This document shows positions 1 through 64,000 of a stretch of 64,000 nt of DNA, piece by piece. Both the position numbers and the translations under genes were made by a program. The stretch comes from Natronorubrum tibetense GA33 (lineage in GTDB: Archaea; Halobacteriota; Halobacteria; Halobacteriales; Natrialbaceae): contig NZ_KB913021.1 of the NCBI RefSeq assembly GCF_000383975.1, positions 1 to 64,000 of the forward strand, written 5' to 3'. The notes beneath the pieces were generated by a model. It did not search any database and was not told where the DNA came from. It saw nothing but the letters and a program-made list of their open reading frames with translations. Position 1 is the first letter of the stretch, and each line of letters begins with the position of its first letter.

Positions 1-20
1 GACCCGCATCACGGAGTTAT

Positions 21-227
21 TGAATCAATGAATCAGTGAAGTACTGATATCGTGAATCATTGAATCACAGACTCAATGATTCAAAGACAGCACCCAAAAA
101 GAGACGATTACACATCTCAGCCCCTCAAACACCGATATCCGACAGAATCGCATTGAGAGAGACACAACTGAGTGTCTGACATGGATTTATGAGTCATTGA
201 TTCAATGATCGAACTATGACTGAATCA
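21..227. repeat. Iterated TGAATCA/TGATTCA motifs upstream of parA (putative parS/operator)
   Basis: The 7-bp motif TGAATCA or its complement TGATTCA occurs at 21-27, 29-35, 53-59, 61-67, 77-83, 198-204 and 221-227, the last one inside the first codons of parA. Two more copies lie at 1580-1586 and 1588-1594, exactly at the end of the second partition gene. Several are spaced 8 bp apart. Arrays of short repeats flanking a parA-type operon are typically centromere sites or autorepression operators bound by the partner protein. The assignment to partition is inference from position and repetition. The block is AT-rich compared with the rest of the window. Confidence 0.7.
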
Positions 228-1127
228 CCTCGTGGATGGGGCGTCACACCATCGACTGGCATCCCTACGATCGCCTTCGGCAACCAAAAAGGCGGGACGG
301 GAAAGACAACCGCGACGATCAACAGTGCCGCGGCACTGGCCACTCGCAACCACGATGTTCTTGCAATCGATATGGACCCACAAGCCGACATGACGAAAGG
401 GCTTGGACTGGGTCCGGGCGACGACAATGATCCATCAAGCCCGAAGAACGACCTCCCCAACACACTAGTCACCGATGACGAGAACCTACTCGACGTGCTC
501 GTCGACAATCCGCGCACGCACGAGACTAGTCTTTCAGAGATCGTGATCGAAGCCGACGAGTACGACCATCTGAACTTCGACCTGATTCCCAGTCACAAGG
601 ACATGGGCCTTGCTCGAGATTGGATGGACGATGCGAATGCTCGTCTCTCGCTGAAACTCGCCCTCGAAGAGATGGTTGACGACGGATACAACTACGATTT
701 TATCGTAGTCGATTGCCCTCCCGACCTCTCAGTCCTGACGGACGCGGCCTTCATCGCGGCTCAGAACGTCTTCCTGGCTGCACAGACCCAAGCAACATCA
801 CGGGATGCACTTGACGACCTGTGGGACCAGCTGGAGTCCATCGAGGACAACCAGCAGATCGAGATCGCAATCGTTGGACTCCTGGCGAACATGTACCGGG
901 ACGACGGTCAGTCACAAAAATTCCTCAACGCATTCGACGAGTCCTTCGCGTCGATGGCGCCGATTTTCAAACTCCCGATGCGGGTGGCGATCCAGCGTGC
1001 GTGGGACAACGGACGGGATATTTTCGAATGGGAGGACGCGAACGACCAGCAAGTAGAGCGCGATATCTTCCTCGAGGTTGCAGAAACGATGGAACAGGCG
1101 TTCGACAAAACGCAGGTGGAGGTGTAA
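216..1127 (+). CDS. parA: ParA-family partition ATPase
   Basis: 303 aa. This is a deviant Walker ATPase of the ParA/Soj/MinD superfamily, expected to bind nucleoid DNA in its ATP form and move plasmid copies apart. Residues 25-32 (KGGTGKTT) form the deviant Walker A with its signature lysine. IDMDPQAD at about 51-58 is the Walker A' region and VVDCPPD (about residues 168-174) is the Walker B region. The length fits haloarchaeal plasmid ParA. The ATG lies 5 bp before a TGAATCA repeat that runs into the gene, so the protein or its partner may repress its own promoter through the repeat array. The next gene starts 2 bp after the stop, so the two are co-transcribed. The ParA family call is secure; the exact plasmid group cannot be told by eye. 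Confidence 0.95.
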   Translation: MTESPRGWGVTPSTGIPTIAFGNQKGGTGKTTATINSAAALATRNHDVLAIDMDPQADMTKGLGLGPGDDNDPSSPKNDLPNTLVTDDENLLDVLVDNPRTHETSLSEIVIEADEYDHLNFDLIPSHKDMGLARDWMDDANARLSLKLALEEMVDDGYNYDFIVVDCPPDLSVLTDAAFIAAQNVFLAAQTQATSRDALDDLWDQLESIEDNQQIEIAIVGLLANMYRDDGQSQKFLNAFDESFASMAPIFKLPMRVAIQRAWDNGRDIFEWEDANDQQVERDIFLEVAETMEQAFDKTQVEV

Positions 1128-1129
1128 GT

Positions 1130-1582
1130 ATGCCTCGAGGAATGGATGAGCGATTCGAGGATCCTTCAGACGAAGGGGAGGAGGAGGACGCGGTCACAGA
1201 CGAGGAGACCACGGAGACGTCGGTGGAACCAGAAGGAAAGGGGCGTGAAACTGCAGCGGCGACTGAAAGTCGATCAGATCAGCAGAGGCCCGCATCCACG
1301 ACCGATACTGATTCGTCGACCAGTGAGGCAGGAGAGACAGATGACGAACCGCTGAACATCCGCGAAGATTGGGATTCAGCCACAATATACGTTGAACCCG
1401 AGCAAAGCGAGGACATCGAGATCACGTTCACTCGCCTGAAAAAGCAACTCAAACGCGAGGATATCACGCTGGAAAAAAACAAACACTTCTACCGCGGGGT
1501 ATTCGAGATGGCGTTTGGCGAGCACCGGGAGGAAACGAAAAAGAAGATTCGCGAACTTGCAAAAGAAGATACCGATCAATGA
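1130..1582 (+). CDS. ParA partner, probable centromere-binding protein
   Basis: 150 aa. The ATG at 1130 lies just after the parA stop; an upstream in-frame extension overlaps parA and is rejected. Residues 1-75 are low-complexity and acidic (runs of Glu, Asp, Thr, Ser), probably disordered. From about residue 80 a folded domain begins with DSATIYV, followed by basic helices rich in Lys and Arg and ending in KKIREL. A beta-strand followed by helices at the C-terminus would suit a ribbon-helix-helix-like DNA-binding fold, but I do not recognise the family by sequence. Position directly after parA, and TGAATCA copies at its 3' end (1580-1594), support a role as the DNA-binding partner. No ParB Spo0J-type motif is visible. 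Confidence 0.75.
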   Translation: MPRGMDERFEDPSDEGEEEDAVTDEETTETSVEPEGKGRETAAATESRSDQQRPASTTDTDSSTSEAGETDDEPLNIREDWDSATIYVEPEQSEDIEITFTRLKKQLKREDITLEKNKHFYRGVFEMAFGEHREETKKKIRELAKEDTDQ

Positions 1583-1630
1583 ATCACTGATTCATAGAAT
1601 CTCGGAAGTTACGAAGAGGAGCCGATATTT

Positions 1631-2044
1631 GTGGAGGAGACTACGAGGCAGGATCTGTTTCATAAGAGTGGTTATGCATTTATTGCAACCGAGGCTAATG
1701 ATCAGGTGGAATTCCCCGGAATGAGGTACGTCTCAAACTCCGAACTGTCAGCAGCGATCGGAATTGTCAATCCTAAATCTGGCGCGAAAATGAGTCCGAG
1801 AGTAGAGAGACTCTTCGCCCAGCTAGTGAAAACGCTGTGGAATATTGGGTTCTTCAACGGCCATCTCGGGACCCTCGAAATCTTCGGGGTCCGCAATCCA
1901 TTTCGGACCGATAGCCTCTCGCAACGTCCGAACCTGCTCGACCGCCCTCTGGAGATAGAGATACCGGCCTGGGTTAACGTGCAGTCTACCATAGTCCAGC
2001 TACGGCCAACGATATCGCCTGGATTAGGAGATGGTTTGCGATGA
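1631..2044 (+). CDS. Hypothetical protein, weakly supported
   Basis: 137 aa from a GTG. The only support is that the frame is open and that its stop overlaps the start of the next gene in an ATGA arrangement (2041-2044), which is common in translationally coupled pairs. Third-position GC is low and the composition is not typically haloarchaeal: less acidic, with many Arg, Ser and Asn. No domain is recognised. It could instead be a leader region or a decayed gene in front of the HEAT gene. Confidence 0.3.
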   Translation: MEETTRQDLFHKSGYAFIATEANDQVEFPGMRYVSNSELSAAIGIVNPKSGAKMSPRVERLFAQLVKTLWNIGFFNGHLGTLEIFGVRNPFRTDSLSQRPNLLDRPLEIEIPAWVNVQSTIVQLRPTISPGLGDGLR

Positions 2045-4233
2045 TCGATCCACTCCCAATAATCGCATATCAAGAGGTAGAAGAGCAGACTAAGAAGCGG
2101 GCTGATGAGTTGGCTTCCACTCTCGGAGACCCGATCCGATCGGACGTCAATCTCAGCCGGCTAAGGGAGCGGCATGCGGCGGCACTAGAGATAACAGAGT
2201 TAGCCAAGTCCGAACCTGCCGCAATTATTCCACACTACGCGATTTTCGTTCATGCGCTTAAGGAGGAACTCGCTCACGAGGACATTAACCGTTCGGCAGC
2301 GACGGCGATGTTTTACGGGGCTGTATCCGAGGAGATCCAGCTACTACTGACTGATGCAATCGAGACAGTTTCGATCGAAGCAGTAGTGGCCCAGTACGAG
2401 GAGTCAGATGAATCGATGTCGTCACTTTTCAATGTTCTTGCACGGGGGGTTACTGAAGGCGGCGAAATCGGAATCATATCGAACTCACTTCGTGCGCTAT
2501 GTGGGTTTGCGAAGTATCGGCCAAAAATGGTCGCGAAGGCCATAGCCGATGAGGGAGACACTTCCGCCGTTCTTAATTTGCTTACACAGATTCTCTATGC
2601 TGTTCTAAATCGAGACTCTGCCTCGCCGTTCAGCGGCGTGAACAAGCGAGGATCGCCGGCGTGGTGGGCACGCCTCATGGCAGTGATCACGGTTCAGTAC
2701 CAGCACCCGGATCACCTACCGTCGACACATCAATTTCGGACGCTCCCGGTCAGGCTGCAGAGCGCGGATGACACTGCGATAACTGTATTTGGAGATCTCC
2801 TCGAACGAACTATGCCGTCCCGCCGCGAAGTAGACTTGGTTCGAGAATCGGGTTGGGAATCGACTCCTGTCTACACACCGGTTCCGGATTCGGTCAAGAC
2901 CCAACCTGTCGAATTGGGGTCAGAGAAAACTACCGAAGCGTCCGATGAGTATGACGAATCAAATCCGTCACCGATCACACAAATCCAACAGAACGGCCCC
3001 GATTCGGATGCCGCAGAAGCATTCGGAGAGGCCATCGCGGCGTGCCCGCAAGTAGTACCCGATCCTCCGTGGTCGCTGATCAATCATGTTCGGGAATTGG
3101 AACAGCGACAGAACGCTACTCGCGCACTCGGTGGTGTCGCAGCCGTAGGTGCTGAAACCCCCTCTGAGCAGATAAAACTGGCAATCCGGTGGATCGACGC
3201 GACTGGAACAATCCGGTGGCGCCAACCCCGAGAGATGCTCGGAGAGATCGTCGCCGCGCATGGAGGCATAATTGAGATCCCGGATCCCATCAGGCCGCTT
3301 GTAGAGAAAGTTAGAACCGGCGTTGGACAACCCCGGGTTGATGCAGCGTTAGCACTCGGTGTGGCAGTTTATGAGAGCGGAGATCCGTCAACCGCTATCG
3401 ATCCGACACCGGTACTACAGCGGTATATACGCGAGGAACAGCCGTTCAGCGATGCTGCCGCAAAAGGACTAGGGGAGGCGGTCATCACAATGGATCCACA
3501 AACGTGCGCCGTTTCGGCGCCATCAATGGCGATTGAACACATTCGTGGGGACATAGGCCGATCGCGAAAGTTCTCAACGCGGGCTCTCGGGCTCTCAACG
3601 ACAACCGACTCTCCCGCCGACCTTCCAACAGGGCTTGTGTTACAGGCCCATACCGGAAAGGGACAGGTTCGATGGATCGCCGGACGAACCCTTGGAGAAC
3701 TAGTCTGGATTTTGGATATTTCCAGTGACTCTACGCCGTGGCCCGATCCTTTACTTGAGCAATTACGTGGCGTTGACAACTCGTTGCGGGTCGAGCATGC
3801 CGAGTTAGTCGGTGTGGCTGTCGCCACCCTGGAAGTCGATGCACATGGGATCGATGAGCCCAATCGGTTGGGCAGGCACAGATCCGTGATGACGGAGGTT
3901 ATGGACGTCGAAGCGGAACCAACTGATGATCCGAGCAGACTAGCTAGATCTAAGCTTTCCGGCCCTGATCGCTTACTTTCGTATGTACTGCTCCGTGGGG
4001 GGCCGGCGCGGCACGATATGCAAGAAGTAGCGGGAGAGTTGGCCGCTGCCGAAGCTATTCCGGAACATACTCCCGCACTCCTTCAACCCCTCGTTCGTCA
4101 GACTGCCAATGCGAACAGTTGGGAACGCCACGACCTCGCTAGAACGCTTGGCGAAGCGGTTGCTATCACGTTTGGTACTGACTCCGGATTTGGAGTCATT
4201 TATACGTTGATGCGACAGGTACGGTGGTGTTAA
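2041..4233 (+). CDS. HEAT-repeat protein, 5' part, cut by IS6-family insertion
   Basis: 730 aa as it stands. The C-terminal two-thirds is made of HEAT-like helical repeats with the recurring pattern (A/T)(R)xLGE at roughly 40-45-residue spacing (for example ARTLGEAV, GRTLGELV). Such repeats form extended scaffolds that bind other proteins or nucleic acid. At 4222 the reading frame runs into an insertion sequence and stops four codons later (RWC-stop). Removing the element and one 8-bp target copy joins codon for codon to 4921-5732, giving an ancestral protein of 997 aa, almost the same length as the 998-aa paralogue at 42045-45041. The truncated protein may still fold because repeat proteins tolerate loss of terminal repeats. 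GC content is lower than in the other HEAT genes here. Confidence 0.8.
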   Translation: MIDPLPIIAYQEVEEQTKKRADELASTLGDPIRSDVNLSRLRERHAAALEITELAKSEPAAIIPHYAIFVHALKEELAHEDINRSAATAMFYGAVSEEIQLLLTDAIETVSIEAVVAQYEESDESMSSLFNVLARGVTEGGEIGIISNSLRALCGFAKYRPKMVAKAIADEGDTSAVLNLLTQILYAVLNRDSASPFSGVNKRGSPAWWARLMAVITVQYQHPDHLPSTHQFRTLPVRLQSADDTAITVFGDLLERTMPSRREVDLVRESGWESTPVYTPVPDSVKTQPVELGSEKTTEASDEYDESNPSPITQIQQNGPDSDAAEAFGEAIAACPQVVPDPPWSLINHVRELEQRQNATRALGGVAAVGAETPSEQIKLAIRWIDATGTIRWRQPREMLGEIVAAHGGIIEIPDPIRPLVEKVRTGVGQPRVDAALALGVAVYESGDPSTAIDPTPVLQRYIREEQPFSDAAAKGLGEAVITMDPQTCAVSAPSMAIEHIRGDIGRSRKFSTRALGLSTTTDSPADLPTGLVLQAHTGKGQVRWIAGRTLGELVWILDISSDSTPWPDPLLEQLRGVDNSLRVEHAELVGVAVATLEVDAHGIDEPNRLGRHRSVMTEVMDVEAEPTDDPSRLARSKLSGPDRLLSYVLLRGGPARHDMQEVAGELAAAEAIPEHTPALLQPLVRQTANANSWERHDLARTLGEAVAITFGTDSGFGVIYTLMRQVRWC

Positions 4234-4912
4234 GTTAGGAACGAGGCGGTCGAAGATTCGGATGCTCATGGCCGAAACCGACCGCCTCACCGAGTCTACT
4301 GACTGGATTGACTTGGAGTTTGTGCAGCGAGAGCGGACACCCCGCGAGATCATTAAAAAGGGTATTCGCCACCATTTGGCCGGATTATCACTTTCGAATA
4401 CAGTTATTCTTCTCGAGGAATTGGGTGTCGAGCGCAGTCGAACAGCAGTTCATAACTGGGTGCAGAAGGCAAATCTACAGCCGAAAGGCGGTGAGAGTCC
4501 GGATCGAGTTGCGGTCGATCAAAAGTCGATCCGAATCAACGACGAGCAGTACTGGCTGTACGCCGCAGTCGACCCAGAAACCAATAGAATCCTCCATTCA
4601 CGGCTGTTTCCGACGTATACGATCGCAATTGCACGAGAATTTCTCACTGAGCTGGTCGAGAAACATGACGTCAAAGACGCCGTGTTTCTCGTCGACAACG
4701 CCGATGATCTCATTGGTGGACTCCGTCAAGAAGGCCTCAGCTACCGAATCCAACCACACGGCTACAGAAATCAAGTTGAACGTGTCTTTCGTGAGGTAGA
4801 ACGACGAACCTCTTCGTTCTCAAACTGTTTTAGCCACGTCGATCCAGCCACCGCAGAAACGTGGCTACAAGCCTACGCCGTCTGGTGGAATCATGTCTAA
4901 GTTAACACGACC
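4223..4912 (+). mobile_element. IS6-family insertion sequence (690 bp) with 8-bp target duplication
   Basis: The element is bounded by terminal inverted repeats GGTGGTGTTAAGTTAG at the left and, read inward from the right, GGTCGTGTTAACTTAG (two mismatches in 16). It is flanked by the exact 8-bp direct repeat ACAGGTAC at 4215-4222 and 4913-4920. An 8-bp duplication and a single transposase gene filling the element match the IS6 (ISH14/ISH15-like) pattern in haloarchaea. The perfect target duplication and intact transposase suggest a recent insertion into the HEAT gene. Confidence 0.93.
4262..4900 (+). CDS. IS6-family transposase
   Basis: 212 aa; a second in-frame ATG six bases on (4268) is an equally good start. 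The DDE catalytic triad is visible: Asp in VAVDQ, Asp in FLVDNAD and Glu in NQVERVF. The N-terminal helix-turn-helix region (LSLSNTVILLEELGVERSRT, about residues 48-67) and the WVQKANLQP segment are characteristic of haloarchaeal IS6 transposases. The frame has no stop or shift, so the enzyme is likely active. Cointegrate formation is the known mode for this family. Confidence 0.93.
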   Translation: MLMAETDRLTESTDWIDLEFVQRERTPREIIKKGIRHHLAGLSLSNTVILLEELGVERSRTAVHNWVQKANLQPKGGESPDRVAVDQKSIRINDEQYWLYAAVDPETNRILHSRLFPTYTIAIAREFLTELVEKHDVKDAVFLVDNADDLIGGLRQEGLSYRIQPHGYRNQVERVFREVERRTSSFSNCFSHVDPATAETWLQAYAVWWNHV

Positions 4913-5732
4913 ACAGGTACAGACAGAAGAGGGAATACTTCGAGATCAAGCGTCTCAGGCGCTTGGCGAAGCGATTGCTGTGTTCGATGACTCTCATCAA
5001 AGTCCAGGTTTGGAGAGGACCCTCGCCAATGCTATCCATGATGCAAGCGGGGTGTCACGGTGGTATCTTGCTCGGGCATTAGGGGAACTTCACGCGGCGA
5101 TAGACAGACCGAACACAGCCCCTAATCCGATGGAGGCACTTATCGATGAAGCAACTGATGGGGATGAGATTGAGTGGTCAGCAACTGTAGCAATTGGGGC
5201 AATAGCGATGGTTGATCCCGACGGGACGGACTTCGTATCAGCCGTTCCCGACGATTTCATCGCTGCAGTTGATCCTACGGGGAAGTCCGATTATCGAGCC
5301 GCTCTTGAGGCGATTGGTTCTGTCGCGCTCGGAATAGGCGACACGTTCGTTACGAAGACCGTGACCGACGCGCTTGAGTCCTCAACAAGAGAGAAACGAG
5401 CCGAACTGTTGCCGATAATAGCGGAGACGGAGGTGTTCTCTCCCGATGAGTTCTTACAACTACTTGCCGATGCTGACCCCGCCGACAGCAGGCAGGAGTT
5501 CAGGACGTACTTCGATTCTGAGATTCGAGATCATGTGGTTTCGGCACTTCAGGCGGTGTCAAGACAAGCAGGAGCCAGCTTGAATATGGATTTGAGGCGT
5601 TCCTTAGAATCAAACTTATCATCAGAAGAGGCGCATACGCTTGATCCCGCAACACGCCTCGCAATGGTGGATTGCTTAGTGGCATATCCAACAGCGACTG
5701 CAGATCGTAATTATGACATTAGCACCCGCTGA
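4893..5732 (+). CDS. HEAT-repeat protein, 3' part separated by the IS6 insertion
   Basis: The host-derived part begins at 4921, after the target duplication, and continues the HEAT frame of the gene starting at 2041. The segment starts with DQASQALGEAI and WYLARALGEL repeats and ends in a helical cap whose last part (DPATRLAMVDCL) resembles the end of the 998-aa paralogue (PPATRLTAIDVL). The ATG at 4893 lies inside the insertion sequence, in frame, so the element could supply a start for a 279-aa fragment. Without such use this is the dead 3' end of the gene. Confidence 0.7.
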   Translation: MSKLTRPQVQTEEGILRDQASQALGEAIAVFDDSHQSPGLERTLANAIHDASGVSRWYLARALGELHAAIDRPNTAPNPMEALIDEATDGDEIEWSATVAIGAIAMVDPDGTDFVSAVPDDFIAAVDPTGKSDYRAALEAIGSVALGIGDTFVTKTVTDALESSTREKRAELLPIIAETEVFSPDEFLQLLADADPADSRQEFRTYFDSEIRDHVVSALQAVSRQAGASLNMDLRRSLESNLSSEEAHTLDPATRLAMVDCLVAYPTATADRNYDISTR

Positions 5733-6269
5733 AATCCCCTTTCAACACAGTAACACGGGTACTGCGTACATCGGCACCATCAACTGTTGGGCCTTCTAGA
5801 TCTACGTGGGAAAGTATAACCCGAATGAGACGAGTCTTTGAGAGATAGCTCCACGAAGAGTCGTCCGAGGTCAACACTCGACAGATCCGCACCGACGAGA
5901 CCACTGTCTCGAAGAGATGCCCCGCGAAACGTGGTACCGGACGCGTCTCCGCCTCGGGTACTGTCGCGACGTCTGCCAGGAGTTCGGGATAACCGTCGGT
6001 CTTCCGGACGATCGACGTGATGTTCTGGAGGGCCGATTCACGGTCGAGAACCGTCGACGGTGACCGGGTGGCGTCGGGTGCCAGCCCCGTGCGAATACGG
6101 TCGACAGTCGCCTCAACGTCTTCATCTAGTGGTGTCCCGTTGCGTCGTCTCCATTGGGGCTGTCACGTCGGTCGCGGGTTGTCGTGTATGTGGCTTCAAC
6201 GGCCCGCTGCGCCAAAGGTGTCGTAGTCGATCTGTGCGGTGACACGAGGATCGGCGCCGGCACTCACTA
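5733..6269. other. 537-bp stretch without a convincing gene
   Basis: Open frames here are short and overlap on both strands. A 48-codon frame at 5917-6063 on the + strand (starting MPRETWYRTR) has a plausible composition but no recognisable family and no clear ribosome-binding site. It may be a relic. No repeats or strong terminator were seen. Confidence 0.4.
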
Positions 6270-7694
6270 TCATCTGGCCGTCCAGAGAAGCACGATTGAG
6301 ATGAAAAGCGCGATCAGGGAGCTGAGAGTCGCAAGACGAAGTACGACCCTGACAGCGTCTGACCGTGCGGTCGCGGGCCGTAGGTCGCGTTGTCTGTGAT
6401 CACCGCGCCAGTGACGGATCGCGACCGTGACGATCAGCACGAATGCGGACACAGCCACCATCAAGCCCTGGGTGAGGCCACCGACGCCACTCACGGCATC
6501 CACCAAATACCTTCCCAGCGGTGCTGGATGGGCCGCGATGAGGTCTCTCACCGCAGCCCTCCCATGCAAGGCCGTACGCCGAATTACGTCGGCACCGGCG
6601 ACACCACCCACGACGCCGACGACTAGCCCGATAAACGCGGCGAGGACTGCAATACCAGCCTGACGGTAGCGCGCTCGGCTACTGTCGACGACCGTCAGGT
6701 TCGAGGACTCGGCGAGACGTTCAGCCAGGAGTTCTCGGAGGACGCTCTTACTGGTCTCGACGTCGATGGTGGGATCGTTGACCGTTTCACGGTATGCCAC
6801 ATTCAGGTCGTCGACCGCGTCGACCAGACGCCCACGGACGCGTTCCCGCTTGACGTGATCGAGCTCGTCGTCGATCCGATCTTGTGTCTCGGGGAGCGGC
6901 TTCACCCGACTGTCCGACGGGAGGTCGCCGTTCGGGTGGATGACGATATCCGTGTCCTCGACGGTGTCGACGCGGCCCGCTTTCGAGACGGCGATCGTCA
7001 CCGCCGAGTCCGCGAGCGCGGACACCAGAAACGCGAAGAATCGTGCTGCGTCGTACGTCGACTGAACAGTAAAGTCCAGCCCTGCGCCGTCCATGGACGA
7101 GGCAGTCACGTCCGTCACCGACTCGGTCGATCCCCCTCCGTCGGTGGCGTGGTCACCCGTGCGTTTGGGCGGAGCACTTGAATCTGCATCCCGATTCGGG
7201 GCGGCCTCCAGGTCGTCGTCGCTCAAGACGGACCGGTCCCGACCGACGATACCACCTCGCGAGCACTCAAGGCCGATGCCGCTAGTGAGGTCACTCAGCC
7301 AGCCGTCCCACGACTCCTCGCGGCCGCCGTCGACCAGCCGGCGGATGGCGTCGCATTCGGGCTCCGCGACGGGGAGCGGGTCAGCGCTGAGCCCGTCGAG
7401 GGCCCACCGCGAACTCGTCGCATTGTCGGGCGGAGCCTCCGCGACCGAAAACTCCGACTCGCTGCCCTCCTCCACTGCTGGCCTGACTGCCCCAAGGTCG
7501 ATTCCGTCAGCGAACGTGCACTCGACAGTCGCCTGTACCGGGTACCCGAGACGGCCCTCGAAATAACTGCAGACGACGTTGGCTCTCGTGTCCGCGTACA
7601 GCAGGACCACCCCTGGGTCGATGTAGTCCAGTTCGCCGGGGTCGTCGGCGAACATCTCATCGCCGTCGTTTCGGAAGACGCGCACGTCCGGCAT
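6270..7694 (-). CDS. Membrane protein, partner of the adjacent G-domain protein
   Basis: 474 aa, family not recognised. The soluble N-terminal part (about 1-340) starts MPDVRVFRNDGDE and includes an acidic low-complexity linker around residues 150-190. Three hydrophobic helices close the protein: one containing IAVLAAFIGLVVGVVG, one containing GLMVAVSAFVLIVTVAI, and one at the very end containing LSSLIALFISIVLLW. The C-terminus is followed by only a few residues. The gene starts one base after the stop of the membrane GTPase gene, so the two are translated from one message and likely act together at the cell membrane. Function is unknown. Confidence 0.8.
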   Translation of the reverse strand: MPDVRVFRNDGDEMFADDPGELDYIDPGVVLLYADTRANVVCSYFEGRLGYPVQATVECTFADGIDLGAVRPAVEEGSESEFSVAEAPPDNATSSRWALDGLSADPLPVAEPECDAIRRLVDGGREESWDGWLSDLTSGIGLECSRGGIVGRDRSVLSDDDLEAAPNRDADSSAPPKRTGDHATDGGGSTESVTDVTASSMDGAGLDFTVQSTYDAARFFAFLVSALADSAVTIAVSKAGRVDTVEDTDIVIHPNGDLPSDSRVKPLPETQDRIDDELDHVKRERVRGRLVDAVDDLNVAYRETVNDPTIDVETSKSVLRELLAERLAESSNLTVVDSSRARYRQAGIAVLAAFIGLVVGVVGGVAGADVIRRTALHGRAAVRDLIAAHPAPLGRYLVDAVSGVGGLTQGLMVAVSAFVLIVTVAIRHWRGDHRQRDLRPATARSDAVRVVLRLATLSSLIALFISIVLLWTAR

Positions 7695-7695
7695 C

Positions 7696-9282
7696 CTACG
7701 CGTCCCCCTTGATGCGCTGGAGTAGCGATTGGGCGCCGTTGACGTCGATCGGACGCTCCGGAACCGGCTCGCCTTCCGCCAGGGACGCGTCGTGGTCGAG
7801 GTCGTAGTAGACAGGGTAGACGCGGTCGACCTGGGCTTGGTTCACGAGCGCCCCCAGCTTCTCGCGGCCCTCGAGAGACTCGAGCAGGTGGTAGTTTACC
7901 CAGTCGAAGAACGGCAGCCGGGTGTCGACGGTCCGATACAGCTGATAGAGATAGTCCGCCTTCGTCACCACCAGCACGACTTCCTTCTCGTCGAGCATGC
8001 TCTGATCGAGGTGCCTGATCAGCTGCACGTACGTGTCGAGGTACGACGCGAGGTCGTCCTGCGTGTCGTAGTCGCCCTCGCCGTAGGGGACCTCGGGGAC
8101 AAGGCTCCCAGCGTCGACGATGACACACAGCGTGTCCGAGTGCACGATCTGCTTGGCCATCACACGCTGAATCTCGTCGGAGTCCAGCCCCTCGGCTTTC
8201 TCCGGAAGATCCGGTAGACCACGCACGGACTCGTAGGTGTAGACGAGCCACTGCAGGGAGAGCCGGGAGTCCGGGGCGAACGCCTTCACGTACTCGACCA
8301 AGTTCTCGTCGACGTACTCACCAGCGTAGTCGAGGACGTCGACCTGGATGTACTCCTTGAACAGTTCGCCGGCTCTGGTCCGGAACTGGTGGAGGTGGTA
8401 CTCGCCCTTCTCCGTCGGGCCGGTGTACCCGTCGCCGCCGAACCCGTCTTCGTCTTCACCGCCGCGCAGCGATCCAACGAGCGCGGAGAGGGGGCCCGAG
8501 GGGCTCAGGCGCGTGTTTCGTGCACTCTCATCGGCGGCGATGTTGAGTGCTGCCGCCAGCATGGTCTTGCCGGCCCGCTGGACGCCGACGACGAACACGT
8601 CACGCTGTGCCTTGTAACCTGTGAACAGGTAGGCACCCGTCACAAGGACGGACGCGGCGATGAAGTCAGTGAACAGGCCTTCACCGACGAATCTGACCTG
8701 ATTGATTGCAGCGACCTGCATGTGGCCGTCGACCAGCGCCTCCCCCGACGTGTACACCAGATGATGGTCGACGAAGCCGATAGTAACGATCCCCGCGACT
8801 ACCCAGAACAGAGCGGTCGTCACGGCCCGGAACTCGTAAGGCGGGTTATTGCTTCGAAGTCGGCGGCCGCCCGCGAGCAGGAAGGATGCCGCGAATCCGG
8901 CTGCGATCACGGGCGCGTTCTCGACCGGGTACAGCGGATACAGAACCCCGTTGGAACGGAACACCGTCACGGAGATAGCCGAGGCCACCGCTAACAGGAC
9001 GCCCTGGATCCGCTTGATGTCGTCTAACAGCAACAGCGCGACTAGCCCTGCGTACGCACCGAGCCCGAACAGCACGAACTCGCCGTGGCTGATGCCCGCG
9101 AGTTCTTCAAACGTGACGACCGCCGTCCGAATGAGGCCGTCGGACTGCCACGCCGCACTCACCATCCTCGTGACCGTCGGCGTCACCACTGCGATGATCG
9201 CCAGGTAGAACACGAGATCAACTTTCTCCCAAAACTCTGCGAGGCCCTTGTGGTCGGCCTCTGGTTCTTGTGGGTACTGCAT
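7696..9282 (-). CDS. Multi-pass membrane protein with C-terminal small-GTPase-like domain
   Basis: 528 aa. The N-terminal half holds about five or six hydrophobic helices (roughly 22-39, 70-87, 92-107, 123-138, 155-175 and 205-221). A P-loop domain follows: G1 GVQRAGKT at 233-240, G3-like DYAG at 318-321 and G4-like TKAD at 440-443, in the order and spacing of a Ras/Arf/SRPRB-type G domain with a large insertion of Gly and Asp after G1. It should bind GTP on the cytoplasmic face of the membrane. Known membrane-anchored GTPases act in vesicle formation, protein targeting or membrane shape; which applies here is unknown. A decayed copy of the N-terminal half lies at 29150-29640. Substitutions outside the G motifs mean catalytic activity is not certain. 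Confidence 0.85.
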   Translation of the reverse strand: MQYPQEPEADHKGLAEFWEKVDLVFYLAIIAVVTPTVTRMVSAAWQSDGLIRTAVVTFEELAGISHGEFVLFGLGAYAGLVALLLLDDIKRIQGVLLAVASAISVTVFRSNGVLYPLYPVENAPVIAAGFAASFLLAGGRRLRSNNPPYEFRAVTTALFWVVAGIVTIGFVDHHLVYTSGEALVDGHMQVAAINQVRFVGEGLFTDFIAASVLVTGAYLFTGYKAQRDVFVVGVQRAGKTMLAAALNIAADESARNTRLSPSGPLSALVGSLRGGEDEDGFGGDGYTGPTEKGEYHLHQFRTRAGELFKEYIQVDVLDYAGEYVDENLVEYVKAFAPDSRLSLQWLVYTYESVRGLPDLPEKAEGLDSDEIQRVMAKQIVHSDTLCVIVDAGSLVPEVPYGEGDYDTQDDLASYLDTYVQLIRHLDQSMLDEKEVVLVVTKADYLYQLYRTVDTRLPFFDWVNYHLLESLEGREKLGALVNQAQVDRVYPVYYDLDHDASLAEGEPVPERPIDVNGAQSLLQRIKGDA

Positions 9283-9847
9283 GCACGACTGGATTCCGGA
9301 GAAACCACCCTAAAGTAGGAGCTATGACTACACGTTTCGTAATGTGAGAATGTATGTTGAGTTTAGATATGGACTTGAAACGCGCCATTGTCAATGCCTT
9401 CCGTCACATTTTGCGGGAGTTGCACTGCTACCCAATTCGATCAACAGTGAGATGATCCGTACCCTTGATTCAGTCGACAACACGACGCCGATATCGTAAC
9501 CGTGCCATAGCCCTGCACGGTGTAGACGCCGACAGACATACTCTCGTCGACACCACTAGCGGAACTTGTGTGTGATCTGGTCTATATTAGCCTTGATATT
9601 ACCCCTGTGCTTTGCTCGCGGGGATGTCGCAATGCGGACTGAGACAGCTGATCTCCACAGATTTGTTCCGATTCAGGGCTTGATTACGGAGGATACGACG
9701 GGCAACGCTATGCTCCAGAGTCAGTGCCGGCCGGTAGGGGGCTAGCGTCCCTGTCCAGCGCCATACAAACTTGGAGTGCGCATAGTTTATGTTCCGGAGC
9801 GAGTCGATTCCTTGCTAACGACCGCTGGAATTGTATTCCAATTCCTT
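9283..9847. other. 565-bp intergenic stretch next to the IS5-like element
   Basis: I see no coherent reading frame in this stretch. It is less GC-rich than the genes around it. It separates the membrane GTPase operon, whose start is at 9282 on the - strand, from the insertion element, and may hold the operon promoter. No inverted repeats of note. Confidence 0.4.
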
Positions 9848-10779
9848 GGCCGTGGTGAATCGCCATACGGCGGTTGATTTCACTGCTTGATGGCACGCTT
9901 AATGTTGTAGACGACACACATCAGGACGATTTCACGGAACTCCCGATACCAAGATCGCGCACGCACGGCGTTGCCGAGCGTGCGCTTGTTCACCGAGAAG
10001 ACAGTCTCAGATAACGCCCTCTGACTGTAGAGAGTTCCATCGATCCGCGCGTTATGCGCGTGATCGATGGGGCAAAACTCACGATGCTTGATCAACGGTC
10101 TCACGTCTTCTTCCCTCATTTATCGCGTAATTGCTGCCAATCATAGCCTTTGTCGGCAGCGAGGCTGTGCAACTCGCCCACGTTTCGGCGGGCGAGTTGC
10201 CAGCCGATCTGCGTGTCGTGACGTTTCTCAGTTGTACAGTGAACGTCGAGGATAGCTTGTGACTCGGTATTGACAAGTGCGGTGGTTTTGAGCGTCTGAA
10301 CACGATAATTCGTCCGACGGCAGTAGTGTTTGCTCGCGTTTTCGCGGTCGAAAAACGTCGCGTCCATCGCAGCGTGACCAGATGGCTCGTGCAGCTGCGC
10401 CTGTCGGCGCAGCAGCACTCGCCAGACCGCCATCTTGATCCTGTCAAACGCCTTCACTAGCGTCGAGTGGTCTGGGAGATCGGCCTTGAAGGCCGATCTC
10501 CGCCAGTATTTGTGGCATCTCGCTCAAGAGATCAAGCGCTTCGCGGTAGGACTTCTCCAAGTAAATCCGCAGACAATGCAGCGAAACGACCGCATAGTCG
10601 GCGAATCCGCCGCCCCGAAGGGTGGCGGATTCGCCTCGGCCACCAACAGCACTTTTAGCCAACGTCACCACTTTCCCAGTGAAGCGGGAAATCTTGGACA
10701 TAGAGAATCCGCCGTTTCCCGCTTCAACTCCCTAGTTCTGACGGATCAGGTCGGCGCTGTCTAGCGATTCACCAGAGCC
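9848..10779 (-). mobile_element. Degenerate IS5-like insertion sequence with inverted ends
   Basis: The ends are imperfect inverted repeats. The left begins GGCCGTGGTGAATCGCCATA at 9848. The right, read inward from 10779, begins GGCTCTGGTGAATCGCTAGA. The element is about 932 bp and carries one transposase on the - strand, broken by two frameshifts. I could not see a clear direct target repeat at the flanks. A TnpB gene remnant begins about 45 bp beyond the right end, so this is a small graveyard of mobile DNA. Confidence 0.75.
9880..10701 (-). pseudogene. IS5-like (ISH-type) transposase, two frameshifts
   Basis: Three consecutive frames together spell one DDE transposase. The N-terminal piece (10701 to about 10490) ends at ILAEIGL. 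The middle piece, from KADLPDHSTLVKAF, carries AMDATFF (first Asp) and AADKGYD (second Asp). The C-terminal piece (10119-9880) carries the terminal SETVFSVNKR region. The first shift is one extra base inside the hairpin stem at about 10475-10501; the second is one missing base at about 10118. The gene is therefore inactive unless frameshifting occurs. The family call rests on the MDATFFDRENAS and ADKGYD motifs common in haloarchaeal IS5-type elements. Confidence 0.85.
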
Positions 10780-10823
10780 TATTTATCTCAACGTGGTTTG
10801 TGCAGTCGGCAGAATTCTCATAG

Positions 10824-10925
10824 ATGGAGACTGTGCTCCCTACGGGAACCCGTTCGGTTCCTGCAAAGCGCGTCGTGGAAACAGGAAGCCCCACCCTCAA
10901 GGAGCGAGCACAAGCGAGCGAGTAG
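10824..10925 (+). pseudogene. C-terminal remnant of an IS200/IS605-type TnpB gene
   Basis: The frame encodes a TnpB tail: LPTGTRSVPAKRVVETGSP followed by TLKERAQASE and a stop. The pattern PAKRVVETGSPTL just before the stop is typical of haloarchaeal TnpB (IS1341-type). Just around the stop are complementary arms (CCCCACCCT and AGGGTGGG), as expected for the element's right end and guide-RNA region. The rest of the gene is missing. The remnant lies about 45 bp outside the IS5-like element. Confidence 0.75.
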
Positions 10926-11075
10926 GGTGGGATGGTTCACTAGGGTTCGCAGCAGCCAGGGGAAGTGGCGATACGAACCTGCGTGAACACCATCGATCGT
11001 CCGATTCAATTGTGTAGAATTTGTTTGAAATACGTTAAGATGTGAGATTCTGCACCGAGGACACCGGACGCAGGA

Positions 11076-13613
11076 TTAAGATCTGCTGGCCGCTGCTGTG
11101 CGGAATTCTGTGAGACGGTCCACGACATCGAGTCGTAGCCTCGCACGAGACGGCGAGCGGGCGTGGTCCAGGAGGAAAGAACGCCAGGCCGCTGCTGGCT
11201 CGACCGTGGTCGGTGCAAGTATGGCGAGCGCGTGAAAGACTGTTTCGAGCGTTTCGTCCTGCCATTCGTCGATGATCCGACTGCTAGCCGCGGTATACCA
11301 GACCTGCGAGACACGCATCGAACCGATTTGCTGCAGCCTATCGACTACAGCTGGTTGTTTGTCTCGAACTTCGAGTATGTCCTGAGTGGTGACAAGGCGC
11401 TCCATAACGAGCGTGTTTAGTGCAGTTGCTGCTGCCGGCGCGGCACCCGTCGAGCGACCCCGAACGGACCTACCGACCCCAATTCGGACATCTGGTGGGC
11501 GCTCTACGAGCAGGATACCGAGGAGCTCCCAGAAGCAGGGGAGTGCAGCATCGGACGGGAACTTCCCGTTCCTTGTAAGTGCGTCGATGGCATGGACTGC
11601 AGCCGTGCGTTCGTCCAGCTGAGTGGAACGGCAACCGAACTCGATAGCCGGAACGAATTCACGCACCCAGTCCTGAGGGAATCGGTTTGCGGTTGCACAG
11701 GCAGCGAGCAGATCGAACGCCGCCCTCCTGAGTTCTGGTCGCGTACTCCTGACGCTCCCGGCAAGGGGCGTTATGAGCCGTTCTGTGTCGACCGAGAACC
11801 ATGCGCCGTCTCGGAGGAGCGGCGAGAGAGCGTCGAACGCTCTGGTCCGAGACTCCCCCTGGGTTTCAACCGCGGCTTTCTCGAGTGCGTTCACGACCGC
11901 CTGAATCTGCGCCATTTGATTTGATGCCTCGTCGACGAGAGCGGTGAGACACTCGGCGACGGCCTTCGGGGAGTACGTGTCCTCACCGTCGACAACCCGT
12001 TCAAGCGAAGCGAGCAAATGCCGGAGTAACAGGTCAGTATCCATCGTTGATTCGGCGAGCCCCTCGACCGCCTGCTGCAGATAGTGTCTCGCGAAACCGT
12101 TGAGGCCGTCCTCGCCCTTGATGATTTGCTCGACCAGCCCGACAACCGACTCTCTACACCTGGACACCGTGGCAGGTGATGTTGATTGCACGAGCGTCGC
12201 TAACGCTTCGGCGGTGACGTCGGTGTAGTGCGTCGACTCCGCCACCTCATTCAGCAGGGCAAATAGCTCTCGAAGTTGTGATGGGGGCATGTCGACAGCT
12301 GAAAGGAGGCCGTCGACAGCGACTGCGACCTTGATCGGTGCTCGGGTCTCGTGAGCAGTAACCGATTCAGAGAGGAGGTCGATAACGACCGGTACGTGCC
12401 GTGCGGTCAGACACTCACTCTTCACGACGTCGACAAGCAACTTCGCGACGTAGAACGCATCAGTATCGGGGTCGTTAGTCTCGAACGCATCGAGTTCGTC
12501 GAGAATCGTCGAGAGGTGTGCTGCAGTTAGTTGGTCATGCTCTAGAACTGCCTGATAGCATTCGAACACGCCACGTCGCGACATCTCCGTTGCGCTCGCA
12601 AGACCGAATTCAGGGGCCTCGAGAATTGTCTCGGAGACAGTGGAGGGCACGATACCTGCCTCGAGTAAGCCTTTCAATCCGTTGGCGACGACCCACTGCC
12701 AGCCTTCGTCCTTGTCGGAATTGCTATCGAGTAACGAGGAGACAACACCTTGGACGCGTTCTGTGGTGACGATACCCAGTGAATCCAGATCAGTCAGTAC
12801 CTCTGCGGCACCCTCTCGGATACGTGGGTCCGGACTCGACGAGAGGCGGTCGACAAGCAATGGAATGATCTCGTCTAGCGTGTCCAGCTCCGGTGCTTCC
12901 TCTGGGGAAGCCAGAACGTCAGTACAATAAATCAAGATCGCCCACGCGTAGAGTTGCGGATACTTGGAGTCAGCAGCCTCTGATACGACCGTCGATGCGG
13001 TATCTGTGGCTGGAAACGTCTCGGGTGTCTGTCGTGCGACGACAGCCAACAGTCGAATGATAGCCGACCCCGTAGGCGTGTTCTCCTCGGGGTCGATTTG
13101 ACTCCAGAGGTCGACCGCACGGGTAATCGTCTCACGTCGGATAGTCTTGGGCGTTCTGTTCGGAGCCTCCACAGACAGGGCGGAGAGACTGCGAATTCCA
13201 ATCTCGTCTACGTGTTGATGTGATATGGAGCCTTCCACGTTGACGCTGACTTCGAACGCCCGGACAAGTCTTCTCAGCGATGTTGAATCTGCGTCCTCTC
13301 GAATGAATCTACTCGTATCGAGCGCCGACAGTGCCTGGGTCGCTTCCAGTTGCAATTCGCGTACGACCGAATCCATTCCGAAAATGTCCGTCCCTGTGCT
13401 GGGGGAGAACGTTGCCGTTTCGATGAGAACGGACGTGAGTGACGGCACGAGGCTGGCAGCAGCTGTCGGGTCCTTCTCGTTGAGCTGGCGCGCCTCCGAA
13501 ACGGCATTCTTCGTTCTGAGTGCGGAGGAAGGCGTAGCACCTACTCCTGATGACACCGCTATTCGTTCGCGAATCTCCTCGATTCGGTCGTATTCTGACG
13601 TGGGTTCGGTCAT
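11076..13613 (-). CDS. Large HEAT/ARM-repeat protein
   Basis: 845 aa from the ATG at 13613 (MTEPTSEYDRI); an ATG 15 codons upstream is possible, but the MTEP start matches the paralogue at 42045-45041 (MTEPNDVG). The protein is almost entirely alpha-helical repeat with regularly spaced Leu, Ala and Asp and no catalytic motif, signal peptide or membrane segment. It is more diverged than the other HEAT genes here and lacks the clear RALGE core, so it belongs to an ARM/HEAT-like group by overall pattern rather than by a strong motif. It probably acts as a cytoplasmic scaffold. It lies downstream of the Cys-rich-tail protein gene in the same direction with a 262-bp gap. Confidence 0.75.
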   Translation of the reverse strand: MTEPTSEYDRIEEIRERIAVSSGVGATPSSALRTKNAVSEARQLNEKDPTAAASLVPSLTSVLIETATFSPSTGTDIFGMDSVVRELQLEATQALSALDTSRFIREDADSTSLRRLVRAFEVSVNVEGSISHQHVDEIGIRSLSALSVEAPNRTPKTIRRETITRAVDLWSQIDPEENTPTGSAIIRLLAVVARQTPETFPATDTASTVVSEAADSKYPQLYAWAILIYCTDVLASPEEAPELDTLDEIIPLLVDRLSSSPDPRIREGAAEVLTDLDSLGIVTTERVQGVVSSLLDSNSDKDEGWQWVVANGLKGLLEAGIVPSTVSETILEAPEFGLASATEMSRRGVFECYQAVLEHDQLTAAHLSTILDELDAFETNDPDTDAFYVAKLLVDVVKSECLTARHVPVVIDLLSESVTAHETRAPIKVAVAVDGLLSAVDMPPSQLRELFALLNEVAESTHYTDVTAEALATLVQSTSPATVSRCRESVVGLVEQIIKGEDGLNGFARHYLQQAVEGLAESTMDTDLLLRHLLASLERVVDGEDTYSPKAVAECLTALVDEASNQMAQIQAVVNALEKAAVETQGESRTRAFDALSPLLRDGAWFSVDTERLITPLAGSVRSTRPELRRAAFDLLAACATANRFPQDWVREFVPAIEFGCRSTQLDERTAAVHAIDALTRNGKFPSDAALPCFWELLGILLVERPPDVRIGVGRSVRGRSTGAAPAAATALNTLVMERLVTTQDILEVRDKQPAVVDRLQQIGSMRVSQVWYTAASSRIIDEWQDETLETVFHALAILAPTTVEPAAAWRSFLLDHARSPSRARLRLDVVDRLTEFRTAAASRS

Positions 13614-13875
13614 TTCGGAGTCTTCAACACTGGGTTCAAATGTACGAAACCCGTGCACAAGTATCTGAGGCGGCCCCTACGGAGATTGTATCGAGTAGCG
13701 GTGCACCGTACCGGTGACTTACCGTCGTTGGTGTCCAGAGCGTCAAGCACGCGTTACGACGAGTGTACCCCACTTGGTGGGTCGTCATAAACTCGATGAC
13801 AGTGACGGGGATTGTCGTTGCGCTTGAACCATTCGACGCGCCCTTCGAATTGTTGCCGTCACCTGCGAAACCACA

Positions 13876-15207
13876 TCAACGCTGGACCGATTTCAGGGCC
13901 TCGACGACCGTGAGTGCTCGACTCTGGACTATGTCGATCTCGTCTCGGAACGCACACGTATCGTCGCCGCAGCTGTTGGTCGAGAGTGCACATAGCGGGC
14001 ATTCCAGTGGCTGGTCCGGGCGGGGATTGTCAGAGGCACGGTCGAGGATGCTTGCAGTCAAGCGGTCGGTGACGAACGCGCGCTCCCAGACGGCGCCGTA
14101 GGACTCGCCGTCGTGGACCGAGTGGCTGGCGACGTATGGGTTGACGAGCCAGTTCGGGTCACCGCCGCGGCGCCGGTAGAGGACGGCGCCGAACCCACCG
14201 GCCTCATACGCTTGCGCGAACAGCCACGCTTGCCCGGTTGGGTACCCAACGTTTGACTGGTGCTCGCGAGCAGTTCGGTCGGATGGACACGCGCGATGCG
14301 GTTCGGCGAGCAACGGGAGGTCTGCGACGGCGGGCTGGGTCGCCCAGCTGTCAGCGGTCGTCTCCGGGGCGAGGTCACCATCTTCAGTGTCGCCGATGGC
14401 ACGACGTACCTCGGTGTGGAAGTCAGCGAGCGCTCGGTCCGCGCCCGCGACGGCATCCATGTCAGCGACAGCGTCGAGAACGCACCGGGCCCTGTCTTCG
14501 AAATCGCGCGTCGCAAGGATGCGGGGAGCGCTGGGCAGGCCATCCCTCGGATCAGTGGCGCCACGGACATCGACCGGGGGCTGCGCGAAGCCGTTGGTCG
14601 CGAGCGGCGGGTCGAGTGCGACGTCGATAGCGATCTCGAACGCGCCGAGGCCGTGGCGGTCGAGCAGGTCGCGGTAGTCCGCAGCTAGTGTCGCGAGCGA
14701 CCCACCGTGGCCTGCGCCGCGGCCGAGTGTGGCGATAGCGTCGCGAACGGCAGCTTCGTCGACGAAGGTGTTGTTGTCGATGTAGTTGTTCGCGTACCAG
14801 TTGACATATACCTCGTCTTCTGCAAGCCAGGTAAGGAACGCGTGTAGGCCGGCGCGTGTGACCGTGCCGAACTCCGCTTGGAGGTCCGTAAGTGCGCGGT
14901 CGTACCCGAGGAGTTGACGGGCGCCCTCCGCGAGCGGTTCGTCGTCGCCGACGACCTCGCGGGTCATGCGACAGAGTGCACGTTTGTGGATGCGGAACGC
15001 CGCCCCGGCCGCGGTGCACGACCGATATCCAGCGAACACGACGGGGAACTGGAAGACACCGACTGCCGACCCGAGTTCGTCCTGGACGCGCGGTGGGACG
15101 CTAAGCGTGTTCAATCCCGGGCTCACCTCGACGCGGGCGTCGGTGTCGGTACTCGCTCGTGGGAGCAGAATGCCATGCCGATCGTGGAACGGAAACTCGA
15201 AACTCAT
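13876..15207 (-). CDS. Unknown protein with Cys-rich C-terminal domain shared with 18347-20272
   Basis: 443 aa, family not recognised. The C-terminal part shares a clear pattern with the 641-aa protein at 18347-20272: GFGAVLYRR, then SYGAVWERAFV, then ECPLCALSTNSCGDDTCA (paralogue: SFGAVVFQR, SYQALWEHYFV, ECPLCAVIAEPCGGDACV). Four cysteines in C-P-L-C ... C-x3-C spacing suggest a zinc or metal site. The N-terminal half is not similar to the paralogue by eye and begins with a beta-rich region. The start overlaps the end of a small upstream frame (ATGA at 15204-15207), so translation is coupled. Confidence 0.8.
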   Translation of the reverse strand: MSFEFPFHDRHGILLPRASTDTDARVEVSPGLNTLSVPPRVQDELGSAVGVFQFPVVFAGYRSCTAAGAAFRIHKRALCRMTREVVGDDEPLAEGARQLLGYDRALTDLQAEFGTVTRAGLHAFLTWLAEDEVYVNWYANNYIDNNTFVDEAAVRDAIATLGRGAGHGGSLATLAADYRDLLDRHGLGAFEIAIDVALDPPLATNGFAQPPVDVRGATDPRDGLPSAPRILATRDFEDRARCVLDAVADMDAVAGADRALADFHTEVRRAIGDTEDGDLAPETTADSWATQPAVADLPLLAEPHRACPSDRTAREHQSNVGYPTGQAWLFAQAYEAGGFGAVLYRRRGGDPNWLVNPYVASHSVHDGESYGAVWERAFVTDRLTASILDRASDNPRPDQPLECPLCALSTNSCGDDTCAFRDEIDIVQSRALTVVEALKSVQR

Positions 15208-15338
15208 CGCGACTCCGGCCGCCGAGACGACGGCTCTGTCGATACCTTGTCGTGCGGCCTCTGGGGGGCGTCGTTGGTGACGTGACCGAACGGTGCATTC
15301 AAGAACCCGATCAGTCGTGGCAGGTCGATCCCTGTCAC
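15204..15338 (-). CDS. Small coupled ORF between two genes
   Basis: 44 aa from a GTG, starting TGIDLPRLIGFLNAPFG. Its start overlaps the stop of the upstream frame as GTGA, and its end overlaps the next start as ATGA, so it sits exactly in a coupled three-gene row. No domain is recognised. It may be a short real protein or the leftover of a longer one. Confidence 0.4.
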   Translation of the reverse strand: MTGIDLPRLIGFLNAPFGHVTNDAPQRPHDKVSTEPSSRRPESR

Positions 15339-15572
15339 GGTTCGGCCCCGGTCGGTGCGATGGTGTACGTCGCGGTCACGGTGACGCCCACTTCGATGAC
15401 ACCGACCTCGTGGTCGCGTGCCCCGTCTAAGAGCCCGTCGGTGGTCCGAGGCTCGAGCGTGTGCGTCGGCTGGCCGCTCGGCGTTGGCCTGTAGCTCGAA
15501 CGTGAGCCGGTAGGCCTCCGCGTCGACATGCGCCCGAGCGCAATCCGTCACTTCGATTGTCGGATTCGACAT
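15335..15572 (-). pseudogene. Frameshifted small gene, weakly SIMPL-like
   Basis: The first part (from ATG at 15572) reads IEVTDCARAHVDAEAYRLTF, a beta-strand pattern weakly like SIMPL (DUF541) domains, then continues ASDHRRAL. The matching second part lies in the next frame: LLDGARDHEVGVIEVGVTVT, up to a stop at 15335. Joining the two with a one-base shift near 15430 gives a coherent protein of about 78 aa. Either the gene is broken or the shift is programmed. The SIMPL resemblance is weak and should be treated as a guess. Confidence 0.5.
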
Positions 15573-15848
15573 ATACCTGCGAGAGGGACAGCCAGGACGG
15601 AAAGCTCAGGAGCTAGTCTACAGAACGTGGGGACACAACAGGCCAGTCTGTGCAGCGGTTCACCCGTCTCCTCCTACCCACGAGGTCCCTGCGCGACGCC
15701 CGGCAGGGACCACTACATCTCGTTCGAGCCGGCACCGCGACACGCGTTGCAGCGGTGCTTGCGATTGCTGTGGGTCTTGCTGTACCAGAGATACTGTTAG
15801 CTGGACCGCTAGCCTTCGCTGCGCGCGGTCGTCGTCACCACGAGCGCT

Positions 15849-16742
15849 TCACCCCGGGTTCGCATCAGCGAACGAGAACACGCCAGTGTCGGGATCGATG
15901 TCGACGATGCCAAGCCCGCGGAACCCGAGGTTCAGCATATGCGGCACGCCCCCGGCGCCGTCGCCGGTGTCGTACCCGAAGGCATGGGAGTGCCCACTGA
16001 TGGTCGCGTAGACATCGTGGGTTCTTGCGATGAGGGCAAGTGCGACGGAGCCGGTGTGGAGCCCCTCGCGGTCCGTTTCGCGCGTTCCCGTCGAGTGATG
16101 GCGGTCGAACGTCGTGTTGAACGGGGAGAGGTGCGAGATGAGGACGACGTTCGAACAGTCGCCGAGGAGGCCGGCGAGATGCTCGTACGTATTCTGGACA
16201 GCATCGACGCTCCGGTGAAATGTCTCGCGGTGCTCGGCCGCGATGCCGAGTTCGGCGGCGGCATCGCGAGCGCTCGCTCCGCTGGAGACGACGTCGAAAA
16301 GCGCGTTTTCAATAGCGTCGGCGGTCCGATCGGCCACGTACCGGCGTTCGCCCCGCGGCGCGGTCCGCGGATCCAAGGCTGGGAACGCTGTCTGGTCGAG
16401 CGCGGGTTCGAGCGACCGGCGTTCGCAGCCCCAGCCGACTACCGTGCCCCACTCGCACTCATGGACCGCATCGTGGCCGCTGGTCGCGTTCTCGAGGCCG
16501 TCGGCGACGCGCTCGGGCATCGGCGCGTGGTCGTGATTCCCCGGGACGTACATGACTGGGATATCCGGAATGAACCGCTCTACGAACCGCCGGGCGAGTG
16601 CTACGTCGTCCTCGCCGTCGCGATGCGTGAGGTCGCCTGCCACAAACACTGCATCGAGATCGTCCGGCACAGTCATCGCCTCGACGTCGTAGTCGATCGC
16701 AGCGGGCTTGAGGTGGAGATCGTTACAGACCAATACGCGCAT
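15849..16742 (-). CDS. Calcineurin-like metallophosphoesterase
   Basis: 297 aa from the ATG at 16742 (MRVLVCND); an upstream ATG seven codons earlier is less likely. The five metal-binding motifs of the family are in order: NDLH near residue 8, AGDLTH near 40, GNHDH near 75, SHLSP near 205 and GHSH near 250. It should hydrolyse a phosphomonoester or phosphodiester with a two-metal centre (Mn or Fe); the substrate is unknown. The gene is divergent from the coiled-coil gene at 16850, and the two starts are only 107 bp apart, so they probably share a regulatory region. Confidence 0.9.
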   Translation of the reverse strand: MRVLVCNDLHLKPAAIDYDVEAMTVPDDLDAVFVAGDLTHRDGEDDVALARRFVERFIPDIPVMYVPGNHDHAPMPERVADGLENATSGHDAVHECEWGTVVGWGCERRSLEPALDQTAFPALDPRTAPRGERRYVADRTADAIENALFDVVSSGASARDAAAELGIAAEHRETFHRSVDAVQNTYEHLAGLLGDCSNVVLISHLSPFNTTFDRHHSTGTRETDREGLHTGSVALALIARTHDVYATISGHSHAFGYDTGDGAGGVPHMLNLGFRGLGIVDIDPDTGVFSFADANPG

Positions 16743-16849
16743 GACTGACACCTGAGGGCGCACCCGCCTATAGCTGCGGGCGGTGTGTTACAAGTTCGGT
16801 ACCTCTCGGTCGCCGCTTATGATCGCTCGACGGGCTGAAACAGTTAGTG

Positions 16850-17566
16850 ATGCTCGTATCGATCCTCTCGAAGACAAAGGCGTGGATGCTGGACCACTCC
16901 GAAGAAACGGATACCCTCACAGAGCTCGACGAGATAGAGCTCCAGCGGCGAATCCACGAAGCAGAACGAAGGACAACCGAGTACCGGGAGCAGATCGAGT
17001 CGCTGCGGGAGCGCTACCGGTCAACCGTACAGCGAGCTGAGCGCGTTGAGGACAGTACGCTCGACATCGTTCGCACGGATCTGGCGGCCGTTTTCAATCG
17101 AACCGCGTTCGCGCGAGCAAAGTTAATCGAGGCCATGCGTGCGACACACGCCCTGCAGCGGCTCGCACTTGCCAAGCGCTCCGATATGTCGATATGTGGG
17201 GTCGATTTCGATCCGGACGCGTTCCCCACTGTCATCCACGACCCGGGCGACCCGGATCCATCGACGGAGGGGTTCGACCCGGTTCCAAACCTCGAACGGT
17301 TCGAGGGGCGGGGCCAGCGCGGACTGGGCGAAGTCGAAGCGAGAGTCGACAATGTGGTGACTGCCGCCCGGAGCGACGGACTAGTACCGACGCTCCCCGA
17401 ATTGTTCGAAACAGACACCGACGACGAACTCGACGGGTACGTCTACGGTCCGGGCAACGACGACGTTGACGAGGGCGAAGCGGATGCCAGCACTCAAGAT
17501 CCAGGACCCCCCGACGTCAACGCGGGCGATGACGACAATAGCGTCACTGATGGGGGGAGCAGTTGA
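16850..17566 (+). CDS. ESCRT-III/PspA-like coiled-coil protein, paralogue of 32640-33305
   Basis: 238 aa. The ATG at 16850 was preferred to a GTG one codon earlier because the paralogue starts the same way: MLVSILSKTKAW here, MLRRIISKTKRW there. Layout: a short amphipathic basic N-terminal helix, a long coiled coil (about residues 28-65), a second helix (about 75-110), a shorter helix after a spacer, and the shared motif VDxxxxAARxDGxVPTLxEL at about 166-185, followed by a disordered acidic tail. This hairpin-plus-tail plan is that of ESCRT-III and PspA/Vipp1 membrane-remodelling proteins, but there is no strong sequence match by eye, so the assignment is structural inference. It is flanked on both sides by metallophosphoesterase genes. 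Confidence 0.75.
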   Translation: MLVSILSKTKAWMLDHSEETDTLTELDEIELQRRIHEAERRTTEYREQIESLRERYRSTVQRAERVEDSTLDIVRTDLAAVFNRTAFARAKLIEAMRATHALQRLALAKRSDMSICGVDFDPDAFPTVIHDPGDPDPSTEGFDPVPNLERFEGRGQRGLGEVEARVDNVVTAARSDGLVPTLPELFETDTDDELDGYVYGPGNDDVDEGEADASTQDPGPPDVNAGDDDNSVTDGGSS

Positions 17567-17635
17567 GGAGTACGACAATACACGGCGTGTAGTCTTGCCC
17601 CGTGGTTTACTTACGATGTGGTTGACCGTGTGGGT

Positions 17636-18316
17636 ATGCAATTAGCGTTGATTTCGGACATTCATGGGAATCTGCCGGCGCTCGAGGCGGTCTTGAACGA
17701 CATCAACGACGAAGAGGGGATAGATACAGTCGTCTGTGCTGGCGACGTCGTCGGGTATGGACCGTGGCCGGGGGAGTGTGTGGAGCGCGTCCGCGAACGG
17801 TGTTCGGTCGTCGTACAGGGAAATCACGACCGGTCCGTGGAGACGCCTGACGAGTACAGTCACAACGAAATGGCGATGGGGGGACTGGACTACGCGAAGC
17901 GGGAGCTCGACGAGGAGCAACGCGAGTGGCTCGCCGAGCTGACGCCGCGGACGACCATCGCCCGAGGCCGAATCCAGCTAGTACACAGCCACCCGGACCC
18001 GGACCACCGCGGGCGATATGTGCGGCCGCGAGCGTTCCCAGAGATGCGGCCATACCTTGACGAGTGCGACAGCCTCGTGCTCGGCCACACACACGTCCAG
18101 CATCGAGCGCATGTCGACGGGAAGCTCATCGTGAACCCAGGGAGTGTCGGCCAACCCCGAGACGGCGATGCGCGAGCGGCGTACGCGGTGCTCGACAGTG
18201 AGGACACGAGCGTAGACTTGCGTCGCGTCGAATACGACATCGACCGCGTCATCCAACGCGTCGAGGAGGTCGGACTTCCGCGACGTATCGGGACGCGACT
18301 CCTTGATGGGCGCTGA
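17636..18316 (+). CDS. YfcE/MJ0936-type metallophosphoesterase
   Basis: 226 aa from the ATG at 17636; a GTG six codons upstream is an alternative. Motifs in order: SDIHGN at about 8-13, AGDVVGYG at about 40-47, GNHDR near 67, HSHPDPDH near 121, LGHTHVQ near 150 and NPGSVGQPRDG near 170. The last motif is characteristic of the YfcE/MJ0936 branch, whose members hydrolyse phosphodiesters in vitro. It follows the coiled-coil gene by about 70 bp in the same direction, so both may be on one transcript. The physiological substrate is unknown. Confidence 0.92.
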   Translation: MQLALISDIHGNLPALEAVLNDINDEEGIDTVVCAGDVVGYGPWPGECVERVRERCSVVVQGNHDRSVETPDEYSHNEMAMGGLDYAKRELDEEQREWLAELTPRTTIARGRIQLVHSHPDPDHRGRYVRPRAFPEMRPYLDECDSLVLGHTHVQHRAHVDGKLIVNPGSVGQPRDGDARAAYAVLDSEDTSVDLRRVEYDIDRVIQRVEEVGLPRRIGTRLLDGR

Positions 18317-18346
18317 CCACCCGCTACGTGCCTTGGCTACCCGCAG

Positions 18347-20272
18347 TCACCGCGGTCGCGTACCTTCGAGCGTGAGGTAGTCGTCAAGGAGTGTGGGCAA
18401 CTGAGCGTCGAATGACTCCCGGATGTCCGCGGTGACGCAGGCGTCGCCGCCACAGGGCTCGGCGATGACCGCACAGAGCGGGCACTCAATTCCGTCGAAC
18501 CGGACTGCATCGACTCCAACGTCCGGGACGTCGTCAAGTTGGTCCGCGGCCGTCCGGATGTCCTCCAGCGAGTACTCGTCGAGAGTTGCGGTCATCTGCT
18601 CGGAGACCGCCGAGCCGTCAGCGTCATCGGACGTCTCCTCGCTTGTGTCGGGCGAGCCGAATCCCGCGTCTTCAAGGGTGTCGTTAGCGGTATCTGCTAC
18701 TTCGGCGGAGCCGTCCAGAGAAGCCAGCCCGGAGTCCGGCCGGGGGTCTGAGAAGGCGTCGTCGGCTGTCTCTGGCGTGACCACGGATTCGAAGTCAACG
18801 GACTCGAGTGCGGCTCGGAGAGCGTACACGTCCTCGAACCCTTCGCCGAACGCCTCCCGGACACGGCGCTCGTACTCGTGTCGGCGCACGAACAGCGTGT
18901 TTAGGAGTTCCTTCCCGACGAAGTAGTGTTCCCAGAGCGCCTGGTAGCTGTCGACACCCGCCGGAACGTCCGAATTCGACGCCAGATCGTCGGCGTCGAC
19001 GGCGTGATAGTTGAGCTGGCGTTTGGTTTCGTCGCCGGTCCGCTGGAAGACGACTGCGCCGAACGAGCCGTGCTGTTCGAACGCCTCGATGAGAACCTTC
19101 GGGAGCGGCTCCTTCTCGACGCCGATGAGGTCTTGATCGGGAACGTCAGTCGTTGCAGCGGCGGGGACCTCAAGGAGCGGCGTCGGGCGGTCGACCATCG
19201 TCTCGTCGGCGTGGAGGTCAACACCATGAACGCGCTCGGTGAGACGACGCCGGAGGTCGTCGGCGTGGAGTTCGTGCACGCGGCCGTCGATGTCGGCGTC
19301 GAGCGCAGCGAGTGCCTGGAGCGTCGAGACGAACACGTGGTCGAGCCACGTGTCCTCGTACGCACCGACGTCAGTCCCCAGCGCGGCACGGACGTCGTCG
19401 TTCGTGATGCTGTCAGCGTGTGCGAGGAGGTGTTCCTCGATAGCGTCGTCAGCAACCCGATATCGTTCCTTGAGGTCGGCGGCGTCGATGGGGTCGACGT
19501 CCAGTCCTTCCACGCGGAGCGAGTCGTACGCGGCGTCGGGGCCGAGCGGTGCGATGGGGTACGGGACGTCGAGCGTCACTTGCGCGACCGTCTCGGCGAC
19601 GCTCCGGCGTTCGGAGAGCCGGTCGAGTTCCCGCTGTGCGTCGCTGGCCGTCGCATCGTCCTCGGCGTCGGTGCCGGTGGCGTGACTGAGCGCGTGATAG
19701 TAGAGCGGGTTGACGTAGAGCGACCCGCCGTCCTCTGCGTGTATGGCACCGCGAGCGATCTCCGTCTGGGCCTTGATCTCGTCAAGCAGTTGCTTGTAAA
19801 TCTTGTCGGCGTCGTGTTTGTCCCCGTACACCGCCTCGAACGTGTCCTGGATGTTCGAGAGGAACTCCATGTCGCCGTAGACGACGGACAGTATCTGGAG
19901 TTTGTCGACGGCTTCTTGGAAGGGCTCGACGACCGCATCGACGGTCTGGGCGGCGATCCAGGCGTCGTACAGCGTCTGGAGGCGCTCGTCGCGAACGCTT
20001 GGGTCGTCCAGCGCGTCGTAGAGCGCGTCGATGGCGGCGAGCTTGAGGCGGGACAGCGAGTTCACGAGGCCGACGGACCACTCACCGTGCATGAACTCCT
20101 CACGGGAGACGAGCGCGTGGATGAGCGTCATCCCGTAGGGGTCGTCGGCGGCCTCGTTCACGCGGAGCGTGTTCGTCGTATAGTCCGCGCGGGCCCTGAC
20201 GTGCTCGTCGCCGCTATCTGTGACAGTCGCATTCTTGAACGCGTCTAGGAACGCGGCGAACTCCTCTGTCAT
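18347..20272 (-). CDS. Unknown 641-aa protein with Cys-rich C-terminal domain
   Basis: 641 aa, no known family recognised. The N-terminal 200 residues are helical. The middle carries a Pro-rich segment (VDRPTPLLEVPA). The part from GSFGAVVFQR through ECPLCAVIAEPCGGDACV matches the C-terminal domain of the protein at 13876-15207, with the four cysteines conserved, so a metal site is likely. An acidic linker (about 530-580) separates the two conserved pieces. The start overlaps the stop of the upstream gene (ATGA at 20269-20272), giving a coupled operon with the genes at 20269-20847 and 20889-21803. Confidence 0.8.
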   Translation of the reverse strand: MTEEFAAFLDAFKNATVTDSGDEHVRARADYTTNTLRVNEAADDPYGMTLIHALVSREEFMHGEWSVGLVNSLSRLKLAAIDALYDALDDPSVRDERLQTLYDAWIAAQTVDAVVEPFQEAVDKLQILSVVYGDMEFLSNIQDTFEAVYGDKHDADKIYKQLLDEIKAQTEIARGAIHAEDGGSLYVNPLYYHALSHATGTDAEDDATASDAQRELDRLSERRSVAETVAQVTLDVPYPIAPLGPDAAYDSLRVEGLDVDPIDAADLKERYRVADDAIEEHLLAHADSITNDDVRAALGTDVGAYEDTWLDHVFVSTLQALAALDADIDGRVHELHADDLRRRLTERVHGVDLHADETMVDRPTPLLEVPAAATTDVPDQDLIGVEKEPLPKVLIEAFEQHGSFGAVVFQRTGDETKRQLNYHAVDADDLASNSDVPAGVDSYQALWEHYFVGKELLNTLFVRRHEYERRVREAFGEGFEDVYALRAALESVDFESVVTPETADDAFSDPRPDSGLASLDGSAEVADTANDTLEDAGFGSPDTSEETSDDADGSAVSEQMTATLDEYSLEDIRTAADQLDDVPDVGVDAVRFDGIECPLCAVIAEPCGGDACVTADIRESFDAQLPTLLDDYLTLEGTRPR

Positions 20273-20847
20273 TCGTTCTCTCGCTCCTCGAGACGTTCGA
20301 GCGCGGCGTACAGGTCCACGGTTTCGAGATCGTGTTTCTCCCGTATTGCTTCGAGTGCGTCTGCGAGCGTCTCGATATCCTCTTCGTTCAGATCGCTCTC
20401 GTCGCCCCGGTCAACACCCGCGGACTTCCAGGCCGCACCGGTGTCTGGCTGGCCGACATTCACGCCTTTACTGGCGGAGACACCACTCTTGCCCGGGCCC
20501 GCTGTCCCGGCGTCGAACGATTGTGCCAGGGTTGCATCGGAGACCGACGCCGGCCCCGACAGCGTCCCACTGAGGGCGTCCTCGAGCGCAAGCTCGAGTT
20601 CTCGCCGTACGTTATCGGGGTCGGCGTCGGCGTTGAGGTGCATCTCGAAATCGGTTTCGGCAAGGGAATCAGCGACGATGTCGGGAACGTCGTCGATGTC
20701 GGGGATGTCTCGCGTGAGCGCGGGCGTTCCGAACGTGAGCTTCACGATGTCCTCTGCTTGGGCCTCGCTGACGCCGTGACGCTGGAGGATGTTGTGCCAG
20801 ACGTCTTCGAGGGACCGTGCTGAGTCGTTTTCCGTGGTCATTGGCAT
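20269..20847 (-). CDS. Small helical protein in the 641-aa protein operon
   Basis: 192 aa; an ATG two codons in (20841) is an alternative start. N-terminal helices (SLEDVWHNILQRHG, EAQAEDIVKL) are followed by a Gly/Ser/Ala linker and a C-terminal acidic helix pair (EEDIETLADALEAIREKHD). No enzyme motif, membrane segment or recognised family. The 4-bp overlap with the next gene suggests the two products are made in fixed ratio and bind each other. Confidence 0.75.
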   Translation of the reverse strand: MPMTTENDSARSLEDVWHNILQRHGVSEAQAEDIVKLTFGTPALTRDIPDIDDVPDIVADSLAETDFEMHLNADADPDNVRRELELALEDALSGTLSGPASVSDATLAQSFDAGTAGPGKSGVSASKGVNVGQPDTGAAWKSAGVDRGDESDLNEEDIETLADALEAIREKHDLETVDLYAALERLEERENE

Positions 20848-20888
20848 GGTGAGTGGGTTTTGTTGCGTTGTTCGACGTACTAGTACGG

Positions 20889-21803
20889 TTAGTTCTTCTC
20901 GCGCTGGTAGAGCGCGGCGAGCTGGACGTGGTTCGAGTTGCGGTCGAGTGTAACGATGCTGTCGAAGAACGGCATCTGTGCGCTAACAGCCGGGTCAGAC
21001 GCACCGGAGGCGTCTGCTTGCTGTCGGACGTGTTGTTCGCGAGTAGCGTGACTCGCTTCTGTCGTGAACGTCGCGTAGTCGTCGTAGAGCGCGGCCGCTA
21101 GGTAATCCATGAGTTCGTCGTTATATGCACGTTCGAGAGCCTCGGGTTTGGCGACCTCGAGGTTCCGGTAGTCGATGTCGATGAGGATGGCGAACTCGGC
21201 GTACTGCTTCTCGAACGCACCGAGCAGGAGTGGCGGCGAGTCGAACGGGTAGTCCGCGAGCCAGTCGTCGTCCGCGTCGTCGGGGCGACCGAACTGGCGG
21301 AATGTCACCTTCACCTCCGGGTATTCTGATTCGTCGACGACATCGGCATTCGCCGCGAGGATGACATAGAGTCGTGCGGCTCGCGGGTCGAGATCCTCGC
21401 CGTCGAGGTCGGCCGACCCGAGGTAGCGCATCATGCGCCGGACCTCGTCGCTCGCAGCGTGCTCGTAGTATCCGGGCGCGAGCGTCCGAATCATGGGAGC
21501 GTCAAGCTGGAGCGGCCGTCGACTCTCGTTCCCGACGGCTTTGACTTTGTTCACGGCCCCGGCGCTCCGGAGATCTGAGACATCGCTATCGCTGTTGATG
21601 TACGGACTGAGGTTGGTGTCCCCCCAGTCGGTATCGATCCGTTCTTCCAGTGCTGCGAGGACGTCATTGCTGTCGACCGTGTACCCCCCATCGTCGAGAA
21701 AATCGACGAGGACCGTGAGTACGTCGAACGGGCGGCCACCTCCCGGGCGAAGGTGCCAGTCGTAATGTTCGTCCCCCTCGTCACGAACGGTCACGAACCC
21801 CAT
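20889..21803 (-). CDS. Hypothetical protein, first gene of a three-gene operon
   Basis: 304 aa from the ATG at 21803 (MGFVTVRDEG). Starts at 21968 or 21992 would add 55-63 residues, but that stretch has AT-richer third positions and no haloarchaeal acidic bias, so I prefer the internal start. Visible features are an N-terminal basic and Gly-rich turn (LRPGGGRPFD), a long helical middle, and a C-terminal segment ending LAALYQREKN. The family is not recognised. It is followed after 41 bp by the small helical gene, suggesting an operon of three unknown genes. Confidence 0.75.
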   Translation of the reverse strand: MGFVTVRDEGDEHYDWHLRPGGGRPFDVLTVLVDFLDDGGYTVDSNDVLAALEERIDTDWGDTNLSPYINSDSDVSDLRSAGAVNKVKAVGNESRRPLQLDAPMIRTLAPGYYEHAASDEVRRMMRYLGSADLDGEDLDPRAARLYVILAANADVVDESEYPEVKVTFRQFGRPDDADDDWLADYPFDSPPLLLGAFEKQYAEFAILIDIDYRNLEVAKPEALERAYNDELMDYLAAALYDDYATFTTEASHATREQHVRQQADASGASDPAVSAQMPFFDSIVTLDRNSNHVQLAALYQREKN

Positions 21804-22086
21804 GACACCGTATTTTTGGGGACGTGACCTAAAGCTACCCCCCGTCTCGACGGGGTACCGTGTCGCGTTCGACCGACCGATTCCTGCATCGATACCCATC
21901 GTCCTTTCGCTCGACGGAATGACCTCCGGCGAGAACGGTTGATGCGTCGTCGATTCAAGTGTGGTCATCGTGTCGAAGGGTTGCGTCGCCACGTCACCCG
22001 TTCTGGCGTCTTTCTACCTCCCCAACACAACATTTAAGGAGGAGAGGTGACCGGTGCTGCGAGAGGGCCGCGACGTCCCCGCCCCT

Positions 22087-22098
22087 TGCGTATAAAGG
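22087..22098 (+). promoter_or_regulatory. TATA-like box upstream of tyrS
   Basis: The sequence around 22090 (GCGTATAAAGG) is the clearest archaeal TATA-like element ahead of the TyrRS start at 22161. Transcription would begin near 22115-22120, leaving a leader of about 40-45 bases. A second TTTAAGG motif at about 22034 lies further upstream and could serve the divergent gene instead. Confidence 0.4.
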
Positions 22099-22160
22099 CG
22101 GTGTTCAGGTGCCTGCCGAACGCGAGGTCGAGTGCCGTGGGGATCATTCGTCGAATCGTG

Positions 22161-23204
22161 ATGTCCGACGCAGAAGAAGCGTTCGAACTGATGACGAACA
22201 ACACTGTCGAGGCCGTGACGGAGTCGGAACTCCGCGAACTCGCGGCCGACCCTGAGGGCAAGCGCGCGTACGTCGGCTACGAGCCGAGTGGCGTCCTCCA
22301 CCTCGGGCACATGGTTACCGCGACCAAGCTCATGGAACTACAGGAGGCCGGGTTCGAGGTGGTCGTCCTGCTCGCGGACATCCACGCGTCCCTCAATGAC
22401 AAGGGGACCTTGGAGGAGATCCGCGAGATCGCCGAGCGCATGCAAGAAAAGTTCGTCGCGTTCGGCCTCGACCCCGAGCAGACCGAGTTCCTGCTCGGCT
22501 CCGAATTCCAGCTCGACGACGAGTACGTCCTCGACCAGCACGAGTTCTGCGTGGAGACGTCGATGAACCGCGCGAACCGATCGATGGGCGAGATCGCCGG
22601 TGACGACGCCGAGCGCGTCAGTCATGCGGTCTACCCATTGATGCAGGCGCTGGATATCAAGCATCTCGACGTCGACTTGGCGGTCGGCGGGATGGAGCAG
22701 CGGAAGGTCCACATGCTCGCACGAGACGTCCTCCCGAAGCTCGGTGAGCCCGCGCCAACCTGTCTCCACACGCCGCTCATTGCGGACCTCGAGACTGGAA
22801 TCGGGAAGATGTCCTCTAGCGACGGTGTCACCATCAGCATAGAGGATTCGACGATGGATATCGCGGCGAAGGTCGACAAGGGGTTCTGTCCGCCGACTGC
22901 GGATCCCGACCCGGAGGAGCAGCTGTCGAGCGACGACTTGCCTGACGGTGTCGAGCCGGCGGACGTCGAGCTCGAGAATCCCGTGCTGCAGCTGTTCGAG
23001 TTCCACGTGTTCCCGCGGTTCAACACCGTGACCGTCGAGCGCGACGAGCGCTTCGGCGGGGATGTCACCTTCGACTCCTACGACGCCTTGGAGGCGGCAG
23101 TGGAGTCCGGCAATCTCCACCCGGAGGACTGCAAGGCGGCGCTTGCGGACGCACTCGACCGGCTCGTCGAGCTGGGGCGCCGGAAGCTCGCGATCGCGGA
23201 CTGA
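22161..23204 (+). CDS. tyrS: Tyrosyl-tRNA synthetase
   Basis: 347 aa. It charges tRNA-Tyr with tyrosine using ATP. The class I signatures are HLGH at 47-50 and KMSSS at 216-220. Tyrosine-site residues of archaeal TyrRS are in place: Tyr37 in YVGYEPSG, Tyr158, Gln162 and Asp165 in YPLMQALDI, and Gln180 in GGMEQRK. The ATG at 22161 was chosen because the residues upstream are not TyrRS-like and start positions of haloarchaeal homologues fit. The C-terminal region has an acidic insertion (about residues 248-265) that I do not recall in the usual chromosomal enzyme. On a plasmid this is probably a second copy; a resistance variant against a TyrRS inhibitor or a paralogue with a new role are possibilities. 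Confidence 0.95.
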   Translation: MSDAEEAFELMTNNTVEAVTESELRELAADPEGKRAYVGYEPSGVLHLGHMVTATKLMELQEAGFEVVVLLADIHASLNDKGTLEEIREIAERMQEKFVAFGLDPEQTEFLLGSEFQLDDEYVLDQHEFCVETSMNRANRSMGEIAGDDAERVSHAVYPLMQALDIKHLDVDLAVGGMEQRKVHMLARDVLPKLGEPAPTCLHTPLIADLETGIGKMSSSDGVTISIEDSTMDIAAKVDKGFCPPTADPDPEEQLSSDDLPDGVEPADVELENPVLQLFEFHVFPRFNTVTVERDERFGGDVTFDSYDALEAAVESGNLHPEDCKAALADALDRLVELGRRKLAIAD

Positions 23205-23320
23205 CGCCCGTCCCTGACAGCCTGGGACAGGAGTCCCGCTGGCCAAATCTACATCACGACAGAGGACAATTGGGGTATCGAACCGCGACGACCACACTCA
23301 CTCCACTCACTTCACGATTC

Positions 23321-26300
23321 ATGACTGACGACGACCTTGTCGACTGCATCGAAACGGCGAGCGAGCGAGATCGCTCGTTCGCTGGGCTGCGAGCGCGCGC
23401 TGCAGCTGCACGCGCCGCGGCCACTGCCCCGCCGACCGACACTGAGACAATCGAGGTAGTCGCCGCACTGCTCGCCGCCGAACTGGACGCCACGGCCGCG
23501 GTAAGCGAGCGCGTCACCGGACTTGATGCGATCGCGACTGACATCCAGGCGACCTGTATCGACGCGCTCGCGGCGACGCCGATCGACGATCCGACGGCGG
23601 TCGGAGCTGCGCTCCCGGTCCTTGGCTGGGCGACCCACCGCGGTCGCTCCCTCGACGTCCGTACCGCCGCGGCCGAACGCTGTCTGCACGTGATGCTCGA
23701 AGCCGACTCGATACCCGCGGATGCGGTGCCCGTGACAGATCTCATGACCGCGTTCGAGGCGGGCGAGAGCAACGTTCGCATCCAGCTCGCAGCCACGCGC
23801 CGCGGCGTAATCGGGCACGGCGGCGTCTATGCCGCGGCCGCCGGGCAAGCGCCTGGGACCGCGCCGGATGTCGTGCGCTGGCTGCTGCGGTTCGAGGACT
23901 TCGAGTTCGTTAACAACCGCATCTCGTTCGAACGCGGGGTCGCGAACGTCCTCGATACCGCAACCGGGGAGCGCGCCAGGTGTGTCCTCGAAGTCGTCCT
24001 CGAGCACCTCGACCACGACGATGCGGACTATCGTCGCACAGCGGCCGGCGCACTTGCGGACGATCCAGAAGCGGTACCGAACGGCCGGATCGAGGACGTA
24101 CTCGATGCGCTCGCCCGACGATTCGACGACGACACCCGCGGTATCCAGGAGGATGCAGTCGAAGCCGCGCTGGCCCTCCTTGACCGGGCACCCAGCGCTG
24201 CCTCGACCACGTTCGAACGTCTGCGTAGCGACGCTCCCGCGGATACGGTGGTCGCTGGCTTGCGCGACTTCGACGAGGCTGTTCCGGCCGTGCAGGCGTC
24301 GGCGGTCGACTTCTTGCTCGACGTCAGCGACGGTGTAGCGACCGACTGTACCGCGCGACGACTCGGCGAATACCTTGCCGGCGGGGGCCGCCACCGCTGG
24401 ACTGCAGTCGGTGCGGCGCTGTTCGCTGGCGCGGCCACCGAGGTCGATTCGGATGATGCCAGAAATGCGGCCGCATCCAAACGTCTGGCCGAGCTCGCTC
24501 CGAGTGCCGACTCCGGGGACGCGAACCGTGTCCGTGCGCTCGCGGCCGTTACGACCGGTGCGGGCGTGGAGCCAGTGCACGGATTCGTCGCCCTCGTGGG
24601 GACGCCCGGTGATCTTGCGGTGGCCGTCGACCGCGACAGCTGCTTGCGGGACACGCTGACGGCGTGCCTCCGGTCGGCGCGAGCTTCGGACGCGACGTGC
24701 CGGCGGCGCGCGCGTCTGGCTGTCGAACTCCTGACGGACGCTTTGCAGGGGAGCGACGAATGGTCCGATTCCGACCTCGAGGTGGTTCAGGACGCCCTCC
24801 GTGCAGTCTCCGACCCCGTCGACGCGACCGCGGAGTCGGTGGCTATGCGCGCCCGAGTCGTCGCCCCGGTCCCCGAGTCGGCGGGCGTTCAGGCGCCGTC
24901 GACGCTCGCCGGTCTGCTCGGGCACACGGACGTCGACGTTCGGGAGCACGCAGTCGAACTCCTCGCCGCGGGTAGCATCGACGCCGGCGGGGAAGGCGAC
25001 GACGCCGCACAGGACGCAACAGCTGTTAGCGATCGCTTCGTCGACCGACTCGCCGACGACGAAGATGCCGTTCGGGAGGCCGCCGTAGAGGCAGCCCCAT
25101 CGGTGCTGGGCACGCTCTCGGTAGCGTCGAGCGTGGTCATAGCAGATCGGTTACTCGAACGTGCGGCGAGCGACGACCTGCGGAGCCGCCGCCGCGCGTT
25201 TGACGCCCTCGAGTCCGTCGCCGACGCGCTCCCCGGCGAGCGCATCGAGCGCGTCGCGACCGTCGCACTCCTCGGACTCGCGAGCCATGACTCGGGGACG
25301 CGGTCTGTCGCGGCAGACCTCCTCCTCGCCGTGGTCCCGCGCCTCGCGGCCGATCAGGCAGCCGCAGTTGCGGCTGGGGTCAGCGCCGCGAGCGATTCGT
25401 ATGGCGACGTCATCTTTGACGGCCTCGATATCCTCTGGGCGCTCGCTAGCACTCCGGGGACCGAGGTGGCGGTCGCTCGAGGCTTCGCGCGGACGCTCAC
25501 CGCGAGCCGTGTCGCCCGCGACCACCTCACCGACGCCTCAGTCGGATTCGACGTGACACACGCGCAAGTCCGGCGGCTCGTCGACGGCCTTGTCACCAAG
25601 CTCGCGGCCACGGACGCTGACACGGCTGCAGACACTGACGCGGATGCGGAAGCAATCACCGCGCTCGACGTCGTCGCGACGACGTTGCCGGGCGACCGCA
25701 TCGAACCGATTGTCGACACGCTTGCGATCGCCGCCATCAGCGAGGACGCGGCCGTGCGGATGGCAGCGTTCGATGCGCTCGAATCCGTCGCAGGGGCTGC
25801 TGCCGACGCCGCTCCGCGATCGACGTGGACACCACTGGGACCCCTGCTCGTTCACGACCGACCGCGGGTCCGCCGTGGTGCCCTCCACGTCGTGACGCAC
25901 GTCCTCAGCGCCGGCGGTGACCCAGACGCGGCAGCGGTCCGGGCCCGCGAATCAACCAGCACGACCGGAGCGTCCCCCCTGGCAGCGACTGGGTCGGACG
26001 AGGGTGCCGTCTTACGCGCGGTCCTCGAGGACTGTCTGACGGACGACGAAAGTATCGTGCGCGTCGCGGCGACGCAAGCGATTCCTGCCGTCGCAACCGT
26101 GCACAGTACACCCGGCTCCTCCTGGGCAGTCGAGCATCTCTACGAACGGATGAACGACGATAGCGCGCAGGCGCGACTGGCCGCCGTCGAGGGCCTCCGG
26201 GACGTGATCGGCCACGCTGACAAGGTTCGGACGCCGGTTCGTTTCCGTCTTGCCGATCTCGTGGCGGACGACCCGAAGGTGAGCGTCCGCACAGCCGCCG

Positions 26301-27349
26301 TAGAGACACTACTCACGCTCGATGGCGCTCCCTCGCGTGCCGTCATCAACGACGCGGCTGTTGCGTTACAGGACGACGTAGCGACGGTTCGCGAAACGGC
26401 AGTGGAAGCGCTCCCCGGATTCGTCGAGCGCGTCGAGGCGTCCCTCGACCTGCGTTCACGTATCATTGTCTACCTAGGCGAACGGATCGAGGACGACGAT
26501 ACGGGGCGCGTGCGACGCGCAGCTGCGGAGGCGGCTGCCGAGGTCGTCGCATCGGTCGTCGACGACTTCGACGAACACGACGCCGCAGGCGACGATCTTT
26601 CGGGCAAGTGGCCGCCAACGGAGTGGGTTTGCGACGCGCTCGAGGACGACAATGCGGCGGTCCGCGACGCGGTCGTGGACAACCTCCCCAGTTTTGTGGC
26701 CGCGCTCTCTGGGCAGAGGGCGGCGGTCGCCGCACGCTACCTCGTCATCGCCGGACGGGAGTCGGGGAACTACCCGACCGACGCCGACCTCGCAGCCCTG
26801 ACCGCGCTCGCCAACCACCTCGACCCGACCGCGTTGCCGCCCATCGAGAAACACCTCGTTGCCGCCCTCCCGGACGCCGAGGGCGAGACGGTTTCGGCCC
26901 TCGCGGTGGCCCTTGGCGCGGTGACGGACGGTCAGAAGGGCTTCGCGAACGACGTCGTCGAGACGCTCCTGGACCGCATCGCGACGTCCCCGCATCCAAC
27001 GGGACCGTTCGGCCAACGGCTGCCGTCGCCACGGGCAGAGGCCGCGCGCGAGGTCCTCGCCGACCTCGTCGAAACGTTCCCGGAGAGGTTTGGCGGGCGC
27101 GTCGACCCCGAGTTGCTCACACCGTACGTCGGCCACGAACGAGACGCCGTCTGCGCAGCCGCGGCGACCGTCCTCGCGGCCGTCGTCGAGCACGGCGAGA
27201 ATCCAGACGCCGCCGTCCGGACCCGAGACGATCTCCGCGCGTGCCTCGCCGTCGAGGACCTCGCCGAGCCAGCACGGCTCGCGGTCCTCTCGCTCCTCGC
27301 GGACGACAGGGAGCTTGCACGCAGTCACACGCTACCCGATGACCGGTGA
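23321..27349 (+). CDS. Giant HEAT-repeat protein (1342 aa)
   Basis: 1342 aa from the ATG at 23321 (MTDDDLVDCIETASERDRS). It is almost wholly built of HEAT-like repeats with patterns such as VREAAVEAAP, RSRRRAFDALESVADALPG, VRMAAFDALESVAGAAA and VRTAAVETLL, so one long superhelix is expected. No catalytic motif or membrane segment. Codons are highly GC-rich, more than in the HEAT gene at 2041. It lies 117 bp after tyrS in the same direction and ahead of the zinc-finger gene at 27486. It is the largest of the seven HEAT/ARM proteins in this window. Confidence 0.85.
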   Translation: MTDDDLVDCIETASERDRSFAGLRARAAAARAAATAPPTDTETIEVVAALLAAELDATAAVSERVTGLDAIATDIQATCIDALAATPIDDPTAVGAALPVLGWATHRGRSLDVRTAAAERCLHVMLEADSIPADAVPVTDLMTAFEAGESNVRIQLAATRRGVIGHGGVYAAAAGQAPGTAPDVVRWLLRFEDFEFVNNRISFERGVANVLDTATGERARCVLEVVLEHLDHDDADYRRTAAGALADDPEAVPNGRIEDVLDALARRFDDDTRGIQEDAVEAALALLDRAPSAASTTFERLRSDAPADTVVAGLRDFDEAVPAVQASAVDFLLDVSDGVATDCTARRLGEYLAGGGRHRWTAVGAALFAGAATEVDSDDARNAAASKRLAELAPSADSGDANRVRALAAVTTGAGVEPVHGFVALVGTPGDLAVAVDRDSCLRDTLTACLRSARASDATCRRRARLAVELLTDALQGSDEWSDSDLEVVQDALRAVSDPVDATAESVAMRARVVAPVPESAGVQAPSTLAGLLGHTDVDVREHAVELLAAGSIDAGGEGDDAAQDATAVSDRFVDRLADDEDAVREAAVEAAPSVLGTLSVASSVVIADRLLERAASDDLRSRRRAFDALESVADALPGERIERVATVALLGLASHDSGTRSVAADLLLAVVPRLAADQAAAVAAGVSAASDSYGDVIFDGLDILWALASTPGTEVAVARGFARTLTASRVARDHLTDASVGFDVTHAQVRRLVDGLVTKLAATDADTAADTDADAEAITALDVVATTLPGDRIEPIVDTLAIAAISEDAAVRMAAFDALESVAGAAADAAPRSTWTPLGPLLVHDRPRVRRGALHVVTHVLSAGGDPDAAAVRARESTSTTGASPLAATGSDEGAVLRAVLEDCLTDDESIVRVAATQAIPAVATVHSTPGSSWAVEHLYERMNDDSAQARLAAVEGLRDVIGHADKVRTPVRFRLADLVADDPKVSVRTAAVETLLTLDGAPSRAVINDAAVALQDDVATVRETAVEALPGFVERVEASLDLRSRIIVYLGERIEDDDTGRVRRAAAEAAAEVVASVVDDFDEHDAAGDDLSGKWPPTEWVCDALEDDNAAVRDAVVDNLPSFVAALSGQRAAVAARYLVIAGRESGNYPTDADLAALTALANHLDPTALPPIEKHLVAALPDAEGETVSALAVALGAVTDGQKGFANDVVETLLDRIATSPHPTGPFGQRLPSPRAEAAREVLADLVETFPERFGGRVDPELLTPYVGHERDAVCAAAATVLAAVVEHGENPDAAVRTRDDLRACLAVEDLAEPARLAVLSLLADDRELARSHTLPDDR

Positions 27350-27485
27350 CTCGAGGCGATGCTCCCGGTCGCAGCCGAGTGTCCCGACTGTTCTTGTTCT
27401 GGTTGGAAAACAGATTGGACATAAAAGGCGAGTTTAGTCAAAGACCAACACCGCGTCCGAGAGCGTGGCGGCCGTGCGAATACGT

Positions 27486-28040
27486 ATGTCGACCGAATCG
27501 ACGACCCGATGCGAGTTCTGTGGGAACGCGGACGAAACAGTCACCACCCGACCGGGCCGCGGAGCGCAGGCGCTCTGTGACACGTGCGACGCGTGGATCA
27601 CCGAGCGGATGCGCGAGATGACCGTCGTCGTCCCCGACGCATTCACCTGTGAGGAGCGCGGGGGCGACGTCGATCCGGCGACTGGGCGTACACTCGCGCT
27701 CGATCCCAGCCTTGGAGTGGTGGATGCGCTCGAGTTCACCACCGGCATCAGCTACGAGGCCATCGGCAAGCTCGAAGCCGCGGGGTTCGAGACCGTTAGC
27801 GACCTCTGGACAGCCGACCGGGACGAACTGCTTGCAGTCCCATACGTCGAGCCGAAGGACGTGGACGCTATCATCCAGGGGATCTCGACGCAAGCGGTTC
27901 AGGACTTCGAAGCGGACCTCGACGAACTGGACGACGCCAAGGACGGTACCGAGGACGTCTTCGGTGAACTGTCCAGCGAAGACACAGGTACCAACGAGCC
28001 GAGTGAGAAGGACCCGGATGACGACGCCGAACTCCTCTGA
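27486..28040 (+). CDS. Zinc-finger and helix-hairpin-helix protein
   Basis: 184 aa from the ATG at 27486; a GTG at 27465 would add seven residues. The N-terminus carries two CxxC pairs (Cys9, Cys12, Cys31, Cys34), a treble-clef-like zinc site. A helix-hairpin-helix segment follows (YEAIGKLEAAGFETVSDLW and VEPKDVDAIIQGI at about residues 92-137), a fold often used for DNA backbone binding. The tail is acidic and disordered. A TATA-like ACATAAAAGG lies at about 27418. DNA binding is inferred from the two domains; the target is unknown. Confidence 0.75.
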   Translation: MSTESTTRCEFCGNADETVTTRPGRGAQALCDTCDAWITERMREMTVVVPDAFTCEERGGDVDPATGRTLALDPSLGVVDALEFTTGISYEAIGKLEAAGFETVSDLWTADRDELLAVPYVEPKDVDAIIQGISTQAVQDFEADLDELDDAKDGTEDVFGELSSEDTGTNEPSEKDPDDDAELL

Positions 28041-28117
28041 ATGGTCCCTCCGATCCGGGCCCCAAACGATCTTTCGGAAATCTTCCGTAATAAGTAACCA
28101 GCCGCAATCATCAGGTT

Positions 28118-28130
28118 TGGGTTATAAATC
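28118..28130 (+). promoter_or_regulatory. TATA-like promoter for 28190
   Basis: The sequence GGGTTATAAATC at about 28119-28130 is a strong haloarchaeal TATA-type element in an AT-rich pocket within GC-rich DNA. Transcription would start near 28155, giving a leader of about 35 bases before the ATG at 28190. Confidence 0.55.
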
Positions 28131-28189
28131 TATTGTTCGGTGTTTGGCCCGAGACCAGCTCCGCGACGGTGTGCGGCTACGTTTCGTGT

Positions 28190-28432
28190 ATGTCGTGGCA
28201 CAACGACTTCGACCCCGACTGCGAGAGCGGACACGAACCGACCGCGATGTTCGACGACGTCCCCGTCCAGCACGGCCAGAGCCGGACGTACGTCTCCCCG
28301 ACCTGCGGGCGCGAGGTCCACGCCTCGAACGTCCCCGGCGAGAGTGGGCCGTCCACGCGAGAGCTTCGCACCGGCACGCTGTCCGCGGACGCGCCGGCGA
28401 ACCACGTGCGGTCCCGCGGGCACGGAGGGTGA
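28190..28432 (+). CDS. Small hypothetical protein
   Basis: 80 aa from the ATG at 28190 (MSWHNDFDPDCESGHEPTAM), which follows a strong TATA-like element at a suitable distance. It contains a few Cys and His (CESGH, PTCGREVH), possibly a degenerate zinc site, and a basic end. No family is recognised. The gene is followed six bases later by the start at 28438, suggesting co-transcription. Confidence 0.55.
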   Translation: MSWHNDFDPDCESGHEPTAMFDDVPVQHGQSRTYVSPTCGREVHASNVPGESGPSTRELRTGTLSADAPANHVRSRGHGG

Positions 28433-28437
28433 TTCCG

Positions 28438-28929
28438 ATGCGGAACACCACCACGAGCGAGAGCGACGCGTCCGGCTGGAACTGGCTCGGCGTCGCCCCC
28501 GCGGACACCGCGGGCCGCGTCAAGCTCCCCCGCTCCCTGCTCGAAGAGGGCGTCTTCGACCAGCACGAGGAAGCTTACTGGAGTCACGAGACCACCACCG
28601 GCACGCTCGTCGTCTCCTCGGCCCCGCTCGAACTGGAGGGCTACGAGACCGTGGCGGCGCGGAAGATCGGGAGCGAGGCCGACGGTCACCGCTGTACGGT
28701 CCCCCACCAGTACACCGAGGGCGACTCGGACCTGGCGCACATCGCCATCCAGGGCGCCGAGCCGACGTTCGACGGCAAGGAGCGCGTCCACTTCGTCTAC
28801 CACGACGCCGTTATCGAGCGCGAGACGCCGTGGTGCTTCGTGCTCCGTCAGAGCGAGTTCGAAAACCGACTGCTCGCGCCCGGCGACTGGCCCGAGACCG
28901 TCTTCCCGGAATCAACGCGCCTGCTCTGA
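28438..28929 (+). CDS. Hypothetical protein, AbrB-like fold suspected
   Basis: 163 aa from the ATG at 28438 (MRNTTTSESDASG). Two segments look like a swapped-hairpin AbrB pair: GRVKLPRSLLEEGVF with ETTTGTLVVSS, and HRCTVPHQYTEGD. AbrB-type proteins bind DNA as transition-state regulators or antitoxins, but the motif here is weak. No toxin gene is adjacent. The start follows the end of the small gene upstream by 5 bp, so both are on one transcript. Confidence 0.6.
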   Translation: MRNTTTSESDASGWNWLGVAPADTAGRVKLPRSLLEEGVFDQHEEAYWSHETTTGTLVVSSAPLELEGYETVAARKIGSEADGHRCTVPHQYTEGDSDLAHIAIQGAEPTFDGKERVHFVYHDAVIERETPWCFVLRQSEFENRLLAPGDWPETVFPESTRLL

Positions 28930-29149
28930 GGACTTCCCCTTTTCGAAGGTAACTCCGGGTTGCGTCGTGTGGGCCCCTCGACGTCAGATAGGAGACGACC
29001 GTCGGTCGTCTTTCGGCCCCATCTCGTCACCACGGTCGACGTAGCGTCACCGAGCACTGGGACGGAGCAACTCACTAAGACAGTTCTAGGCACGGAGAGG
29101 TGGACCCGTGGCCGAACCCGTAGCGGTGGGCTCGTCCGGCAGTTCCACG

Positions 29150-29640
29150 TCAGCCGGTGGCACAGAGGAGCGTGGCCGAGGGGAGGAGTGCAATGCGTGC
29201 AGCGACGATGACGGCGGTGAGCGCGAGCTGAAAGAGGTCCGCGCCAACGAGCGACAGCTGCGTGACGGTGGCGAGCTGGAGTTGGCCGTCGGCGAACGAC
29301 ACCAGCGTCGTGTACGGCAGGTGGCCGTTCGACCGGAATCCAGCGACTGCGAGCAGTACGCCCTGCACGCGGTTGATATCGTCGAACAACAATAGCGCGA
29401 CCAGGCCGGCGTACGCACCAGGACTGAACAGGACGAGCTTGAGGCGGCTCGCCCCTATCAGTTCTTCGAACGTGACGACTGCCGTCCGACTCAGGCCGCC
29501 GGACTGTCAGGCCGTAGTTACAATCACCATCACCGCCGGCGTCACTGCCGCGATGTGCGCCAGATGCGCCAGATAGACGACGATGCCTACTCTCTCCCAG
29601 AACTCTTGGAGACCGTCGTGGTCTCGCTCCGAAACAACTG
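29150..29640 (-). pseudogene. Decayed N-terminal copy of the membrane G-domain gene
   Basis: Read on the - strand this aligns with the N-terminal half of the gene at 7696-9282: GLQEFWERVGIVVYLA matches GLAEFWEKVDLVFYLA, then RTAVVTFEEL is identical in both, and DDINRVQGVLLAVA matches DDIKRIQGVLLAVA. A stop (TGA) at 29507-29509 stands where the intact gene has Trp45, and a block of about 70 residues is missing after FRSNG. The G domain is absent. It is thus a dead, internally deleted duplicate. Only about a hundred bases separate it from the start of unrelated sequence on both sides. Confidence 0.85.
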
Positions 29641-29742
29641 GTTGCTGGCGTGCAACACTAGTTTCCGGCGAAGCCACCCCCAAGGCGGGAGTCGCGTATA
29701 CAGCCTTCGCAATCCGGAGTTGTTTGAAGCAGGCGTGCTCGG

Positions 29743-32508
29743 CTAGCGCGCGCCCTGGCCTCCAGCGGTAGCCGTTACCGGAACGGCTCGACTGTCGGTC
29801 TCGGCCAGCAGTGAAACGATCCGCACTCTCGATTCGACCGACGAGACGTCGTCCAAGTGATGAACCAGTTGCTCGACAATCGGTTCCGGCAACGAACGAA
29901 CGCCCTCGAGGGTCGAAACCAGTTCGATGACTGCCTCCTGTGTCCGCTCAATCCCCGCCAGTGCGCTCTCGACGAGCAGGCGATCTTCGTCAGGACCCGA
30001 CTGTAAAAGCAGATAGACGACTCTAGAGGGTTCGATGACACCAGCACGGAGTGCCGACTCGAGCAATTCGAAGCCAGCCGTCGACCCACCTTCTTCCTGG
30101 AAGTGATCCGCAAACCGTTGCCTGTCCGGGGATTCCGAGTGTCGGAGTTCCACGGCTCGAAGCGCTCCGAGCTCCTGGGCATAAGTCCGCGCTCTTCGAG
30201 TCCGAACCCGTGACTTGGCGTGCGTGATGAGAGGGTCGTCCTCGCCCCAGTCGGAGTACGCGGTGATGATGCCGAGTACCGTGGGATCGTCTGCTAGCTG
30301 TGCGCTGATCGCCTCGCTGGGCCCGTACGCGAGTGCGATTACGTATCCGGTCGCGACGTACAGTCGTCGTTTCTGGGGCGATTCCTGCGAGCGAACCGCG
30401 TCCCACATTCGACGTGGGGTGCCCTCGAGTCGCTGTGGTGCTCTGTATCCAGCGCCGAAGGCGAGCGCTGCTGCCACCGATCTGGCGCGGGGGCTTGCTT
30501 CGTTAGCCACCCGTTCGGTCAGGATATCGAGCGCCTGTTGTATCTCCGAAATGCCCACTATTCGTTCGATCTCGCCGGCGATTCTCGCGGCCGTACTTGG
30601 TTTCAAGCCGCCCTCTCTGTCCGTTGCCGCCCGTAGCCCGTCGAGTTCCGCGGCCGAGTACGCGGTTTCGTCTGCGAGCAGTATCCAGCCACAGAGTTCG
30701 GATGCGAACGCATCGTCGATCAGGTCCGAATCCCACTCCAAATCGCCGACCGACAGTTGCTTAGTCGGAGACTCCTCGGCCGCCGACCGAAGGTGCCGCA
30801 CGGTTCGCACGGAATCCCCGTCGTGAGCGACGACGAATCCGAGTGCCTGTGATGCGCGCTCGTTCGACGAGAGTCCACCGGCTCGGGCCTGTTCCGCGAG
30901 TGTTTCGATTACGGAGTCTTGGACACTGTCGTCGAATGCCGCTAACGTTCCGAGTGCCGTCGCCGCTTTTCGACACCCGGGCGTGTCACTAGCACGAACG
31001 AGCACAGCGAGGTTCTTGGAGAGCGATGCGTCGTCGAATACGAAACTAAAGGTGACAAGCAACCCGAGTCGTTTGGCGACCTCGGAATCGATACGGGAGG
31101 TATCCGAGACAGCCGATGCCATCACTCGTTGGATCGGCTTTGGAGGACTGTAGGAGTCGGCCGAAGCGACCACCACGCCGAGGGCAGCCTGTGCTTTCTC
31201 GGGCCAGAACGTTGGCGTCTCGAAGGCCTCAGCGACGTGTTCGGCGAGCCCCTGTACCGTTTCGCGTTCGTCGTGGGGATCACCGTACGCCGAAATGTAG
31301 CCGAGGACACTTTCCGGATCTCCGAGCAGTGGCCGAGCGCCAGAACGCGGCTCGTCTCTGAGGGTAGTCGCGAGTTCGTTGACAACATCGACCGTGTCGT
31401 CTGAATCGAGGTAGGCTGTAGCCCTACCGAGTATCGGGAGAAGTTCTTGCTGGCCAATCGGCGACGTTCGTACGCGCTCGGCTAGCGCTTCGAGGTCGAC
31501 CCCAGTTGGCGAGAGTGCGCCGATCGCGATGAGGTTGCCGAGGACTTCGGCCGCCCGCTTCCACGGGTATGCGGGTCGGGCATAGATATCGGCGCAGAGT
31601 GCTTCGATCGCATCACTCTCCGTATCGGCATCGTAGAGCAAAGTGAACAAGAGCCCGAGTATCTCGGCGGCCTCCCCTCGGTCGAAGCTAGTTTCGTTCC
31701 TCACGACACGCACGAGAGTCTCGAAGATAGCCGACGTTGACACCTCCGACTCAAAATCGGTCTTCCGAGAGAGTGCTGCCAGACCGATGGCTCCCCAGAG
31801 GATTCGGGCGTCTCGACCGCCGACACTGTAACCCTGTAGTTCGTCGAAAGGCTCGGCAGCCAGTTGCAGTGCATCCGTCACGGATGGGCGCATCGCTACG
31901 GCTCTTGGCGCCTGCAGAGCGACGAGTGCGAGGAACCGGATGGCAGCGGGGGTCGATCGAGACGCTGAACGATCGGATCCCGACCTACGGAGTTCGTCGA
32001 TGACGTGGTCGGCAACCGCATCGGCCGTCGTGGAGATATCGATCCGGTCAGTGACGAGGACTGGATCACGGAGTACGAAGCCGTCGAGTACTTCTATCGC
32101 GTGGTCGGCGACGGGCATGGCCCCTGTTTCGACCATCGTCGTTTCGAGGGCGTCCAGAACGACGTGCTTCTCGGCAGTATCGAGTTGCGTCGCGAGAGTG
32201 TCGAGATCGAAGGCGGCGAGCGTGGCTGCGAGGAGCCGACGGCTGTCAGCGATCACGTCGGAGACACCGAACACGGCAGCCGCTGAATCGGGCTCTGGAC
32301 GAGTGAGCAGCCGAGACAATTGATCGGCGACCGGAGCAGAGAGATCTTGGGAGGCTACGTCCTCTTCCGCGTATTCGAGCGCCCGTTCGCACAGGTCTCG
32401 ACGTTTGAGGATCGTCGAAGGCCCGGGATTGCGCGGTAACGGTGTCTGAAGTTCATCGACGATCCTCGCAACGTCCGTTTGGGCCCGGTCCGGAAGTCGC
32501 CGAGTCAT
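29743..32508 (-). CDS. Large HEAT/ARM-repeat protein
   Basis: 921 aa, starting MTRRLPDRAQTDVARIVDEL at 32508. The protein is helical repeat throughout, with recognisable units such as KRAAEVLGNLIAIGAL and CRKAATALGTLAAF, and its end (SVESRVRIVSLLAET) resembles the final cap of other HEAT genes here. No catalytic motif. It is divergent from the ESCRT-like gene at 32640, with 131 bp between start codons, so shared control of scaffold and remodelling module is plausible. Confidence 0.82.
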   Translation of the reverse strand: MTRRLPDRAQTDVARIVDELQTPLPRNPGPSTILKRRDLCERALEYAEEDVASQDLSAPVADQLSRLLTRPEPDSAAAVFGVSDVIADSRRLLAATLAAFDLDTLATQLDTAEKHVVLDALETTMVETGAMPVADHAIEVLDGFVLRDPVLVTDRIDISTTADAVADHVIDELRRSGSDRSASRSTPAAIRFLALVALQAPRAVAMRPSVTDALQLAAEPFDELQGYSVGGRDARILWGAIGLAALSRKTDFESEVSTSAIFETLVRVVRNETSFDRGEAAEILGLLFTLLYDADTESDAIEALCADIYARPAYPWKRAAEVLGNLIAIGALSPTGVDLEALAERVRTSPIGQQELLPILGRATAYLDSDDTVDVVNELATTLRDEPRSGARPLLGDPESVLGYISAYGDPHDERETVQGLAEHVAEAFETPTFWPEKAQAALGVVVASADSYSPPKPIQRVMASAVSDTSRIDSEVAKRLGLLVTFSFVFDDASLSKNLAVLVRASDTPGCRKAATALGTLAAFDDSVQDSVIETLAEQARAGGLSSNERASQALGFVVAHDGDSVRTVRHLRSAAEESPTKQLSVGDLEWDSDLIDDAFASELCGWILLADETAYSAAELDGLRAATDREGGLKPSTAARIAGEIERIVGISEIQQALDILTERVANEASPRARSVAAALAFGAGYRAPQRLEGTPRRMWDAVRSQESPQKRRLYVATGYVIALAYGPSEAISAQLADDPTVLGIITAYSDWGEDDPLITHAKSRVRTRRARTYAQELGALRAVELRHSESPDRQRFADHFQEEGGSTAGFELLESALRAGVIEPSRVVYLLLQSGPDEDRLLVESALAGIERTQEAVIELVSTLEGVRSLPEPIVEQLVHHLDDVSSVESRVRIVSLLAETDSRAVPVTATAGGQGAR

Positions 32509-32639
32509 AGGTTTTATCGTTGATTTTCACTCTGTTCTACCAAAATAGCATGGGCTACCGCTCCTCGAAACCGGTCGGTTACAGGTCGTGTGAGCGGGAT
32601 ACCCTTTCTTTTGCCATTGGCGGATTCTCTCCGAGTGCA

Positions 32640-33305
32640 ATGCTCCGACGCATCATATCGAAGACTAAGCGCTGGGTGAACGTCAACGTCATCGGACGCT
32701 CTCCCATCGATAACATGAGTCCCCTCGAGCTCGAGCGCCGAATCCGGAAGCTCGAGCGCCAGAAACAGGAGTACAAGAGCGACATGACTAGCGCGAAGAA
32801 GGAGTACGACGAGAAGATCAAGGAAGCACAGAACGCCGACGAGACGCGCATCCCGGAGATCAAGTCCGAGGCGTCGCGGCTCCTCAGCAAGTACGAGGCT
32901 ATCCGCTCGCAGTGGATGGAGACGCTCGTCGGCTTGCGGTTCATGCAGCAGGCCGCGCTCGGCAAGCAGATCAGTGCCGACGGCCCGGAGGCGTTGCCAT
33001 CGAACATGAACCCCCGTCAGTTCGAGGCGGCCGCCCAGTCTATCGAGGAAAAGATAGGGCGGCGCGAGGATCGCCTCGACGAGTGGGGGATCGCCGCGAA
33101 CCGCCTGGAGGACATCAGTCAGGGCGGGTCGGCGCACATCGAGGCAATGGCGGACGAGCGTGTGGACGCGGCGATCGACGCCGCGCGGGACGGCGATGAG
33201 GTCCCCACCCTCGAGGAACTCGCTGACGACACGTTCAGCGACGTCGAGGAGAGCGTGTCCGAACCCGAAGCCGCCTCGTCGACCGGGCAGGCCGAGCACT
33301 TCTAG
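32640..33305 (+). CDS. ESCRT-III/PspA-like coiled-coil protein
   Basis: 221 aa from the ATG at 32640; an upstream in-frame extension without a gene-like composition was rejected, because the paralogue begins with the same amphipathic helix. Layout: basic N-terminal helix MLRRIISKTKRW; first long helix (about 28-66, LELERRIRKLERQKQEYK); second helix (about 71-108); third helix (about 126-158); conserved tail motif VDAAIDAARDGDEVPTLEEL at about 175-194; acidic end. A basic helical hairpin followed by a regulatory tail is the plan of ESCRT-III and PspA/Vipp1 filaments that bind and bend membrane. The next gene, 26 bp on, is a Vps4-like ATPase, which in other systems disassembles ESCRT-III. Linkage makes the call more likely but does not prove homology. 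Confidence 0.78.
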   Translation: MLRRIISKTKRWVNVNVIGRSPIDNMSPLELERRIRKLERQKQEYKSDMTSAKKEYDEKIKEAQNADETRIPEIKSEASRLLSKYEAIRSQWMETLVGLRFMQQAALGKQISADGPEALPSNMNPRQFEAAAQSIEEKIGRREDRLDEWGIAANRLEDISQGGSAHIEAMADERVDAAIDAARDGDEVPTLEELADDTFSDVEESVSEPEAASSTGQAEHF

Positions 33306-33331
33306 CGGTTCAACCACTTCCCCTTTCATTC

Positions 33332-34600
33332 ATGAAGTACGATGCTTACCGGATAGAGATACTACGAGAACAGTACGAGGACTCGTTCAAGTCCGCCCAA
33401 GAGCACCGCCGAGCTGGCCGCAAGAAGGCGGCGGCGAGAGCGTACGCAGACGCCGCGGAAACGCTGTCGAAACTGGACGATGCGACCAACGAAGACCGTG
33501 CGCATCAGGTGAAACGCTTGGAGCGGGCGGCAGACATTCTGCGTCGCGGCGAGGACCTCGAGGACCACTTCAAGCGTAATCAGGAGCCAGAAGATGACCG
33601 AGGCGACGGTGGTGGACCGCCATCTGTTGGTGGTGACAGCGAGGACGACGAGATGCGCGCACAGATGGAGTCGTTCATTGCGGAGACCGAGACGACGTGG
33701 GCGGACATCGGCGGCCTGGATGATGTCCAGCACGACCTGAAGCGCGCGGTGGCGCTCGGCTCAATCGCGAACAAGCCCGATGCGGTGTCCGCGACCGAGC
33801 GGATACTGCTCTTCGGCCCCCCAGGGACTGGCAAGACGTTGCTCGCGAGTGCTGTTGCCGGGTCACTCGATGCCAACTTCTTCAAAGTCGAACTCGGGAA
33901 CCTCCTGTCGAAGTGGTACGGCGAGTCCTCCAAGCAGATCTCGGCGCTGTTCGAGACCGCAGCCGAGTTGAGTCCGAGCGTCGTCTTCCTCGACGAGGTA
34001 GACTCGCTCGCGCAGTCACGGGACGGTGATATGAACGAGACGTCACGACGGGTGCTCGACACGTTGCTCGCAGAACTCGACGGCGTCGAGAAGGGGAGCG
34101 ACGACTTCGTGCTGACGCTGGCGGCCACCAATACCCCCTGGATTCTGGACAGTGCGATTCGGAGTCGATTCCCGAAGCGCATCCACGTCCCCCTTCCGAA
34201 CGTCGATGCTGCAACCGAGATTATTCGAATCCACACGGTCGACGGCGGCGTCGCGTTCGAGGGCCACCCTAGCGCGTTCGTCGACGACTCAAAACACGCT
34301 CGGGGCGTTGACAGTCCCGAACGCGCCATCGCCCAACGCTGCGTCGAGGATGGCTACACCGGCCGGGACATGGAGGCGCTCTGCAGTGCCGCGGTGAACA
34401 ACATGGTCACGCGGCACAACCCCGACCTCGCGCACCTCGTCGACGAGAGCGTCAAACGCCTGCGCTCACACACGCTCAACCTCGGCCGCATCAAACCGCA
34501 GGACGTCACCCACGCGTTCGCGACCACGTCACCCTCGCTCCCAGAGGAAGACGTCGCGCGCTTCTACGACTGGGATGACGAATACGGTTCCCGGACCTGA
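33332..34600 (+). CDS. Vps4/katanin-type AAA ATPase with MIT-like N-terminus
   Basis: 422 aa. Residues 1-80 form a three-helix pattern like an MIT domain (about 15-75, with AAARAYADAAETLSKL and KRLERAADILRR). A disordered linker follows. The AAA domain begins TTWADIGGLD near 121: Walker A GPPGTGKT at 162-169, pore loop KWYGES at 194-199, Walker B VVFLDE at 217-222, sensor 1 in TNTP near 267, and arginine fingers Arg277/Arg279. The end FPKRIHVPLP is a hallmark of the meiotic clade (Vps4, katanin, spastin), unlike Cdc48. These enzymes pull apart filament subunits with ATP. The upstream coiled-coil gene is the likely substrate. Activity is not shown by sequence, but all key residues are present. 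Confidence 0.92.
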   Translation: MKYDAYRIEILREQYEDSFKSAQEHRRAGRKKAAARAYADAAETLSKLDDATNEDRAHQVKRLERAADILRRGEDLEDHFKRNQEPEDDRGDGGGPPSVGGDSEDDEMRAQMESFIAETETTWADIGGLDDVQHDLKRAVALGSIANKPDAVSATERILLFGPPGTGKTLLASAVAGSLDANFFKVELGNLLSKWYGESSKQISALFETAAELSPSVVFLDEVDSLAQSRDGDMNETSRRVLDTLLAELDGVEKGSDDFVLTLAATNTPWILDSAIRSRFPKRIHVPLPNVDAATEIIRIHTVDGGVAFEGHPSAFVDDSKHARGVDSPERAIAQRCVEDGYTGRDMEALCSAAVNNMVTRHNPDLAHLVDESVKRLRSHTLNLGRIKPQDVTHAFATTSPSLPEEDVARFYDWDDEYGSRT

Positions 34601-34687
34601 ACCGCGATCTGGGCGGGTGACAGACCCGACCTACAACGAGTGTAGCCGAACCCTGGCGATATTGACAGAACTCGCGAAGAACGAGGT

Positions 34688-34873
34688 ATGACGCAACCGG
34701 CACGCGAATTCTGGACCGGAGAGAACGAGTACCAGGACCTCGCGGAGCGATACGAGCGGGGGATCGAGATCGTTTCGCCGGAGTACTCTCGGAACTGTCG
34801 CTGTGGGTGGCCGTACTGCACCTACGGTGCCTCCACCGTCACCTACTACGAGTACCGTGGCGAATCTGTCTGA
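34688..34873 (+). CDS. Small Cys-rich protein
   Basis: 61 aa, starting MTQPAREFWTGE. It contains NCRCGWPYCTYG near residue 36, three cysteines close together that could bind a metal. It lies 87 bp after the Vps4-like gene in the same direction and may be the last gene of that operon. No family is recognised and the short length lowers confidence. Confidence 0.5.
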   Translation: MTQPAREFWTGENEYQDLAERYERGIEIVSPEYSRNCRCGWPYCTYGASTVTYYEYRGESV

Positions 34874-35075
34874 TTCACAACAACCTACGACGGCGTCGCC
34901 GACGAACCGTTCTCCAGGGGGCAATCCTCGAAGACCGAGTCCCGAGACGACGTAAGCCCGACTGGAACTATGAACTGTACGGCGACGCGAGACGCTGTGG
35001 GGTCTGAGAAAGCTACCTGTCGTGGGTCACATGGTAGGGGAACGATTTAGGCCACTGCCATGTCACGACAAGAGC

Positions 35076-35459
35076 ATGGATTCTGGGTGGGACGACATCG
35101 ATCGGCCGGCGAACGATCTCTCACAGCCTGCCGACCCCGCTGCAGTGTTCGCATCGACTTCCACGGACGTGGACGCGATATGATCGACACTACGGGAGCT
35201 GCTGGCCGAGAACCTCAATCGCGGTACCCTTCTCCGGGTTCGCGACACGGTCACCGATCTTATCGACGCTCTTCCCGAGAACCGTCCGCCGACGGTGTCG
35301 ACGGTGAATCTCCTTCTCGACGTCGTGGTGCACGTCAGTAGTCCTGAGTTCGGTGCCAGCGGCACGTCGTTCGGACTCAGAACGCTGTCGTCGGAGACGA
35401 TCCGTACTACGACATCAGTGCTCGCCGATATCGCCGAGAACATCCGCAAGTCGTCTTAG
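35076..35459 (+). pseudogene. Small gene with an in-frame stop
   Basis: The frame starts ATGGATTCTGGG at 35076 (MDSGWDDIDRP) and runs for 127 codons to a TAG at 35457-35459, broken only by a TGA at 35181-35183 after TDVDAI. The part after the stop reads STLRELLAENLNRG and LLLDVVVHVSS, with good haloarchaeal codon use, so a single nonsense change is the simplest reading. No good start exists just after the stop. Unknown function. Recoding at the TGA cannot be excluded but is not supported. Confidence 0.6.
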
Positions 35460-35807
35460 ACGCCCACTTCCCCGCCCTCCAGGACGTCTTCGGCGACGCA
35501 GATCGGGCTAGGCGCGAACAGTCTGCCGACATCTTCGCAGACTGATCCGGCGCGGTCACGATGAACTTCTCAGTGTCGTCGCCGGTGACTGGATAGCAGG
35601 AGATGTAGTCAGGTGCGAGGTGTGCTTTAAGCCAGCGCCGGACACGGCGGTGGGCCAGTCGCCAGGCGCAGTGGAGGTAGAACAGCTGAAGCAGTGGGGT
35701 CGCGTCCCCTCTGGAACGTCCTCGTCCTCCGATGTCGTGAACTTGTAGTACGGGTCCGTGTCCATATCCGAGTCGTCGTCGCAGTCCACCGTATGGGCTT
35801 GTGGCAT
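35456..35807 (-). pseudogene. Decayed gene with at least two frameshifts
   Basis: Read on the - strand, three frames join to one product: MPQAHTVDCDDDSDMDTDPY to about DVPE, then LLQLFYLHCAWRLAHRRVRR to VTAPDQ, then VCEDVGRLFAPSPICVAEDV to a TAA at 35456. The pieces are coherent and in order, so a former gene of about 115 aa is likely. Its end overlaps the end of the + strand relic at 35459, tail to tail. Family unknown. Confidence 0.6.
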
Positions 35808-35870
35808 TCTACGAAGACTGTAAACTTCCCGACACTTGCTGCTGCCCTTCGTCTGAACCTGTTCCGATCG

Positions 35871-38800
35871 TTACTGGTACACGACCGATTCGAGCGCGGC
35901 GTCGATGTCGATATTGAGATTTGCCTCGATGCGGTCGCCGTCGTCTATGACGGCCTCGATTTCAATAAGGTGGTCGACGGCTTCCTCAAGCCGTTCCTCG
36001 ATACGGCTGCCGACGCGATCGTAACCGAACCGTCGTGTAGTCTCGAGGACGAGGTCGGTGCGGGTCATCGCGCCCCCGTTCGCAAGCAGTACGTAGGAGG
36101 CTTTCGCGAGTTCCGCACGTGGAATCGCGGTGACTTTGCGGCGATCATCGGCGTGTCCGCGGAGCGGAATCTCCGCGGCATCTCGCGGTGGCCAGAGGAA
36201 GGCGTCGTGGATGTGGAGGTGGCCGGCATCGGCGATCGCCTGGGCCTGGTCAGCGAGCCGCTCGCGGAGGTCGGTGTCGAGACGGTCGGCTTCGAGCGCC
36301 TCGGCGACGGTTCGGTAGGCGGTTGTCTCGGTGACGGGGCCGGCATCGGCGACTATCGAGAGGAGTGCACGCTGGACTTCTCGCGGTGGCACGCCGAAGT
36401 CGTCGCCGTTGAGATCGGGGACCGTGGGCGGCTCGTACGTGTCGAATGGGTCACCACCGTCGGACTGTACAGGGTGCGAGTCCGCCTCTTCAGCGGCTGG
36501 GTCGGTGGCGGTGCACTCGCGGTCGCTCGGCGGGTGCACGAGGGTCGTAGCGTCGACCGCCGGCTCGGGATCGCCGTTGCCGTTGACACGTTCGCGGATG
36601 CGGTCACGTTCACGTTCGGGGTCGGTCGCCCAGGTTGGCGCCCAGATACGATGGACGTCCCAGCCGCGGTCCGCAAGCACGAGCTGGCGGAGGCGCTCGC
36701 GATCTCGGGTACTGGCGGCGTGTCGTGCCGCGGCACCGTCGAGTTCGATGCCGAGCGCGTACTGGTGGGGGTCCTCAGGGTCGCGTATCGCCATATCGAG
36801 GACGTACCCCGCGGTTCCGAGGTCGGTGGCGACATCGAATCCGGCATCGCTAAGCGTCTTGTAGACATCGCGAGCAAGCGGCGAGTCGAGCGTATCGTCG
36901 GTTGGCGACGCCCTGCCGGCGGTCGTGGGGACGCTGTCGGCGTCGACCTCGCTCGTGATCGGGGGGTCACCGTCGCTTGCGGTCGGAGACGCGGCGGTGG
37001 GGTCGTGGTCGCGGACGTGCGCAAGGTAGCGTTTGAAGTCCGCGACGCCACGGTGTGTGGCGCCGCTGGCGTCGACGTCTTCGGGATGGAGCGAGGAGAC
37101 GACGGTAACCTGGCGGCGGGCGCGCGTGATAGCGACGTTCAGGCGGCGGTGCCCCCCGCTCCGGTTCAGAGGACCGAAGTTCGCGGTCACGGTCCCCGAT
37201 TCGGTAGGGCCGTAACCGACGCTAAAGACAATGCGGTCGCGTTCGTCGCCCTGAACGACCTCGAGGGTCTTCACGAAGAACCCCTCCTGGACGTCCTCGC
37301 AGTCGACGAATGCGTCGAGCGTAGGGTTCTCGCGGCGGCGGTCGGCGAGCGCGTCGCGGATGGCGCGCTCTTGGGCGCGACTGAACGCAACCACACCGAG
37401 GGTCTCGTCGGGACGCATTTCGGCGTGGCTGGCAACGATGTCGACGACACGCTCGGCCTCGCGCTCGTTCTGTCTGGTGTCGCCGCGGTCGTAGACGCCG
37501 TCGGGGACGTACTCGAACTCGAGGCCTGTGGTCGTATCGTCGGTGGCCGGCGCGGGGAATGTCCGGAGTCGTCCGTCGTAGTAGCGGTCGTTCGAGAACG
37601 AGACGAGCGACGGGGCGGCGCTCCGGTAGTGCCACGTGAGGTACTGCTCGGGGATCACGGCCGCGGCCTCGTCGAGGATGCTCTCGAGGTCAGTGCGGCC
37701 GCCTGTGTCGTCGGCGAGGTCGGTCTCGAAGAACGACGTCGGCGGGAGCTGGTTCGCGTCCCCCGCGACGATCACCTGGTCGGCACGGACGAGTGCGCTC
37801 ACGGCTTTCGCGGGCGGTATCTGGCTGGCCTCATCGAAGATGACGGTGTCGAACTCGATGGCGTCGAGCGCGAGGGAGTCAGCGACGGTACGGGGACTCA
37901 TCATAAAGCACGGCTTGAGTTGCTGGATGATTTCGCCGGCGTCCGCGAAAAGTTCACGGAGCGGTCGCTGGTGGTGGGCCTTCCCGAGTTCGCGCTTCAG
38001 GACGACCTGCGCGGCGCTGTCGGCGTGTTCGAGTTCGATGCTGGGACGACGGCTCGTGACGGCGTGGCGGACGGCCGCGGCGTCATGCTCTCGGAGCGCG
38101 TCGTCGGCCTCTCGGTACGTCTCGAGGTGGTGTGTGTACGTCTCGGCGTTGAACGTGTCGAGGTCCGTCTCGTCGTAGAGGGCGTTCAGCCAGTGGCGGT
38201 AGAACCCACGCTCGAACGCGCTGACGAGGTGGCTAGAGTCGTGGCCGGCCGCGAGGAACTCGTCGAGATAGTCGCCGGCGATAGTGTCGGCGACGCGGTT
38301 GCGGGCGGCTTGGAAGGCTACCCAGTCTTGGAGGCGGTCGAGGTTCTCGCGCAGTGTTTCGAGGACGGTGCGCTGGGCGCTCCACGACGCGGCGGGGAAC
38401 GCGGTACCGTCGGCGTCCAGTTCATCGAGTGCGACGAACGACGCGAGGTCGTCGCGGGCGGCCTGGAAGCGTTCGCGGTGCGTGGCGAGCGCTTCGTGGA
38501 ACTCGTCGATGGTATCGAACGCGTTCGCGTCCAGGCCCCCGCTGGCGGTCGCTGGGTCGACGACGTCGGTGTCGGCAAGTGCACGCACCCAGTCCGAGAC
38601 ACCCTGCACCCGCTGCCAGTCGATGTTCTCCTGCAGGCGCGCACCATCGATGCCGTCCTGCGTGGGCTCGGGGTCCACATCGGTTCCGTCCACAAACGGC
38701 ACGAGGTAGCGCGGGTCGACATCCACCTCGGCGATAGTGTCTTCGAGTGACTGGAGCGCGCGGAGCCGACGGGCGTCCTCACGGAGAGCCGCGAGGTCCG

Positions 38801-40748
38801 GCGTGTAGCCCTCGCGTGCGTGAGTGGTGAGCCGGCGCTTGAGTCGCCGGTAGCTCGGACGGACGTACCGCAGCCGTCCGTACGCGCAGAGCGTCTCGTG
38901 GAGTTCGCGGCCATCCTCGTCGAAAATGCTGGACGCGTATCGCTCGCGGAGGTGCGATTCGTGATCGGCGCGTTCAACGTGCGCTGCGGCCAGGGTGGCG
39001 ACGGGGCCGTCAGGCGCGTAGAACGCGGCGTCGAGAAATGCTGCCGGGAGCAAGTTGACGGGGGCGTCGGTGAGCGTCACGAGCGCGCGCTCGACATCTT
39101 CGAAGCTGGTCGCGTCTCGGAGTTCGACGCTGACGGTAGACGCAAGCCGGTCCGCGAGGTCGCACATCGCGTCGACGGCGGAGAGCTGATCTTCGATGGC
39201 GTCGGCGACACGCTCGCGGGTGTCGACGCGCCATCCGTCGACCGTCGCCGCCCGCCAGGGGTGCGTCGCGAAGTTCTCGAGTACGTCATCGAACGCCGCC
39301 ACCTCACGGAGTGCGGTGATGGCGTCGTCGACAGCGTTCTGTCCGACGGCGAGCGGCGCGTCGACGTTTACGTCGACTCGAGGTTCGTTGCGGCCGGCGG
39401 CGACGATGCCGAGCGCCTCGTAAGGCGTGACCGCAAACCCATCGGGCGGCGTCGTCAATCGCTCCGCGTGGTCGTCGAGGATGGCGGCCGCGTCGTCGCG
39501 GTGCTCACGGCACGCGTCCCGACCCGCCGGTAGGTCGGCGCGGCCAGAGCGCAACTCGCGGCCGAGCGCGTCCAGGACGTTCGACTTGGTGGCCTGCTGG
39601 CCGTGCGCTTCGAGACAGAACCGCCCCAGTCCGACCTCCGCGAGCCGCGACTGGACGACGTCGAGTGCGGCCTGCTTTTCGCTGACGAACAGCACGCGCT
39701 CGTCCCGGCCAAGCTTCGCCGCGACGATGTTTGAGATCGTCTGACTCTTCCCCGTGCCCGGTGGACCCTGGAGGACGAAGCTCTCGCCGTCGAGTGCCGC
39801 GTCGATGGCCGCCCGCTGGGACGGGTCCGCCTCCAAGACCTGGTATGCCAACTGGTTCGCGTCGCGCTCTGTCTCGTCAGTGGACGTTCCTTCCCTCGTC
39901 GTCCCGTCGGCAGTCGTCTCCTCGTTGATTTCTCGGTCGTCCGTGTGGCCGTTGAGGGCGTCGGTGTCGCCGGCGATTGCGCGCACGAGCGGGTCGCTCG
40001 TGATGGCCTCGCGGTTCCGGTCGAGGTCCTCGTAGAGACTGACAGTCGCGAAGTCGAAAATGCAGACCGCGAGCTCGCGGGAGATTCCCCAGTCGTGGAA
40101 CGAGTCGGCGATGGCGGCGATGGCGTCGAACGCGGCGTCGAGGTCATCGACGGCGATATCACCGTCGGCGGGAAGGTCGAGGTCCCGTTCTATCTGGAGC
40201 TTCCGGCGGAGCGCCGGGTTCACGACGAGCGGCGCCCCGTCGTACGCCACGACGTGTGCGTGGACGTCCTCGGCTGTTTCCGGCCGGTGTTCGAGTTCGA
40301 CCGACAGGAGGAACAGCGGGGACTCGTAGGGCTCGGTGTCACCGGATTCGGTCCACGTGAGGCGGCCGATCGACAGGAACAGCGTATCCGCGCCGCGCTC
40401 GCGGAGGTACTGGCGGTGATAGCGTTCGATGGCGTCGAGCGACTCCTCGGCCGCCTCTGGCGCTCGTAGGGCGACCGCCGCGTCTGTCCCTGCCGAGTCG
40501 CTGACCGTCGTCGGGTCCGTTCGGGCCGTCTCCGGTGGTGACTCGTCCGGTGCCTTCGCGAGTTCGATCGCGCCAGTCTCGCGGAGGCGGTCGACGACCG
40601 GCCCAGCCGCCGCAGCCAGCGGAATCGACTTCGTCTTTGTCGGCTCAAAGTCCACGAGCGTATTCCGCCGCGTCAAATCGAGGAGTTGTTCCTGCCAGCC
40701 GTCGACGACCGCGTCCACGGCCGCGTCGCAAGCCTCCTCCGCCGTCAT
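35871..40748 (-). CDS. DUF4011-type SF1 helicase with Vsr-like nuclease domain
   Basis: 1625 aa. The N-terminus has the DUF4011 signature WQEQLLDLTRRNTLVDF (residues 18-34). The SF1 helicase core has Walker A GPPGTGKS at 328-335, DEASQIPPAKA (Walker B) and GDANQLPP in the next third, then VVQGDERD and VAITRARRQVTVVSS (motifs V and VI). Near the C-terminus, GYVLDMAI and YALGIELDG with DRERLRQLVL and GWDVHRIW match the Vsr-like/MTES_1575 endonuclease domain (PD-(D/E)XK type). A further 190 residues form a tail, perhaps winged-helix. Proteins of this plan are large single-gene or accessory factors found in defence islands. It probably unwinds and cleaves nucleic acid. Gene is complete; no partner is adjacent. 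Confidence 0.92.
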   Translation of the reverse strand: MTAEEACDAAVDAVVDGWQEQLLDLTRRNTLVDFEPTKTKSIPLAAAAGPVVDRLRETGAIELAKAPDESPPETARTDPTTVSDSAGTDAAVALRAPEAAEESLDAIERYHRQYLRERGADTLFLSIGRLTWTESGDTEPYESPLFLLSVELEHRPETAEDVHAHVVAYDGAPLVVNPALRRKLQIERDLDLPADGDIAVDDLDAAFDAIAAIADSFHDWGISRELAVCIFDFATVSLYEDLDRNREAITSDPLVRAIAGDTDALNGHTDDREINEETTADGTTREGTSTDETERDANQLAYQVLEADPSQRAAIDAALDGESFVLQGPPGTGKSQTISNIVAAKLGRDERVLFVSEKQAALDVVQSRLAEVGLGRFCLEAHGQQATKSNVLDALGRELRSGRADLPAGRDACREHRDDAAAILDDHAERLTTPPDGFAVTPYEALGIVAAGRNEPRVDVNVDAPLAVGQNAVDDAITALREVAAFDDVLENFATHPWRAATVDGWRVDTRERVADAIEDQLSAVDAMCDLADRLASTVSVELRDATSFEDVERALVTLTDAPVNLLPAAFLDAAFYAPDGPVATLAAAHVERADHESHLRERYASSIFDEDGRELHETLCAYGRLRYVRPSYRRLKRRLTTHAREGYTPDLAALREDARRLRALQSLEDTIAEVDVDPRYLVPFVDGTDVDPEPTQDGIDGARLQENIDWQRVQGVSDWVRALADTDVVDPATASGGLDANAFDTIDEFHEALATHRERFQAARDDLASFVALDELDADGTAFPAASWSAQRTVLETLRENLDRLQDWVAFQAARNRVADTIAGDYLDEFLAAGHDSSHLVSAFERGFYRHWLNALYDETDLDTFNAETYTHHLETYREADDALREHDAAAVRHAVTSRRPSIELEHADSAAQVVLKRELGKAHHQRPLRELFADAGEIIQQLKPCFMMSPRTVADSLALDAIEFDTVIFDEASQIPPAKAVSALVRADQVIVAGDANQLPPTSFFETDLADDTGGRTDLESILDEAAAVIPEQYLTWHYRSAAPSLVSFSNDRYYDGRLRTFPAPATDDTTTGLEFEYVPDGVYDRGDTRQNEREAERVVDIVASHAEMRPDETLGVVAFSRAQERAIRDALADRRRENPTLDAFVDCEDVQEGFFVKTLEVVQGDERDRIVFSVGYGPTESGTVTANFGPLNRSGGHRRLNVAITRARRQVTVVSSLHPEDVDASGATHRGVADFKRYLAHVRDHDPTAASPTASDGDPPITSEVDADSVPTTAGRASPTDDTLDSPLARDVYKTLSDAGFDVATDLGTAGYVLDMAIRDPEDPHQYALGIELDGAAARHAASTRDRERLRQLVLADRGWDVHRIWAPTWATDPERERDRIRERVNGNGDPEPAVDATTLVHPPSDRECTATDPAAEEADSHPVQSDGGDPFDTYEPPTVPDLNGDDFGVPPREVQRALLSIVADAGPVTETTAYRTVAEALEADRLDTDLRERLADQAQAIADAGHLHIHDAFLWPPRDAAEIPLRGHADDRRKVTAIPRAELAKASYVLLANGGAMTRTDLVLETTRRFGYDRVGSRIEERLEEAVDHLIEIEAVIDDGDRIEANLNIDIDAALESVVYQ

Positions 40749-40978
40749 CGACCCACCTCCGCGTCGGTGATGTGGAGTCGCGATGTTCGGGATGATCGAA
40801 TGTCTGGAGTCGCGAGCGTCATCTCACTCGAACATCACCCCTCGATCGGATAGTGGGGCCTGGCGATGCACAACTACTGTAACGTTAGGAGTGGGACACG
40901 AGCGCGAGCTACTACACGGCCTGTAGGCGCACACAGCGACCTAAACGGCCAGTGCACGGAAACTCACGTGAGTCATCC

Positions 40979-41560
40979 ATGCATCCCGAACCGCACGATT
41001 CAGCGTTCTACCGCACCATCATCGAACATCTCGTCGACGACTGCCCGTGGGACTCAATCAACGGCGATGTCAGGCCGAGCCGCGTCGCTGCAACCGCGGC
41101 CGACCCAACCGCCGTCGCCGAACTCCAGCTGACGCACCTCTTGACTGACGCGGAGCTATACTGCCAACTCCCCGGCCCCGGCGACGGTTCGGCCGCACAT
41201 CTAGTCCTCTACCAGGGACTCGACCATGCGCTCGATGGCACTGGTGAACCGAGCGACGACGGGTTTGTAGAAACCCTCTCGGCAGCACACGAGACCATCG
41301 CGAGCGTTCACGAGAGCGAGTACGTCACGCCCGTTGCAGACCCCACCATCATTCTCGAGGCACACGTCCCGCACAGCTACACCGAGAGCAAGCTGTATTC
41401 GATGATGACCGCAATTTCGGCGACCGCGCTTCGTGTCCAGCGCCTGCATGGCGAGCTCCGAACAACGGTGAACGCCGTCTCGAACGTCGAGTCTGACGGC
41501 GGCCACCGACGCTCCCCGCTCGTATTTGAATCCAGCGTTGAGTCGGCATGTCAACGGTAG
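40979..41560 (+). CDS. Hypothetical protein next to the helicase
   Basis: 193 aa from the ATG at 40979 (MHPEPHDSAFYRT). The composition is haloarchaeal (acidic, GC-ending codons), with helices such as TAVAELQLTHLL and SYTESKLYSMMTAISATALR. No known domain. It is divergent from the helicase gene, with 230 bp between starts, and may be under a shared control region. Its job is unknown. Confidence 0.65.
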   Translation: MHPEPHDSAFYRTIIEHLVDDCPWDSINGDVRPSRVAATAADPTAVAELQLTHLLTDAELYCQLPGPGDGSAAHLVLYQGLDHALDGTGEPSDDGFVETLSAAHETIASVHESEYVTPVADPTIILEAHVPHSYTESKLYSMMTAISATALRVQRLHGELRTTVNAVSNVESDGGHRRSPLVFESSVESACQR

Positions 41561-41678
41561 CGTCGGACGCCTGACCGCTGTCAAACTAGGTATGAAGACC
41601 GAACTTGTACCACTCGATTGGGCGGCCGATGGCCGCGAGATACGAACCTAGCGTCGACCCAGGACGGTGCCGTGACAT

Positions 41679-41881
41679 ATGTCGGACCTCCGTTCGACAA
41701 CGTCGTGACCACCGTTCGCGTGAATACGACGGCTACAAGGACACTTTCTCACCGAGCGGAAGCCCCACCGGCGCCTCGCGTTCTGTGCCTCCTGCGGCAC
41801 GTACCACGAGGACACCATGGACGAGTTGGCCTACTCCACGGCGAGACCGAGTTACGGTACGTCGTGTCGATGCGAGCCTGA
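41679..41881 (+). pseudogene. Possible relic of a small zinc-binding protein
   Basis: Three frames join in order: MSDLRSTTS, then REYDGYKDT, then FLTERKPHRRLAFCASCGTY with HEDTMDELA, ending in a piece reading LLHGETELRYVVSMRA and a TGA. The CASCGTYH segment is a Cys-Cys-His site like those in small zinc proteins. Several frameshifts would be needed, so support is modest. The rest of 41561-42044 has nothing convincing. Confidence 0.35.
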
Positions 41882-42044
41882 AACTGCTGTCACGAAGGCG
41901 TTGAACCGGTCGACGGGTATCCTGAGGAACCAGACACTTCGCGCATCGACGGCCTGGATACCGACGAAAAGGACTGACCGCCACCCCCAAACCGTGGCTG
42001 GCACTGACGGCGATCTCAGTGGACGACACCGGGTCGAAGGTCGG

Positions 42045-45041
42045 CTATGGCACGTCAGCGGCGCCAGTCTGGGCAGCGGTGAGGACGTCGATGGCCGTCA
42101 GCCGGGTCGCGGGCGGGACATCGTCGGTCTCCGCGAGGAACCTCTGGGTCTGGCGTCGAATACGCTCCGCGTGCTCGGAGTCCGGCCGTCGTTCGAGGGC
42201 GCGAGCGACGGCTTCGAGTATCTCCCGTCGACCGGGGTCCGTGCTGTCGAGGTACCGACGCAGTCCGTCCTCGAAAGACATCCGAATGATGTCGACATCA
42301 CCAATCGCCTGGCCACTTCCGACCTTGAGCACCGTTTCCAGGAACCACTCGGGATCGAGGACGTCGGTCTCGACCAATCCGGGAAAGAACTGCACAGGCG
42401 TGTACTCCGTCTCTTTGTAGATGGCTTTCCGGAGTTGGCGCCCTATATATGCCGTGAGCGATTCGGTGACGGTCGACCCCAGCATTCGAAGAATCGTCGC
42501 ACGTCGACACTCGCCGGGCGTCTGTAGAAACTCATCGAGTATCATAATCTGCTGAATCAAGCCTTCACCGCTGCCCGGCAGAATCCAACCCGTTGAATCG
42601 AACGGCGTGTCTTCGCCAGGGCTCTCGTCGAGCGCTACCCTGTCAATTATGTCGTTCGCCACCGCCGGCACGTCGGGCGCTTCTGCGAAGACTGCCTCGC
42701 CGACCAGTCGAGTGCGGTAGCGGCGTCTGAGCCCCGTGGTGTCAGCGGCGTGGTCCTCGAGCACAGGTATCGGGTTCCGGTCCTCATCCGTGCAGAGTGT
42801 CGCGACTTCGCCGATTGCAGCGGTGACCGACAGTCGATGCCGCCGTGGCACTGTCTCTACGTGCTCGAGCAATGATTTGCATGAGGCCGGCGCGACCTCT
42901 GGGGCCGCCGCGAGTACCTCGCCAAGTTCCTGTGTCGCCACCCAGCGAGTCGGCCCAGTGGTCGACGGAATGCGCGCTCGGTACTCCCGAAGTAATGCCG
43001 CCGAGGTACTCGCGTTCCGCGCGATTGATTCGCCGAGTACCTGCGCGAGACGGTCCCGCCTGCTGCCTTCCGCCGTTTTGCACGCAACATGGAGTGGCTG
43101 GAGTTGCTCGGGGAGCGGTCGTGGGACGGTCGAGATGGCTTCACCGAGCGCTCCAGTGGCGCGAATCCGAAGCGGCTGTTCGAGGGACTGAACCAGGTCC
43201 ACAAGTCGCGCCACCGCTTCGTCTTCCAACGACGTTAGCGCCCTGATACTGTCCCTGAGTGACCCCAGCGCGTGCCACTGGGGTATCTCGTCGTCCGTAC
43301 TCCTGATAGCCTCGACATAGATGTCGATTGCCGTCGAGGCGGTCTGGGGGTTCGAACCGACGATTTCGCCGAGAATGCGTGTGTTGAACGCGCGCTCGTC
43401 GTTCCCGAGGGACGGGCCGTGGAAGACGTTGTCGACGAACGGCTCGGTGACGTCGTTCACTAGAGAGCGGTCGGCGAGTGCGAGTTCGCCGAGGGCCTGT
43501 TTCGCCCACTCTCGCTCTGTAGGTGTCGCCTCAGGGCTCTGCCAGAAGTCGACGAGTGCTTCGATCGGGTCCGTGGCGCTCTCCGAGATGACTATCGTTG
43601 CGATGGCGAGGGCGTGCAGTAACGGGGCTCGAAAGGTACCGTCCACTGACTCCAACGCCTCCGTGAGCGGGCGTACCGATTTCGGAATGCGGTTCGGTGC
43701 TTCGAGGACGAGTTCTGCGAATCCCTGCGCAGCGTTCTCTTTTGCATCTCCGTCGTAGGTCCGTAGCTCTGACTCGAGTGTCGACAGGACATCATCGCGA
43801 CCGACAGACTCGTTCTCGATGACGCGACCCAACTCCCGGGTGACTGCCAGTCTGGGCGGCGAGTCACTCGAGTCGAACCTCTCCACGAACGTCTGAATAC
43901 TGTCTGAGAAGGACTCGGGGCAGGCGAAAGCGATTACGCCGAGCGCGACACGTGACTGGTTCTGCAGTCGCAAGAGGAACTCTGGGTTTTCTGCCTGCTC
44001 CTTCAGGACCGGGCAGATCGCGGCCATCGAGTCTGCGTCTGCAAGGCGGTACTCGCCTACGGCGAGGGCTGCCGCCGCACGAACCAATCCGTCAACCTCG
44101 CCCATGTACTCGAGAACCGCGTCCGTTGGCGACTCCTCATGCACCCCGATACGCTTGAGGGCGATACCTTCACCGATCGCTCGTGCAGCATCCATCCGAC
44201 GACACCCAGCCGCACTTCGAGTCGCCTCGACGAATTGTTCGAACGACCCACCAGAATGGTGTTCGCCGACGGTGTCTGGCTGCTTGGTACGTATCGCATC
44301 GTTCGCAATTGCGACGTAAGCTTGCGTTCGGCCGAATTCACTGTTCGCAACCTCGTCGAGTACCGCAGCGACCGGCTCCGGGTCCGTCAGCCGGTCGGCA
44401 TGCTGGCCAAGGAGCACGGCCAGCAAGCGCATCGCATGTCGAAGCGCCGAATTCGACTGATCAACGGCCATCAGTGGCGGACGGACGGCCCGAATGTAGT
44501 CGACAAGCGCTCGACACAGAACGTCGAGGTCGAATCGCAGACTGATGTGGTCCCAGACAACTTCGGGGCACCACTTGGTCAAGTTCGCGAGTACCGCCAC
44601 GCTCAGCCGCGTTGTCTCTGTAGTGAACCCTACAGCGAGGATATTCGCAGCCGGGTGTGCGATCGACACCGCCAATTCGTCGGCCGTCTCGATCTTCCGG
44701 AACAATCTCGGGTCAACGACTTCACGCAGTACCGCAAGCAGCGTCCGCGTTACGTCGAGTGAGAGGCCCCGTACGAGCACCGTCTCCCCTGTCGATGTCG
44801 TCTCGACAAGCCGTTCGACTTCGTCCATCAGTAGGTGTGTGAGGATGGGGGAGAAGTACTGCGCCACCTCCTGGTGCTCTTCCGCGGTGTCCCGCAGCGT
44901 CTTGCAGGCAACGAGTCGCCGCTTGAGCCCGCTCCGAGGGTTGTCAGGGCCGACTGGGGCCCGGAGCTTCGCGGCCAGCTCCTTGGGCGTGTAACCGTCC
45001 AGCGGGTCCGCGTGGGCGCCCACATCGTTCGGCTCCGTCAT
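42045..45041 (-). CDS. Large HEAT-repeat protein (998 aa)
   Basis: 998 aa, starting MTEPNDVGAHADP at 45041. Clear HEAT units include RAAAALAVGEYRLA, RLAVTRELGRVI, RATGALGEAIST, VATQELGEVLA and TAIGEVATLC, spaced about 40-45 residues. It is the closest match in length and layout to the gene interrupted by the IS6 element (997 aa before insertion), including the end PPATRLTAIDVL. Probably a cytoplasmic scaffold; no catalytic residues or membrane segments. It is convergent with nothing and divergent from a stretch of 700 bp that separates it from the next HEAT gene. Confidence 0.87.
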   Translation of the reverse strand: MTEPNDVGAHADPLDGYTPKELAAKLRAPVGPDNPRSGLKRRLVACKTLRDTAEEHQEVAQYFSPILTHLLMDEVERLVETTSTGETVLVRGLSLDVTRTLLAVLREVVDPRLFRKIETADELAVSIAHPAANILAVGFTTETTRLSVAVLANLTKWCPEVVWDHISLRFDLDVLCRALVDYIRAVRPPLMAVDQSNSALRHAMRLLAVLLGQHADRLTDPEPVAAVLDEVANSEFGRTQAYVAIANDAIRTKQPDTVGEHHSGGSFEQFVEATRSAAGCRRMDAARAIGEGIALKRIGVHEESPTDAVLEYMGEVDGLVRAAAALAVGEYRLADADSMAAICPVLKEQAENPEFLLRLQNQSRVALGVIAFACPESFSDSIQTFVERFDSSDSPPRLAVTRELGRVIENESVGRDDVLSTLESELRTYDGDAKENAAQGFAELVLEAPNRIPKSVRPLTEALESVDGTFRAPLLHALAIATIVISESATDPIEALVDFWQSPEATPTEREWAKQALGELALADRSLVNDVTEPFVDNVFHGPSLGNDERAFNTRILGEIVGSNPQTASTAIDIYVEAIRSTDDEIPQWHALGSLRDSIRALTSLEDEAVARLVDLVQSLEQPLRIRATGALGEAISTVPRPLPEQLQPLHVACKTAEGSRRDRLAQVLGESIARNASTSAALLREYRARIPSTTGPTRWVATQELGEVLAAAPEVAPASCKSLLEHVETVPRRHRLSVTAAIGEVATLCTDEDRNPIPVLEDHAADTTGLRRRYRTRLVGEAVFAEAPDVPAVANDIIDRVALDESPGEDTPFDSTGWILPGSGEGLIQQIMILDEFLQTPGECRRATILRMLGSTVTESLTAYIGRQLRKAIYKETEYTPVQFFPGLVETDVLDPEWFLETVLKVGSGQAIGDVDIIRMSFEDGLRRYLDSTDPGRREILEAVARALERRPDSEHAERIRRQTQRFLAETDDVPPATRLTAIDVLTAAQTGAADVP

Positions 45042-45417
45042 CGTCCGGTACGTGACACTCGTCTGCCTCTACTTAAACGCACGTTCGCATCGTTCAACTG
45101 ACGACGCGTCTGTGCCTCCAAGTCGTGGATAGAAGCACCAATCATCTCATCGAAACAGGCCGCAATCAAGCATTTGTGATCTCTGTTCGTAACGACTGGT
45201 TCAAACGCGATGTGGTATCGAACTCAAGGTGAATGCGGCGTCGGTCTTCGTCGACAGTCGGAAACGACAGGGCCGCAGCCGGCCGGAAAAGTGCTGACAC
45301 TCGCCCCGGACGCGGAGGCGAGCGAGGCGTCATACGAGTGCCTGCGTCAGGTGGGACCACATGCAGAGACTGGATTTCGGGTCGTCACAGCGGCGAGTCG
45401 TTCGAGAGCGAAAACGG

Positions 45418-45660
45418 TCACCCACAGGCCCCATCCCCTTTGCTGTGGGCTGACCGGTCGTGGCAGCTAGCGATTCGCGAGCGGCCGGTAATCGCCCGAC
45501 CACCCATGTGGAACGAGGCGACGGAGACCCAAAGAACGACAGTGCCGTCCACAGCGAGTGTGACCCGGCCGGTACCGTCCCGCGAGCCACCATCATACTC
45601 AAGCGTCGGGCCTGTGTGCGTTCGGACGACGAGATGCACCGAGTCACCCGGCAAAGCCAC
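45418..45660 (-). CDS. Weakly supported small ORF in a 710-bp gap
   Basis: 80 aa, starting MALPGDSVHLVVRTHTGPTL. The first half has a beta-strand-like alternation (RVTLAVDGTVVLWVSVASF) and haloarchaeal composition, while the last 25 residues look out of frame. Another piece, ending HLEFDTTSRLNQSLRTEIT, lies further along on the same strand in a different frame (45166-45360). Together they may be the remains of one gene. The rest of 45042-45752 has nothing else I can support. Confidence 0.3.
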   Translation of the reverse strand: MALPGDSVHLVVRTHTGPTLEYDGGSRDGTGRVTLAVDGTVVLWVSVASFHMGGRAITGRSRIASCHDRSAHSKGDGACG

Positions 45661-45752
45661 GCGAGGATTCTAGTGTACCTCCGCGAGATAGCGGGAGAAG
45701 ACGCCACGAGCGTCGTCCAACTGCGGCAATGAGGTGCTTCGACGGCGAGTCG

Positions 45753-48743
45753 ATGAGCGACGTCGCGGGCATCGCGTTCCCGGTCGACGGCGAGATCCTA
45801 ACGCTGGCCGAGACGCTCGACGAGGGTGCCTCCAGGTCGAGTTCGGTCGGTGCGCACCTCGACGCGGTGCGTGCCGCGGAAGCGCTACGGGAACGGGAAG
45901 TGGACGCGCCAACCAGCGTGCGAGCGATCGCGCCGACGCTCGAACGAGCACTCTGGGAGCCCGACGGTGCGAGTGGAGACGCGACCGCGAGCGACCTCTA
46001 CGTGTCGGGGCTACGAGAGCGCCGTCGCGAACTCATCACGGCAACGCTGGCGTCAATCACGGACCCGTCACTGGTCCAGGGCTATGAGGCGAGTTTGTAC
46101 TCGCTGCGGGGACTGGTCGCGGCGGTCGGGCGGACGCTGACCGCGACAAGCGCGGACGTCGTCCGCGAGCACTGTCTCAGGACGCTCGCCGCGCTCGGTC
46201 GGGTACGACCGGATGTCGTGCAAGAGACACTCGACGGCGACGCGGTCGCCATCGGCGTCGACTGGCTCCAGCGCCGCGAGACGCCCGAGCAATGGCAGGA
46301 GACCGTCGTCGCGGAACTGCTCGCGATCACCGCCCCAGCGCTGCCGTCGGTCTGGGACGACGCCTCGATTGCGACTGTGACTAAGCACTTGCTCGCGAGC
46401 GAATCGGCAACGACGCGAGCGCTCGCCCGAGCCGTGAGTCGAACGGCACCTGCAGGATTCGAAGGCGTCCTACCTGATGGTCCCGGGAAACAGCCGTTTG
46501 AGCCGCTCCGGCGGCTCGGTGAAGATTCCTCTCTCGGCGACCGGGAGGGGCGTCGGCTCGCTCGTGCGGTCGGACGATGCGTCGCGCTGGACCCCGACCT
46601 GACCGCAGACGCGCCCGCGGCGCTGGTGGAGCGCGTGCGACAGGCACCCAGAGCGGAGCTGGCACCGGCGGCGACCGCACTCGGCGAGGTCGTCGCAAAC
46701 ACGGTCGCGTCCAACGAGAGAACGGGAGCGGCACTCGTCGAACGGGTGGAAGGCGCCTCGGGTGACGCCCGGCACCGTCGCGTGCGTCTCCTGGGCGAAG
46801 TCGCGGTGGCCTGCCCTGAACGAGTCGACCCGGTCTCGCGGCGGTTCCGCGAGCGGGTCGCCGCGGCGAGTCCGCCCGACGCGGCTGCGGTGCGTGGCGT
46901 TGGCGAGTGCGTCGTCGCTGCGGCCGAAGACGGTCGTCCGCTCGCGGTACTTCGTCGGCAGGTACGGGCGGGGACCGGTCGGGAGCGCGAGCGGGCCGCG
47001 GTCGCGCTCGGCGAGTGGGTCGCACACGTCCCCGACGTCGTCGACGCCGAAGTGGATTCGCAGGCGGCTGTCGTCAGGTCGACGAGCGGCGGCGATCGTG
47101 AGGCGGTCGCGGCAGTCCTCGGCATGTATGTCGTCGCGGTCGCGGCCGGGGGCGTGAAGGCGGGGACGACCGTGGTCGGTTCGGACGCGTCGACCCGGGC
47201 GACTCGGGTGCGCGGCGAACGCGTTCTGGCAGGGGACGTCGACGGGTTCAACCTGACGCGAGAGACCCGGGTCGGTCTCCGCGAGAACCGTGGGGCAACC
47301 AGGCGCTTCGCGACGCAAGCGCTCGGTTTGGCACTTCAGTACCGGGAATCGACGGGGAGCGCGCCCCTCGTGGCGATCCGAGCGGCCGTGACGTCGAGCG
47401 CGCTTGACCAACGCCCGCACCGTCTCAGGCTCCTTGGCGAGTGGGTCGCTGCCACCGGAACGAGCGAGGGCCGGGTCACGGCACTCATCCAGCGCGTTCG
47501 CAAGACGACCAGCACGGGCCGCGAGCAGGCCGCTCGTGCCCTCGGCGTAGCGATGACCGTACGCGCGGGGTTCGGGGCGCGAGACGCCGCCGCGATCGGT
47601 ACCGCCGTCGCCAGGCTGGCGGTCCACGATGAGGTCGTGGGAGCGACGCGTCGTGCGGTCTGGCGGGCGAACCCGGAGGCTGGAGACGCGTCGACGACGC
47701 GCCTGCCGGCAGGGGTGCCGGCGGTCGACCGCGACTGGCCGCTCCGTGCGCTCGGCGAGGGTGCAGCGGTCGCGGGGGATTCGGTTCCGACTGGCTGCGG
47801 GTCGCTCGCTGCGACGGTGGTGGAATCCGATGGCTGGGACAGTCAGAGCGCGGCGAGGGCACTCGGCGCAGCACTCGTCCTGGACGAGTACCCGGCGCCG
47901 GACGTCCTCGCGTGGGTGACAACCGGTTTCGGCGGGACACCGGAAAGCAGAGGCGCGATAACGTACACGCTCGGCGAGGTCGCCGCGGCGCACCCCGAGT
48001 CTTTCCCGGGTGTTCCGGATACGCTTGTGGCAAGCGTCCGCGAGGCATCGGGCACTGTGCGGACGACGACGGCACGCGCGCTCGGCGAGTACGTTAACAT
48101 GCCCGCGCTCGCCGAGCCGTCCTCGGTGAATGCGCTCCAGAACGCAGCGAGTGACGCCAGCGGCGACGCCCGGGCACACTTAACGCGAGCTCTCGGCGAG
48201 GTCCTCGTTGATGTCCCCGACCCAGACATCGAGGCGCCTGCGCTCCTCGTCGACGCCGTCGCAGACGCGACCGGCCAGGACCGGCGAGCGCTCGCACGCC
48301 TCCTCGGCGAACTTGCCGTCGCCGACGACCTGGGAAACGTCCTTGACCGAGTCGTGCCCGCCGAGACCGATGCGTCGGTGTTCGAGCGCGCACGCCGCAG
48401 TCGCATGACCCAGGGACTCACCGCCGTCGATGCAGTTGGCGTCGAGGACCTCCTTGCGGCCCTCTCCGTCGGCGAGACGCACGACGATGCGTTCGTATCG
48501 TCCATCGATGTGGACACGACGCCCGTCGAGACGCTCCTGGAATCACCGCCACCGATACGCGACCCACTCCTCGACGCGCTCATGACCGCACTCGGACGAC
48601 GCGCAACGAGAGCTCCGGGCAACCCCGGCACTCGATTCGACGCCTGGCTGCGCGAATCGACCGACGCAGAAGCGCCCGCTCGACTCCACGCGGTGGCCGC
48701 ACGCAGCGCGGTCGACACGACCGCGGCAAACATGGACCGCTAA
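45753..48743 (+). CDS. Large HEAT-repeat protein (about 996 aa)
   Basis: 996 aa from the ATG at 45753 (MSDVAGIAFPVDG); an ATG at 45729 would add eight residues. The repeat motif is very clear: ATALGEVVA, VRLLGEVAVA, RGVGECVVAA, AVALGEWVAHVP, LRLLGEWVAA, ARALGVAMTV, TYTLGEVAAA, TRALGEYVN and TRALGEVLVDVP, each about 40-45 residues apart. Many repeats contain basic residues before the LGE core. No catalytic motif. The regularity of the LGE units makes this the type example of the HEAT family in the window. Confidence 0.88.
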   Translation: MSDVAGIAFPVDGEILTLAETLDEGASRSSSVGAHLDAVRAAEALREREVDAPTSVRAIAPTLERALWEPDGASGDATASDLYVSGLRERRRELITATLASITDPSLVQGYEASLYSLRGLVAAVGRTLTATSADVVREHCLRTLAALGRVRPDVVQETLDGDAVAIGVDWLQRRETPEQWQETVVAELLAITAPALPSVWDDASIATVTKHLLASESATTRALARAVSRTAPAGFEGVLPDGPGKQPFEPLRRLGEDSSLGDREGRRLARAVGRCVALDPDLTADAPAALVERVRQAPRAELAPAATALGEVVANTVASNERTGAALVERVEGASGDARHRRVRLLGEVAVACPERVDPVSRRFRERVAAASPPDAAAVRGVGECVVAAAEDGRPLAVLRRQVRAGTGRERERAAVALGEWVAHVPDVVDAEVDSQAAVVRSTSGGDREAVAAVLGMYVVAVAAGGVKAGTTVVGSDASTRATRVRGERVLAGDVDGFNLTRETRVGLRENRGATRRFATQALGLALQYRESTGSAPLVAIRAAVTSSALDQRPHRLRLLGEWVAATGTSEGRVTALIQRVRKTTSTGREQAARALGVAMTVRAGFGARDAAAIGTAVARLAVHDEVVGATRRAVWRANPEAGDASTTRLPAGVPAVDRDWPLRALGEGAAVAGDSVPTGCGSLAATVVESDGWDSQSAARALGAALVLDEYPAPDVLAWVTTGFGGTPESRGAITYTLGEVAAAHPESFPGVPDTLVASVREASGTVRTTTARALGEYVNMPALAEPSSVNALQNAASDASGDARAHLTRALGEVLVDVPDPDIEAPALLVDAVADATGQDRRALARLLGELAVADDLGNVLDRVVPAETDASVFERARRSRMTQGLTAVDAVGVEDLLAALSVGETHDDAFVSSIDVDTTPVETLLESPPPIRDPLLDALMTALGRRATRAPGNPGTRFDAWLRESTDAEAPARLHAVAARSAVDTTAANMDR

Positions 48744-48881
48744 CGCGGCTGCATCCGCCTGTCGATCGGATCCCGGGTGCCCCCTGGCCACTACACTGAT
48801 TTGTGCTTGGCGAATCAGCCGAGGGAAGGCCTCGATGGCGGACACAGCGAGTGTCTCGCACCCGGAGTCGATCTCGCTCGT

Positions 48882-49185
48882 ATGTCCGATGTAACCGAGC
48901 GAGCGACGGAGGTCCGCGACGCCGTCGCCTCGTCCGGAGTCGACGTTGTGTTTCGGGCTGGACGAGTTGTCTGGCAGCGCCAAGGTTGGTCACCGCCGGC
49001 GTGGTGACAACGGCCCCACCGGCTATACGGTCGACGCTCGTCGCCGCGTTCCGGGAAGGGAGGCAGGATTCGGTGGGGCCGTGCTGACAACACTGGTCGA
49101 CGCGAGCGCGCTGCTACCGGCCGACCTTGCCCAGCGATTAGCGCACGGAGCGCCCGAGATAGCAGCGACACGCGTGCACTCGTGA
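48882..49185 (+). pseudogene. Possible frameshifted relic
   Basis: Three frames in order give MSDVTERATEVRDAVASSGV up to about 49007, then TTAPPAIRSTLVAAFREGRQ to about 49070, then VLTTLVDASALLPADLAQRL to a TGA at 49185. The pieces have good codon use and could be one small protein with two shifts. No intact homologue is in the window. The remainder of 48744-49525 shows nothing else. Confidence 0.35.
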
Positions 49186-49525
49186 CTGAAGTCACCCCAT
49201 GCCTGGCACGCTCAACCTGTTCAAGACGGTGACAGCATGGGTACTTGCCGCCTTCCAGCGGTACGCGCCAGCCCTCGGCGCATTCCTCTGAGCGGACGCC
49301 CTGGATGTCAAAGCTCGTTTGACTACCATCCGGATACTCAAGGTCTCAACGCAACGGCTACGACCCCTCGAGCGGGGACTAACCACGTCGAACCGAGAGG
49401 TTCCACGAGCGTCCCGCCAGAGCGAGCCTGCCGAGATCCCACTCACCCCCGTATCTGTAATAAAGCCGGAGTTCAGGTGGGCTGTCAACGACCGATCGGT
49501 GAAGGTGGCACCACTTGGTTGAGAT

Positions 49526-50008
49526 ATGGCAGCGAGCCCAGACGACGACGGCGAGGACAGCACTGAACTCGAGAACGCGGCGGACGAATACGACGACTCC
49601 GACGGCTTCGACGTCGAGGCGCTTCTTGAAGCGCAGTTCGAAGCCATCGACGAAGACGGCCAGGAGCTTACGGAACTGATCAAGATCGCTCACTTCACCC
49701 TCGGTGTTGACAGCGAAACGAGCAACGCGATCCAGCAGACGATCCGGGCGGTCATAAAGGAACTCATGGGCGAGCACGAGGAAGTCACGATTGCGGAGGT
49801 CGCGGATGCGCTGTGGTCCGAGCTCCTCGTCATCAACAGCAATCTCCGTGAGGACCCCGATGACAGCGAGGGAGTCACCGACGCCGAGCGCAACGGTGAT
49901 GAGCAAGCGAAACTCGACGACATCGCGGCCATGGGCGTCAGCGGTGACGGCGGTGACGACGCCGAGGTTAGCGAGTCCAGCGCGAGCCACGACCCGGCGT
50001 TCCAGTAA
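49526..50008 (+). CDS. Acidic hypothetical protein
   Basis: 160 aa, starting MAASPDDDGEDSTELENAAD. Very acidic ends flank a helical middle (VEALLEAQFEAIDED, ELTELIKIAHFTLGVDSET, IQQTIRAVIKELMGEHEE, IAEVADALWSELLVINSN). It lies between two HEAT genes. No known domain; a small adaptor is possible. Confidence 0.7.
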   Translation: MAASPDDDGEDSTELENAADEYDDSDGFDVEALLEAQFEAIDEDGQELTELIKIAHFTLGVDSETSNAIQQTIRAVIKELMGEHEEVTIAEVADALWSELLVINSNLREDPDDSEGVTDAERNGDEQAKLDDIAAMGVSGDGGDDAEVSESSASHDPAFQ

Positions 50009-50165
50009 GGGACGCGCAGCCAGCGACACGGCCCTGACGCTCGCCACACAAGCTCGCCGACGGTCGGCCTACCTCCGGTGCCGGAATATAGTAACAACTG
50101 AAACGATTTACATACTGATCGCACAGCAGTCGTGCGATCAGGTGTGCATTGACTTTCAGTGTCTA

Positions 50166-50509
50166 CTATACCATCCCTGACTTCGACGCCGCAGAGACGG
50201 AAGCGGCGGCGTCAACGCTCCCGTGGCTGCGCCGCAGTGTCCAGAGGGCGACGAGCGCGTCGAATACGGTCTCGGACCGTGCCTTCGCGAGGCGACCCAG
50301 TGCGTACACGGTCCATCGCAGTGACCTGCGTGGACAGCGTCGCGGACGACGGCACCGAGCGTCTCGAGAACCGATGCCAGCGGCCGGTTGGCTGTCTCGT
50401 AGCTCGCCGCGAACCTCGGGCTGTTCATCTCGACCACCGTATCGCGTGCAGCCGTGAGTGTCCGGCCGACGACGCCCGCTAACAACAGGAACTTGGCGTC
50501 ACCGTCCAC
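50166..50509 (-). pseudogene. Frameshifted small helical gene
   Basis: On the - strand the frame starting MDGDAKFLLLAGVVGRTLTA at 50509 continues to about VVRDAVHAGH, then the coherent remainder is in another frame: YALGRLAKARSETVFDALVA up to a TAG at 50166. Joined, the product is about 113 aa and helical, with an ALGRLA unit that resembles the HEAT core. It is broken by one shift near 50310. It lies 300 bp upstream of an intact HEAT gene on the other strand. The rest of 50009-50810 has nothing I can support. Confidence 0.5.
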
Positions 50510-50810
50510 GTCAAGAGGCGCGCTGGACTACATCACTGGTTCAAGTGGCTCGGGAGAGCGCTGTTGAACGGCAGTTCGAGCGCTGGCTCTTAATCAGTGG
50601 AAAGCCACGAGTAGACGCGACTAGCGACCATCCCCAAATGTCGTCGAATCCGAAATAGGACGAGCGCAATCGACGTGGTCGAACGCGCTGGCACACACGT
50701 CCTGTAGGTCGGCAAGAGTGGTTATACGCTGTCGGAGCGATGGTGTTCTCGATGTGGATTCGTTCGAGGTGCCGGCACGACACGTTCCGTTTTGAGCGGG
50801 GTGACCAGTA

Positions 50811-53048
50811 GTGTCCAGCCACACAAATTTTCCCGTGAGCCCCGAGGCGGCTCATGAGGTAGTTCGAGCGAAGCTAGACGACTCGGAGCCACCCCGGCCG
50901 GACGACCCGCGGCTCGCCGCCTGCGCGTGTCTTCGGAGCGGGGACCCCGAATACCGGGCCGACGGTGCGGCATTGCTGGCCGCAGTCGCCGACGAAAATG
51001 CGCGAGCCGTCCAGCCAACGCTCTACGACCTCGCGGCCGTACTCGACGCGCCAGACCGACGGACGCGAGTCCATGCGATGGCCGCGTTCCAGGTCGCCGC
51101 CAGCGCGATCCCGGACACCGCAGTCGACCTGCTCGATGCCGTCGTCCCGAGGCTCACGGATGTTGATCCGCTCGTCCGGGAGGCCGCCGCGTCCACCGTC
51201 GCCTGGCTCGCCGAAGCAGTCAGGGACGACACCCGTGGCGATTTTCCCGACGGGACGAGAGCAACATTCCAGCCCGCAGTCGGTGCGCTTCTTGCGGTCC
51301 TCGTAGCCGATACTGGCGACGAGCGCTTCGAGTGGACGGCAGCGTTCGCCGTGACGCACCCGACGCGGACGTTCTGGGGAGCCGTCGACGCGGGTGCGTC
51401 CCGCCGCTCCGCGTGTCATTGGCAGGCCACCTTCGCAGTGGCGATGCTTGCGGACTGGTTCCCCGAGCAGGTCGCGACACACGACACCCAGCTCGCCACC
51501 CTCGCCGAGTCTGGCGCGCGAGCGGAGACCCGATGGTACGCTATCGACGCCCTTGCTCGCGCCGGCGCCGACGACACGCTCCGTACGGTCCGCGACCGCG
51601 CCCTCGCCGCCCTCGAAAAGCCCGACAGAGCGGCGTCGAGCGTCGAAACGCTCTACCACCTGACGACCGAGCGACCGGCGCTCTTGGTCCCCGCTGCACC
51701 CTCCCTCGCGAACGTGCTAGACGACCTCGACCCAGAACCGACAACGCTCGCCGTCGTCACGATACTACACGCCGCCGTCCACGACCCCGACCCCGTCGCG
51801 GTCGACACCCTCGTTCGCGAGTGGCTGCGGACGGCGGACGAAGACGACTCGCGGACGAAGCGCGTGAATGTCGACTTAGTCGCCTCGGTCGCCACGGCTC
51901 ACCCCGAACAAGTGCTCCCCGCAGTCGGCCACGCGCTCGACATCCCGATCGCGGACCACGCTCTGGCGGCCGACGCCGAGCGCCCGACGCAATCCACTCA
52001 GTCCGGCGAGGGTTGGGACACAGATAGGGCGTGGCGAGTCCTCCTCGAAATCGCGTCTCGCGACCGCGAACTGGTGTGGGAGGTCGTCAAGGAGGACCGG
52101 CTGCTGGCGCGACTCGACCAGCAGGCCGATCGCGGTGCTCGCATCCGCAAACTGTATGCCACCACTGTCCCGACGCCACCGCCCGAATCCGTGATCGAGG
52201 ACCTATTCAAGCTCCTTATCGCAGACACGACGGGTGCGTACGCCGCGCTGTCGACTCTGCAGGACCGGGCACCAGATACAGTCCTGACCGCGGCAGTTGA
52301 CGCCGTCGACGGCGCGTCCGCGCCGGTCGCGGACGTCCTCTCCGTGCTCGTCGCCCTCAGCGACGACGACCCAGCCGCCCTCGAACCGCTTCAGGAGACG
52401 CTCTGGTCGTGGAACAACACCATCCGGCCCGGCGACGACCGCTGGAGCGACCTCGTGACGATCCTCGGTCGGATTGCCGTCGCGACCGACGACCGCGAGC
52501 GCCTCTCCCGGATGCTCCACCTCGAGCACGCCGTCTACTGCAAGCGATTCCTTCGGACCGCGGTCGCGCCAATGGTGATCCAGACGGCGCCCAACAAGGC
52601 CGTGCCAGCGCTTCTGGAGCACCTCGAACACCGGGATGCGTCGCTTCGAAAGCAGGTCGTTCGCCTGTACGAGACGCGTCCAGATGGCTACGGCGGTTGG
52701 GCACCGACCATCCAAGGCGCTGTGCTCGCCAGAATGACCGACTCTGACCCAGGTGTTCGGTCCGCAACCGTCAAGACCCTCGGGACGTGGCTCGAATACG
52801 TCACTGAGACGTCCGGTGATGCACGCGACGGCTGGGTATCGCCGGTGCGGTCGGCACTGTTCGATGGGCTCGACGATGAGGACTGGCGCGTTCGAGCACA
52901 CGCCGCTCGCGCCCTCGGTGCGGACATGGACGCCGAGACCCAAGCAACCTTCGAGACGCGTCTGGCGCAAGAAGGCAACCAGACGGTCCGGTTCGAGATA
53001 CAGCGCGTTCTGTCCCGACACTCCCGAGAGGCGCGGACCGATCGGTGA
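50811..53048 (+). CDS. HEAT-repeat protein (745 aa)
   Basis: 745 aa from a GTG at 50811. Repeats typical of PBS-lyase/HEAT proteins are visible: RADGAALLAAVADE, TRVHAMAAFQVAASAIP, VREAAASTVAWLAEAV and, near the end, RVRAHAARALGADM and VRSATVKTLGTWLEY. No catalytic or membrane features. It ends 18 bp before the end of the convergent ADP-ribosylglycohydrolase gene. No second start was needed, as the upstream sequence has no better ATG. Confidence 0.85.
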   Translation: MSSHTNFPVSPEAAHEVVRAKLDDSEPPRPDDPRLAACACLRSGDPEYRADGAALLAAVADENARAVQPTLYDLAAVLDAPDRRTRVHAMAAFQVAASAIPDTAVDLLDAVVPRLTDVDPLVREAAASTVAWLAEAVRDDTRGDFPDGTRATFQPAVGALLAVLVADTGDERFEWTAAFAVTHPTRTFWGAVDAGASRRSACHWQATFAVAMLADWFPEQVATHDTQLATLAESGARAETRWYAIDALARAGADDTLRTVRDRALAALEKPDRAASSVETLYHLTTERPALLVPAAPSLANVLDDLDPEPTTLAVVTILHAAVHDPDPVAVDTLVREWLRTADEDDSRTKRVNVDLVASVATAHPEQVLPAVGHALDIPIADHALAADAERPTQSTQSGEGWDTDRAWRVLLEIASRDRELVWEVVKEDRLLARLDQQADRGARIRKLYATTVPTPPPESVIEDLFKLLIADTTGAYAALSTLQDRAPDTVLTAAVDAVDGASAPVADVLSVLVALSDDDPAALEPLQETLWSWNNTIRPGDDRWSDLVTILGRIAVATDDRERLSRMLHLEHAVYCKRFLRTAVAPMVIQTAPNKAVPALLEHLEHRDASLRKQVVRLYETRPDGYGGWAPTIQGAVLARMTDSDPGVRSATVKTLGTWLEYVTETSGDARDGWVSPVRSALFDGLDDEDWRVRAHAARALGADMDAETQATFETRLAQEGNQTVRFEIQRVLSRHSREARTDR

Positions 53049-53066
53049 AGCGGCGTGACCGAGACC

Positions 53067-53972
53067 TCAGGCCAGTTCGAGGAGGTCTTCGGCGATCGAC
53101 TCGAGTTCGGAGCGTTCGTCGATGGTCGCGAGCCACCGCTCGGGGAGGACGCTGGCGCCAAAGCGAGCACCGGCGACGGCGCCGGCGATGGCACCGATGG
53201 TGTCAGCGTCGCCGCCGCGGTTGACCGCGGTGACGACGGCGTCCTCCGCACTCTCAGCGGTGAGCGCGTCGTGGAGCGCCGTCTGGAGCGAATGTACGAC
53301 ATAGCCCGACGTCTCGAACTGACTGGGCGTCTCGCCGTCCACGAGTGGCTCCAGAGCCGGGACGAGGTCGTCGGGTACGTCCTCGACGAACGCGAGTGCG
53401 TCTCGGAGTGGTGCATTCCTATCCTCGAGGAGTCCGGCGATGGTAAGGTTCAGTATCGCGCAGCCGTCCCTGCACCGTGGGTCGGCGTGCGTGATGGTCG
53501 AAGACTGCCGACTGACCGTGACCAACCGGTCTCTATTGCCCGCGTACGGGATTGCGAGCGGCGCGCACCGCATGATGCTCCCGTTCCCAGCGTTCTGCCC
53601 CTCGGGGCTTCGCTCCCAGACCCGCTTACCGGCCTCGTCCCACGACGCTCCCTGCTGGATCTGGTGGAGCGAGCGCGCGGTCATCCGCCCGATGTCGAAC
53701 GGGTCGGACTCGTACCACTCCACGAACCGCGCGGCGACGTCCGCTGGATCGAACCCGTCCTCTTCGACGACGCTCCGCGCGATACACAGTGCTTGCGCGG
53801 TGTCGTCCGTGAGCGTCCCTGCCGGCTGATTCCACGTCCCGTGCCCGACCATCTCCTCGAGACGACCGTACTCCGCGCTGAGTGCCTCCGGGGACGAGAA
53901 TTCGACCGGTCGTCCGAGGGCGTCGCCACAGGCCAGTCCGAGAAGCACGCCTCGTGCGTCGTCGCTCTGCAT
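53067..53972 (-). CDS. ADP-ribosylglycohydrolase
   Basis: 301 aa. This family removes ADP-ribose from proteins or nucleic acids using two Mg ions. Motifs in order: GLACGDALGRPVE near residue 12, TLTDDTAQA near 53 (metal-binding Asp-Asp), GNGSIMRCAPLAI near 125, and NRGGDADTIGAIAGAVAGAR near 250 (second metal pair). The gene is complete and of normal length. It is downstream of the lanthipeptide synthetase in the same direction with a 128-bp gap, so it may or may not be part of that cluster. It could instead counter a toxin that ADP-ribosylates, but no such transferase is seen in the window. Confidence 0.93.
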   Translation of the reverse strand: MQSDDARGVLLGLACGDALGRPVEFSSPEALSAEYGRLEEMVGHGTWNQPAGTLTDDTAQALCIARSVVEEDGFDPADVAARFVEWYESDPFDIGRMTARSLHQIQQGASWDEAGKRVWERSPEGQNAGNGSIMRCAPLAIPYAGNRDRLVTVSRQSSTITHADPRCRDGCAILNLTIAGLLEDRNAPLRDALAFVEDVPDDLVPALEPLVDGETPSQFETSGYVVHSLQTALHDALTAESAEDAVVTAVNRGGDADTIGAIAGAVAGARFGASVLPERWLATIDERSELESIAEDLLELA

Positions 53973-54100
53973 AGGCCCACCGACGCTGAGGAGCCTGAAA
54001 TGACTCGGGTGCGACTACAACGGTTGTAAATCGTCTCAGGGTCGGAGACCACTCGCGACAACGTCGGTCGCGTTGGCCACGAGTCTGGCACGGTGGCCGG

Positions 54101-57100
54101 TCAGGCGGGCTCGCATTGGAGAACGTTCGGGACGACAGTCGGGTTCGCGGTGTACAAGAGCGCGAACCCGATACCGGAGAGTCCCTGGAAGAGCGTCGGG
54201 TTCGGTACGCGGCTAGTGTGCGCCGCCAAGGCAGCGGAACCGGCTACGCATTGAAGGTCGTGTTCCGAACCGAGCCGACTCCGAGCGTGGTCGCACAGCC
54301 GGTCGTCGTCCAACTCTGCGCCGGCCGCGGCCAGCGCGACGGCACGCCCAGCGTTACCACAGCAGAGCCCATCCACCCCCCGACCGTGCTCGCCAATTCG
54401 GTTGGCAACCGTCGCAACGTCGGCATGCACGGGAACGGGCGTGTTCCCGAGGGCGAGGCGAGCCAGGACGCCGCCGGTGCGGCCGTGGCACCACGCGTCG
54501 GCGAACGCTGGGCCGTGTTCCCGGCGGTCCGGCCAGTTCGCGCGCTGGTTGCTGTATGATTGCTGTTCGAACTGGAGCGCTTGTGTGGCGCACTCGCGGT
54601 ACAGCGGGTCGCCGGTGACAGCCGTTAGACGGCCCAGGGCGTGCGCGATGCCAGCGGCGCCGTGGGCGTACCCGGTGAGGTGCTCGTCGGTCGGTCCCGT
54701 CGGCCACGCAGCACCGCCGCTGTCGGCGATTGCGGCGCCAACGAGCGCGTCACCAGCTTCACGGGCCACCGTGAGGGCACTCGACGTCGGCCGATGCTCG
54801 TGGAGTACCAGGCACCCCAGGACGACACCTGCAGCACCACGCATCACGTCGTACGGGCCTCCCTCAGAGATGCGGTCGGGTTCGAAGGTATCGACCAGAT
54901 CCTCCGCAGCGGCGAGACATTCGGATGCATTGAGGACCGTACCGACGACAGATAGCCCGTAGATCGCGCCCCCGAGGCCATCCAGGCCGAGGCCGTCCAC
55001 CGCTTCGGCACCGTTCGTCCGGATAGCGTCTCGAAGCGGACCGGTCAGTTCGAGTGCCGTCTCGCGGGCGTCGTCGCGGTGGAGTTGGTCGGCCACGACT
55101 GCAGCGAACACTGCGACGCCCAGTTGCCCCTCGTACAGCCCGTCTCCAGCCGTTCCGACCTGCAGCCGGCCCGCGTCCGTCTCACGCCGGACGACCCACT
55201 CACCGGCGTCGTTGTCGTGAGCAACGGTCGCATCGACTACGCAGTCGTAGACCCGGCCGGCTGCGTCCATGAGGTCGTTCACGGCAATGTCAGGACTGCT
55301 CGCGGCGTGCGATGGTGTCGACATGGCGGCCTCTTCCGAGGCAGACGGGTTGAGTGCCATCTCGATGACGTCGCATTGCTTGCGGATGGTGTCCGCGTTC
55401 AGACTGGTGAAGCGTTCTTTCACTCGGCGGTATCCGGCGCTCTCGGTGATGCCATCGATAGTGGCGTCGCCGCAGTGGAGGGTTCCACTGTTCGCATCGG
55501 CGGTGAGTCTGGGTACGTCGAGTCGAAGGAGCGCGCGCCGTTCGGCGTTGACGACGTCCCATGCAGGATCGTCCGCATCGGCGAGCATTGCCTCTGATAC
55601 GAGGACGTCTGTGGTGAACGTCAGTCGCCGCCCATCCTGCAGCGTCTCCGGCGACTGCAGCGCCGATAGGATTCCATCGTACTCCTGAGTGTTCCGGAAC
55701 AAGACCCGCGTCTGGAGCGTCGAGAACCTGCTTGGGAGCGACAGGCGGTCCTCGACGACGGCGCGACAAACGGCAGCAAACGTCTCGCTGATTTCGTCTG
55801 CGTACCCCGCTGCTGCGACTGGCGAGTCCGGTGACTCCTCGACAGACGGGACGTTCCGCGGCGGTGGCGACATGAGTTCAGCGTCTCGCTCCCGCCGGCG
55901 CATCGCGTTCGTGTTGACGTTGGACCACGCCGTCTCAACGGGCCCGGACCCGATCGGGATCTCCGGCTCGCCGAAGCCGTTGACCATCGCAGTCTCGGGG
56001 ATCGTCCCCGAGGCGTAGCTCTGCGGAAGCAAACCAGTCCAGAGGACGCTCCCTGCCCCCGTCGCGGTGTCGGTCGGCGCCGCTTCATCCGTACTCGGCG
56101 AGACGGCCGGAGTCAGCAGCGTCTCCGCGTCGACGACGACTGGCGACCGCCCGTTCGCGACGACGTTCTCGTAGTGACAGTCGTTCAAATACAGCAGGTA
56201 CGCACTCGCGAGCACCACGCCCGCACGACGATAATACGCGTCCATCGCGTCAGTACTGGAACAAGGTTCAGCGGCGACGTGCTCCACCCACCCGTACGCT
56301 TCGCGCGCCAACACGTCTACCGAGCGGGTTTCGACGCCGACTGCGTCGCCTGCTCGCTTGAGGAAGTTGTCGAACGCAGCCTCCGTGCGGACGCTCCGGG
56401 GTTTGTAGACGACTCGCGTGTCGTCGTCGAAGGTGAGGAGAACGACGCGGCGGCCGTCGGCGTGCCTGTCTGAGTCGAGTATCGAGGCCTCGGTCAGCGC
56501 CACCGCTTCGTAGTCGAAGTTGAACGTGTCTCCGAGTGACTGCCAGTCGGCGTCGAGTCGGCGGTCGAACTCGCGGACTGCATCGCACCACTGAGTGACG
56601 ATTCTGGCGAGGAACCGCGGAAGCACTGGGTATTCGGCGAATAGTTCGGCGAGCCCGTTCTCGGTACGGAGGCCGGCGATAAACTCGTCGTAGAGGTCCG
56701 TCTCTGCTGGCGTCGCGGGATCGGGGAACGCACTGGGGCGGTTCACGGCGATGTACGTCCGGAACTCGACGTACAGGACGTCACTACACAGGCGCACGAG
56801 GTCCTGGCGCAACGCCCCCTGCAGCGATGTAACGACCGAGGAGGGTACCCGCTCCAGACCCGCCTCGAGGACACGATCGCGAGCGAACGCGACAATAGGT
56901 GCGAGCACGTCCGCGAACGGAATTTCCTCCGGCGGCTTTCCCAGTGCTGGCCGAGCGTCGGCGTGGGTGTCGGTAATGGACGCGGCGACATCCTGCGCGG
57001 TCGTGACCCAGTCCGGGAGCGCGACGTCGTCTGGGAACGCGTCGACGTCCGCTATCGCCGCAAGGGCGAATTCGTCCATATCGCTGCGCGCGACTCGTTG

Positions 57101-57286
57101 GACGACATCGTCCTCAGTCCAGCCCGGAGTGGTCGCAGCCCAGTCACCGACGAGGTTAGTGTCCGTCCAAGACTCCGTCCTCGACAGCCCTCGTTGCTGG
57201 GAAGCGACCGCCGTCGTGCGTTCCTCGATAGTGCTGGCTTGCCACGCGATACGCCGCCACAGAGATGCCGTGAAGAGTGCTGTCAT
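54101..57286 (-). CDS. lanM: Class II lanthipeptide synthetase (LanM)
   Basis: 1061 aa from the ATG at 57286 (MTALFTASLWRRI); an in-frame extension upstream overlaps the precursor gene and is rejected. It dehydrates Ser/Thr in a precursor peptide and then cyclises them onto Cys. The N-terminal DUF4135 dehydratase part carries YKPRS near 294-298, DCHYENV at 369-375 and VDAETL at 385-390, all matching the kinase-like active site. The C-terminal LanC-like cyclase has GYAHGAAGIAHAL near 872, WCHG at 932-935 and CCG at 975-977. The CCG in place of the usual CHG indicates a three-Cys zinc site, as in ProcM-type enzymes. The precursor gene is 80 bp upstream. No transporter or leader protease is nearby. 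Confidence 0.94.
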   Translation of the reverse strand: MTALFTASLWRRIAWQASTIEERTTAVASQQRGLSRTESWTDTNLVGDWAATTPGWTEDDVVQRVARSDMDEFALAAIADVDAFPDDVALPDWVTTAQDVAASITDTHADARPALGKPPEEIPFADVLAPIVAFARDRVLEAGLERVPSSVVTSLQGALRQDLVRLCSDVLYVEFRTYIAVNRPSAFPDPATPAETDLYDEFIAGLRTENGLAELFAEYPVLPRFLARIVTQWCDAVREFDRRLDADWQSLGDTFNFDYEAVALTEASILDSDRHADGRRVVLLTFDDDTRVVYKPRSVRTEAAFDNFLKRAGDAVGVETRSVDVLAREAYGWVEHVAAEPCSSTDAMDAYYRRAGVVLASAYLLYLNDCHYENVVANGRSPVVVDAETLLTPAVSPSTDEAAPTDTATGAGSVLWTGLLPQSYASGTIPETAMVNGFGEPEIPIGSGPVETAWSNVNTNAMRRRERDAELMSPPPRNVPSVEESPDSPVAAAGYADEISETFAAVCRAVVEDRLSLPSRFSTLQTRVLFRNTQEYDGILSALQSPETLQDGRRLTFTTDVLVSEAMLADADDPAWDVVNAERRALLRLDVPRLTADANSGTLHCGDATIDGITESAGYRRVKERFTSLNADTIRKQCDVIEMALNPSASEEAAMSTPSHAASSPDIAVNDLMDAAGRVYDCVVDATVAHDNDAGEWVVRRETDAGRLQVGTAGDGLYEGQLGVAVFAAVVADQLHRDDARETALELTGPLRDAIRTNGAEAVDGLGLDGLGGAIYGLSVVGTVLNASECLAAAEDLVDTFEPDRISEGGPYDVMRGAAGVVLGCLVLHEHRPTSSALTVAREAGDALVGAAIADSGGAAWPTGPTDEHLTGYAHGAAGIAHALGRLTAVTGDPLYRECATQALQFEQQSYSNQRANWPDRREHGPAFADAWCHGRTGGVLARLALGNTPVPVHADVATVANRIGEHGRGVDGLCCGNAGRAVALAAAGAELDDDRLCDHARSRLGSEHDLQCVAGSAALAAHTSRVPNPTLFQGLSGIGFALLYTANPTVVPNVLQCEPA

Positions 57287-57366
57287 GAATGACTGATTGT
57301 ATGATTGGTGTAGGACTCGGTCGTGCTGGCAGGCCAGCATCCGCAAGAACTCGGAGGTGAATCCTG

Positions 57367-57600
57367 TCAGCAGGAGAGCGTACACTTGCACGTGCAGATG
57401 CACGTGAACGTGTACTTCGCCTCGCTGATCTCGGTCATCACCTCGAGAGCCTCATCGTCGAGTTCCTCGTCGATAATCGCCTGCCGCATCGCCGCCTTGA
57501 ACCCATCGTCGGTCGGGTCCAACTCGAGCGACCCGGGAGTAGCGTCACCGATGGTCTCGCGCGCTTTGTCGTCGGTCGGAGTGGGAATGGTCGAACCCAT
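57367..57600 (-). CDS. lanA: Lanthipeptide precursor peptide
   Basis: 77 aa from the ATG at 57600 (MGSTIPTPTDD); an ATG eight codons upstream (57624) is an alternative. Residues 1-60 form an acidic leader with a helical segment (GFKAAMRQAIIDEELDDEAL). The last 14 residues hold five dehydratable residues (Thr64, Thr66, Thr70, Thr74, Ser76) and five cysteines (67, 69, 71, 73, 77), so up to five (methyl)lanthionine rings are possible. No Gly-Gly cleavage site is seen. Position directly upstream of lanM identifies it as the substrate. The final Cys is the last residue. Confidence 0.88.
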   Translation of the reverse strand: MGSTIPTPTDDKARETIGDATPGSLELDPTDDGFKAAMRQAIIDEELDDEALEVMTEISEAKYTFTCICTCKCTLSC

Positions 57601-57762
57601 ACACCTCCATTTGAACGACTCCATAATAACGGGGCCACGCTGTCTACACCACCTGTAACGTGACGTCCTCGTGCTGTTTTCACTCTTTGTGACGTCACGC
57701 ATCCGAACAACCAGGACAGCTCGAGATATACCGACACCTACGGATGAGTGGTGCTGTGAGTG

Positions 57763-58494
57763 TCACGCGGGCTTCTCAGCCACGAACAGACCGCTCTGGA
57801 GGCACGTGGGATCGAACTCGACGGACTCGAAGCCAGCCGCCGCCAGTCCGTCAATCACCTCGTCCACCGTGAACAGCATCAGCGTGTGCGTGTCGGCGTG
57901 ATGCGTCGCGGTCGCTTCGCCCGTCAGTGCAACCAGATAGTCACTGTTGAGCACTAGATCTCGGTCCTCGACTCTCGATACCTGGACGCTCGTGATAGTG
58001 ACGTCGTCGTCGGTGTACGTCCGGACTTCTCGGTCGACGCCCGCGTCGTCCGGCATCGCCTCCGGGACAAACGGGGCGAGTTCGACGACGAGGATACCAC
58101 CCGAATCGAGCGCATCGTAGCACTCCCTGAGGATGCCGTGCATGTCGTCGACGGACGCCGCGTACGCGAGGGTATGGAAAAGCATCGTGATACAGTCGAA
58201 CGCGTCGGTGAACGGAAGTGCGTGCATGTCTCCACGGAGGACAGTAGCGTCGTCCGTTCGCTCGTTGGCGACCTCGACGACGCCCTCGTTGACGTCGAGC
58301 CCGACGCACTCGAAGTCGGTCTCCATATGACGGAGGTGGGTGCCGACGCCGCAGCCGACATCGAGGACCGATAGCGAGCCCGATCCGATGCGTTCGAGAA
58401 GGACGTCCTCGACGACGCCAGCTTCTCGCGCACCGTCGCGGTCCGCACGGTCCAGTTGCTCGTAGTAGACCGCCAGTTCGTTGTACACGGACAT
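57763..58494 (-). CDS. SAM-dependent methyltransferase
   Basis: 243 aa from the ATG at 58494 (MSVYNELAVYYEQLD); an ATG three codons upstream (58503) is also possible. The class I fold is shown by LDVGCGVGTHL (motif I), CVGLDVNEGV (motif II), LRGDMHALPF (motif III region) and FDCITMLFHTL. This resembles Methyltransf_25-type enzymes. It lies 160 bp upstream of the lanthipeptide precursor in the same direction and may be a tailoring enzyme that methylates the product, or an unrelated gene. The substrate cannot be told from sequence. Confidence 0.85.
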   Translation of the reverse strand: MSVYNELAVYYEQLDRADRDGAREAGVVEDVLLERIGSGSLSVLDVGCGVGTHLRHMETDFECVGLDVNEGVVEVANERTDDATVLRGDMHALPFTDAFDCITMLFHTLAYAASVDDMHGILRECYDALDSGGILVVELAPFVPEAMPDDAGVDREVRTYTDDDVTITSVQVSRVEDRDLVLNSDYLVALTGEATATHHADTHTLMLFTVDEVIDGLAAAGFESVEFDPTCLQSGLFVAEKPA

Positions 58495-58503
58495 CTCTGG
58501 CAT

Positions 58504-58878
58504 ACCGAGACCCAGAGGCGCGAGCGCAAAGAGGTTGGAAAGCCGTCTCCACGAACTGTAGCCCGCAATCGTCGTCCCCTCCGTGCACTCAAGCGGGGCG
58601 GCCGTGCTCGAGTGCGACGTCACGAACCACGGTAGAGCAAATGACCGACGGACTGGTGAGGTTCGGCAAACACGTGGGACTACCCCCACTGAGGACTGTT
58701 CGGCATCGATATGAGGTCCTCAGTATCGACCCTCCTCACCCTTTTGAAGACAATAGATTGTCACTCACTATACTATTCAGTCGTTGGCGGGGGAAGTCAG
58801 ACCGGCCCCCTATCGATGATCCGTCCTGAAAAGAGATCCTTAGCAAAGTCTGTGTAGTCGCAAGTTGCAGTAGTCTGT
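58504..58878. other. 375-bp intergenic region between divergent genes
   Basis: No gene is seen. The stretch becomes AT-rich around 58730-58780 (for example CACTATACTATTC), which could hold promoter elements for the zinc-ribbon gene downstream and, in the other direction, for the methyltransferase/lanthipeptide genes. No clear inverted repeats. Confidence 0.4.
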
Positions 58879-59376
58879 ATGCCCTACTGCACGAATTGTG
58901 GAGGCCAAGTCAAAGACATTCATCACTACTGCGGGGCATGTGGTCAGACGCTTTCTGATATTGCAGAGTCAGAAACCGACCCTCCGATGGCCGTCGATCG
59001 CGAGGGCTTCCTCTCGTTGCGCTCACTCTCGTACGTCAACAACCTACTGAACGGAGAGCAAGATCTGGACAGAGACTCGGTATCTTATACCCAATTGTCG
59101 CGAGAAGTGAGTGCCGCCTTCGCTGATTTTGCTCGTCTGGCGATGATAAAAGACTTAGATTTGCTCCAGCTCTGGGCTGCGGGCTCCAGTTCCGAGGGGT
59201 TGAACACTCCTGTTGAAGACATGAGTAGCAACCAGTTCCGCGACTGGCTGGCCGCTATTGGCCTTTCTCGTACTCTACGGATGTACGACGAATCTCTCCA
59301 CACGGGGTTCGAGGACGACTTCAACGAGCGACTCCAGAAGCTCCTCGAGATTGCCGGGGAGGAACTCGATAGTTAG
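58879..59376 (+). CDS. Zinc-ribbon hypothetical protein
   Basis: 165 aa, starting MPYCTNCGG. Two CxxC pairs (Cys4, Cys7, Cys18, Cys21) form a zinc ribbon at the N-terminus, followed by a helical domain with no known family (LSREVSAAFADFARLAMIKD; DWLAAIGLSRTLRMYDESL). GC content is lower than in the central block. It lies upstream of the replication-type gene in the same direction, but a 200-bp gap with an inverted repeat separates them. Confidence 0.75.
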   Translation: MPYCTNCGGQVKDIHHYCGACGQTLSDIAESETDPPMAVDREGFLSLRSLSYVNNLLNGEQDLDRDSVSYTQLSREVSAAFADFARLAMIKDLDLLQLWAAGSSSEGLNTPVEDMSSNQFRDWLAAIGLSRTLRMYDESLHTGFEDDFNERLQKLLEIAGEELDS

Positions 59377-59428
59377 GGGTGTGTCCAGCGAGAATCCTCG
59401 CCTATGCACGCACTTTGTATCGAGGGGT

Positions 59429-59474
59429 TACGTACGGCGAACGTCCTGAATCGAACACCCTAACGCCGTACGTA
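59429..59474. promoter_or_regulatory. Inverted repeat upstream of the replication-type helicase gene
   Basis: TACGTACGGCG at 59429-59439 is repeated in inverted form as CGCCGTACGTA at 59464-59474, with a 24-bp spacer. It lies about 100 bp ahead of the start at 59577 and just upstream of a TATA-like element, so it is a candidate operator or a transcript-end hairpin for the gene before it. Confidence 0.5.
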
Positions 59475-59502
59475 CATGCTCCACCCTCGAAGGGGAGATC
59501 AG

Positions 59503-59510
59503 TTTATAGG
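59503..59510 (+). promoter_or_regulatory. TATA-like box for the helicase gene
   Basis: The sequence TTTATAGG at 59503-59510 in an AT-rich stretch, with the gene start at 59577, gives an expected transcription start near 59533 and a leader of about 44 bases. Confidence 0.45.
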
Positions 59511-59576
59511 GTTATCAGTTTCTAACCAGTCGATCAATCGAGACGATTAACTCATCACCACCCCATAATCAGATAG

Positions 59577-61511
59577 ATGGCTGGTGCTGATCATGATGAC
59601 TGCTGCCGGGGTGCTCACGCAGCTTCCCAACAGGGCGAGTTCACTCAAGCAACCGTCTGGGATGCGTGCCGAGATGGGATTCAAGAGGCAATCGAGACAC
59701 AGCTCGACGACGAGCAGGCACCACCAGTAATCATCGACGGCCTCCCCACGATCGGAAAAACGCGACACGCAAAAGAGATCGCGTTCGACCTAGATGTCTC
59801 GGCCGCAATCCTCACGCACCGGTATGAGACGCGGGACCAACACCTCGGCCTCGCTGCCGAGCATCAAAAAACGGTAGTTGAAGTTCCAACGCTCGACCGG
59901 GACTGTCCAACCCGCCGAGGAGAGTACGGATCCGATTGGGCCGAGCGAATCAACGACTATCGGTTGCGGGGAGCCTCACCGACGTATCTTCACTACTATC
60001 TGCAGGATGTGCTGCCCTGTATGCAAGACGGTGACTGTCCATACCTCGCACGCTGGGACGCGGTCGAGGCGGCAGACGTCATCGTCGGCGGGCCAGCCCA
60101 CGCCGCCCTTGATCGCGTCGTAGACGACCGCGTCGTCATCTTCGACGAAGACCCAGGAACCGCCTATCGAACGGAATTTGACGCAAATCAACTCTCAACA
60201 GCGATTTCAACCTTTCTCAGCAAGAACGGCGACTTGCCGATAGACAACCACTTCGGGTTGATTGGGGCTGCAACAAATGAGGGGATGGAGGCGATACGAG
60301 ATGCGATTCGTGACGAACTCTCAGATGACACCTCTATTGCCCGTCCAACTGAGGCAGTCGACGATGATGACGGCCATGCCGAGGCCCCGACTGCAGTGCT
60401 CGCTATGCTCGAACTCGGCGGACCGATTATTGGCGATACCGCACCGACGGAGTATGACTGGGACGATCAGCTTCGGGAAGAAGCAGGACTTGATTATGTC
60501 GAGCTTCCAGACGGGTCACAGGTTGTCTACGATCACGCCGAATCACGGGTCGTCATCCGACGGCCGCCGACTCTTGATGCTGCCCGCGCAGTAGTTGGAC
60601 TCGACGGAACGCCGATCGAAGAACTCTGGCGCGGACGGCTTGGCGTCGACGAGATAGTGAGTTGGCGGATCCTCTGCGATGACTGTCGGGCCCGGTATCT
60701 CCGTGACGTCATCGGCTACGAGTTCGTACAAACGACCTCGCACGTCAAGCCATACAGCAGTGGTGAATACGTCAATCGACGGGGCGACTTCGGGGTGATC
60801 GAGGCGGTCGCAAATCGCCACGATACAACAACAGGCGTCATCACGACCAAGAGTGCAGCTGAGCGTCTCTTCGAAGAGCCATCCAGTGAGCCATTTATCG
60901 ACATCGAACGAGTGACTGACCAAATTGCGGACGTCAAACACTACGGCGCGCTCCGGAGTAGCAACGACTTCACAGGGACGGAGGTGGGGGTCGTACTCGG
61001 TTCCCCCCATCCCGGAGACCGTCCGCTTCAGATTACGGCCGCACTGGAAGGCTTCACGGCGGTGAGAGGTGACGAGGGGAAGGGAACAGACCTCGACTAC
61101 GGGATTCCTGAACGGCCGTTCCTCCGGCACTATCGCGAACACAAGATTGCCCAAGCTGTCCTCCGGTTCGGCCGAACGACGGCTGCGACGGTCTACATCC
61201 ACACAGGGGTACTCCCTGAGTGGTTATCCGAGATGGTCACGGTCGGGCCAGAGGCTGTCACGACCGAAGAGCGCTCCGAGGGGCAACGTGGTGTGATTCG
61301 CGCGCTCCTGGACGAGGGCCCGGGGACAGCCGCCGAGATCGCAAATCGAGAGGGAGTCTCTATCGGCGAGAAGCAAACCCGGGACTGGCTGAAGCGACTC
61401 CGGTCGGAAGGGTATGTCTCCCGTGATGACTCCCAGCCATACACGTGGGGTGCCAACGGCCTAGCTGACGCTCCGCATACCGCCCACGTGCGGCTGCCTG
61501 AACTCGGGTAG
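59577..61511 (+). CDS. SF2-like helicase, plasmid replication-type protein with C-terminal winged helix
   Basis: 644 aa. A P-loop-like IDGLPTIGKT lies near residues 52-62 and VVIFDEDPGTAY near 187 is a DExD-type Walker B. AQAVLRFGRTTAATVY near residue 525 resembles helicase motif VI. The last 80 residues form a winged helix (RGVIRALLDEGPGTAAEIAN, TRDWLKRLRSEGYV) likely to bind DNA. Proteins of this plan recur on haloarchaeal plasmids and are suspected replication or maintenance factors; no biochemical role is shown. A conserved primase motif is not seen. It is followed by a 440-bp gap and a small replication-type gene. Confidence 0.75.
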   Translation: MAGADHDDCCRGAHAASQQGEFTQATVWDACRDGIQEAIETQLDDEQAPPVIIDGLPTIGKTRHAKEIAFDLDVSAAILTHRYETRDQHLGLAAEHQKTVVEVPTLDRDCPTRRGEYGSDWAERINDYRLRGASPTYLHYYLQDVLPCMQDGDCPYLARWDAVEAADVIVGGPAHAALDRVVDDRVVIFDEDPGTAYRTEFDANQLSTAISTFLSKNGDLPIDNHFGLIGAATNEGMEAIRDAIRDELSDDTSIARPTEAVDDDDGHAEAPTAVLAMLELGGPIIGDTAPTEYDWDDQLREEAGLDYVELPDGSQVVYDHAESRVVIRRPPTLDAARAVVGLDGTPIEELWRGRLGVDEIVSWRILCDDCRARYLRDVIGYEFVQTTSHVKPYSSGEYVNRRGDFGVIEAVANRHDTTTGVITTKSAAERLFEEPSSEPFIDIERVTDQIADVKHYGALRSSNDFTGTEVGVVLGSPHPGDRPLQITAALEGFTAVRGDEGKGTDLDYGIPERPFLRHYREHKIAQAVLRFGRTTAATVYIHTGVLPEWLSEMVTVGPEAVTTEERSEGQRGVIRALLDEGPGTAAEIANREGVSIGEKQTRDWLKRLRSEGYVSRDDSQPYTWGANGLADAPHTAHVRLPELG

Positions 61512-61953
61512 TGGCGAAAGTATTATCACCCCCACGAATACGCTATCGGTTGATTTTCCGTGAAATCACAAGCAGCTCGCGACGGCCCGCCTCGCATCGG
61601 TTTCACACCGTCCAAATCCCCATCTCTAACGCTGAATCAGACCCTTCCTACGTCTGGACTGAGCTGACTTCCCTTCGCTAAACTGAGCCACTACGTATAG
61701 AGTTCTATACGTCCTACCTCAGACTTCCTGACCTTCCCTCTCTTTTCAATTGGAACTGGTCCAAAGCGACTCACTGTGACCTGTCCCTTTCTGAACGATG
61801 CCTGAACTCCCACCGTTGGATCGAGACATGCGTCTCCATCGGTGAATTTCCCTGGGTGATTGGGCCATTGCGAGGCGGGCCGGCGCGGGGGCGCGCCTCA
61901 CCGAAGGTGGAGCGCGCCCGTCGCGAGGTTGCGACGGGGCGCGGCCACCGACT
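61512..61953. other. 442-bp stretch without a gene
   Basis: Short frames on both strands overlap and none has consistent codon use. The centre (around 61690-61750) is AT-rich and the end becomes GC-rich just before the start at 61954. No repeats of note. Confidence 0.4.
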
Positions 61954-62328
61954 ATGAGCTCGAAACGCGACATCCGATCGACGGACACGACCAATGCACA
62001 GACGAACGAGCCGACGCCCCGGTTCGAACAACCACTCAGTGACGACCAGATCTGGACGATGCTCCAGACGGCTGCGAACAGCGCCCGGATCATGCCGATC
62101 GTGAAGGGTGACTGGGAGTCGTCGACGCGCTCGTACGAGACGCGTGAGGACACAGCCCGCGCCCTGATCTTCGACCTGAGCTTCTACGCCGACTATCGGT
62201 TCAGCCAGGTTCGCCGGTTGTTCCAGCAGACCGCAATGCGGGACGTCCTCACCAAGACGGAGATCGACGACATTGTCGAGGAGGCCTACATCCAGCAGAA
62301 CGGACGGAGCTATCCAACGTTCGCATAA
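61954..62328 (+). CDS. Small protein resembling the C-terminal part of plasmid/virus primase-type proteins
   Basis: 124 aa. After a disordered N-terminus (MSSKRDIRSTDTTNAQTNEP), the domain reads LSDDQIWTMLQTAANSARI, then ARALIFDLSFYADYRFSQVR and RLFQQTAMRD, then a terminal YIQQNGRSYPTFA. The pattern LIFDLSFYADYRFSQVRRLF resembles the small C-terminal module in haloarchaeal primase/helicase-like proteins. Here it stands alone, possibly a split component or truncated relic. It sits before the origin-like region and may act in initiation. Confidence 0.6.
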   Translation: MSSKRDIRSTDTTNAQTNEPTPRFEQPLSDDQIWTMLQTAANSARIMPIVKGDWESSTRSYETREDTARALIFDLSFYADYRFSQVRRLFQQTAMRDVLTKTEIDDIVEEAYIQQNGRSYPTFA

Positions 62329-62718
62329 TGGTGAGGTAGGCCAGTTACGAAGTGCTTCTCACGGGGCAGAGCCCGCGGAGATTCCCAGAAGTCCGGGACT
62401 GAAGCAGGAGATCCGCTGACACCGAGAAGGTCACACACAGAAGACGCAAAACGTGGCGGTACTTAAACAGGCTCTCGAATAGGACCTTGCCGTCCATCCC
62501 AGACAGGATATCGAGTACGCCGTCGTCGACGAGAAATCCTCACTGGACCACGTCGCCCTCGCCCCGTAGAGATCAACACCTACGACGCATTGTACTACGA
62601 GACGCAGCTAGTCCGAGCTGCCGAGATCCTACTGTCTCCCTTTGACTGGAATTAGAACGACATCCGACGCGAGTTCAATGGAACACGTGTAGTCGATATC
62701 ACGGACTGGGCCTAACGA

Positions 62719-62746
62719 ACCCCCTCCCCCCTTTTTCGAGTTGTAA
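62719..62746 (-). repeat. ORB-like box 1 (inverted)
   Basis: Read on the - strand it gives TTACAACTCGAAAAAG followed by GGGGGAGGGGGT. It is identical over 28 bases to box 2 in the opposite orientation. The G-string points away from the AT-rich centre. Confidence 0.65.
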
Positions 62747-63083
62747 ACTCGTGACGACGGGGAGGGGGTGAACAGAAAGAGGGGCTGCAAAACAGCCGAT
62801 TGTGGCAGATACACGCGATAGAAGACCTGAACATCCATTTCTCTAAGTTACAACTAGGAATGCGAAAGTTTATGGTGCGCGTTATCTAACCATATCCGCA
62901 ATGGGGACAAAAGAAATAAATCTTCTAGCCCAGCTAGAAGATTGGAATCTCTGGGTATATAAAATCTCCTCATCTCGCACATGGTTCCAATCTCGAGAAC
63001 TATCAGGTTTCATCGCCTCTACGTCCTATTTTGTGAACTCCATTCCCACTCCATGGGGTCTGGAGTGGTCTGCACCCGGCAAC

Positions 63084-63111
63084 TTACAACTCGAAAAAGG
63101 GGGGAGGGGGT
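63084..63111 (+). repeat. ORB-like box 2
   Basis: A 28-bp sequence identical to box 1 (inverted), starting TTACAACTCGAAAAAG and ending in a G-string. Together the pair forms a large inverted repeat flanking the AT-rich stretch. Confidence 0.65.
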
Positions 63112-63225
63112 AGAAGGTTCGAGTATACCACACGAACTTCACCAACCATCATGTTTGTTAACCGGTATTACTCTCATTTGTGAACTGCTCCTACGAGCGT
63201 TACCCTTTCGCGACAATTCTGGTGC

Positions 63226-63252
63226 TTACTACTCGAAAACGGGGGGTGTGGG
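63226..63252 (+). repeat. ORB-like box 3 (imperfect)
   Basis: Starts TTACTACTCGAAAACG and continues GGGGGTGTGGG. It has a few changes from boxes 1 and 2, and is about 115 bp to the right of box 2, in the same orientation. Confidence 0.6.
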
Positions 63253-63421
63253 ATACACCGTTTCACCCTAAGCATCATTCGCAAAATTCAGCCGATATAT
63301 ATCTGCTTCTATCTTTAGACAGCGAGAGAACCATCTCGAATAGTCTGCAACTCTTTTGTCCGGTACGGTAGTCGGCAGTAACAACGTACGAAAACTGCGA
63401 AGTCACGATCGAGAAGGCGAA

Positions 63422-63444
63422 GGAGCGCCGCTACACGGCGCTCC
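63422..63444. repeat. Perfect hairpin, 9-bp stem
   Basis: GGAGCGCCG, loop CTACA, CGGCGCTCC. It lies about 180 bp before the TnpB start. It could be the left-end structure of the TnpB element or a transcription terminator; no T-run follows it on the + strand. Confidence 0.55.
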
Positions 63445-63620
63445 GAAGCGTTGTCACTTGTCATGCATCTTCCTGACCGATTCACTCGGTCAGTTTGGGA
63501 AGTGACCTGTTTAGGACGGGCGTGAATCGCGTCGCTTGAATACCCAATCACCGCCGATTGCTAACTGGATATTCCATGTTAATCCACACCATTAAGCAGG
63601 ATTACTTACATAGGCTATAT

Positions 63621-64000
63621 ATGGTGGTTCAGGTCACTCGAACCTACGTTAGTTCTATTCAGAACCACCGACAGGTCTGTGATAGTCTCGACTCGCTCGG
63701 CGATTCCGCCTCAAAAATCTGGAACGTCGCCCGATGGACAGCAGACCGAATCTGGAACGCAATCGGCAAAATCCCAGATGTAGGAACGCTGAAAGCCTAC
63801 ATGAAGAACCAAGCGTGCTGGAAGGACCTGAACGCCCAATCCAGTCAGAAAGTCATTGAAGAACTTTCCGACGCTTTCCAGTCGTGGTTCGACCTGCGAC
63901 AGAAAAACCCGAAGGCGAATCCGCCAGGCTACCGCAAACACGGCAACACACGTCCACGGAGCACGATCACGTTCAAAGCAGACGGGTTCAAACACGACCC
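63621..64000 (+). CDS. tnpB: TnpB-like RNA-guided nuclease of an IS200/IS605-type element, cut at the window edge
   Basis: About 126 residues are present from the ATG at 63621 (MVVQVTRTYVSSIQNHRQVC) and the frame is open to the last base. Diagnostic pieces are SLGDSASKIWNVARWTADRI, LSDAFQSWFDLRQKNPKANP and PGYRKHGNTRPRSTITFKAD, all typical of haloarchaeal TnpB N-termini. The catalytic RuvC and zinc-finger parts lie beyond the window. No TnpA (Y1 transposase) is seen upstream. TATA-like GGCTATATA lies immediately before the start, so the transcript may be leaderless or nearly so. Confidence 0.9.
   Translation, partial: MVVQVTRTYVSSIQNHRQVCDSLDSLGDSASKIWNVARWTADRIWNAIGKIPDVGTLKAYMKNQACWKDLNAQSSQKVIEELSDAFQSWFDLRQKNPKANPPGYRKHGNTRPRSTITFKADGFKHD

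Follow-up and report, generated by a model that had tools for sequence, protein, structure and literature searches.

A haloarchaeal GTPase/partner pair of the FtsZl1-operon family occurs without adjacent FtsZl1, together with a candidate ESCRT-III-like coil protein and a Vps4-type AAA ATPase

The archaeal membrane GTPase of FtsZ-like-1 (FtsZl1, Tubulin_2) operons was described by Makarova and Koonin (2010; PMC2875224). Membrane remodelling is the function proposed there for the FtsZl1 system, and a reviewer of the same paper proposed transport or signalling instead (PMC2875224). Two further described systems have GTPases with features in common with the one presented here. DO-GTPase systems (Kaur et al., 2020; PMC7159879) contain a TRAFAC GTPase, in some cases with N-terminal membrane helices, and a conserved glutamate near the G3 motif. 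ArvA, the vesiculating GTPase of Haloferax (PMC10927574), is an archaeal Arf-like GTPase linked to membrane deformation, and is encoded in an operon with arvB/arvC. Among the archaeal ESCRT systems, the ‘Main’ euryarchaeal clade comprises loci of the kinase/phosphatase/Snf7 type (Makarova et al., 2024; PMC10936438). It is usual to regard tubulin-like polymers as one machine and ESCRT polymers as another.

The window, i.e. the whole stretch of DNA that was analysed, spans 64 kb at the start of contig G000:C5, which is 166 kb long. The relatives of this contig are haloarchaeal and a ParA-type gene lies near its start, and therefore the contig is probably a plasmid. The features of the window that are discussed below are collected in Table 1.

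Table 1. Position of the features in the window, with the evidence for each; membrane helices and protein types are predictions.
Position	Strand	Feature	Evidence or remark
6270-7694	-	Partner membrane protein, FtsZl1-operon-type N-terminal domain and three C-terminal membrane helices	ORF of 474 aa
7696-9282	-	Membrane GTPase, about six N-terminal membrane helices and a cytoplasmic G domain	ORF of 528 aa
11076-13658	-	Protein with HEAT-like repeats, encoded upstream of the GTPase; of uncertain membership	Sub-threshold Pfam HEAT match (E 0.0036)
16850-17566	+	Second, divergent coil paralogue	Coil profile E 5e-13
28438-28929	+	Small protein	Reciprocal best hits on all three plasmids
29318-29647	-	Decayed second copy of the GTPase gene	Residues 2-114, 62-66% identity, one internal TGA
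29743-32508	-	Large protein of helical repeats, flanked by the GTPase remnant and the coil/AAA pair; of uncertain membership	ORF and position
32640-33305	+	Coiled-coil hairpin protein, candidate ESCRT-III-like subunit	Strong homologues on the three GTPase plasmids only (391 genomes)
33332-34600	+	Single-domain AAA ATPase, Vps4/CdvC type, MIT-like N-terminus	PDB and NCBIfam matches
40952-41560 (elsewhere called 40979-41560)	+	Small protein	Reciprocal best hits on all three plasmids

The preliminary description had reported a GTPase that spans the membrane with about six helices, its gene one base away from that of a second membrane protein, and this arrangement was confirmed: exactly one base (7695) separates the stop of the GTPase gene from the start of the partner gene. 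The GTPase carries the motifs G1 GVQRAGKT (residues 233-240), G3 DYAGE (318-322) and G4 TKAD (440-443). Since these motifs are kept at matching columns in an alignment of 13 homologues and are found again in almost every inspected locus with a P-loop, they are not a chance occurrence. The AlphaFold2 model, which is of moderate quality (mean pLDDT 60.8), places six long N-terminal helices (11-46, 66-85, 91-110, 120-136, 147-174 and 203-221) before a domain of alternating helices and strands. With a plain hydropathy threshold the number of segments varies among homologues from three to seven, and the figure of about six predicted membrane helices was taken from the model and the alignment. In the partner, a strict hydropathy reading puts the membrane segments at 348-366, 408-426 and 450-468, in the C-terminal part. 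The dN/dS value of the GTPase against its Halomicrobium urmianum counterpart is about 0.3 by a simple method; by this sequence measure the gene is therefore under constraint.

Residues ~222-528 of the model were compared with known structures using VIA-align on Foldseek's top 1000 chains, with rows within 1 Z treated as tied. The 50 best rows were GTPases or GTPase-containing complexes (Z 10.3-11.6), among them ARL2 with tubulin cofactors (11.6), Era (11.3), YcjX (11.3), and also Rab, Ras, Rho and MglA. Foldseek itself gave no match with E below 0.001, a PDB sequence search with the GTPase gave no match, and scans of genome contigs and viral contigs found no relatives. Together, the sequence motifs and the predicted fold speak for a real G domain, as had been proposed, and for one of the TRAFAC type. 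A STAND or ABC ATPase was ruled out, because the best structural rows are GTPases, with neither a STAND nor an ABC protein among the 50, and because TKAD and DYAGE are conserved; the absence of a G-fold or a P-loop of STAND or ABC type, named beforehand as grounds for rejection, was thus not observed. As regards the narrower proposal of an Arf/SRPRB-like domain, ARL2 heads the list of folds in a tie with Era, YcjX, Rab and Ras, and Arf/SRPRB is not singled out. The GTPase can be likened to ArvA by description, the latter being described with an amphipathic helix in contrast to the predicted six-helix anchor of the window GTPase.

The preliminary description did not recognise the plan of this pair. 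However, the plan is known, as it is that of the membrane-associated GTPases adjoining FtsZl1 that were described in 2010 (PMC2875224). The window GTPase has the Walker A, Walker B and TxKD-type motifs of that system and belongs to the same GTPase family, and the order of the pair is also the same: directly downstream lies a partner whose N-terminal domain is that of FtsZl1-operon partners (profile E 2.8e-5), with no named Pfam family found in a Pfam scan of this protein. A profile search detected the GTPase family in 55 genomes of a sample of 391 from the class (not all of its genomes), with genes called by a simple purpose-written script backed by six-frame profile searches. The usual order in the inspected haloarchaeal loci is FtsZl1 (~1050 residues, with a Tubulin_2 domain), GTPase, partner, and an annotated Methanohalobium plasmid has the same layout of a tubulin-like protein, a GTPase and a third membrane-type protein.

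The window departs from this layout in three respects. Firstly, the pair has no adjacent FtsZl1 gene: none was found in the window or in the remainder of the 166-kb contig, and a search for a hidden copy in the interval from the GTPase to the HEAT gene upstream of it detected none. The only Tubulin_2 protein of the genome above the cut-off is a divergent chromosomal one of 778 residues (L044:9385-11721, G000:C1) in a different context; it adjoins a small predicted secreted or membrane protein, away from any GTPase of the family. Secondly, the partners of FtsZl1 loci have one membrane helix after the N-terminal domain and often beta-sandwich domains, whereas the window partner is predicted to end in three membrane helices and has no beta-sandwich tail. 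Thirdly, the window plasmid also carries the coil and AAA genes. No vWA domain was detected in the subset of window genes scanned for it.

The beta-sandwich domains past the membrane helix would be compatible with a transport or signalling complex in place of membrane remodelling, as would the M48 membrane peptidases encoded nearby on two of the plasmids. Domain scans, however, found no transporter domain in the GTPase, the partner, the coil protein or the AAA protein, and the ESCRT-like neighbours point to membrane scission, which makes this explanation very improbable.

In a tree of 36 GTPase sequences, 26 loci have an FtsZl1 gene, three are plasmids with the coil and AAA genes, and seven have neither; the branches are long and the placement of the Halobaculum rubrum sequence is not settled. 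Four loci (L026, L027, L028 and L036) form a well-supported clade of GTPase/partner pairs without neighbouring FtsZl1 or coil. Two others (L039 and L040) each have two GTPase-family genes, the FtsZl1-adjoining copy without a P-loop and the second copy with one, an arrangement that resembles the ‘double GTPase’ idea.

The AAA protein can be assigned to the Vps4 type by its PDB match, its CdvC match and the loci of its relatives. The best single-stretch PDB match is yeast Vps4 (206.7 bits, near full length); the Cdc48 D2 domain scores 167.5, and Cdc48 outranks Vps4 only when its two domains are summed. The alignment to the NCBIfam CdvC model begins at residue 22 and extends into the MIT-like N-terminus, and the MIT domain alone gives a weak match (E 0.32). 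Matches of this protein to IetA in PADLOC were judged to be generic AAA similarity. Plasmids from Halomicrobium mukohataei, Halarchaeum and Thermococcus peptonophilus encode homologues of the AAA protein beside small helical proteins; on the Halarchaeum and Thermococcus plasmids, kinase and PP2C genes are also present. The AAA of the Thermococcus ESCRT locus (E about 1e-80) passes the Vps4_C cut-off and has in its vicinity a gene that matches Snf7 below the threshold. The coil protein is modelled as an N-terminal helix followed by a long hairpin (pLDDT about 90). Its fold matches include ESCRT-III and Vipp1 chains among many ties, unrelated hairpins included, and such hairpins are common. It shows weak homology to one coil of haloarchaeal ESCRT loci; this comparison and that of the AAA with ESCRT-locus proteins, like those of the GTPase remnant and the HEAT proteins, give E-values from sets of very few sequences. 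No Snf7 Pfam match was obtained, profile comparison with ESCRT-III gave a signal not above the coiled-coil control, the best Foldseek E was 1.4, and the coil profile matched among PDB sequences only spike-protein coiled coils, judged to be chance. The coil protein is thus regarded, from its sequence and model, as a candidate for ESCRT-III and not as a member. The window pair shares with the ‘Main’ clade (PMC10936438) a Vps4-like AAA with an MIT-like N-terminus and an adjoining ESCRT-III-like coil, and the relatives of its AAA lie in kinase/phosphatase/Snf7 loci. In contrast to that clade, no kinase or phosphatase was seen alongside the window pair, which is linked to a membrane GTPase.

Only two close counterparts of the window were found by gene content, namely plasmids of Halomicrobium urmianum and Halobaculum rubrum, whose GTPases are 61% and 28% identical to that of the window. 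The H. urmianum partner is 45% identical; the H. rubrum members are divergent, and the partner matches at E 0.007 only. FtsZl1 is absent beside the GTPase on both plasmids, and neither genome has an above-cut-off Tubulin_2 protein (G336 no match, G263 a single sub-threshold match of 388 aa). The GTPase, the partner, the coil protein (~220 residues) and the AAA protein all occur on the three plasmids, the window's contig being a probable one. Across the 391 genomes, coil matches at E below 1e-100 were found only in G000, G336 and G263, which are the three genomes with a window-type GTPase pair without FtsZl1; the profile was built from those three plasmids, which had been the first to be noticed, and two of them had been found via the GTPase. 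All other matches are weaker than ~E 1e-10, and no fourth close member was found in the sample. The hypergeometric chance of this three-genome overlap is ~1e-7, a figure that assumes independence, takes no account of possible plasmid kinship and may not hold for related plasmids.

The distances between the genes vary. On the H. urmianum plasmid the start of the GTPase gene faces the coil gene (225 residues), the two being divergent and 247 bases apart, and the AAA gene follows the coil. On the H. rubrum plasmid the coil lies 4.4 kb from the GTPase and the AAA gene is nearer. In the window, the coil/AAA pair (32640-34600) lies 23 kb from the intact GTPase and 3 kb from the decayed second copy, in which no G domain was found. 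The coil tree, with 100/100 support, sets the three GTPase-plasmid coils apart from the coils of ESCRT loci that have no GTPase, although the AAA tree fails to group the AAA proteins of the three plasmids.

These observations bear on whether the four genes belong together. The pair may be an ordinary one of the FtsZl1 family that no longer has FtsZl1 and works by itself or together with other factors of the host, the coil and AAA genes being an unrelated ESCRT locus on the same plasmids. The seven GTPase loci with neither FtsZl1 nor coil agree with this, and in five such genomes the Tubulin_2 search returned nothing or only matches of 362-382 aa (CetZ/FtsZ size); some plasmids that lack any GTPase of the FtsZl1-operon family have related coil/AAA loci, and the AAA does not track the GTPase in the tree. 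Against it stand the exact co-occurrence in three of three cases among 391 genomes, the direct adjacency of GTPase and coil on the H. urmianum plasmid, the GTPase remnant near the coil/AAA pair of the window, and a distinct coil subfamily confined to the GTPase plasmids. This explanation is held to be possible, though short of an even chance.

The other genes of the window offer further observations. A calcineurin-like phosphoesterase (15849-16742), divergent from the second coil paralogue, has reciprocal best hits across all three GTPase plasmids. A Trp/Tyr-type aminoacyl-tRNA synthetase gene (22161-23204) lies on this probable plasmid, and lysS is found near the GTPase on the H. rubrum plasmid. 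Several large HEAT-like repeat proteins, some mutually similar, are encoded on the one plasmid (2041-5732, 23321-27349 and 42045-48743), and an IS6-family transposase (4262-4900) between the HEAT-like ORFs 2041-4233 and 4893-5732 suggests that it broke up one large gene. On the plasmids of H. mukohataei and Halarchaeum, too, HEAT or PDS5-like genes lie close to ESCRT loci. The helical-repeat protein beside the GTPase remnant had no Pfam match. HEAT proteins were dropped as a conserved part of the set: none was seen close to the GTPase on either of the other plasmids, the HEAT profile had been built from the window's own proteins, and direct comparison of the three window proteins behind that profile gave no significant mutual similarity.

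A 1625-residue DUF4011/helicase/MTES_1575 nuclease protein (35871-40748) may have a defence role, and this plasmid setting raises the question of a conflict or defence module related to DO-GTPase systems, with the GTPase as a threshold switch at the membrane. The glutamate at the G3 motif, as described for DO-GTPases (PMC7159879), and an HHalign probability of 94-95% to one archaeal DO-GTPase2 member (a distant link) are in line with it, and DO-GTPase2 profiles match weakly (15.1 bits, below the Pfam cut-off of 27). Unlike in those systems, however, the partner has no Pfam GAP1, GASH or effector match; neither the GTPase nor the partner matches a PADLOC model, and the usual neighbour of the GTPase family is FtsZl1. 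A defence module is thus considered quite unlikely.

The best explanation, to which a probability of about 0.5 is given, is that the three plasmids carry a variant of the FtsZl1 GTPase/partner unit that has no FtsZl1 and is associated with an ESCRT-III-like coil and a Vps4-like AAA. We read the ESCRT-III/Vps4-like pair as standing where the tubulin-like polymer usually does, i.e. as one version of a membrane-remodelling module already known. In such a module, the six-helix anchor would keep the G domain at the cytoplasmic face of the membrane, and the N-terminal domain of the partner would sense GTP binding. The GTP-bound switch would recruit or license a cytoplasmic polymer, FtsZl1 in most archaea and probably the coil protein on these plasmids, which the Vps4-like ATPase would remodel or disassemble, so that the membrane is bent or cut. 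Physical coupling of the four proteins is presumed in this scheme, as is a coil that is a true ESCRT-III. The 23 kb by which the coil/AAA pair of the window is separated from the intact GTPase, the lack of grouping in the AAA tree, the weak homology of the coil to ESCRT-III, the divergence of the H. rubrum members and the seven loci with neither FtsZl1 nor coil all weigh against this explanation. Moreover, as all three cases are plasmids (the window's probably), the genes could be shared cargo.

The earlier idea of a possible role in vesicles or membrane shape agrees with the published prediction for the FtsZl1 system, and the ESCRT-like genes add some support to it. A bolder version, in which some haloarchaeal plasmids have their own ESCRT-like cutting machine under a membrane GTPase, with the tubulin-type polymer exchanged for an ESCRT-III-type one, possibly for vesicle release or plasmid spread, is regarded as unlikely. 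No link was drawn to the self-encoded plasmid vesicles of the pR1SE type, as the text of that paper names no GTPase, AAA or coiled-coil gene.

Summarizing, the new part is a window-type pair without adjacent FtsZl1 on plasmids that carry the coil and a Vps4/CdvC-type AAA. No report linking an FtsZl1-family GTPase to ESCRT-like genes was found in the literature searched, and a text search of PMC10936438 found no GTPase-ESCRT link. One GTPase/partner unit occurring with either polymer would suggest a shared membrane-anchored switch. The GTPase, partner, coil and AAA form a small gene set for probing membrane remodelling in genetically tractable haloarchaea, and would help to assign a function to a GTPase family that has been uncharacterised since 2010 in the literature found.

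Follow-up and report, generated by a model that had tools for sequence, protein, structure and literature searches.

The ESCRT machinery cuts and shapes cell membranes, and eukaryotic membrane trafficking is rooted in archaeal ESCRT; to our knowledge, almost nothing is known about its function in euryarchaea. Makarova et al. (2024, PMC10936438) described the archaeal ESCRT systems 'Main', Halo_FHA and Halo_adaptin in euryarchaea including haloarchaea, and their main text ties no GTPase, phosphoesterase or plasmid to the 'Main' and Halo_FHA loci. Halo_adaptin contains a CetZ-like protein of the tubulin superfamily and thus offers an earlier example of ESCRT joined to a relative of tubulin. Three further systems are relevant here: the FtsZl1 system (Makarova and Koonin 2010, PMC2875224), the GTPase-centric conflict systems (Kaur et al. 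2020, PMC7159879) and the CdvABC division machinery.

The window analysed comprises bases 1-64000 of a 166-kb plasmid of the haloarchaeon Natronorubrum tibetense GA33. It contains a GC-rich block at about 6.2-58.7 kb (GC 0.60-0.68 versus 0.48-0.61 elsewhere on the plasmid), the features of which are listed in Table 1. A sequence-only reading had proposed a block of about 47 kb (6270-53048); the block is real, but both GC content and synteny with LUM.66, a Haloferacaceae metagenome genome recovered by the coil alone, place its end at about 58689. The Vps4-like ATPase, two coils, two phosphoesterases and two Cys-tail proteins of that reading, as well as its relics, were confirmed by profile and homology searches. 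Comparison with LUM.66 reveals purifying selection on the block genes, acting most strongly on Vps4 (dN/dS about 0.11, versus 0.23 for coil 2), so the block is not a product of chance. Rfam and tRNA scans of the 64-kb window gave no matches.

Table 1. Features of the GC-rich block (window coordinates).
Feature	Position	Strand	Remarks
Membrane partner of GTPase (core)	6270..7694	-	several predicted transmembrane helices (hydropathy), no P-loop
Membrane GTPase, FtsZl1-associated / DO-GTPase-like (core)	7696..9282	-	motifs GVQRAGKT, DVLDYAGE, TKAD
HEAT/ARM-type protein	11076..13658	-	HEAT matches sub-threshold
CxxC-tail protein 1	13876..15207	-	tail CPLCALSTNSCGDDTC; 68% homologue in LUM.66
Broken SIMPL (DUF541) gene	15338..15572	-	out of frame
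Phosphoesterase 1, calcineurin-type (core)	15849..16763	-	PF00149 43.6 bits, above cut-off
ESCRT-III-like coil 1	16850..17566	+	homologue of coil 2; about 50% in LUM.66
Phosphoesterase 2, calcineurin-type	17618..18316	+	PF12850 85.1 bits, above cut-off
CxxC-tail protein 2	18347..20272	-	71% in LUM.66, 33% in Natribaculum
Small acidic protein	20269..20847	-	operon with CxxC-tail protein 2
ORF without family match	20889..21992	-	same operon direction as CxxC-tail protein 2
HEAT-repeat protein, 1359 aa	23270..27349	+	PF02985 50.2 bits, above cut-off
Small protein	28435..28929	+	homologue of gene just after GTPase partner in H. urmianum
N-terminal GTPase relic with internal stop	29318..29647	-	62% to intact GTPase
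Long protein, possible helical scaffold	29743..32508	-	no Pfam match, no plasmid relative
ESCRT-III-like coil 2	32640..33305	+	directly upstream of Vps4-like gene; 81% in LUM.66
Vps4-like MIT-AAA ATPase (core)	33332..34600	+	PF00004 134.9 bits
Relic of LUM.66 923-aa ORF	34989..35441	+	43% over 164 aa
DUF4011 helicase-nuclease, anti-phage-like	35871..40748	-	PADLOC PDC-S37 1154 bits
Type-III-secretion-chaperone-fold protein (core)	40979..41560	+	homologues in H. urmianum, H. rubrum, both LUM.66 contigs
HEAT-type protein	42045..45041	-	HEAT_2 22.9 bits, below cut-off; 55-58% in LUM.66
HEAT-type protein	45729..48743	+	homologue of 42045..45041 protein, blastp E 4e-5; 54% in LUM.66
Relic of LUM.66 950-aa block gene	48986..49342	+	41% over 120 aa
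Small acidic protein	49526..50008	+	58% in LUM.66, with position and strand conserved
Relic of LUM.66 1137-aa block gene	50321..50494	-	48% over 58 aa
HEAT-repeat protein, 745 aa	50811..53048	+	PF13646 42.1, PF02985 40.1 bits, above cut-off; 59% in LUM.66
ADP-ribosylglycohydrolase	53067..53972	-	PF03747 263.9 bits; 76%, syntenic in LUM.66
LanM-type class II lanthionine synthetase	54101..57403	-	PF13575 285.2, PF05147 142 bits; 65% in LUM.66
Lanthipeptide precursor	57370..57606	-	core ...YTFTCICTCKCTLSC; 66% in LUM.66
Methyltransferase beside lanthipeptide genes	57763..58689	-	PF13649 60.2 bits; 59% in LUM.66

With its MIT-AAA Vps4 and an ESCRT-III-type coil gene directly upstream, the block resembles 'Main' and Halo_FHA. 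The profile of the ATPase aligns with yeast Vps4 through the MIT (query 22-412 to 5uie 15-434), and by its sequence the protein is predicted to consist of a single AAA module preceded by an MIT domain; Pfam MIT is absent among the best 25 of 29 Pfam matches. The NCBIfam CdvC model reaches 139.1 bits over residues 22-302 (cut-off 650), and the protein is therefore no equivalog of the Cdv cell-division ATPase. NCBIfam CDC48 scores higher at 165.8 bits, both values being far under cut-off, and Cdc48/VCP chains top the PDB profile list; two of the core loci also have M48 peptidases nearby. Such a pattern would fit a Cdc48-like unfoldase with the coils as generic coiled-coil adaptors, acting in protein quality control or plasmid-specific proteolysis and not in membrane remodelling. 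We give little credence to this explanation, as the N-terminal region aligns with the Vps4 MIT and with CdvC, but not with Cdc48, whose alignments begin near residue 106 (versus 22 for yeast Vps4), and as the gene next upstream of the ATPase encodes a coil, the arrangement of archaeal ESCRT loci, and a membrane GTPase is linked to it. Cdc48 chains have two AAA domains, which inflates their PDB score. The weaker PADLOC AAA matches of the ATPase (IetA and others) are likewise due to the shared AAA domain. The Vps4 profile was positive in 11 of 392 genomes of the order.

The two coils are homologous to each other (E 1.7e-11). Compared with the coils of other archaeal Vps4 loci, coil 2 gave an hhalign probability of 96.8% (E 3e-10, 154 columns), and the coil profile recovers the coils of genomes G361 and G257 at E about 2e-11; the locus of G361 has arCOG09748/08177-like genes. 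The coils have a conserved tail, VPTLEEL, and coil 2 is predicted to fold as a helical hairpin. The coil model is weak (pLDDT 66); it superposes on CdvB2 filament subunits at 2.6-2.7 A over 116-117 residues (Z 8.3-8.4) and on IST1 with Z 8.3, while BAR and designed bundles score higher (Z 9-11). A Foldseek search with the coil gave nothing at E ≤ 0.001, PDB sequences returned generic coiled coils only, and viral contigs gave no match. A relation to PspA was rejected, there being no profile similarity to haloarchaeal PspA (hhalign 1.3%). Snf7 (PF03357) does not match the window coils; a coil from a related archaeal Vps4 locus matches it weakly, at 20.1 bits and below cut-off. Since the window coils match neither Snf7 nor PspA in sequence, we call them ESCRT-III-like rather than ESCRT-III.

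Unlike 'Main' and Halo_FHA, the block lacks arCOG09748-like, arCOG08177-like, kinase and FHA genes (no FHA match among the scanned window proteins); in their place it encodes a membrane GTPase and the partner of this GTPase, phosphoesterases, numerous HEAT proteins and a protein with a chaperone fold, and it is plasmid-borne. Candidate profiles for arCOG09748 and arCOG08177, assigned by locus context and description and not by arCOG sequences, match loci L006, L008, L104, L105 and L108, but nothing on the whole 166-kb plasmid or in loci L003 and L004. HEAT repeats are named in the ESCRT locus legend of Makarova et al. (2024, PMC10936438). Halo_adaptin is likewise a haloarchaeal ESCRT-type locus; its ATPase has VAT-N in place of the MIT of the block ATPase, and its Ig and beta-propeller proteins have no match among the scanned window proteins. 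CdvABC has the combination of ESCRT-III(-like) and Vps4 in common with the block, which differs in its plasmid location, in a host with canonical FtsZ genes, and in the lack of a CdvA match among the scanned proteins.

Regarding the proposed membrane GTPase pair, only one of the two is a GTPase, with P-loop, DxxGE and TKAD motifs and a Walker B glutamate; the other is a multi-helix membrane protein, matching at 38% the gene that follows the GTPase in Halomicrobium urmianum, with conserved gene order. Family and gene order, the membrane GTPase followed by the membrane partner, are those of FtsZl1 cassettes (PMC2875224), and of 19 other loci with the GTPase, 17 have FtsZl1 as its neighbour. In contrast, our searches found no FtsZl1 in the genomes of N. 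tibetense, H. urmianum and Halobaculum rubrum, where an ESCRT-III/Vps4-like pair is linked instead; matches were short and of about 27 bits, the size given by canonical FtsZ-type genes (controls 1631 and 1445 bits). The ESCRT-linked GTPases form one clade (support 99/94). Relatives of the GTPase were found at 60%, 28% and 24% identity, and its profile was positive in 50 of the 392 genomes. Scans of genome contigs and viral contigs with the GTPase alignment gave no match, yet the family is present in named plasmids, so the pattern method or the contents of the collections missed it. Dynamin identity was rejected: Dynamin_N (PF00350) is absent from the N. tibetense genome and present in 12 of 14 control genomes.

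In Pfam, the GTPase matches DO-GTPase2 alone, and weakly (15.1 bits, cut-off 27). Together with the Walker B glutamate and the membrane segments, this match recalls the conflict systems of Kaur et al. (2020, PMC7159879), GTPase-centric or MoxR-vWA, in which case ATPase and GTPase would be switches and the HEAT proteins scaffolds; HEAT and vWA/MoxR genes also lie near other Vps4 plasmid loci. We consider this unlikely, because the scanned block proteins contain no GAP1, GASH or vWA match and no MoxR above cut-off, the DO-GTPase2 match is itself below cut-off, and the closest context of the GTPase is FtsZl1. The claim that the set is unlike any named archaeal system was too strong, as the core is akin to archaeal ESCRT and the GTPase pair to the FtsZl1 system; what appears undescribed is the combination.

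Co-occurrence in other genomes had been named as the test of the system, and we found the core (Vps4, coil, phosphoesterase 1, chaperone-fold protein, GTPase and membrane partner) linked on two further haloarchaeal plasmids. GTPase and coil-Vps4 are adjacent and divergent in H. urmianum; the core is linked within 6.6 kb in H. rubrum and within 27 kb in the window. This linkage persists at deep divergence (GTPase 28-60% identity, coil 34-50%). The three Vps4 proteins were not recovered as a single clade in the tree, which neither shows nor excludes one, and at genome level the GTPase is modestly associated with Vps4 (Fisher p 0.04) and with the coil (0.016). Phosphoesterase 1 homologues occur in the loci of H. 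urmianum, H. rubrum and LUM.66. The model of the chaperone-fold protein (pLDDT 79) has chaperones at the top of its fold list (Z 7.6), and the small protein at 28435-28929 gave tblastn E 2e-16, and 2e-19 for a paralogue. For the core, the Vps4-like ATPase, the coils, the FtsZl1-type GTPase module and the linkage elsewhere lend good support to membrane remodelling. We conclude that the core is probably a plasmid-borne variant of archaeal ESCRT-III/Vps4 with a putative role in cell-membrane budding, sealing or repair; vesicle formation, an internal compartment and anti-virus defence, as proposed earlier, stand as candidate roles.

A single system spanning 47 kb is supported only in part. The outer genes (CxxC-tail, HEAT, helicase-nuclease, ADP-ribosylglycohydrolase, lanthipeptide) are common only to LUM.66, at shallow divergence; H. 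urmianum and H. rubrum have only the core in common with the window. The phosphoesterase 2/CxxC-tail module is present in Natribaculum without ESCRT genes, and the helicase-nuclease has relatives on many plasmids, the single archaeal neighbourhood inspected having no ESCRT genes. Compatibly with an ESCRT-variant core, we see an even chance that only this small core is a system, and that the rest is a plasmid conflict/defence island of independent co-travelling modules: helicase-nuclease, CxxC-tail/phosphoesterase 2, lanthipeptide cluster and ADP-ribosylglycohydrolase. About 18 block genes are found on two LUM.66 contigs, largely syntenic, which may reflect recent shared descent, as synonymous divergence is only 0.55-1.05. 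Contig C260, however, has CxxC-tail protein 1, HEAT, chaperone-fold protein, helicase-nuclease and Vps4 in rearranged order, which argues for a functional tie. The GTPase pair is missing from these contigs and the GTPase of LUM.66 lies in an FtsZl1 cassette, so the pair may be optional.

Several outer genes deserve comment. Phosphoesterase 2 is 80% in LUM.66 and 56% in Natribaculum. The CxxC-tail proteins are paralogues with a related C-terminal CPLCA...CG.D.C tail kept in homologues; for CxxC-tail protein 2 its own genome was the sole match among 205 genomes searched, and the small acidic protein of its operon is weakly similar to a duplicated gene upstream of the Natribaculum CxxC-tail homologue. 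The helicase-nuclease (73-74% in both LUM.66 contigs) is the only PADLOC system match of the block and scores 1092 bits with NCBIfam anti-phage ProA, below the cut-off of 1500; we found no literature on PDC-S37/ProA together with DUF4011. In the lanthipeptide precursor, 14 of the last 15 residues are identical in LUM.66. Relics of the same families do lie inside the block: a GTPase relic, two HEAT relics, others, and a broken SIMPL gene, intact in LUM.66 (207 aa, PF04402 49 bits). The 923-aa ORF is placed between Vps4 and helicase in LUM.66, and the 1137-aa gene resembles HEAT-type proteins.

For the ESCRT-variant core we envisage that the coils polymerise at the inner membrane face, possibly via an amphipathic N-terminal helix, and that the MIT of the ATPase, by homology, would grip the VPTLEEL tail and remodel or strip the polymer with ATP. 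The GTPase and its partner may anchor and switch the machine, with the ESCRT polymer replacing FtsZl1, a swap suggested by the linkage, the GTPase clade and the absence of FtsZl1. Phosphoesterases and chaperone-fold protein could be regulators and the HEAT proteins cargo or scaffold adaptors, the output being putative sealing, repair or budding at the cell membrane amid microbial conflict, a setting proposed because the anti-phage-like helicase-nuclease and the lanthipeptide cluster lie in the same island. Very tentatively, the GTPase module might be interchangeable between two unrelated filament engines, tubulin-like FtsZl1 in most haloarchaea that have the module and an ESCRT-III/Vps4 polymer on these plasmids, the plasmid version being a dedicated budding/repair machine with HEAT adaptors tied to lanthipeptide and defence; as a whole we hold this doubtful.

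The finding suggests two filament-forming engines exchangeable on one membrane module, and a compact plasmid-borne ESCRT that is linked to a membrane GTPase, in haloarchaea that can be cultured, is a tractable experimental system. With it one can ask if a single membrane module accepts ESCRT and tubulin-like polymers in turn, and if the task of archaeal ESCRT is conflict, the formation of vesicles or the repair of membranes instead of division; the hosts here keep FtsZ-type genes.

The count of seven HEAT/ARM scaffolds was not borne out: two proteins are above Pfam cut-off, two below and one is assigned by homology, and the protein at 29743-32508 lacks Pfam support. No plasmid relatives were found for three HEAT/scaffold proteins and CxxC-tail protein 1. 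HEAT proteins beside Vps4 may be informative about how coat adaptors arose, including one of LUM.66 that scores above the Pfam cut-off for the adaptin N-terminus.

Contig C5 of Natronorubrum tibetense GA33 comprises 166,050 bases within a haloarchaeal genome of 4.93 Mb, and the window covers its bases 1-64000. A ParA gene at the start of C5 and the size of the molecule point to a plasmid. The G+C content is 0.54 at the start of C5, 0.59-0.69 between ~4-6 and 60 kb and 0.48-0.61 over the other 100 kb; the block is therefore a GC-rich island. By this profile the island ends near 58.7 kb and not at 53.0 kb, as had been proposed in the sequence-only reading, and Pfam matches beyond the earlier boundary identify an ADP-ribosylglycohydrolase, a LanM-type lanthionine synthetase and a methyltransferase. 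The lanthipeptide precursor encoded there has the C-terminal end YTFTCICTCKCTLSC, and no exporter gene for the set was recognised within the block.

The gene content of the block was largely as first read. Pfam identified the Vps4-like protein as a single-module AAA ATPase and both phosphoesterases as calcineurin-type, found the HEAT proteins again and showed that a DUF4011 helicase-nuclease is encoded in the block. The two coils are homologous to one another (E 1.7e-11), and the two proteins described as having Cys-rich tails share the ending CPLCA...CG.D.C. The supposed GTPase pair contains one GTPase with P-loop, DxxGE and TKAD motifs, while its second member is a membrane protein without a P-loop. 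Relics are indeed present inside the block, namely a GTPase fragment, a broken SIMPL gene and pieces of genes that a relative has kept whole. One core protein is assigned a chaperone fold from its predicted structure (pLDDT 79), for which the top matches were type III secretion chaperones at a middling Z of 7.6, with aminotransferase domains close behind.

The profile alignment of the ATPase to Vps4 runs through the MIT domain, whereas Cdc48 matches start only after it. A coil gene immediately precedes the ATPase gene in the window. With the coil profile, matches (E 3e-10) were obtained to coils that precede Vps4 in loci of other haloarchaea, of Thermococcus and of Chloroflexota; the coil tail reads VPTLEELADDTF. 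Several Vps4 loci with matching coils carry candidates for the Main-clade proteins arCOG09748 and arCOG08177 (Makarova 2024, PMC10936438), an assignment made from locus context and not from arCOG sequences. Because the window coils gave no match to Snf7, and because their low-confidence model, a helical hairpin, is similar to CdvB2 (2.6-2.7 A) but also, with higher Z, to BAR domains, we call them ESCRT-III-like; by its Vps4 and gene order, the system is called an ESCRT relative. The Chloroflexota plasmid locus L009 is an ESCRT-type set in a bacterium, in contrast to the survey of Makarova 2024 (PMC10936438), which reports none in bacteria.

Of 392 genomes surveyed in the order, 50 have the GTPase family, 11 the Vps4 family and 5 the block coil type (threshold E 1e-6), and the presence-level association with the GTPase was modest (Fisher p 0.04 for Vps4 and 0.016 for the coil). 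Co-occurrence in other genomes, the check proposed in the sequence-only reading, is borne out for the core by tight physical linkage in Halomicrobium urmianum and Halobaculum rubrum, which also share phosphoesterase 1 and the chaperone-fold protein with the window. GTPase and ESCRT genes lie 3.8 kb apart in H. urmianum, 6.6 kb in H. rubrum and 27 kb in the window, each linkage having a chance expectation of 0.2-1% per genome. The ESCRT-linked GTPases form one clade (support 99/94), so that the link may go back to a single event, on which the Vps4 tree does not decide. M48-family metalloprotease genes recur beside this core on the plasmids of both relatives and are also present in the Natribaculum luteum plasmid locus L109, but none was seen in the window.

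Outside the ESCRT-linked genomes, 17 of the 19 loci examined have the GTPase flanked by the tubulin-like protein FtsZl1 on one side and a membrane protein on the other, a cassette of the kind described in 2010 (Makarova and Koonin 2010, PMC2875224). N. tibetense, H. urmianum and H. rubrum share the GTPase of this arrangement, but FtsZl1 is absent from all three.

A search of three families with the coil alone recovered one additional, independent genome, the metagenome-assembled Haloferacaceae archaeon LUM.66. Some 18 block genes lie on its two coil contigs, at 50-85% identity. One contig tracks the window over the genes coil 2 through methyltransferase, with order and strand mostly kept; the other has CxxC-tail and phosphoesterase genes, a ParA-like fragment and, in rearranged order, the helicase, chaperone-fold and Vps4 genes. 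Purifying selection acts on every gene compared with LUM.66, most strongly on Vps4 and least so on coil 1 and the HEAT proteins. The GTPase pair is not on the two coil contigs, an absence that is not firm in an assembly ~80% complete; the LUM.66 GTPase is located in an FtsZl1 cassette, and the pair may be optional to the system.

Features of the window and of related loci
Feature	Location	Strand	Remark
Class II lanthipeptide set (LanM, precursor, methyltransferase)	window 54101-58689	-	conserved in LUM.66
Class I tRNA synthetase, W/Y type	window 22047-23204	+	plasmid-borne, inside island
Broken relic, probably of a transposase gene	window 9886-10698	-	gene longer in two other haloarchaeal loci
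TnpB-family match	window edge 63621-63998		65% to gene of H. urmianum plasmid
YcaO/SagB peptide-modification cluster	H. urmianum, L003 33402-36550		in place of lanthipeptide set
M48-family metalloprotease genes	H. urmianum, L003:24646-30735; H. rubrum, L004:10159-24609
lysS	H. rubrum, L004 15134-16597		near the locus
HEAT protein, 1570 aa	LUM.66, L127:1919-6631		adjoins Vps4; Adaptin_N 63.9 bits, above Pfam cut-off
Second AAA ATPase	LUM.66, L124:3040-4164	-	beside Vps4, ~40% to it in AAA domain; absent from window
ThiF-family E1, possible E2-like and possible ubiquitin-like proteins	N. luteum plasmid, L109:26403-29984		~10 kb from CxxC-tail module; E2/ubiquitin readings by eye
Two coils, Vps4-like ATPase, kinase	Chloroflexota plasmid, L009:1-4655
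Two coils, Vps4-like ATPase, kinase	Thermococcus plasmid, L008:6655-10891

Two layers make up the block, a deeply linked core and outer genes held in common at shallow divergence. In Natribaculum luteum the phosphoesterase 2/CxxC-tail module is present, while ESCRT genes are absent from the stretch read; a search of 205 genomes returned CxxC-tail protein 2 from N. tibetense alone. Many plasmids carry relatives of the helicase-nuclease. Beside the observed homologies, linkage, FtsZl1 absence and selection we place a working model, in which all biochemical steps, like the output, are inferred: the coils would form polymers on the membrane, the Vps4-like ATPase would remodel them, the GTPase and its membrane partner would act as anchor and switch, the phosphoesterases and the chaperone-fold protein as regulators and the HEAT proteins as variable adaptors. 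In the main text of Makarova 2024 (PMC10936438), haloarchaeal ESCRT loci are not linked to a GTPase, a phosphoesterase or a plasmid, and no description of the combination was found in a literature search that covered mainly the main texts of freely accessible papers. The combination of an ESCRT core with a GTPase module appears to be undescribed.

Follow-up and report, generated by a model that had tools for sequence, protein, structure and literature searches.

The coil-ATPase gene pair and its replicon

Two adjacent genes were identified on the forward strand of the window, by which is meant the whole 64,000-nucleotide stretch of the Natronorubrum tibetense GA33 contig that was analysed. The first (32640..33305, + strand) begins with an ATG at 32640, has its stop at 33305 and encodes P0002, a 221-aa ESCRT-III-like coil protein with an N-terminal helix, a hairpin and an acidic C-terminal part that carries a conserved tail. 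The second (33332..34600, + strand) encodes P0001, a 422-aa Vps4-type AAA ATPase with an N-terminal MIT domain. The spacing of 26 bp that the sequence-only reading had given was correct, since the coil gene ends at 33305 and the ATPase gene begins at 33332. Homologues of both proteins were encoded side by side on a plasmid of Halomicrobium urmianum (coil 52%, ATPase 67%), and a more distant homologous pair was found on a plasmid of Halobaculum rubrum (coil 36%, ATPase 52%), indicating that the coil and the ATPase are real genes and not chance open reading frames.

The contig is 166,050 bp long and bears a ParA-type gene close to its start, at 216-1127. It is therefore likely a plasmid or secondary replicon, in agreement with the plasmid location proposed earlier. 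Of the 392 haloarchaeal genomes searched, 11 gave an ATPase match with an E value no higher than 1e-60, and a coil gene adjoined it in 11/11, a count in which some coils had sat in the seed profile and those of loci L022, L023, L024, L025 and L027 were found anew. No coil relative was found in the viral contigs searched, and phage matches to the ATPase were to generic AAA proteins only.

The ATPase is of the meiotic type with an N-terminal MIT domain

The motifs KWYGES and FPKRIHVPLP were present in the ATPase as they had been quoted, and KWYGES together with SRFPKRIHVPLP marked it as a meiotic-type AAA protein. The predicted model (pLDDT 82) had its best matches among solved structures in spastin, katanin, FIGL1 and Vps4 (Z about 30). 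By structure match and motifs combined, the protein has one AAA module, which belongs to the meiotic type (Vps4/katanin/spastin). In a tree of 52 sequences it fell in a haloarchaeal group (support 100/100) nested within a 23-row MIT-AAA group (100/99) that comprised haloarchaea, Thermococcus, Archaeoglobus, Methanomicrobiales, Methanoperedens, Cuniculiplasma, DPANN and two bacteria. This group, the ATPase included, was separate from Cdc48 and CdvC.

The suggestion of an MIT-like N-terminus was borne out for residues about 1-72 (33332..33547, + strand), where the model contained three helices, mostly at a pLDDT of about 90. A profile of 15 such N-termini matched the structure 2w2u over nearly its full length at E 6.5e-4, below a set of matches that consisted almost entirely of designed repeat or helical proteins; we take 2w2u to be the Sulfolobus Vps4 MIT domain, and its database record names it hypothetical p60 katanin. 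When the N-terminus of the whole ATPase family was compared with CdvC MIT domains by hhalign, values of 57-86% were obtained, with reversed controls at or below 2.5%. The single ATPase sequence gave no MIT match in Pfam. A Pfam Vps4_C match at E 0.044 was discounted as too weak, and the alignment was the sole basis for the Vps4-like C-terminal helix.

The coil protein has an ESCRT-III-type charge pattern and a possible family link to Snf7

Prediction of the coil protein alone, from an alignment of 8 rows, gave a model with a pLDDT of 67 that contained a helix at 2-18, a long hairpin at 28-64/71-114 and more helices to residue 207. The helical hairpin anticipated from the sequence was thus predicted, after an N-terminal helix, and the predicted order of helices fits that expected of ESCRT-III. 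The model could be superimposed on ESCRT-III hairpins (CHMP1B, 87 residues at 1.2 A), with prefoldin and other helical hairpins matching equally well; because helical hairpins are common in unrelated folds, Foldseek and VIA-align did not single out ESCRT-III. The charge pattern was that of ESCRT-III, with a basic N-terminal half and an acidic C-terminal half: residues 1-115 had a net charge of +7, where stretches of the same length from other proteins of the window averaged -8.9 (sd 5.4), and the part beyond residue 115 had a net charge of -20.

Single-sequence searches with the coil in Pfam, NCBIfam, PADLOC and the PDB returned nothing useful, and P0002 alone matched neither Snf7 nor PspA in Pfam. 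Among the 22 coil proteins of the group, Snf7 was the commonest Pfam match (6/22, best E 1.3e-5). An alignment of 144 collinear columns was obtained between the haloarchaeal coil profile and the ESCRT-III-like proteins that Snf7 recognises (64%, P 6.5e-5; reversed control 0.1%), an earlier hhalign round with smaller alignments having been weaker. No hhalign signal was seen between the coil family and CdvB or PspA, which miss each other in the same comparison, and the value for PspA (3.9%) lay under its own reversed control. The PDB, searched with a profile of all coil proteins, yielded generic coiled coils and helical bundles only. The comparison with ESCRT-III and PspA profiles that the sequence-only reading had proposed gave a signal to the Snf7-positive group, at the level of the family profile, and none for the single sequence or to CdvB and PspA.

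A second coil paralogue and a conserved tail

A second coil paralogue of 238 aa was encoded at 16850..17566 (+ strand; E 3.3e-10, 25% identity; hhalign 96.8%, reversed 0.2). In related loci there are two or three coils of this kind, and the paralogue, a candidate second ESCRT-III-like subunit, is likely a co-subunit of P0002. The best conserved part between the two was the C-terminal tail, residues 173-198 of P0002 (33156..33233, + strand), in which 12/26 positions (46%) were identical, compared with 3/41 (7%) in the preceding linker. On the strength of this conservation the tail is a candidate MIT-interacting motif, and its conservation between paralogues fits a docking site that both coils may have in common on a single ATPase. 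The earlier claim of a conserved tail therefore stood, but not the motif given for it: AARxDGxVPTLxEL fits the paralogue at 16850-17566 only, and the coil at 32640 reads AARDGDEVPTLEEL.

A membrane GTPase and its partner

A polytopic membrane protein of 528 aa with a C-terminal GTPase domain was encoded at 7696..9282 (- strand) and showed 60% identity to a protein adjoining the coil-ATPase genes of H. urmianum. Its adjacent partner, a second membrane protein of 474 aa (6270..7694, - strand), was 39% identical to the H. urmianum counterpart, and the same gene pair occurred in the related loci L011 and L014. Pfam assigned no family to the protein at 7696-9282. In its aligned homologues the GTPase motifs G1 (GxxxxGK[ST]), G3 (DxxG) and G4 (as [TS]KxD) were each found in 30/30.

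The GTPase and membrane protein pair stands beside the operon in H. urmianum, in divergent adjacency, and is found in its vicinity in H. rubrum. The coil operon of the window is 23 kb away from the intact GTPase and has a broken copy of that gene close by. This remnant of a second GTPase copy (29318..29647, - strand) corresponds to the N-terminal 114 residues, with 62% identity to the protein at 7696-9282, an internal stop and indels. A small protein at 28529..28929 (+ strand), whose homologue flanks the GTPase pair in H. urmianum, served as a synteny marker, and another of 202 aa at 40952..41560 (+ strand) is a possible accessory whose homologues lie in the vicinity of the L011 and L014 coil-ATPase genes. 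The GTPase family was present in 45/392 haloarchaeal genomes, mostly without the coil-ATPase module; the three best-scoring GTPases among the 45 came from the three genomes whose coils are closest.

Across the whole genome neither a Pkinase domain (E 1e-5) nor a PP2C (E 1e-3) was detected. The related loci of Halarchaeum, H. mukohataei, Thermococcus and Chlorohelix had a Ser/Thr kinase in 4/4 and a PP2C nearby in 3/4, and no such GTPase. The neighbour proteins of the Thermococcus locus, presumably arCOG09748 and arCOG08177 (our own assignment), gave no tblastn match in the window plus 17 kb (81 kb).

Other genes of the window

Large proteins of HEAT-repeat type were unusually many on the replicon (11076-13658, 23270-27349, 42045-45041 and 50811-53048); a possible further one at 29743-32508 was recognised by eye and had no Pfam match. 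HEAT-type proteins also occurred near some related ESCRT loci. The proteins at 13876-15207 and 18347-20272 belonged to no Pfam family and seemed by eye to have a C-terminal region in common, ending CPLCA...C-G-DxC. The remaining genes of note encode a DUF4011 helicase-nuclease with a strong match (1154 bits) to the candidate defence model PDC-S37 (35871-40748), a LanM-type lanthionine synthetase (DUF4135 and LanC-like; 54101-57403) and, on this plasmid-like contig, a tyrosyl-tRNA synthetase (22047-23204).

Bacterial relatives

Among the matches listed, the distribution beyond the haloarchaea included at least two bacterial loci with coil and MIT-AAA genes, in a Planctomycetota MAG and on a Chloroflexota plasmid, and the two bacterial ATPases were sisters in the tree (100/99). 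The plasmid NZ_CP128401.1 of Candidatus Chlorohelix allophototropha has a run of genes for two coils, the MIT-AAA ATPase and a WD40-repeat Ser/Thr kinase (L016 1-4655), and elsewhere a further weak Snf7 match (L157 1453-2031). The MAG contig QEVF01000007.1 encodes a coil, the MIT-AAA ATPase and a protein matching Snf7 at E 1.3e-5 (L028 5575-8720, L162 1303-1911); a second protein with MIT-like repeats was judged by eye, and the contig also bears a MurD-type ligase. Both may be read as bacterial ESCRT-like loci, provided for the second that the MAG is free of contamination.

Discussion

The central claim of the sequence-only reading, an ESCRT-III-like protein and a Vps4-type MIT-AAA ATPase in one operon on a secondary replicon, was supported, and the reading as a whole was supported in part. 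It had overlooked the second coil, the GTPase pair with its broken copy, and the lack of a detectable kinase and phosphatase of the usual kind. Judged from its sequences, the locus is probably a minimal membrane-remodelling module of the ESCRT-III/Vps4 type, carried on a secondary replicon, driven by ATP and acting in budding, sorting or repair, and not in division. Haloarchaea divide with FtsZ; this, the patchy distribution of the module and its place on a second replicon led us to reject a role in cell division.

In the mechanism we propose, the coil would attach to the membrane on its inner face and polymerise, the paralogue at 16850-17566 likely being its second subunit; contact with the membrane would be made by the N-terminal helix and the positively charged hairpin of the coil. 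The ATPase would catch the coil's C-terminal tail in its MIT domain, and threading of coil subunits through a hexameric pore would turn the polymer over and so bring about budding, sorting or repair. Upstream of this, the membrane GTPase and its partner may act as a recruiting or timing switch, in the place taken by the Ser/Thr kinase and PP2C in related archaeal systems. Polymerisation, tail docking, membrane action and the role of the GTPase are all inferred.

Three other readings of the two genes were weighed. The coil could be a PspA/Vipp1-type stress protein remodelled by its AAA neighbour, serving envelope repair and not an ESCRT/Vps4 pathway; fold and membrane action are common to PspA and ESCRT-III (PMC8281802), and the charge pattern of the coil is compatible with either. 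However, the genome bears its own chromosomal PspA (E 2.5e-34), the coil profile has no PspA signal but does have a signal to Snf7-positive proteins, and the partner ATPase has an MIT domain and groups with ESCRT-type loci, so that this reading appears improbable. We consider it similarly unlikely that the module is an anti-virus defence or plasmid-conflict system built on an ESCRT-like core. Such a role would suit a plasmid-like replicon, a patchy presence (11/392 genomes) and the candidate defence helicase-nuclease PDC-S37 downstream, but the relatives have ordinary metabolic genes nearby, the conserved partners are membrane proteins with no recognisable effectors among them, and no PADLOC model matched the coil or the ATPase specifically, the matches of the latter to IetA and TRIP13 being generic AAA matches. 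The defence role suggested earlier thus found no support beyond one neighbouring candidate gene. That the ATPase is a katanin- or spastin-like disassembler of some other polymer, with the coil only as an adaptor, would accord with the presence of spastin and katanin among its closest solved folds and with the existence of the tubulin-like CetZ in haloarchaea. It is nevertheless very improbable, given the link of the coil family to Snf7-positive proteins and the two or three coils of related loci, which fit polymer subunits better than an adaptor.

A separate question is whether the GTPase pair belongs to the membrane-remodelling module. Its linkage to the module on three replicons, together with the lack of a detectable kinase or PP2C, led us to propose that the GTPase replaces the phosphorylation switch; the locus would then be a plasmid-borne, GTPase-controlled ESCRT machine in which a membrane-embedded GTPase and its partner stand in for the kinase/phosphatase layer. 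From sequence evidence this proposal is tentative and to be held with more doubt than belief. The competing explanation, to which we would give somewhat less than an even chance, is that the pair lies outside the module and that the common neighbourhood reflects plasmid gene traffic only; it concerns the GTPase part alone, and the coil and ATPase would still be ESCRT-like. The linkage is seen on three replicons only, the intact window genes are 23 kb away from the operon, and the GTPase family is wider than the coil-ATPase module. Against gene traffic stand the divergent adjacency in H. urmianum and the closeness in H. rubrum, the broken copy close to the window operon, and the finding that the best-scoring orthologues are in exactly the three genomes with the linkage.

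To our knowledge, no ESCRT function has been demonstrated in any haloarchaeon. Haloarchaea are genetically tractable, and a compact version with two coils, one ATPase and a GTPase pair would permit a direct test of vesicles or sorting in an archaeon that divides by FtsZ. In a genome without a detectable Ser/Thr kinase or PP2C, the same system could show whether a GTPase takes over the control of ESCRT. If true, a GTPase-controlled module would be an archaeal parallel to the cooperation of small GTPases with ESCRT in eukaryotic trafficking.

Comparison with known systems

The TACK CdvB/CdvC system likewise pairs an ESCRT-III filament protein with an MIT-Vps4 ATPase; in contrast, the window ATPase lies outside the CdvC group, no CdvA was seen, and haloarchaea divide with FtsZ. 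PspA and Vipp1 are helical hairpin membrane proteins of the wider ESCRT-III superfamily, but the coil has neither a PspA profile signal nor a PspA_IM30 Pfam match, and a separate PspA is encoded in the genome. VPS4-like ATPases are reported to have been transferred to bacteria with snf7 displaced by another gene (PMC11237479), whereas the Planctomycetota and Chlorohelix loci keep their ESCRT-III-like genes. ESCRT-like proteins are absent from most annotated Euryarchaeota genomes, and vesicle formation in H. volcanii depends on the GTPase ArvA (PMC10927574). The Haloferax ArvA, too, is a haloarchaeal GTPase, with a proposed role in deforming membranes, but it is a small GTPase, and the window protein is polytopic with its GTPase domain at the C-terminal end.

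Several haloarchaeal ESCRT systems, namely Main clade members, Halo_FHA and Halo_adaptin, are described in Makarova et al. 2024 (PMC10936438), in which the role of ESCRT in FtsZ-bearing archaea is argued to be vesicle formation and sorting and not division. Halo_FHA and Halo_adaptin share with the window a haloarchaeal host, a Vps4-like ATPase and an ESCRT-III-like gene upstream; however, no FHA or adaptin-type protein was recognised among the window proteins scanned, and the Halo_adaptin ATPase has VAT-N and no MIT domain, whereas the window ATPase has MIT. The Main clade combines Vps4, ESCRT-III, arCOG09748 (wH) and arCOG08177, often with STK and PP2C (in many members, not all). Like it, the window has coil genes of ESCRT-III-like kind ahead of a Vps4-type ATPase with an MIT domain, and this ATPase falls together with those of Thermococcus, Archaeoglobus, Methanomicrobiales and other haloarchaeal loci of Main-clade type. 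It differs in having one adjacent coil gene where the Main clade has two, and a membrane GTPase pair in place of a detectable kinase and PP2C. Since haloarchaeal ESCRT has already been published (PMC10936438), the module of coil and ATPase is not new in itself; what appears to be new is the composition, a membrane GTPase pair in a genome in which the usual partners, a Ser/Thr kinase and PP2C, were not detected.

What the first reader, a model, noticed from the sequence alone, without database searches (positions are those of the whole stretch)
53067..58494. Archaeal class II lanthipeptide locus with five-ring potential
The precursor tail holds five Thr/Ser and five Cys in 14 residues, and the synthetase is complete. 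No transporter or leader protease is adjacent, so export is by an unlinked system or the product acts inside. A methyltransferase and an ADP-ribosylglycohydrolase flank it.
Basis: partly seen in the sequence, partly recalled or inferred. Interest (0 to 1): 0.7.

Follow-up and report, generated by a model that had tools for sequence, protein, structure and literature searches.

The report
Archaeal lanthipeptide with hairpin-encoded core
A salt-loving archaeon carries, probably on a plasmid, the genes for a small sulfur-bridged peptide of a known kind but from a deep unstudied branch, and the DNA that encodes the active end of the peptide also forms an unusually strong, nearly unchanged hairpin that may control the system.

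Summary
On the minus strand lie a methyltransferase, a 77-residue precursor ending TFTCICTCKCTLSC (5 Thr/Ser, 5 Cys), a full-length class II synthetase (LanM, 609 bits) with every expected catalytic residue, and an ADP-ribosylglycohydrolase (ARH). Haloarchaeal class II lanthipeptides are published, some experimentally, so the kind is known. Added here: (1) the order MT-lanA-lanM-ARH-HEAT recurs in one other haloarchaeal family (L002), with 13 of 14 core residues identical although LanM is 65% identical; (2) the two LanMs form a deep, long-stemmed archaeal branch; (3) lanM starts at ATG 57286, not at the GTG inside lanA; (4) at most four rings can form with Thr/Ser before Cys, so five need a reverse ring; (5) the ARH-HEAT pair exists without lanA/lanM in a third genome, so ARH is probably a neighbour; (6) the last 20 codons of lanA are 59/60 nucleotides identical between the loci and fold into a hairpin, the most extreme of 942 windows against synonymous recoding, its one substitution lying in the loop. 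Point 6 suggests a nucleic-acid element inside the core-coding sequence; it rests on two sequences and is unproven. No transporter adjoins; the genome has no C39 leader peptidase.

The parts
57763..58494 (-). SAM-dependent methyltransferase, likely N-methyltransferase; PDB relatives include sugar N,N-dimethyltransferases, cypemycin N-terminal methyltransferase and lanthipeptide methyltransferase LahSB
   Evidence: Methyltransf_25/11; 3bxo 1.7e-19, 7wzg CypM 1.9e-6, 6uak LahSB 7e-7; 64% identical partner in L002
57367..57600 (-). lanA, 77-aa precursor; core TFTCICTCKCTLSC; no double-glycine motif
   Evidence: translation; L002 homologue, 51 of 77 residues identical; no Pfam or NCBIfam match
57367..57429 (-). 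codons 58-77 plus stop of lanA: 63-nt hairpin covering the whole core; inner inverted repeat 57380-57415
   Evidence: MFE -33.3, 0 of 200 dinucleotide shuffles as good (64 nt); 2 of 5000 synonymous recodings as good; top of 942 windows; arms 57380-57396 / 57399-57415, 88% complementary
54101..57286 (-). lanM, class II lanthipeptide synthetase (dehydratase + cyclase); its reading frame is open further upstream to 57451, with a GTG at 57403
   Evidence: TIGR03897 609 bits; active-site columns; start judged from the N-termini of other LanMs and from frame-breaking indels upstream of it
53067..53972 (-). ADP-ribosylglycohydrolase (DraG/ARH fold); probably a neighbour rather than part of the lanthipeptide system
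   Evidence: PF03747 264 bits; DraG structures; ARH-HEAT pair without LanM in G239
50811..53048 (+). HEAT-repeat protein, convergent with ARH; conserved neighbour
   Evidence: HEAT_2; 59% identical in L002, truncated in L088
49526..50008 (+). acidic 160-aa protein, conserved near the same block in L002
   Evidence: 58% identity over 172 aligned positions

Best explanation
This is a class II lanthipeptide locus of a haloarchaeon, probably on a plasmid, from a deep branch seen so far in two genomes. LanM binds the leader of about 63 residues, dehydrates several of the five Thr/Ser of the core and closes thioether rings with the five Cys at its C-C-C zinc site; I expect three to five dehydrations, at most four forward rings, and a fifth only as a reverse ring. 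General host peptidases remove the leader, an unlinked exporter releases the product, and the methyltransferase probably N-methylates the freed N-terminus. The product most likely acts on other haloarchaea or as a self-directed signal, as published archaeal lanthipeptides do. The core-coding segment of lanA also forms a strong, nearly invariant hairpin; I think it most likely acts in the mRNA, holding lanA transcript or translation above that of lanM downstream, so that substrate exceeds enzyme. Shown here: gene content, conservation, hairpin potential and codon choice that favours it. Inferred: chemistry, leader removal, export, activity and hairpin function. The confidence given is for the lanthipeptide reading; the hairpin role is rated in the section on the most novel reading.
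For: LanM full length over TIGR03897; conserved dehydratase and zinc positions; adjacent precursor with 5+5 core; same gene order and core in L002; methyltransferase related to CypM and LahSB; published archaeal LanM products with anti-archaeal or motility effects, and product from precursor + LanM alone in H. volcanii. Hairpin; 19 of 19 conserved-residue codons of the core identical against 10.8 expected, background 56-63% in the other four genes.
Against: No product, transcript or mass data. No double-glycine site, transporter or C39 peptidase. Only two sequences carry this precursor, so covariation cannot be tested. Codons 1-57 of lanA are also unusually conserved (25 of 30, expected 17.5), so slow silent change is not confined to the hairpin. 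The L002 hairpin is less extreme in one control (z -2.99) and unremarkable by raw stability. No Rfam family matches.
Confidence: 0.82

Rival explanations
1. The short ORF is a metal-binding peptide (its tail reads C-x-C-x-C-x-C, like metallothionein clusters) and LanM acts on something else.
For: CxCxCxC spacing in the core.
Against: It lies directly upstream of lanM in both genomes, shares its direction, and has as many Thr/Ser as Cys; no other 5+5 tail exists in the window. The metallothionein resemblance is recalled, not tested.
Confidence: 0.06
2. The nucleotide conservation of the lanA end is due to overlap with a translated N-terminus of LanM starting at GTG 57403, not to a hairpin.
For: The LanM frame is open through the end of lanA in both loci and the overlapping residues are alike (V-x-LHVQVYALLL).
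Against: Other LanMs begin near the ATG at 57286; between the lanA stop and that ATG the two loci differ by indels that break the frame. The overlap does not reach codons 58-65, which are also unchanged.
Confidence: 0.12
3. The hairpin is incidental: lanA changes slowly because it is highly expressed or was exchanged between lineages, and Thr/Cys-rich codons pair by accident.
For: Codons 1-57 are also over-conserved (25 of 30); alternating ACG and TGC codons readily make palindromes.
Against: Synonymous recoding with host codon usage reaches the observed stability in 2 of 5000 (window) and 8 of 5000 (L002) trials; the core is the most extreme of 942 windows; of 39 small ORFs near LanMs only these two gave 0 of 400.
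Confidence: 0.4
4. ARH and HEAT genes are functional parts of the lanthipeptide system (for example removal of ADP-ribose from a target, or self-protection).
For: Same order and relative directions in both lanA-bearing loci.
Against: G239 has ARH with a truncated HEAT gene, and no LanM match, core pattern or methyltransferase there; the ARH has no match in the 30 regions of about 14-20 kb around other archaeal LanMs; ARH relatives occur in 79 of 293 genomes.
Confidence: 0.15

Closest known systems
Archaeal class II lanthipeptides: archalans, medlans, larlans, ciblans, pellan, sallans, litlans (PMC10105419, PMC12144867)
   Same: Haloarchaeal LanM next to a short precursor with a Ser/Thr/Cys-rich end; one published cluster gave product without a cluster peptidase
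   Different: LanM about 28-33% identical to the other archaeal LanMs compared, on its own long stem; core unlike those printed in the sections read; denser in Cys; hairpin-coded core
CCG-type LanMs with three Cys zinc ligands (ProcM of prochlorosins; recalled)
   Same: C-C-C zinc ligands (WCHG ... LCCG); third ligand Cys in 31 of 40 LanMs at that column
   Different: One copy of the core pattern in the genome, no Nif11-type leader match, no C39 peptidase
DADC lanthipeptides (larlans, medlan A; PMC12144867)
   Same: Thr/Cys-rich core; reverse rings possible
   Different: Core sequence differs; cleavage inside rings cannot be judged from sequence

Membership tests
Class II lanthipeptide locus (LanM type) | Single LanM enzyme with dehydratase and LanC-like cyclase domains | tested here: met
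   TIGR03897 609 bits, positions 2-932 of 932; PF13575 and PF05147
Class II lanthipeptide locus (LanM type) | Catalytic residues of the dehydratase (CylM D252, H254, K274, D347, H349, N352, D364, E366, R506, T512; list and numbering recalled) | tested here: met
   all present in the window LanM in the alignment of 40 LanMs; aligned to CylM and LicM2
Class II lanthipeptide locus (LanM type) | Three zinc ligands in the cyclase | tested here: met
   C, C and C at the three ligand columns
Class II lanthipeptide locus (LanM type) | Adjacent precursor with leader and Ser/Thr/Cys core | tested here: met
Class II lanthipeptide locus (LanM type) | Thioether (methyl)lanthionine in the product | not testable with these tools
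   needs mass spectrometry
Class II lanthipeptide with LanT export (common, not required) | Double-glycine leader and C39 peptidase-transporter | tested here: not met
   no GG before the core; 0 matches to PF03412 in the genome, control rings in 8 of 14
Archaeal LanM clade | Groups with haloarchaeal LanMs apart from bacterial ones | tested here: met
   32 archaeal rows on one side of a 100/99 branch, 8 bacterial rows on the other; unrooted, few bacterial rows
DADC lanthipeptides | Loss of residues inside thioether rings giving two amino and two carboxy termini | not testable with these tools
   product feature

The most novel reading that the evidence does not exclude
The segment that encodes the lanthipeptide core is dual-purpose: besides the peptide it is a selected hairpin in the lanA-lanM mRNA (or DNA) that sets the ratio of precursor to synthetase, so that the peptide sequence and a regulatory nucleic acid structure constrain each other.
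Probability: 0.35. Interest if true: 0.65.

Novelty: new variant of a known kind. Interest (0 to 1): 0.5.

Why it matters
Archaeal lanthipeptides are among the few chemically defined weapons and signals of archaea. This locus is a separate deep branch whose product would be very densely bridged if fully modified. A core-coding hairpin would be an unusual way to fix the substrate-to-enzyme ratio of a peptide pathway, and it can be tested by silent recoding in Haloferax volcanii.

Tried and rejected
Search for more members: LanM by profile in 391 class genomes (31 over the cut-off), the core DNA pattern in 391 (1, own); precursor in 392 order genomes (1, own); LanM in 10 genus genomes (1, own); LanM in genome contigs (2 loci: L002, and a distant Mycobacterium LanM, L003); LanM in viral contigs (none); the core DNA pattern in viral contigs gave 3 stretches, none of which reads as a lanA-like precursor; precursor and lanA-methyltransferase DNA in plasmids (none). 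'One other locus' means one among these collections; metagenomes could not be scanned.

Are core hairpins general? 39 small ORFs with Cys/Ser/Thr-rich ends near LanMs (many of them chance ORFs): only the window and L002 gave 0 of 400; next were one of three L048 ORFs (2 of 400) and L043 (10 of 400). So not a general feature.

Rows left out: of the LanM places I fetched 30 regions, leaving truncated or fragmentary places aside; L061 (internal stop) did not enter the tree and L066/L067 were dropped as duplicates. Only 8 bacterial rows were used. In one search random recodings ended in TGA for both loci, whereas the L002 gene ends in TAG.

Rfam: no match at E 1 or better over 52900-59000. Literature: the core strings were found in 0 papers; searches for a lantibiotic stem-loop, inverted repeat or terminator gave nothing I judged to the point from the listings, nor did one for hairpin with lanthipeptide precursor (20 papers, 12 listed; listing only). 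Supplementary tables of the archaeal papers could not be read, so this locus may be listed there. That intergenic hairpins after lanA limit readthrough in bacterial lantibiotic operons is recalled, not taken from a call. One search was a faulty script whose output I discarded (redone).
Full report
What is there. On the minus strand, in order of transcription: a methyltransferase (57763-58494), a 77-aa precursor (57367-57600), a class II lanthipeptide synthetase (reading frame 54101-57403), and an ADP-ribosylglycohydrolase (53067-53972); a HEAT-repeat gene (50811-53048, +) converges on the last. The precursor ends TFTCICTCKCTLSC. Of 708 ORFs of 30 aa or more in the window, 4 have at least 3 Cys and 3 Ser/Thr in the last 14 residues and one has 5 and 5. 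The window is the start of a 166-kb contig with a ParA-type gene near its end (216-1127), so it is plausibly a plasmid.

The synthetase. It matches TIGR03897 over the whole profile (609 bits, cut-off 304) and aligns to LicM2 and CylM. In an alignment of 40 LanMs all the dehydratase positions I know from CylM and all three zinc positions are filled (residue list and numbering recalled). The zinc ligands are Cys, Cys, Cys; the third column is Cys in 31 of 40 rows. The GTG at 57403 inside lanA is a possible start, but other LanMs begin near the position of the ATG at 57286, and between the lanA stop and that ATG the second locus differs by frame-breaking indels. I take 54101-57286 as lanM.

A second locus. 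A scan of genome contigs found L002, from a Haloferacaceae MAG, with methyltransferase (64% identical), precursor (66%), LanM (65%), ARH (76%) and HEAT (59%) in the same order and relative directions. An acidic 160-aa protein is shared too (58%). The core differs at one residue (I to V). The core pattern or precursor was not found in any other genome searched: 391 by pattern, 392 by precursor. LanM is over its cut-off in 31 of 391 genomes of the class. In a tree of 40 LanMs (32 archaeal, 8 bacterial), the archaeal rows lie on one side of a 100/99 branch, and the window and L002 form a pair (100/100) on a stem of 1.6 changes per column; its join to the largest archaeal group is not firm (88/93).

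Export, leader and tailoring. The genome has no C39 match and the leader has no double glycine. No transporter adjoins in the window and I saw none among the L002 reading frames (by eye), whereas three annotated plasmid loci of other haloarchaea have ABC transporter genes within about 3 kb of lanM. Published work made trace product from larA plus larM alone in H. volcanii and credited host peptidases (PMC12144867), so the missing genes do not argue against a working cluster. The methyltransferase resembles sugar N,N-dimethyltransferases, the cypemycin N-terminal methyltransferase (1.9e-6 over residues 2-221) and LahSB: N-methylation of the mature N-terminus is a fair guess. It has no match in the 30 regions around other archaeal LanMs.

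The ARH. It is a DraG/ARH-type enzyme. A third genome, G239, has an ARH (78% identical) followed by a truncated HEAT gene in the same arrangement, with no LanM match, no core pattern and no methyltransferase beside it. Relatives of the ARH occur in 79 of 293 genomes. ARH and HEAT are therefore more likely an older neighbouring block; their presence in both lanthipeptide loci (2 of 2) keeps a link possible.

Rings. T74 and S76 have only C77 after them, so at most four rings can have Thr/Ser before Cys; a fifth must be reverse. Reverse rings are known in archaeal lanthipeptides (PMC12144867).

The hairpin. Codons 58-77 of lanA are identical in 59 of 60 nucleotides between the window and L002. 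At positions with the same residue, other genes of the cassette keep the same codon in 400 of 717 (LanM), 91 of 155 (methyltransferase), 147 of 235 (ARH) and 249 of 436 (HEAT) cases. In the core 19 of 19 are kept (10.8 expected, simulated P 3.5e-5; product of per-residue rates 1.7e-5). Against a narrow reading: codons 1-57 keep 25 of 30 (17.5 expected, P 0.002), so lanA as a whole changes slowly at silent sites. The 63 nucleotides of core and stop fold as one long hairpin: -33.3 kcal/mol in the window and -29.3 in L002, each better than all 200 dinucleotide shuffles. The single substitution within the conserved stretch lies in the four-base loop. Recoding the same peptide with host codon usage gives as stable a fold in 2 of 5000 (window) and 8 of 5000 (L002) trials. 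Among 942 windows over five genes in both loci, the window core is the most extreme (z -4.39) and the L002 core sixth (z -2.99). By raw stability alone it is not outstanding: eighth of 1789 windows in the window transcript and about hundredth of 1843 in L002, since GC-rich stretches fold well anyway. Among 39 small ORFs near LanMs only these two reach 0 of 400, so core hairpins are not general. The arms 57380-57396 and 57399-57415 are 88% complementary. No Rfam family matches.

What the hairpin may do. It ends at the lanA stop, about 80 nt before lanM. The likeliest role is to keep lanA message or translation above lanM. A binding site in DNA, or no role at all, are live alternatives. With two sequences and one loop change, covariation cannot decide.

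Placement. Class II lanthipeptides of haloarchaea were described before (PMC10105419: abstract and first part of the results read; PMC12144867: abstract, results and discussion read; PMC9953058: abstract and outline seen). This is a member of that kind from an uncharacterised branch, with an unusual precursor-coding sequence. A search for the core strings in the held library found none; supplements could not be read.

Noticed in passing
35871-40748 (-): 1625-aa DUF4011-helicase-REase_MTES_1575 protein; best PADLOC match is candidate defence PDC-S37 (1154 bits), then Hhe: a probable anti-phage system.
   Followed up: partly
11076-13658, 23321-27349, 42045-45041, 45729-48743, 50811-53048: Several large HEAT-like repeat proteins on one contig; 45729-48743 has no Pfam match but weak likeness to a repeat protein of L002 beside the same block.
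   Followed up: partly
33332-34600 (+): AAA ATPase with matches to IetA defence ATPases (PADLOC 1.2e-33).
   Followed up: no
22047-23204 (+): Class I tRNA synthetase (W/Y type) gene on a plasmid-sized contig.
   Followed up: no
L087 13666-14568 (G000:C5:77666-78568), beyond the window: A second ADP-ribosylglycohydrolase, 50% identical to the one in the locus, on the same contig.
   Followed up: no
L088 13680-14522: In G239 the HEAT gene next to ARH is truncated, with a stop reported inside the match: a decaying copy of the block without the lanthipeptide genes.
   Followed up: partly
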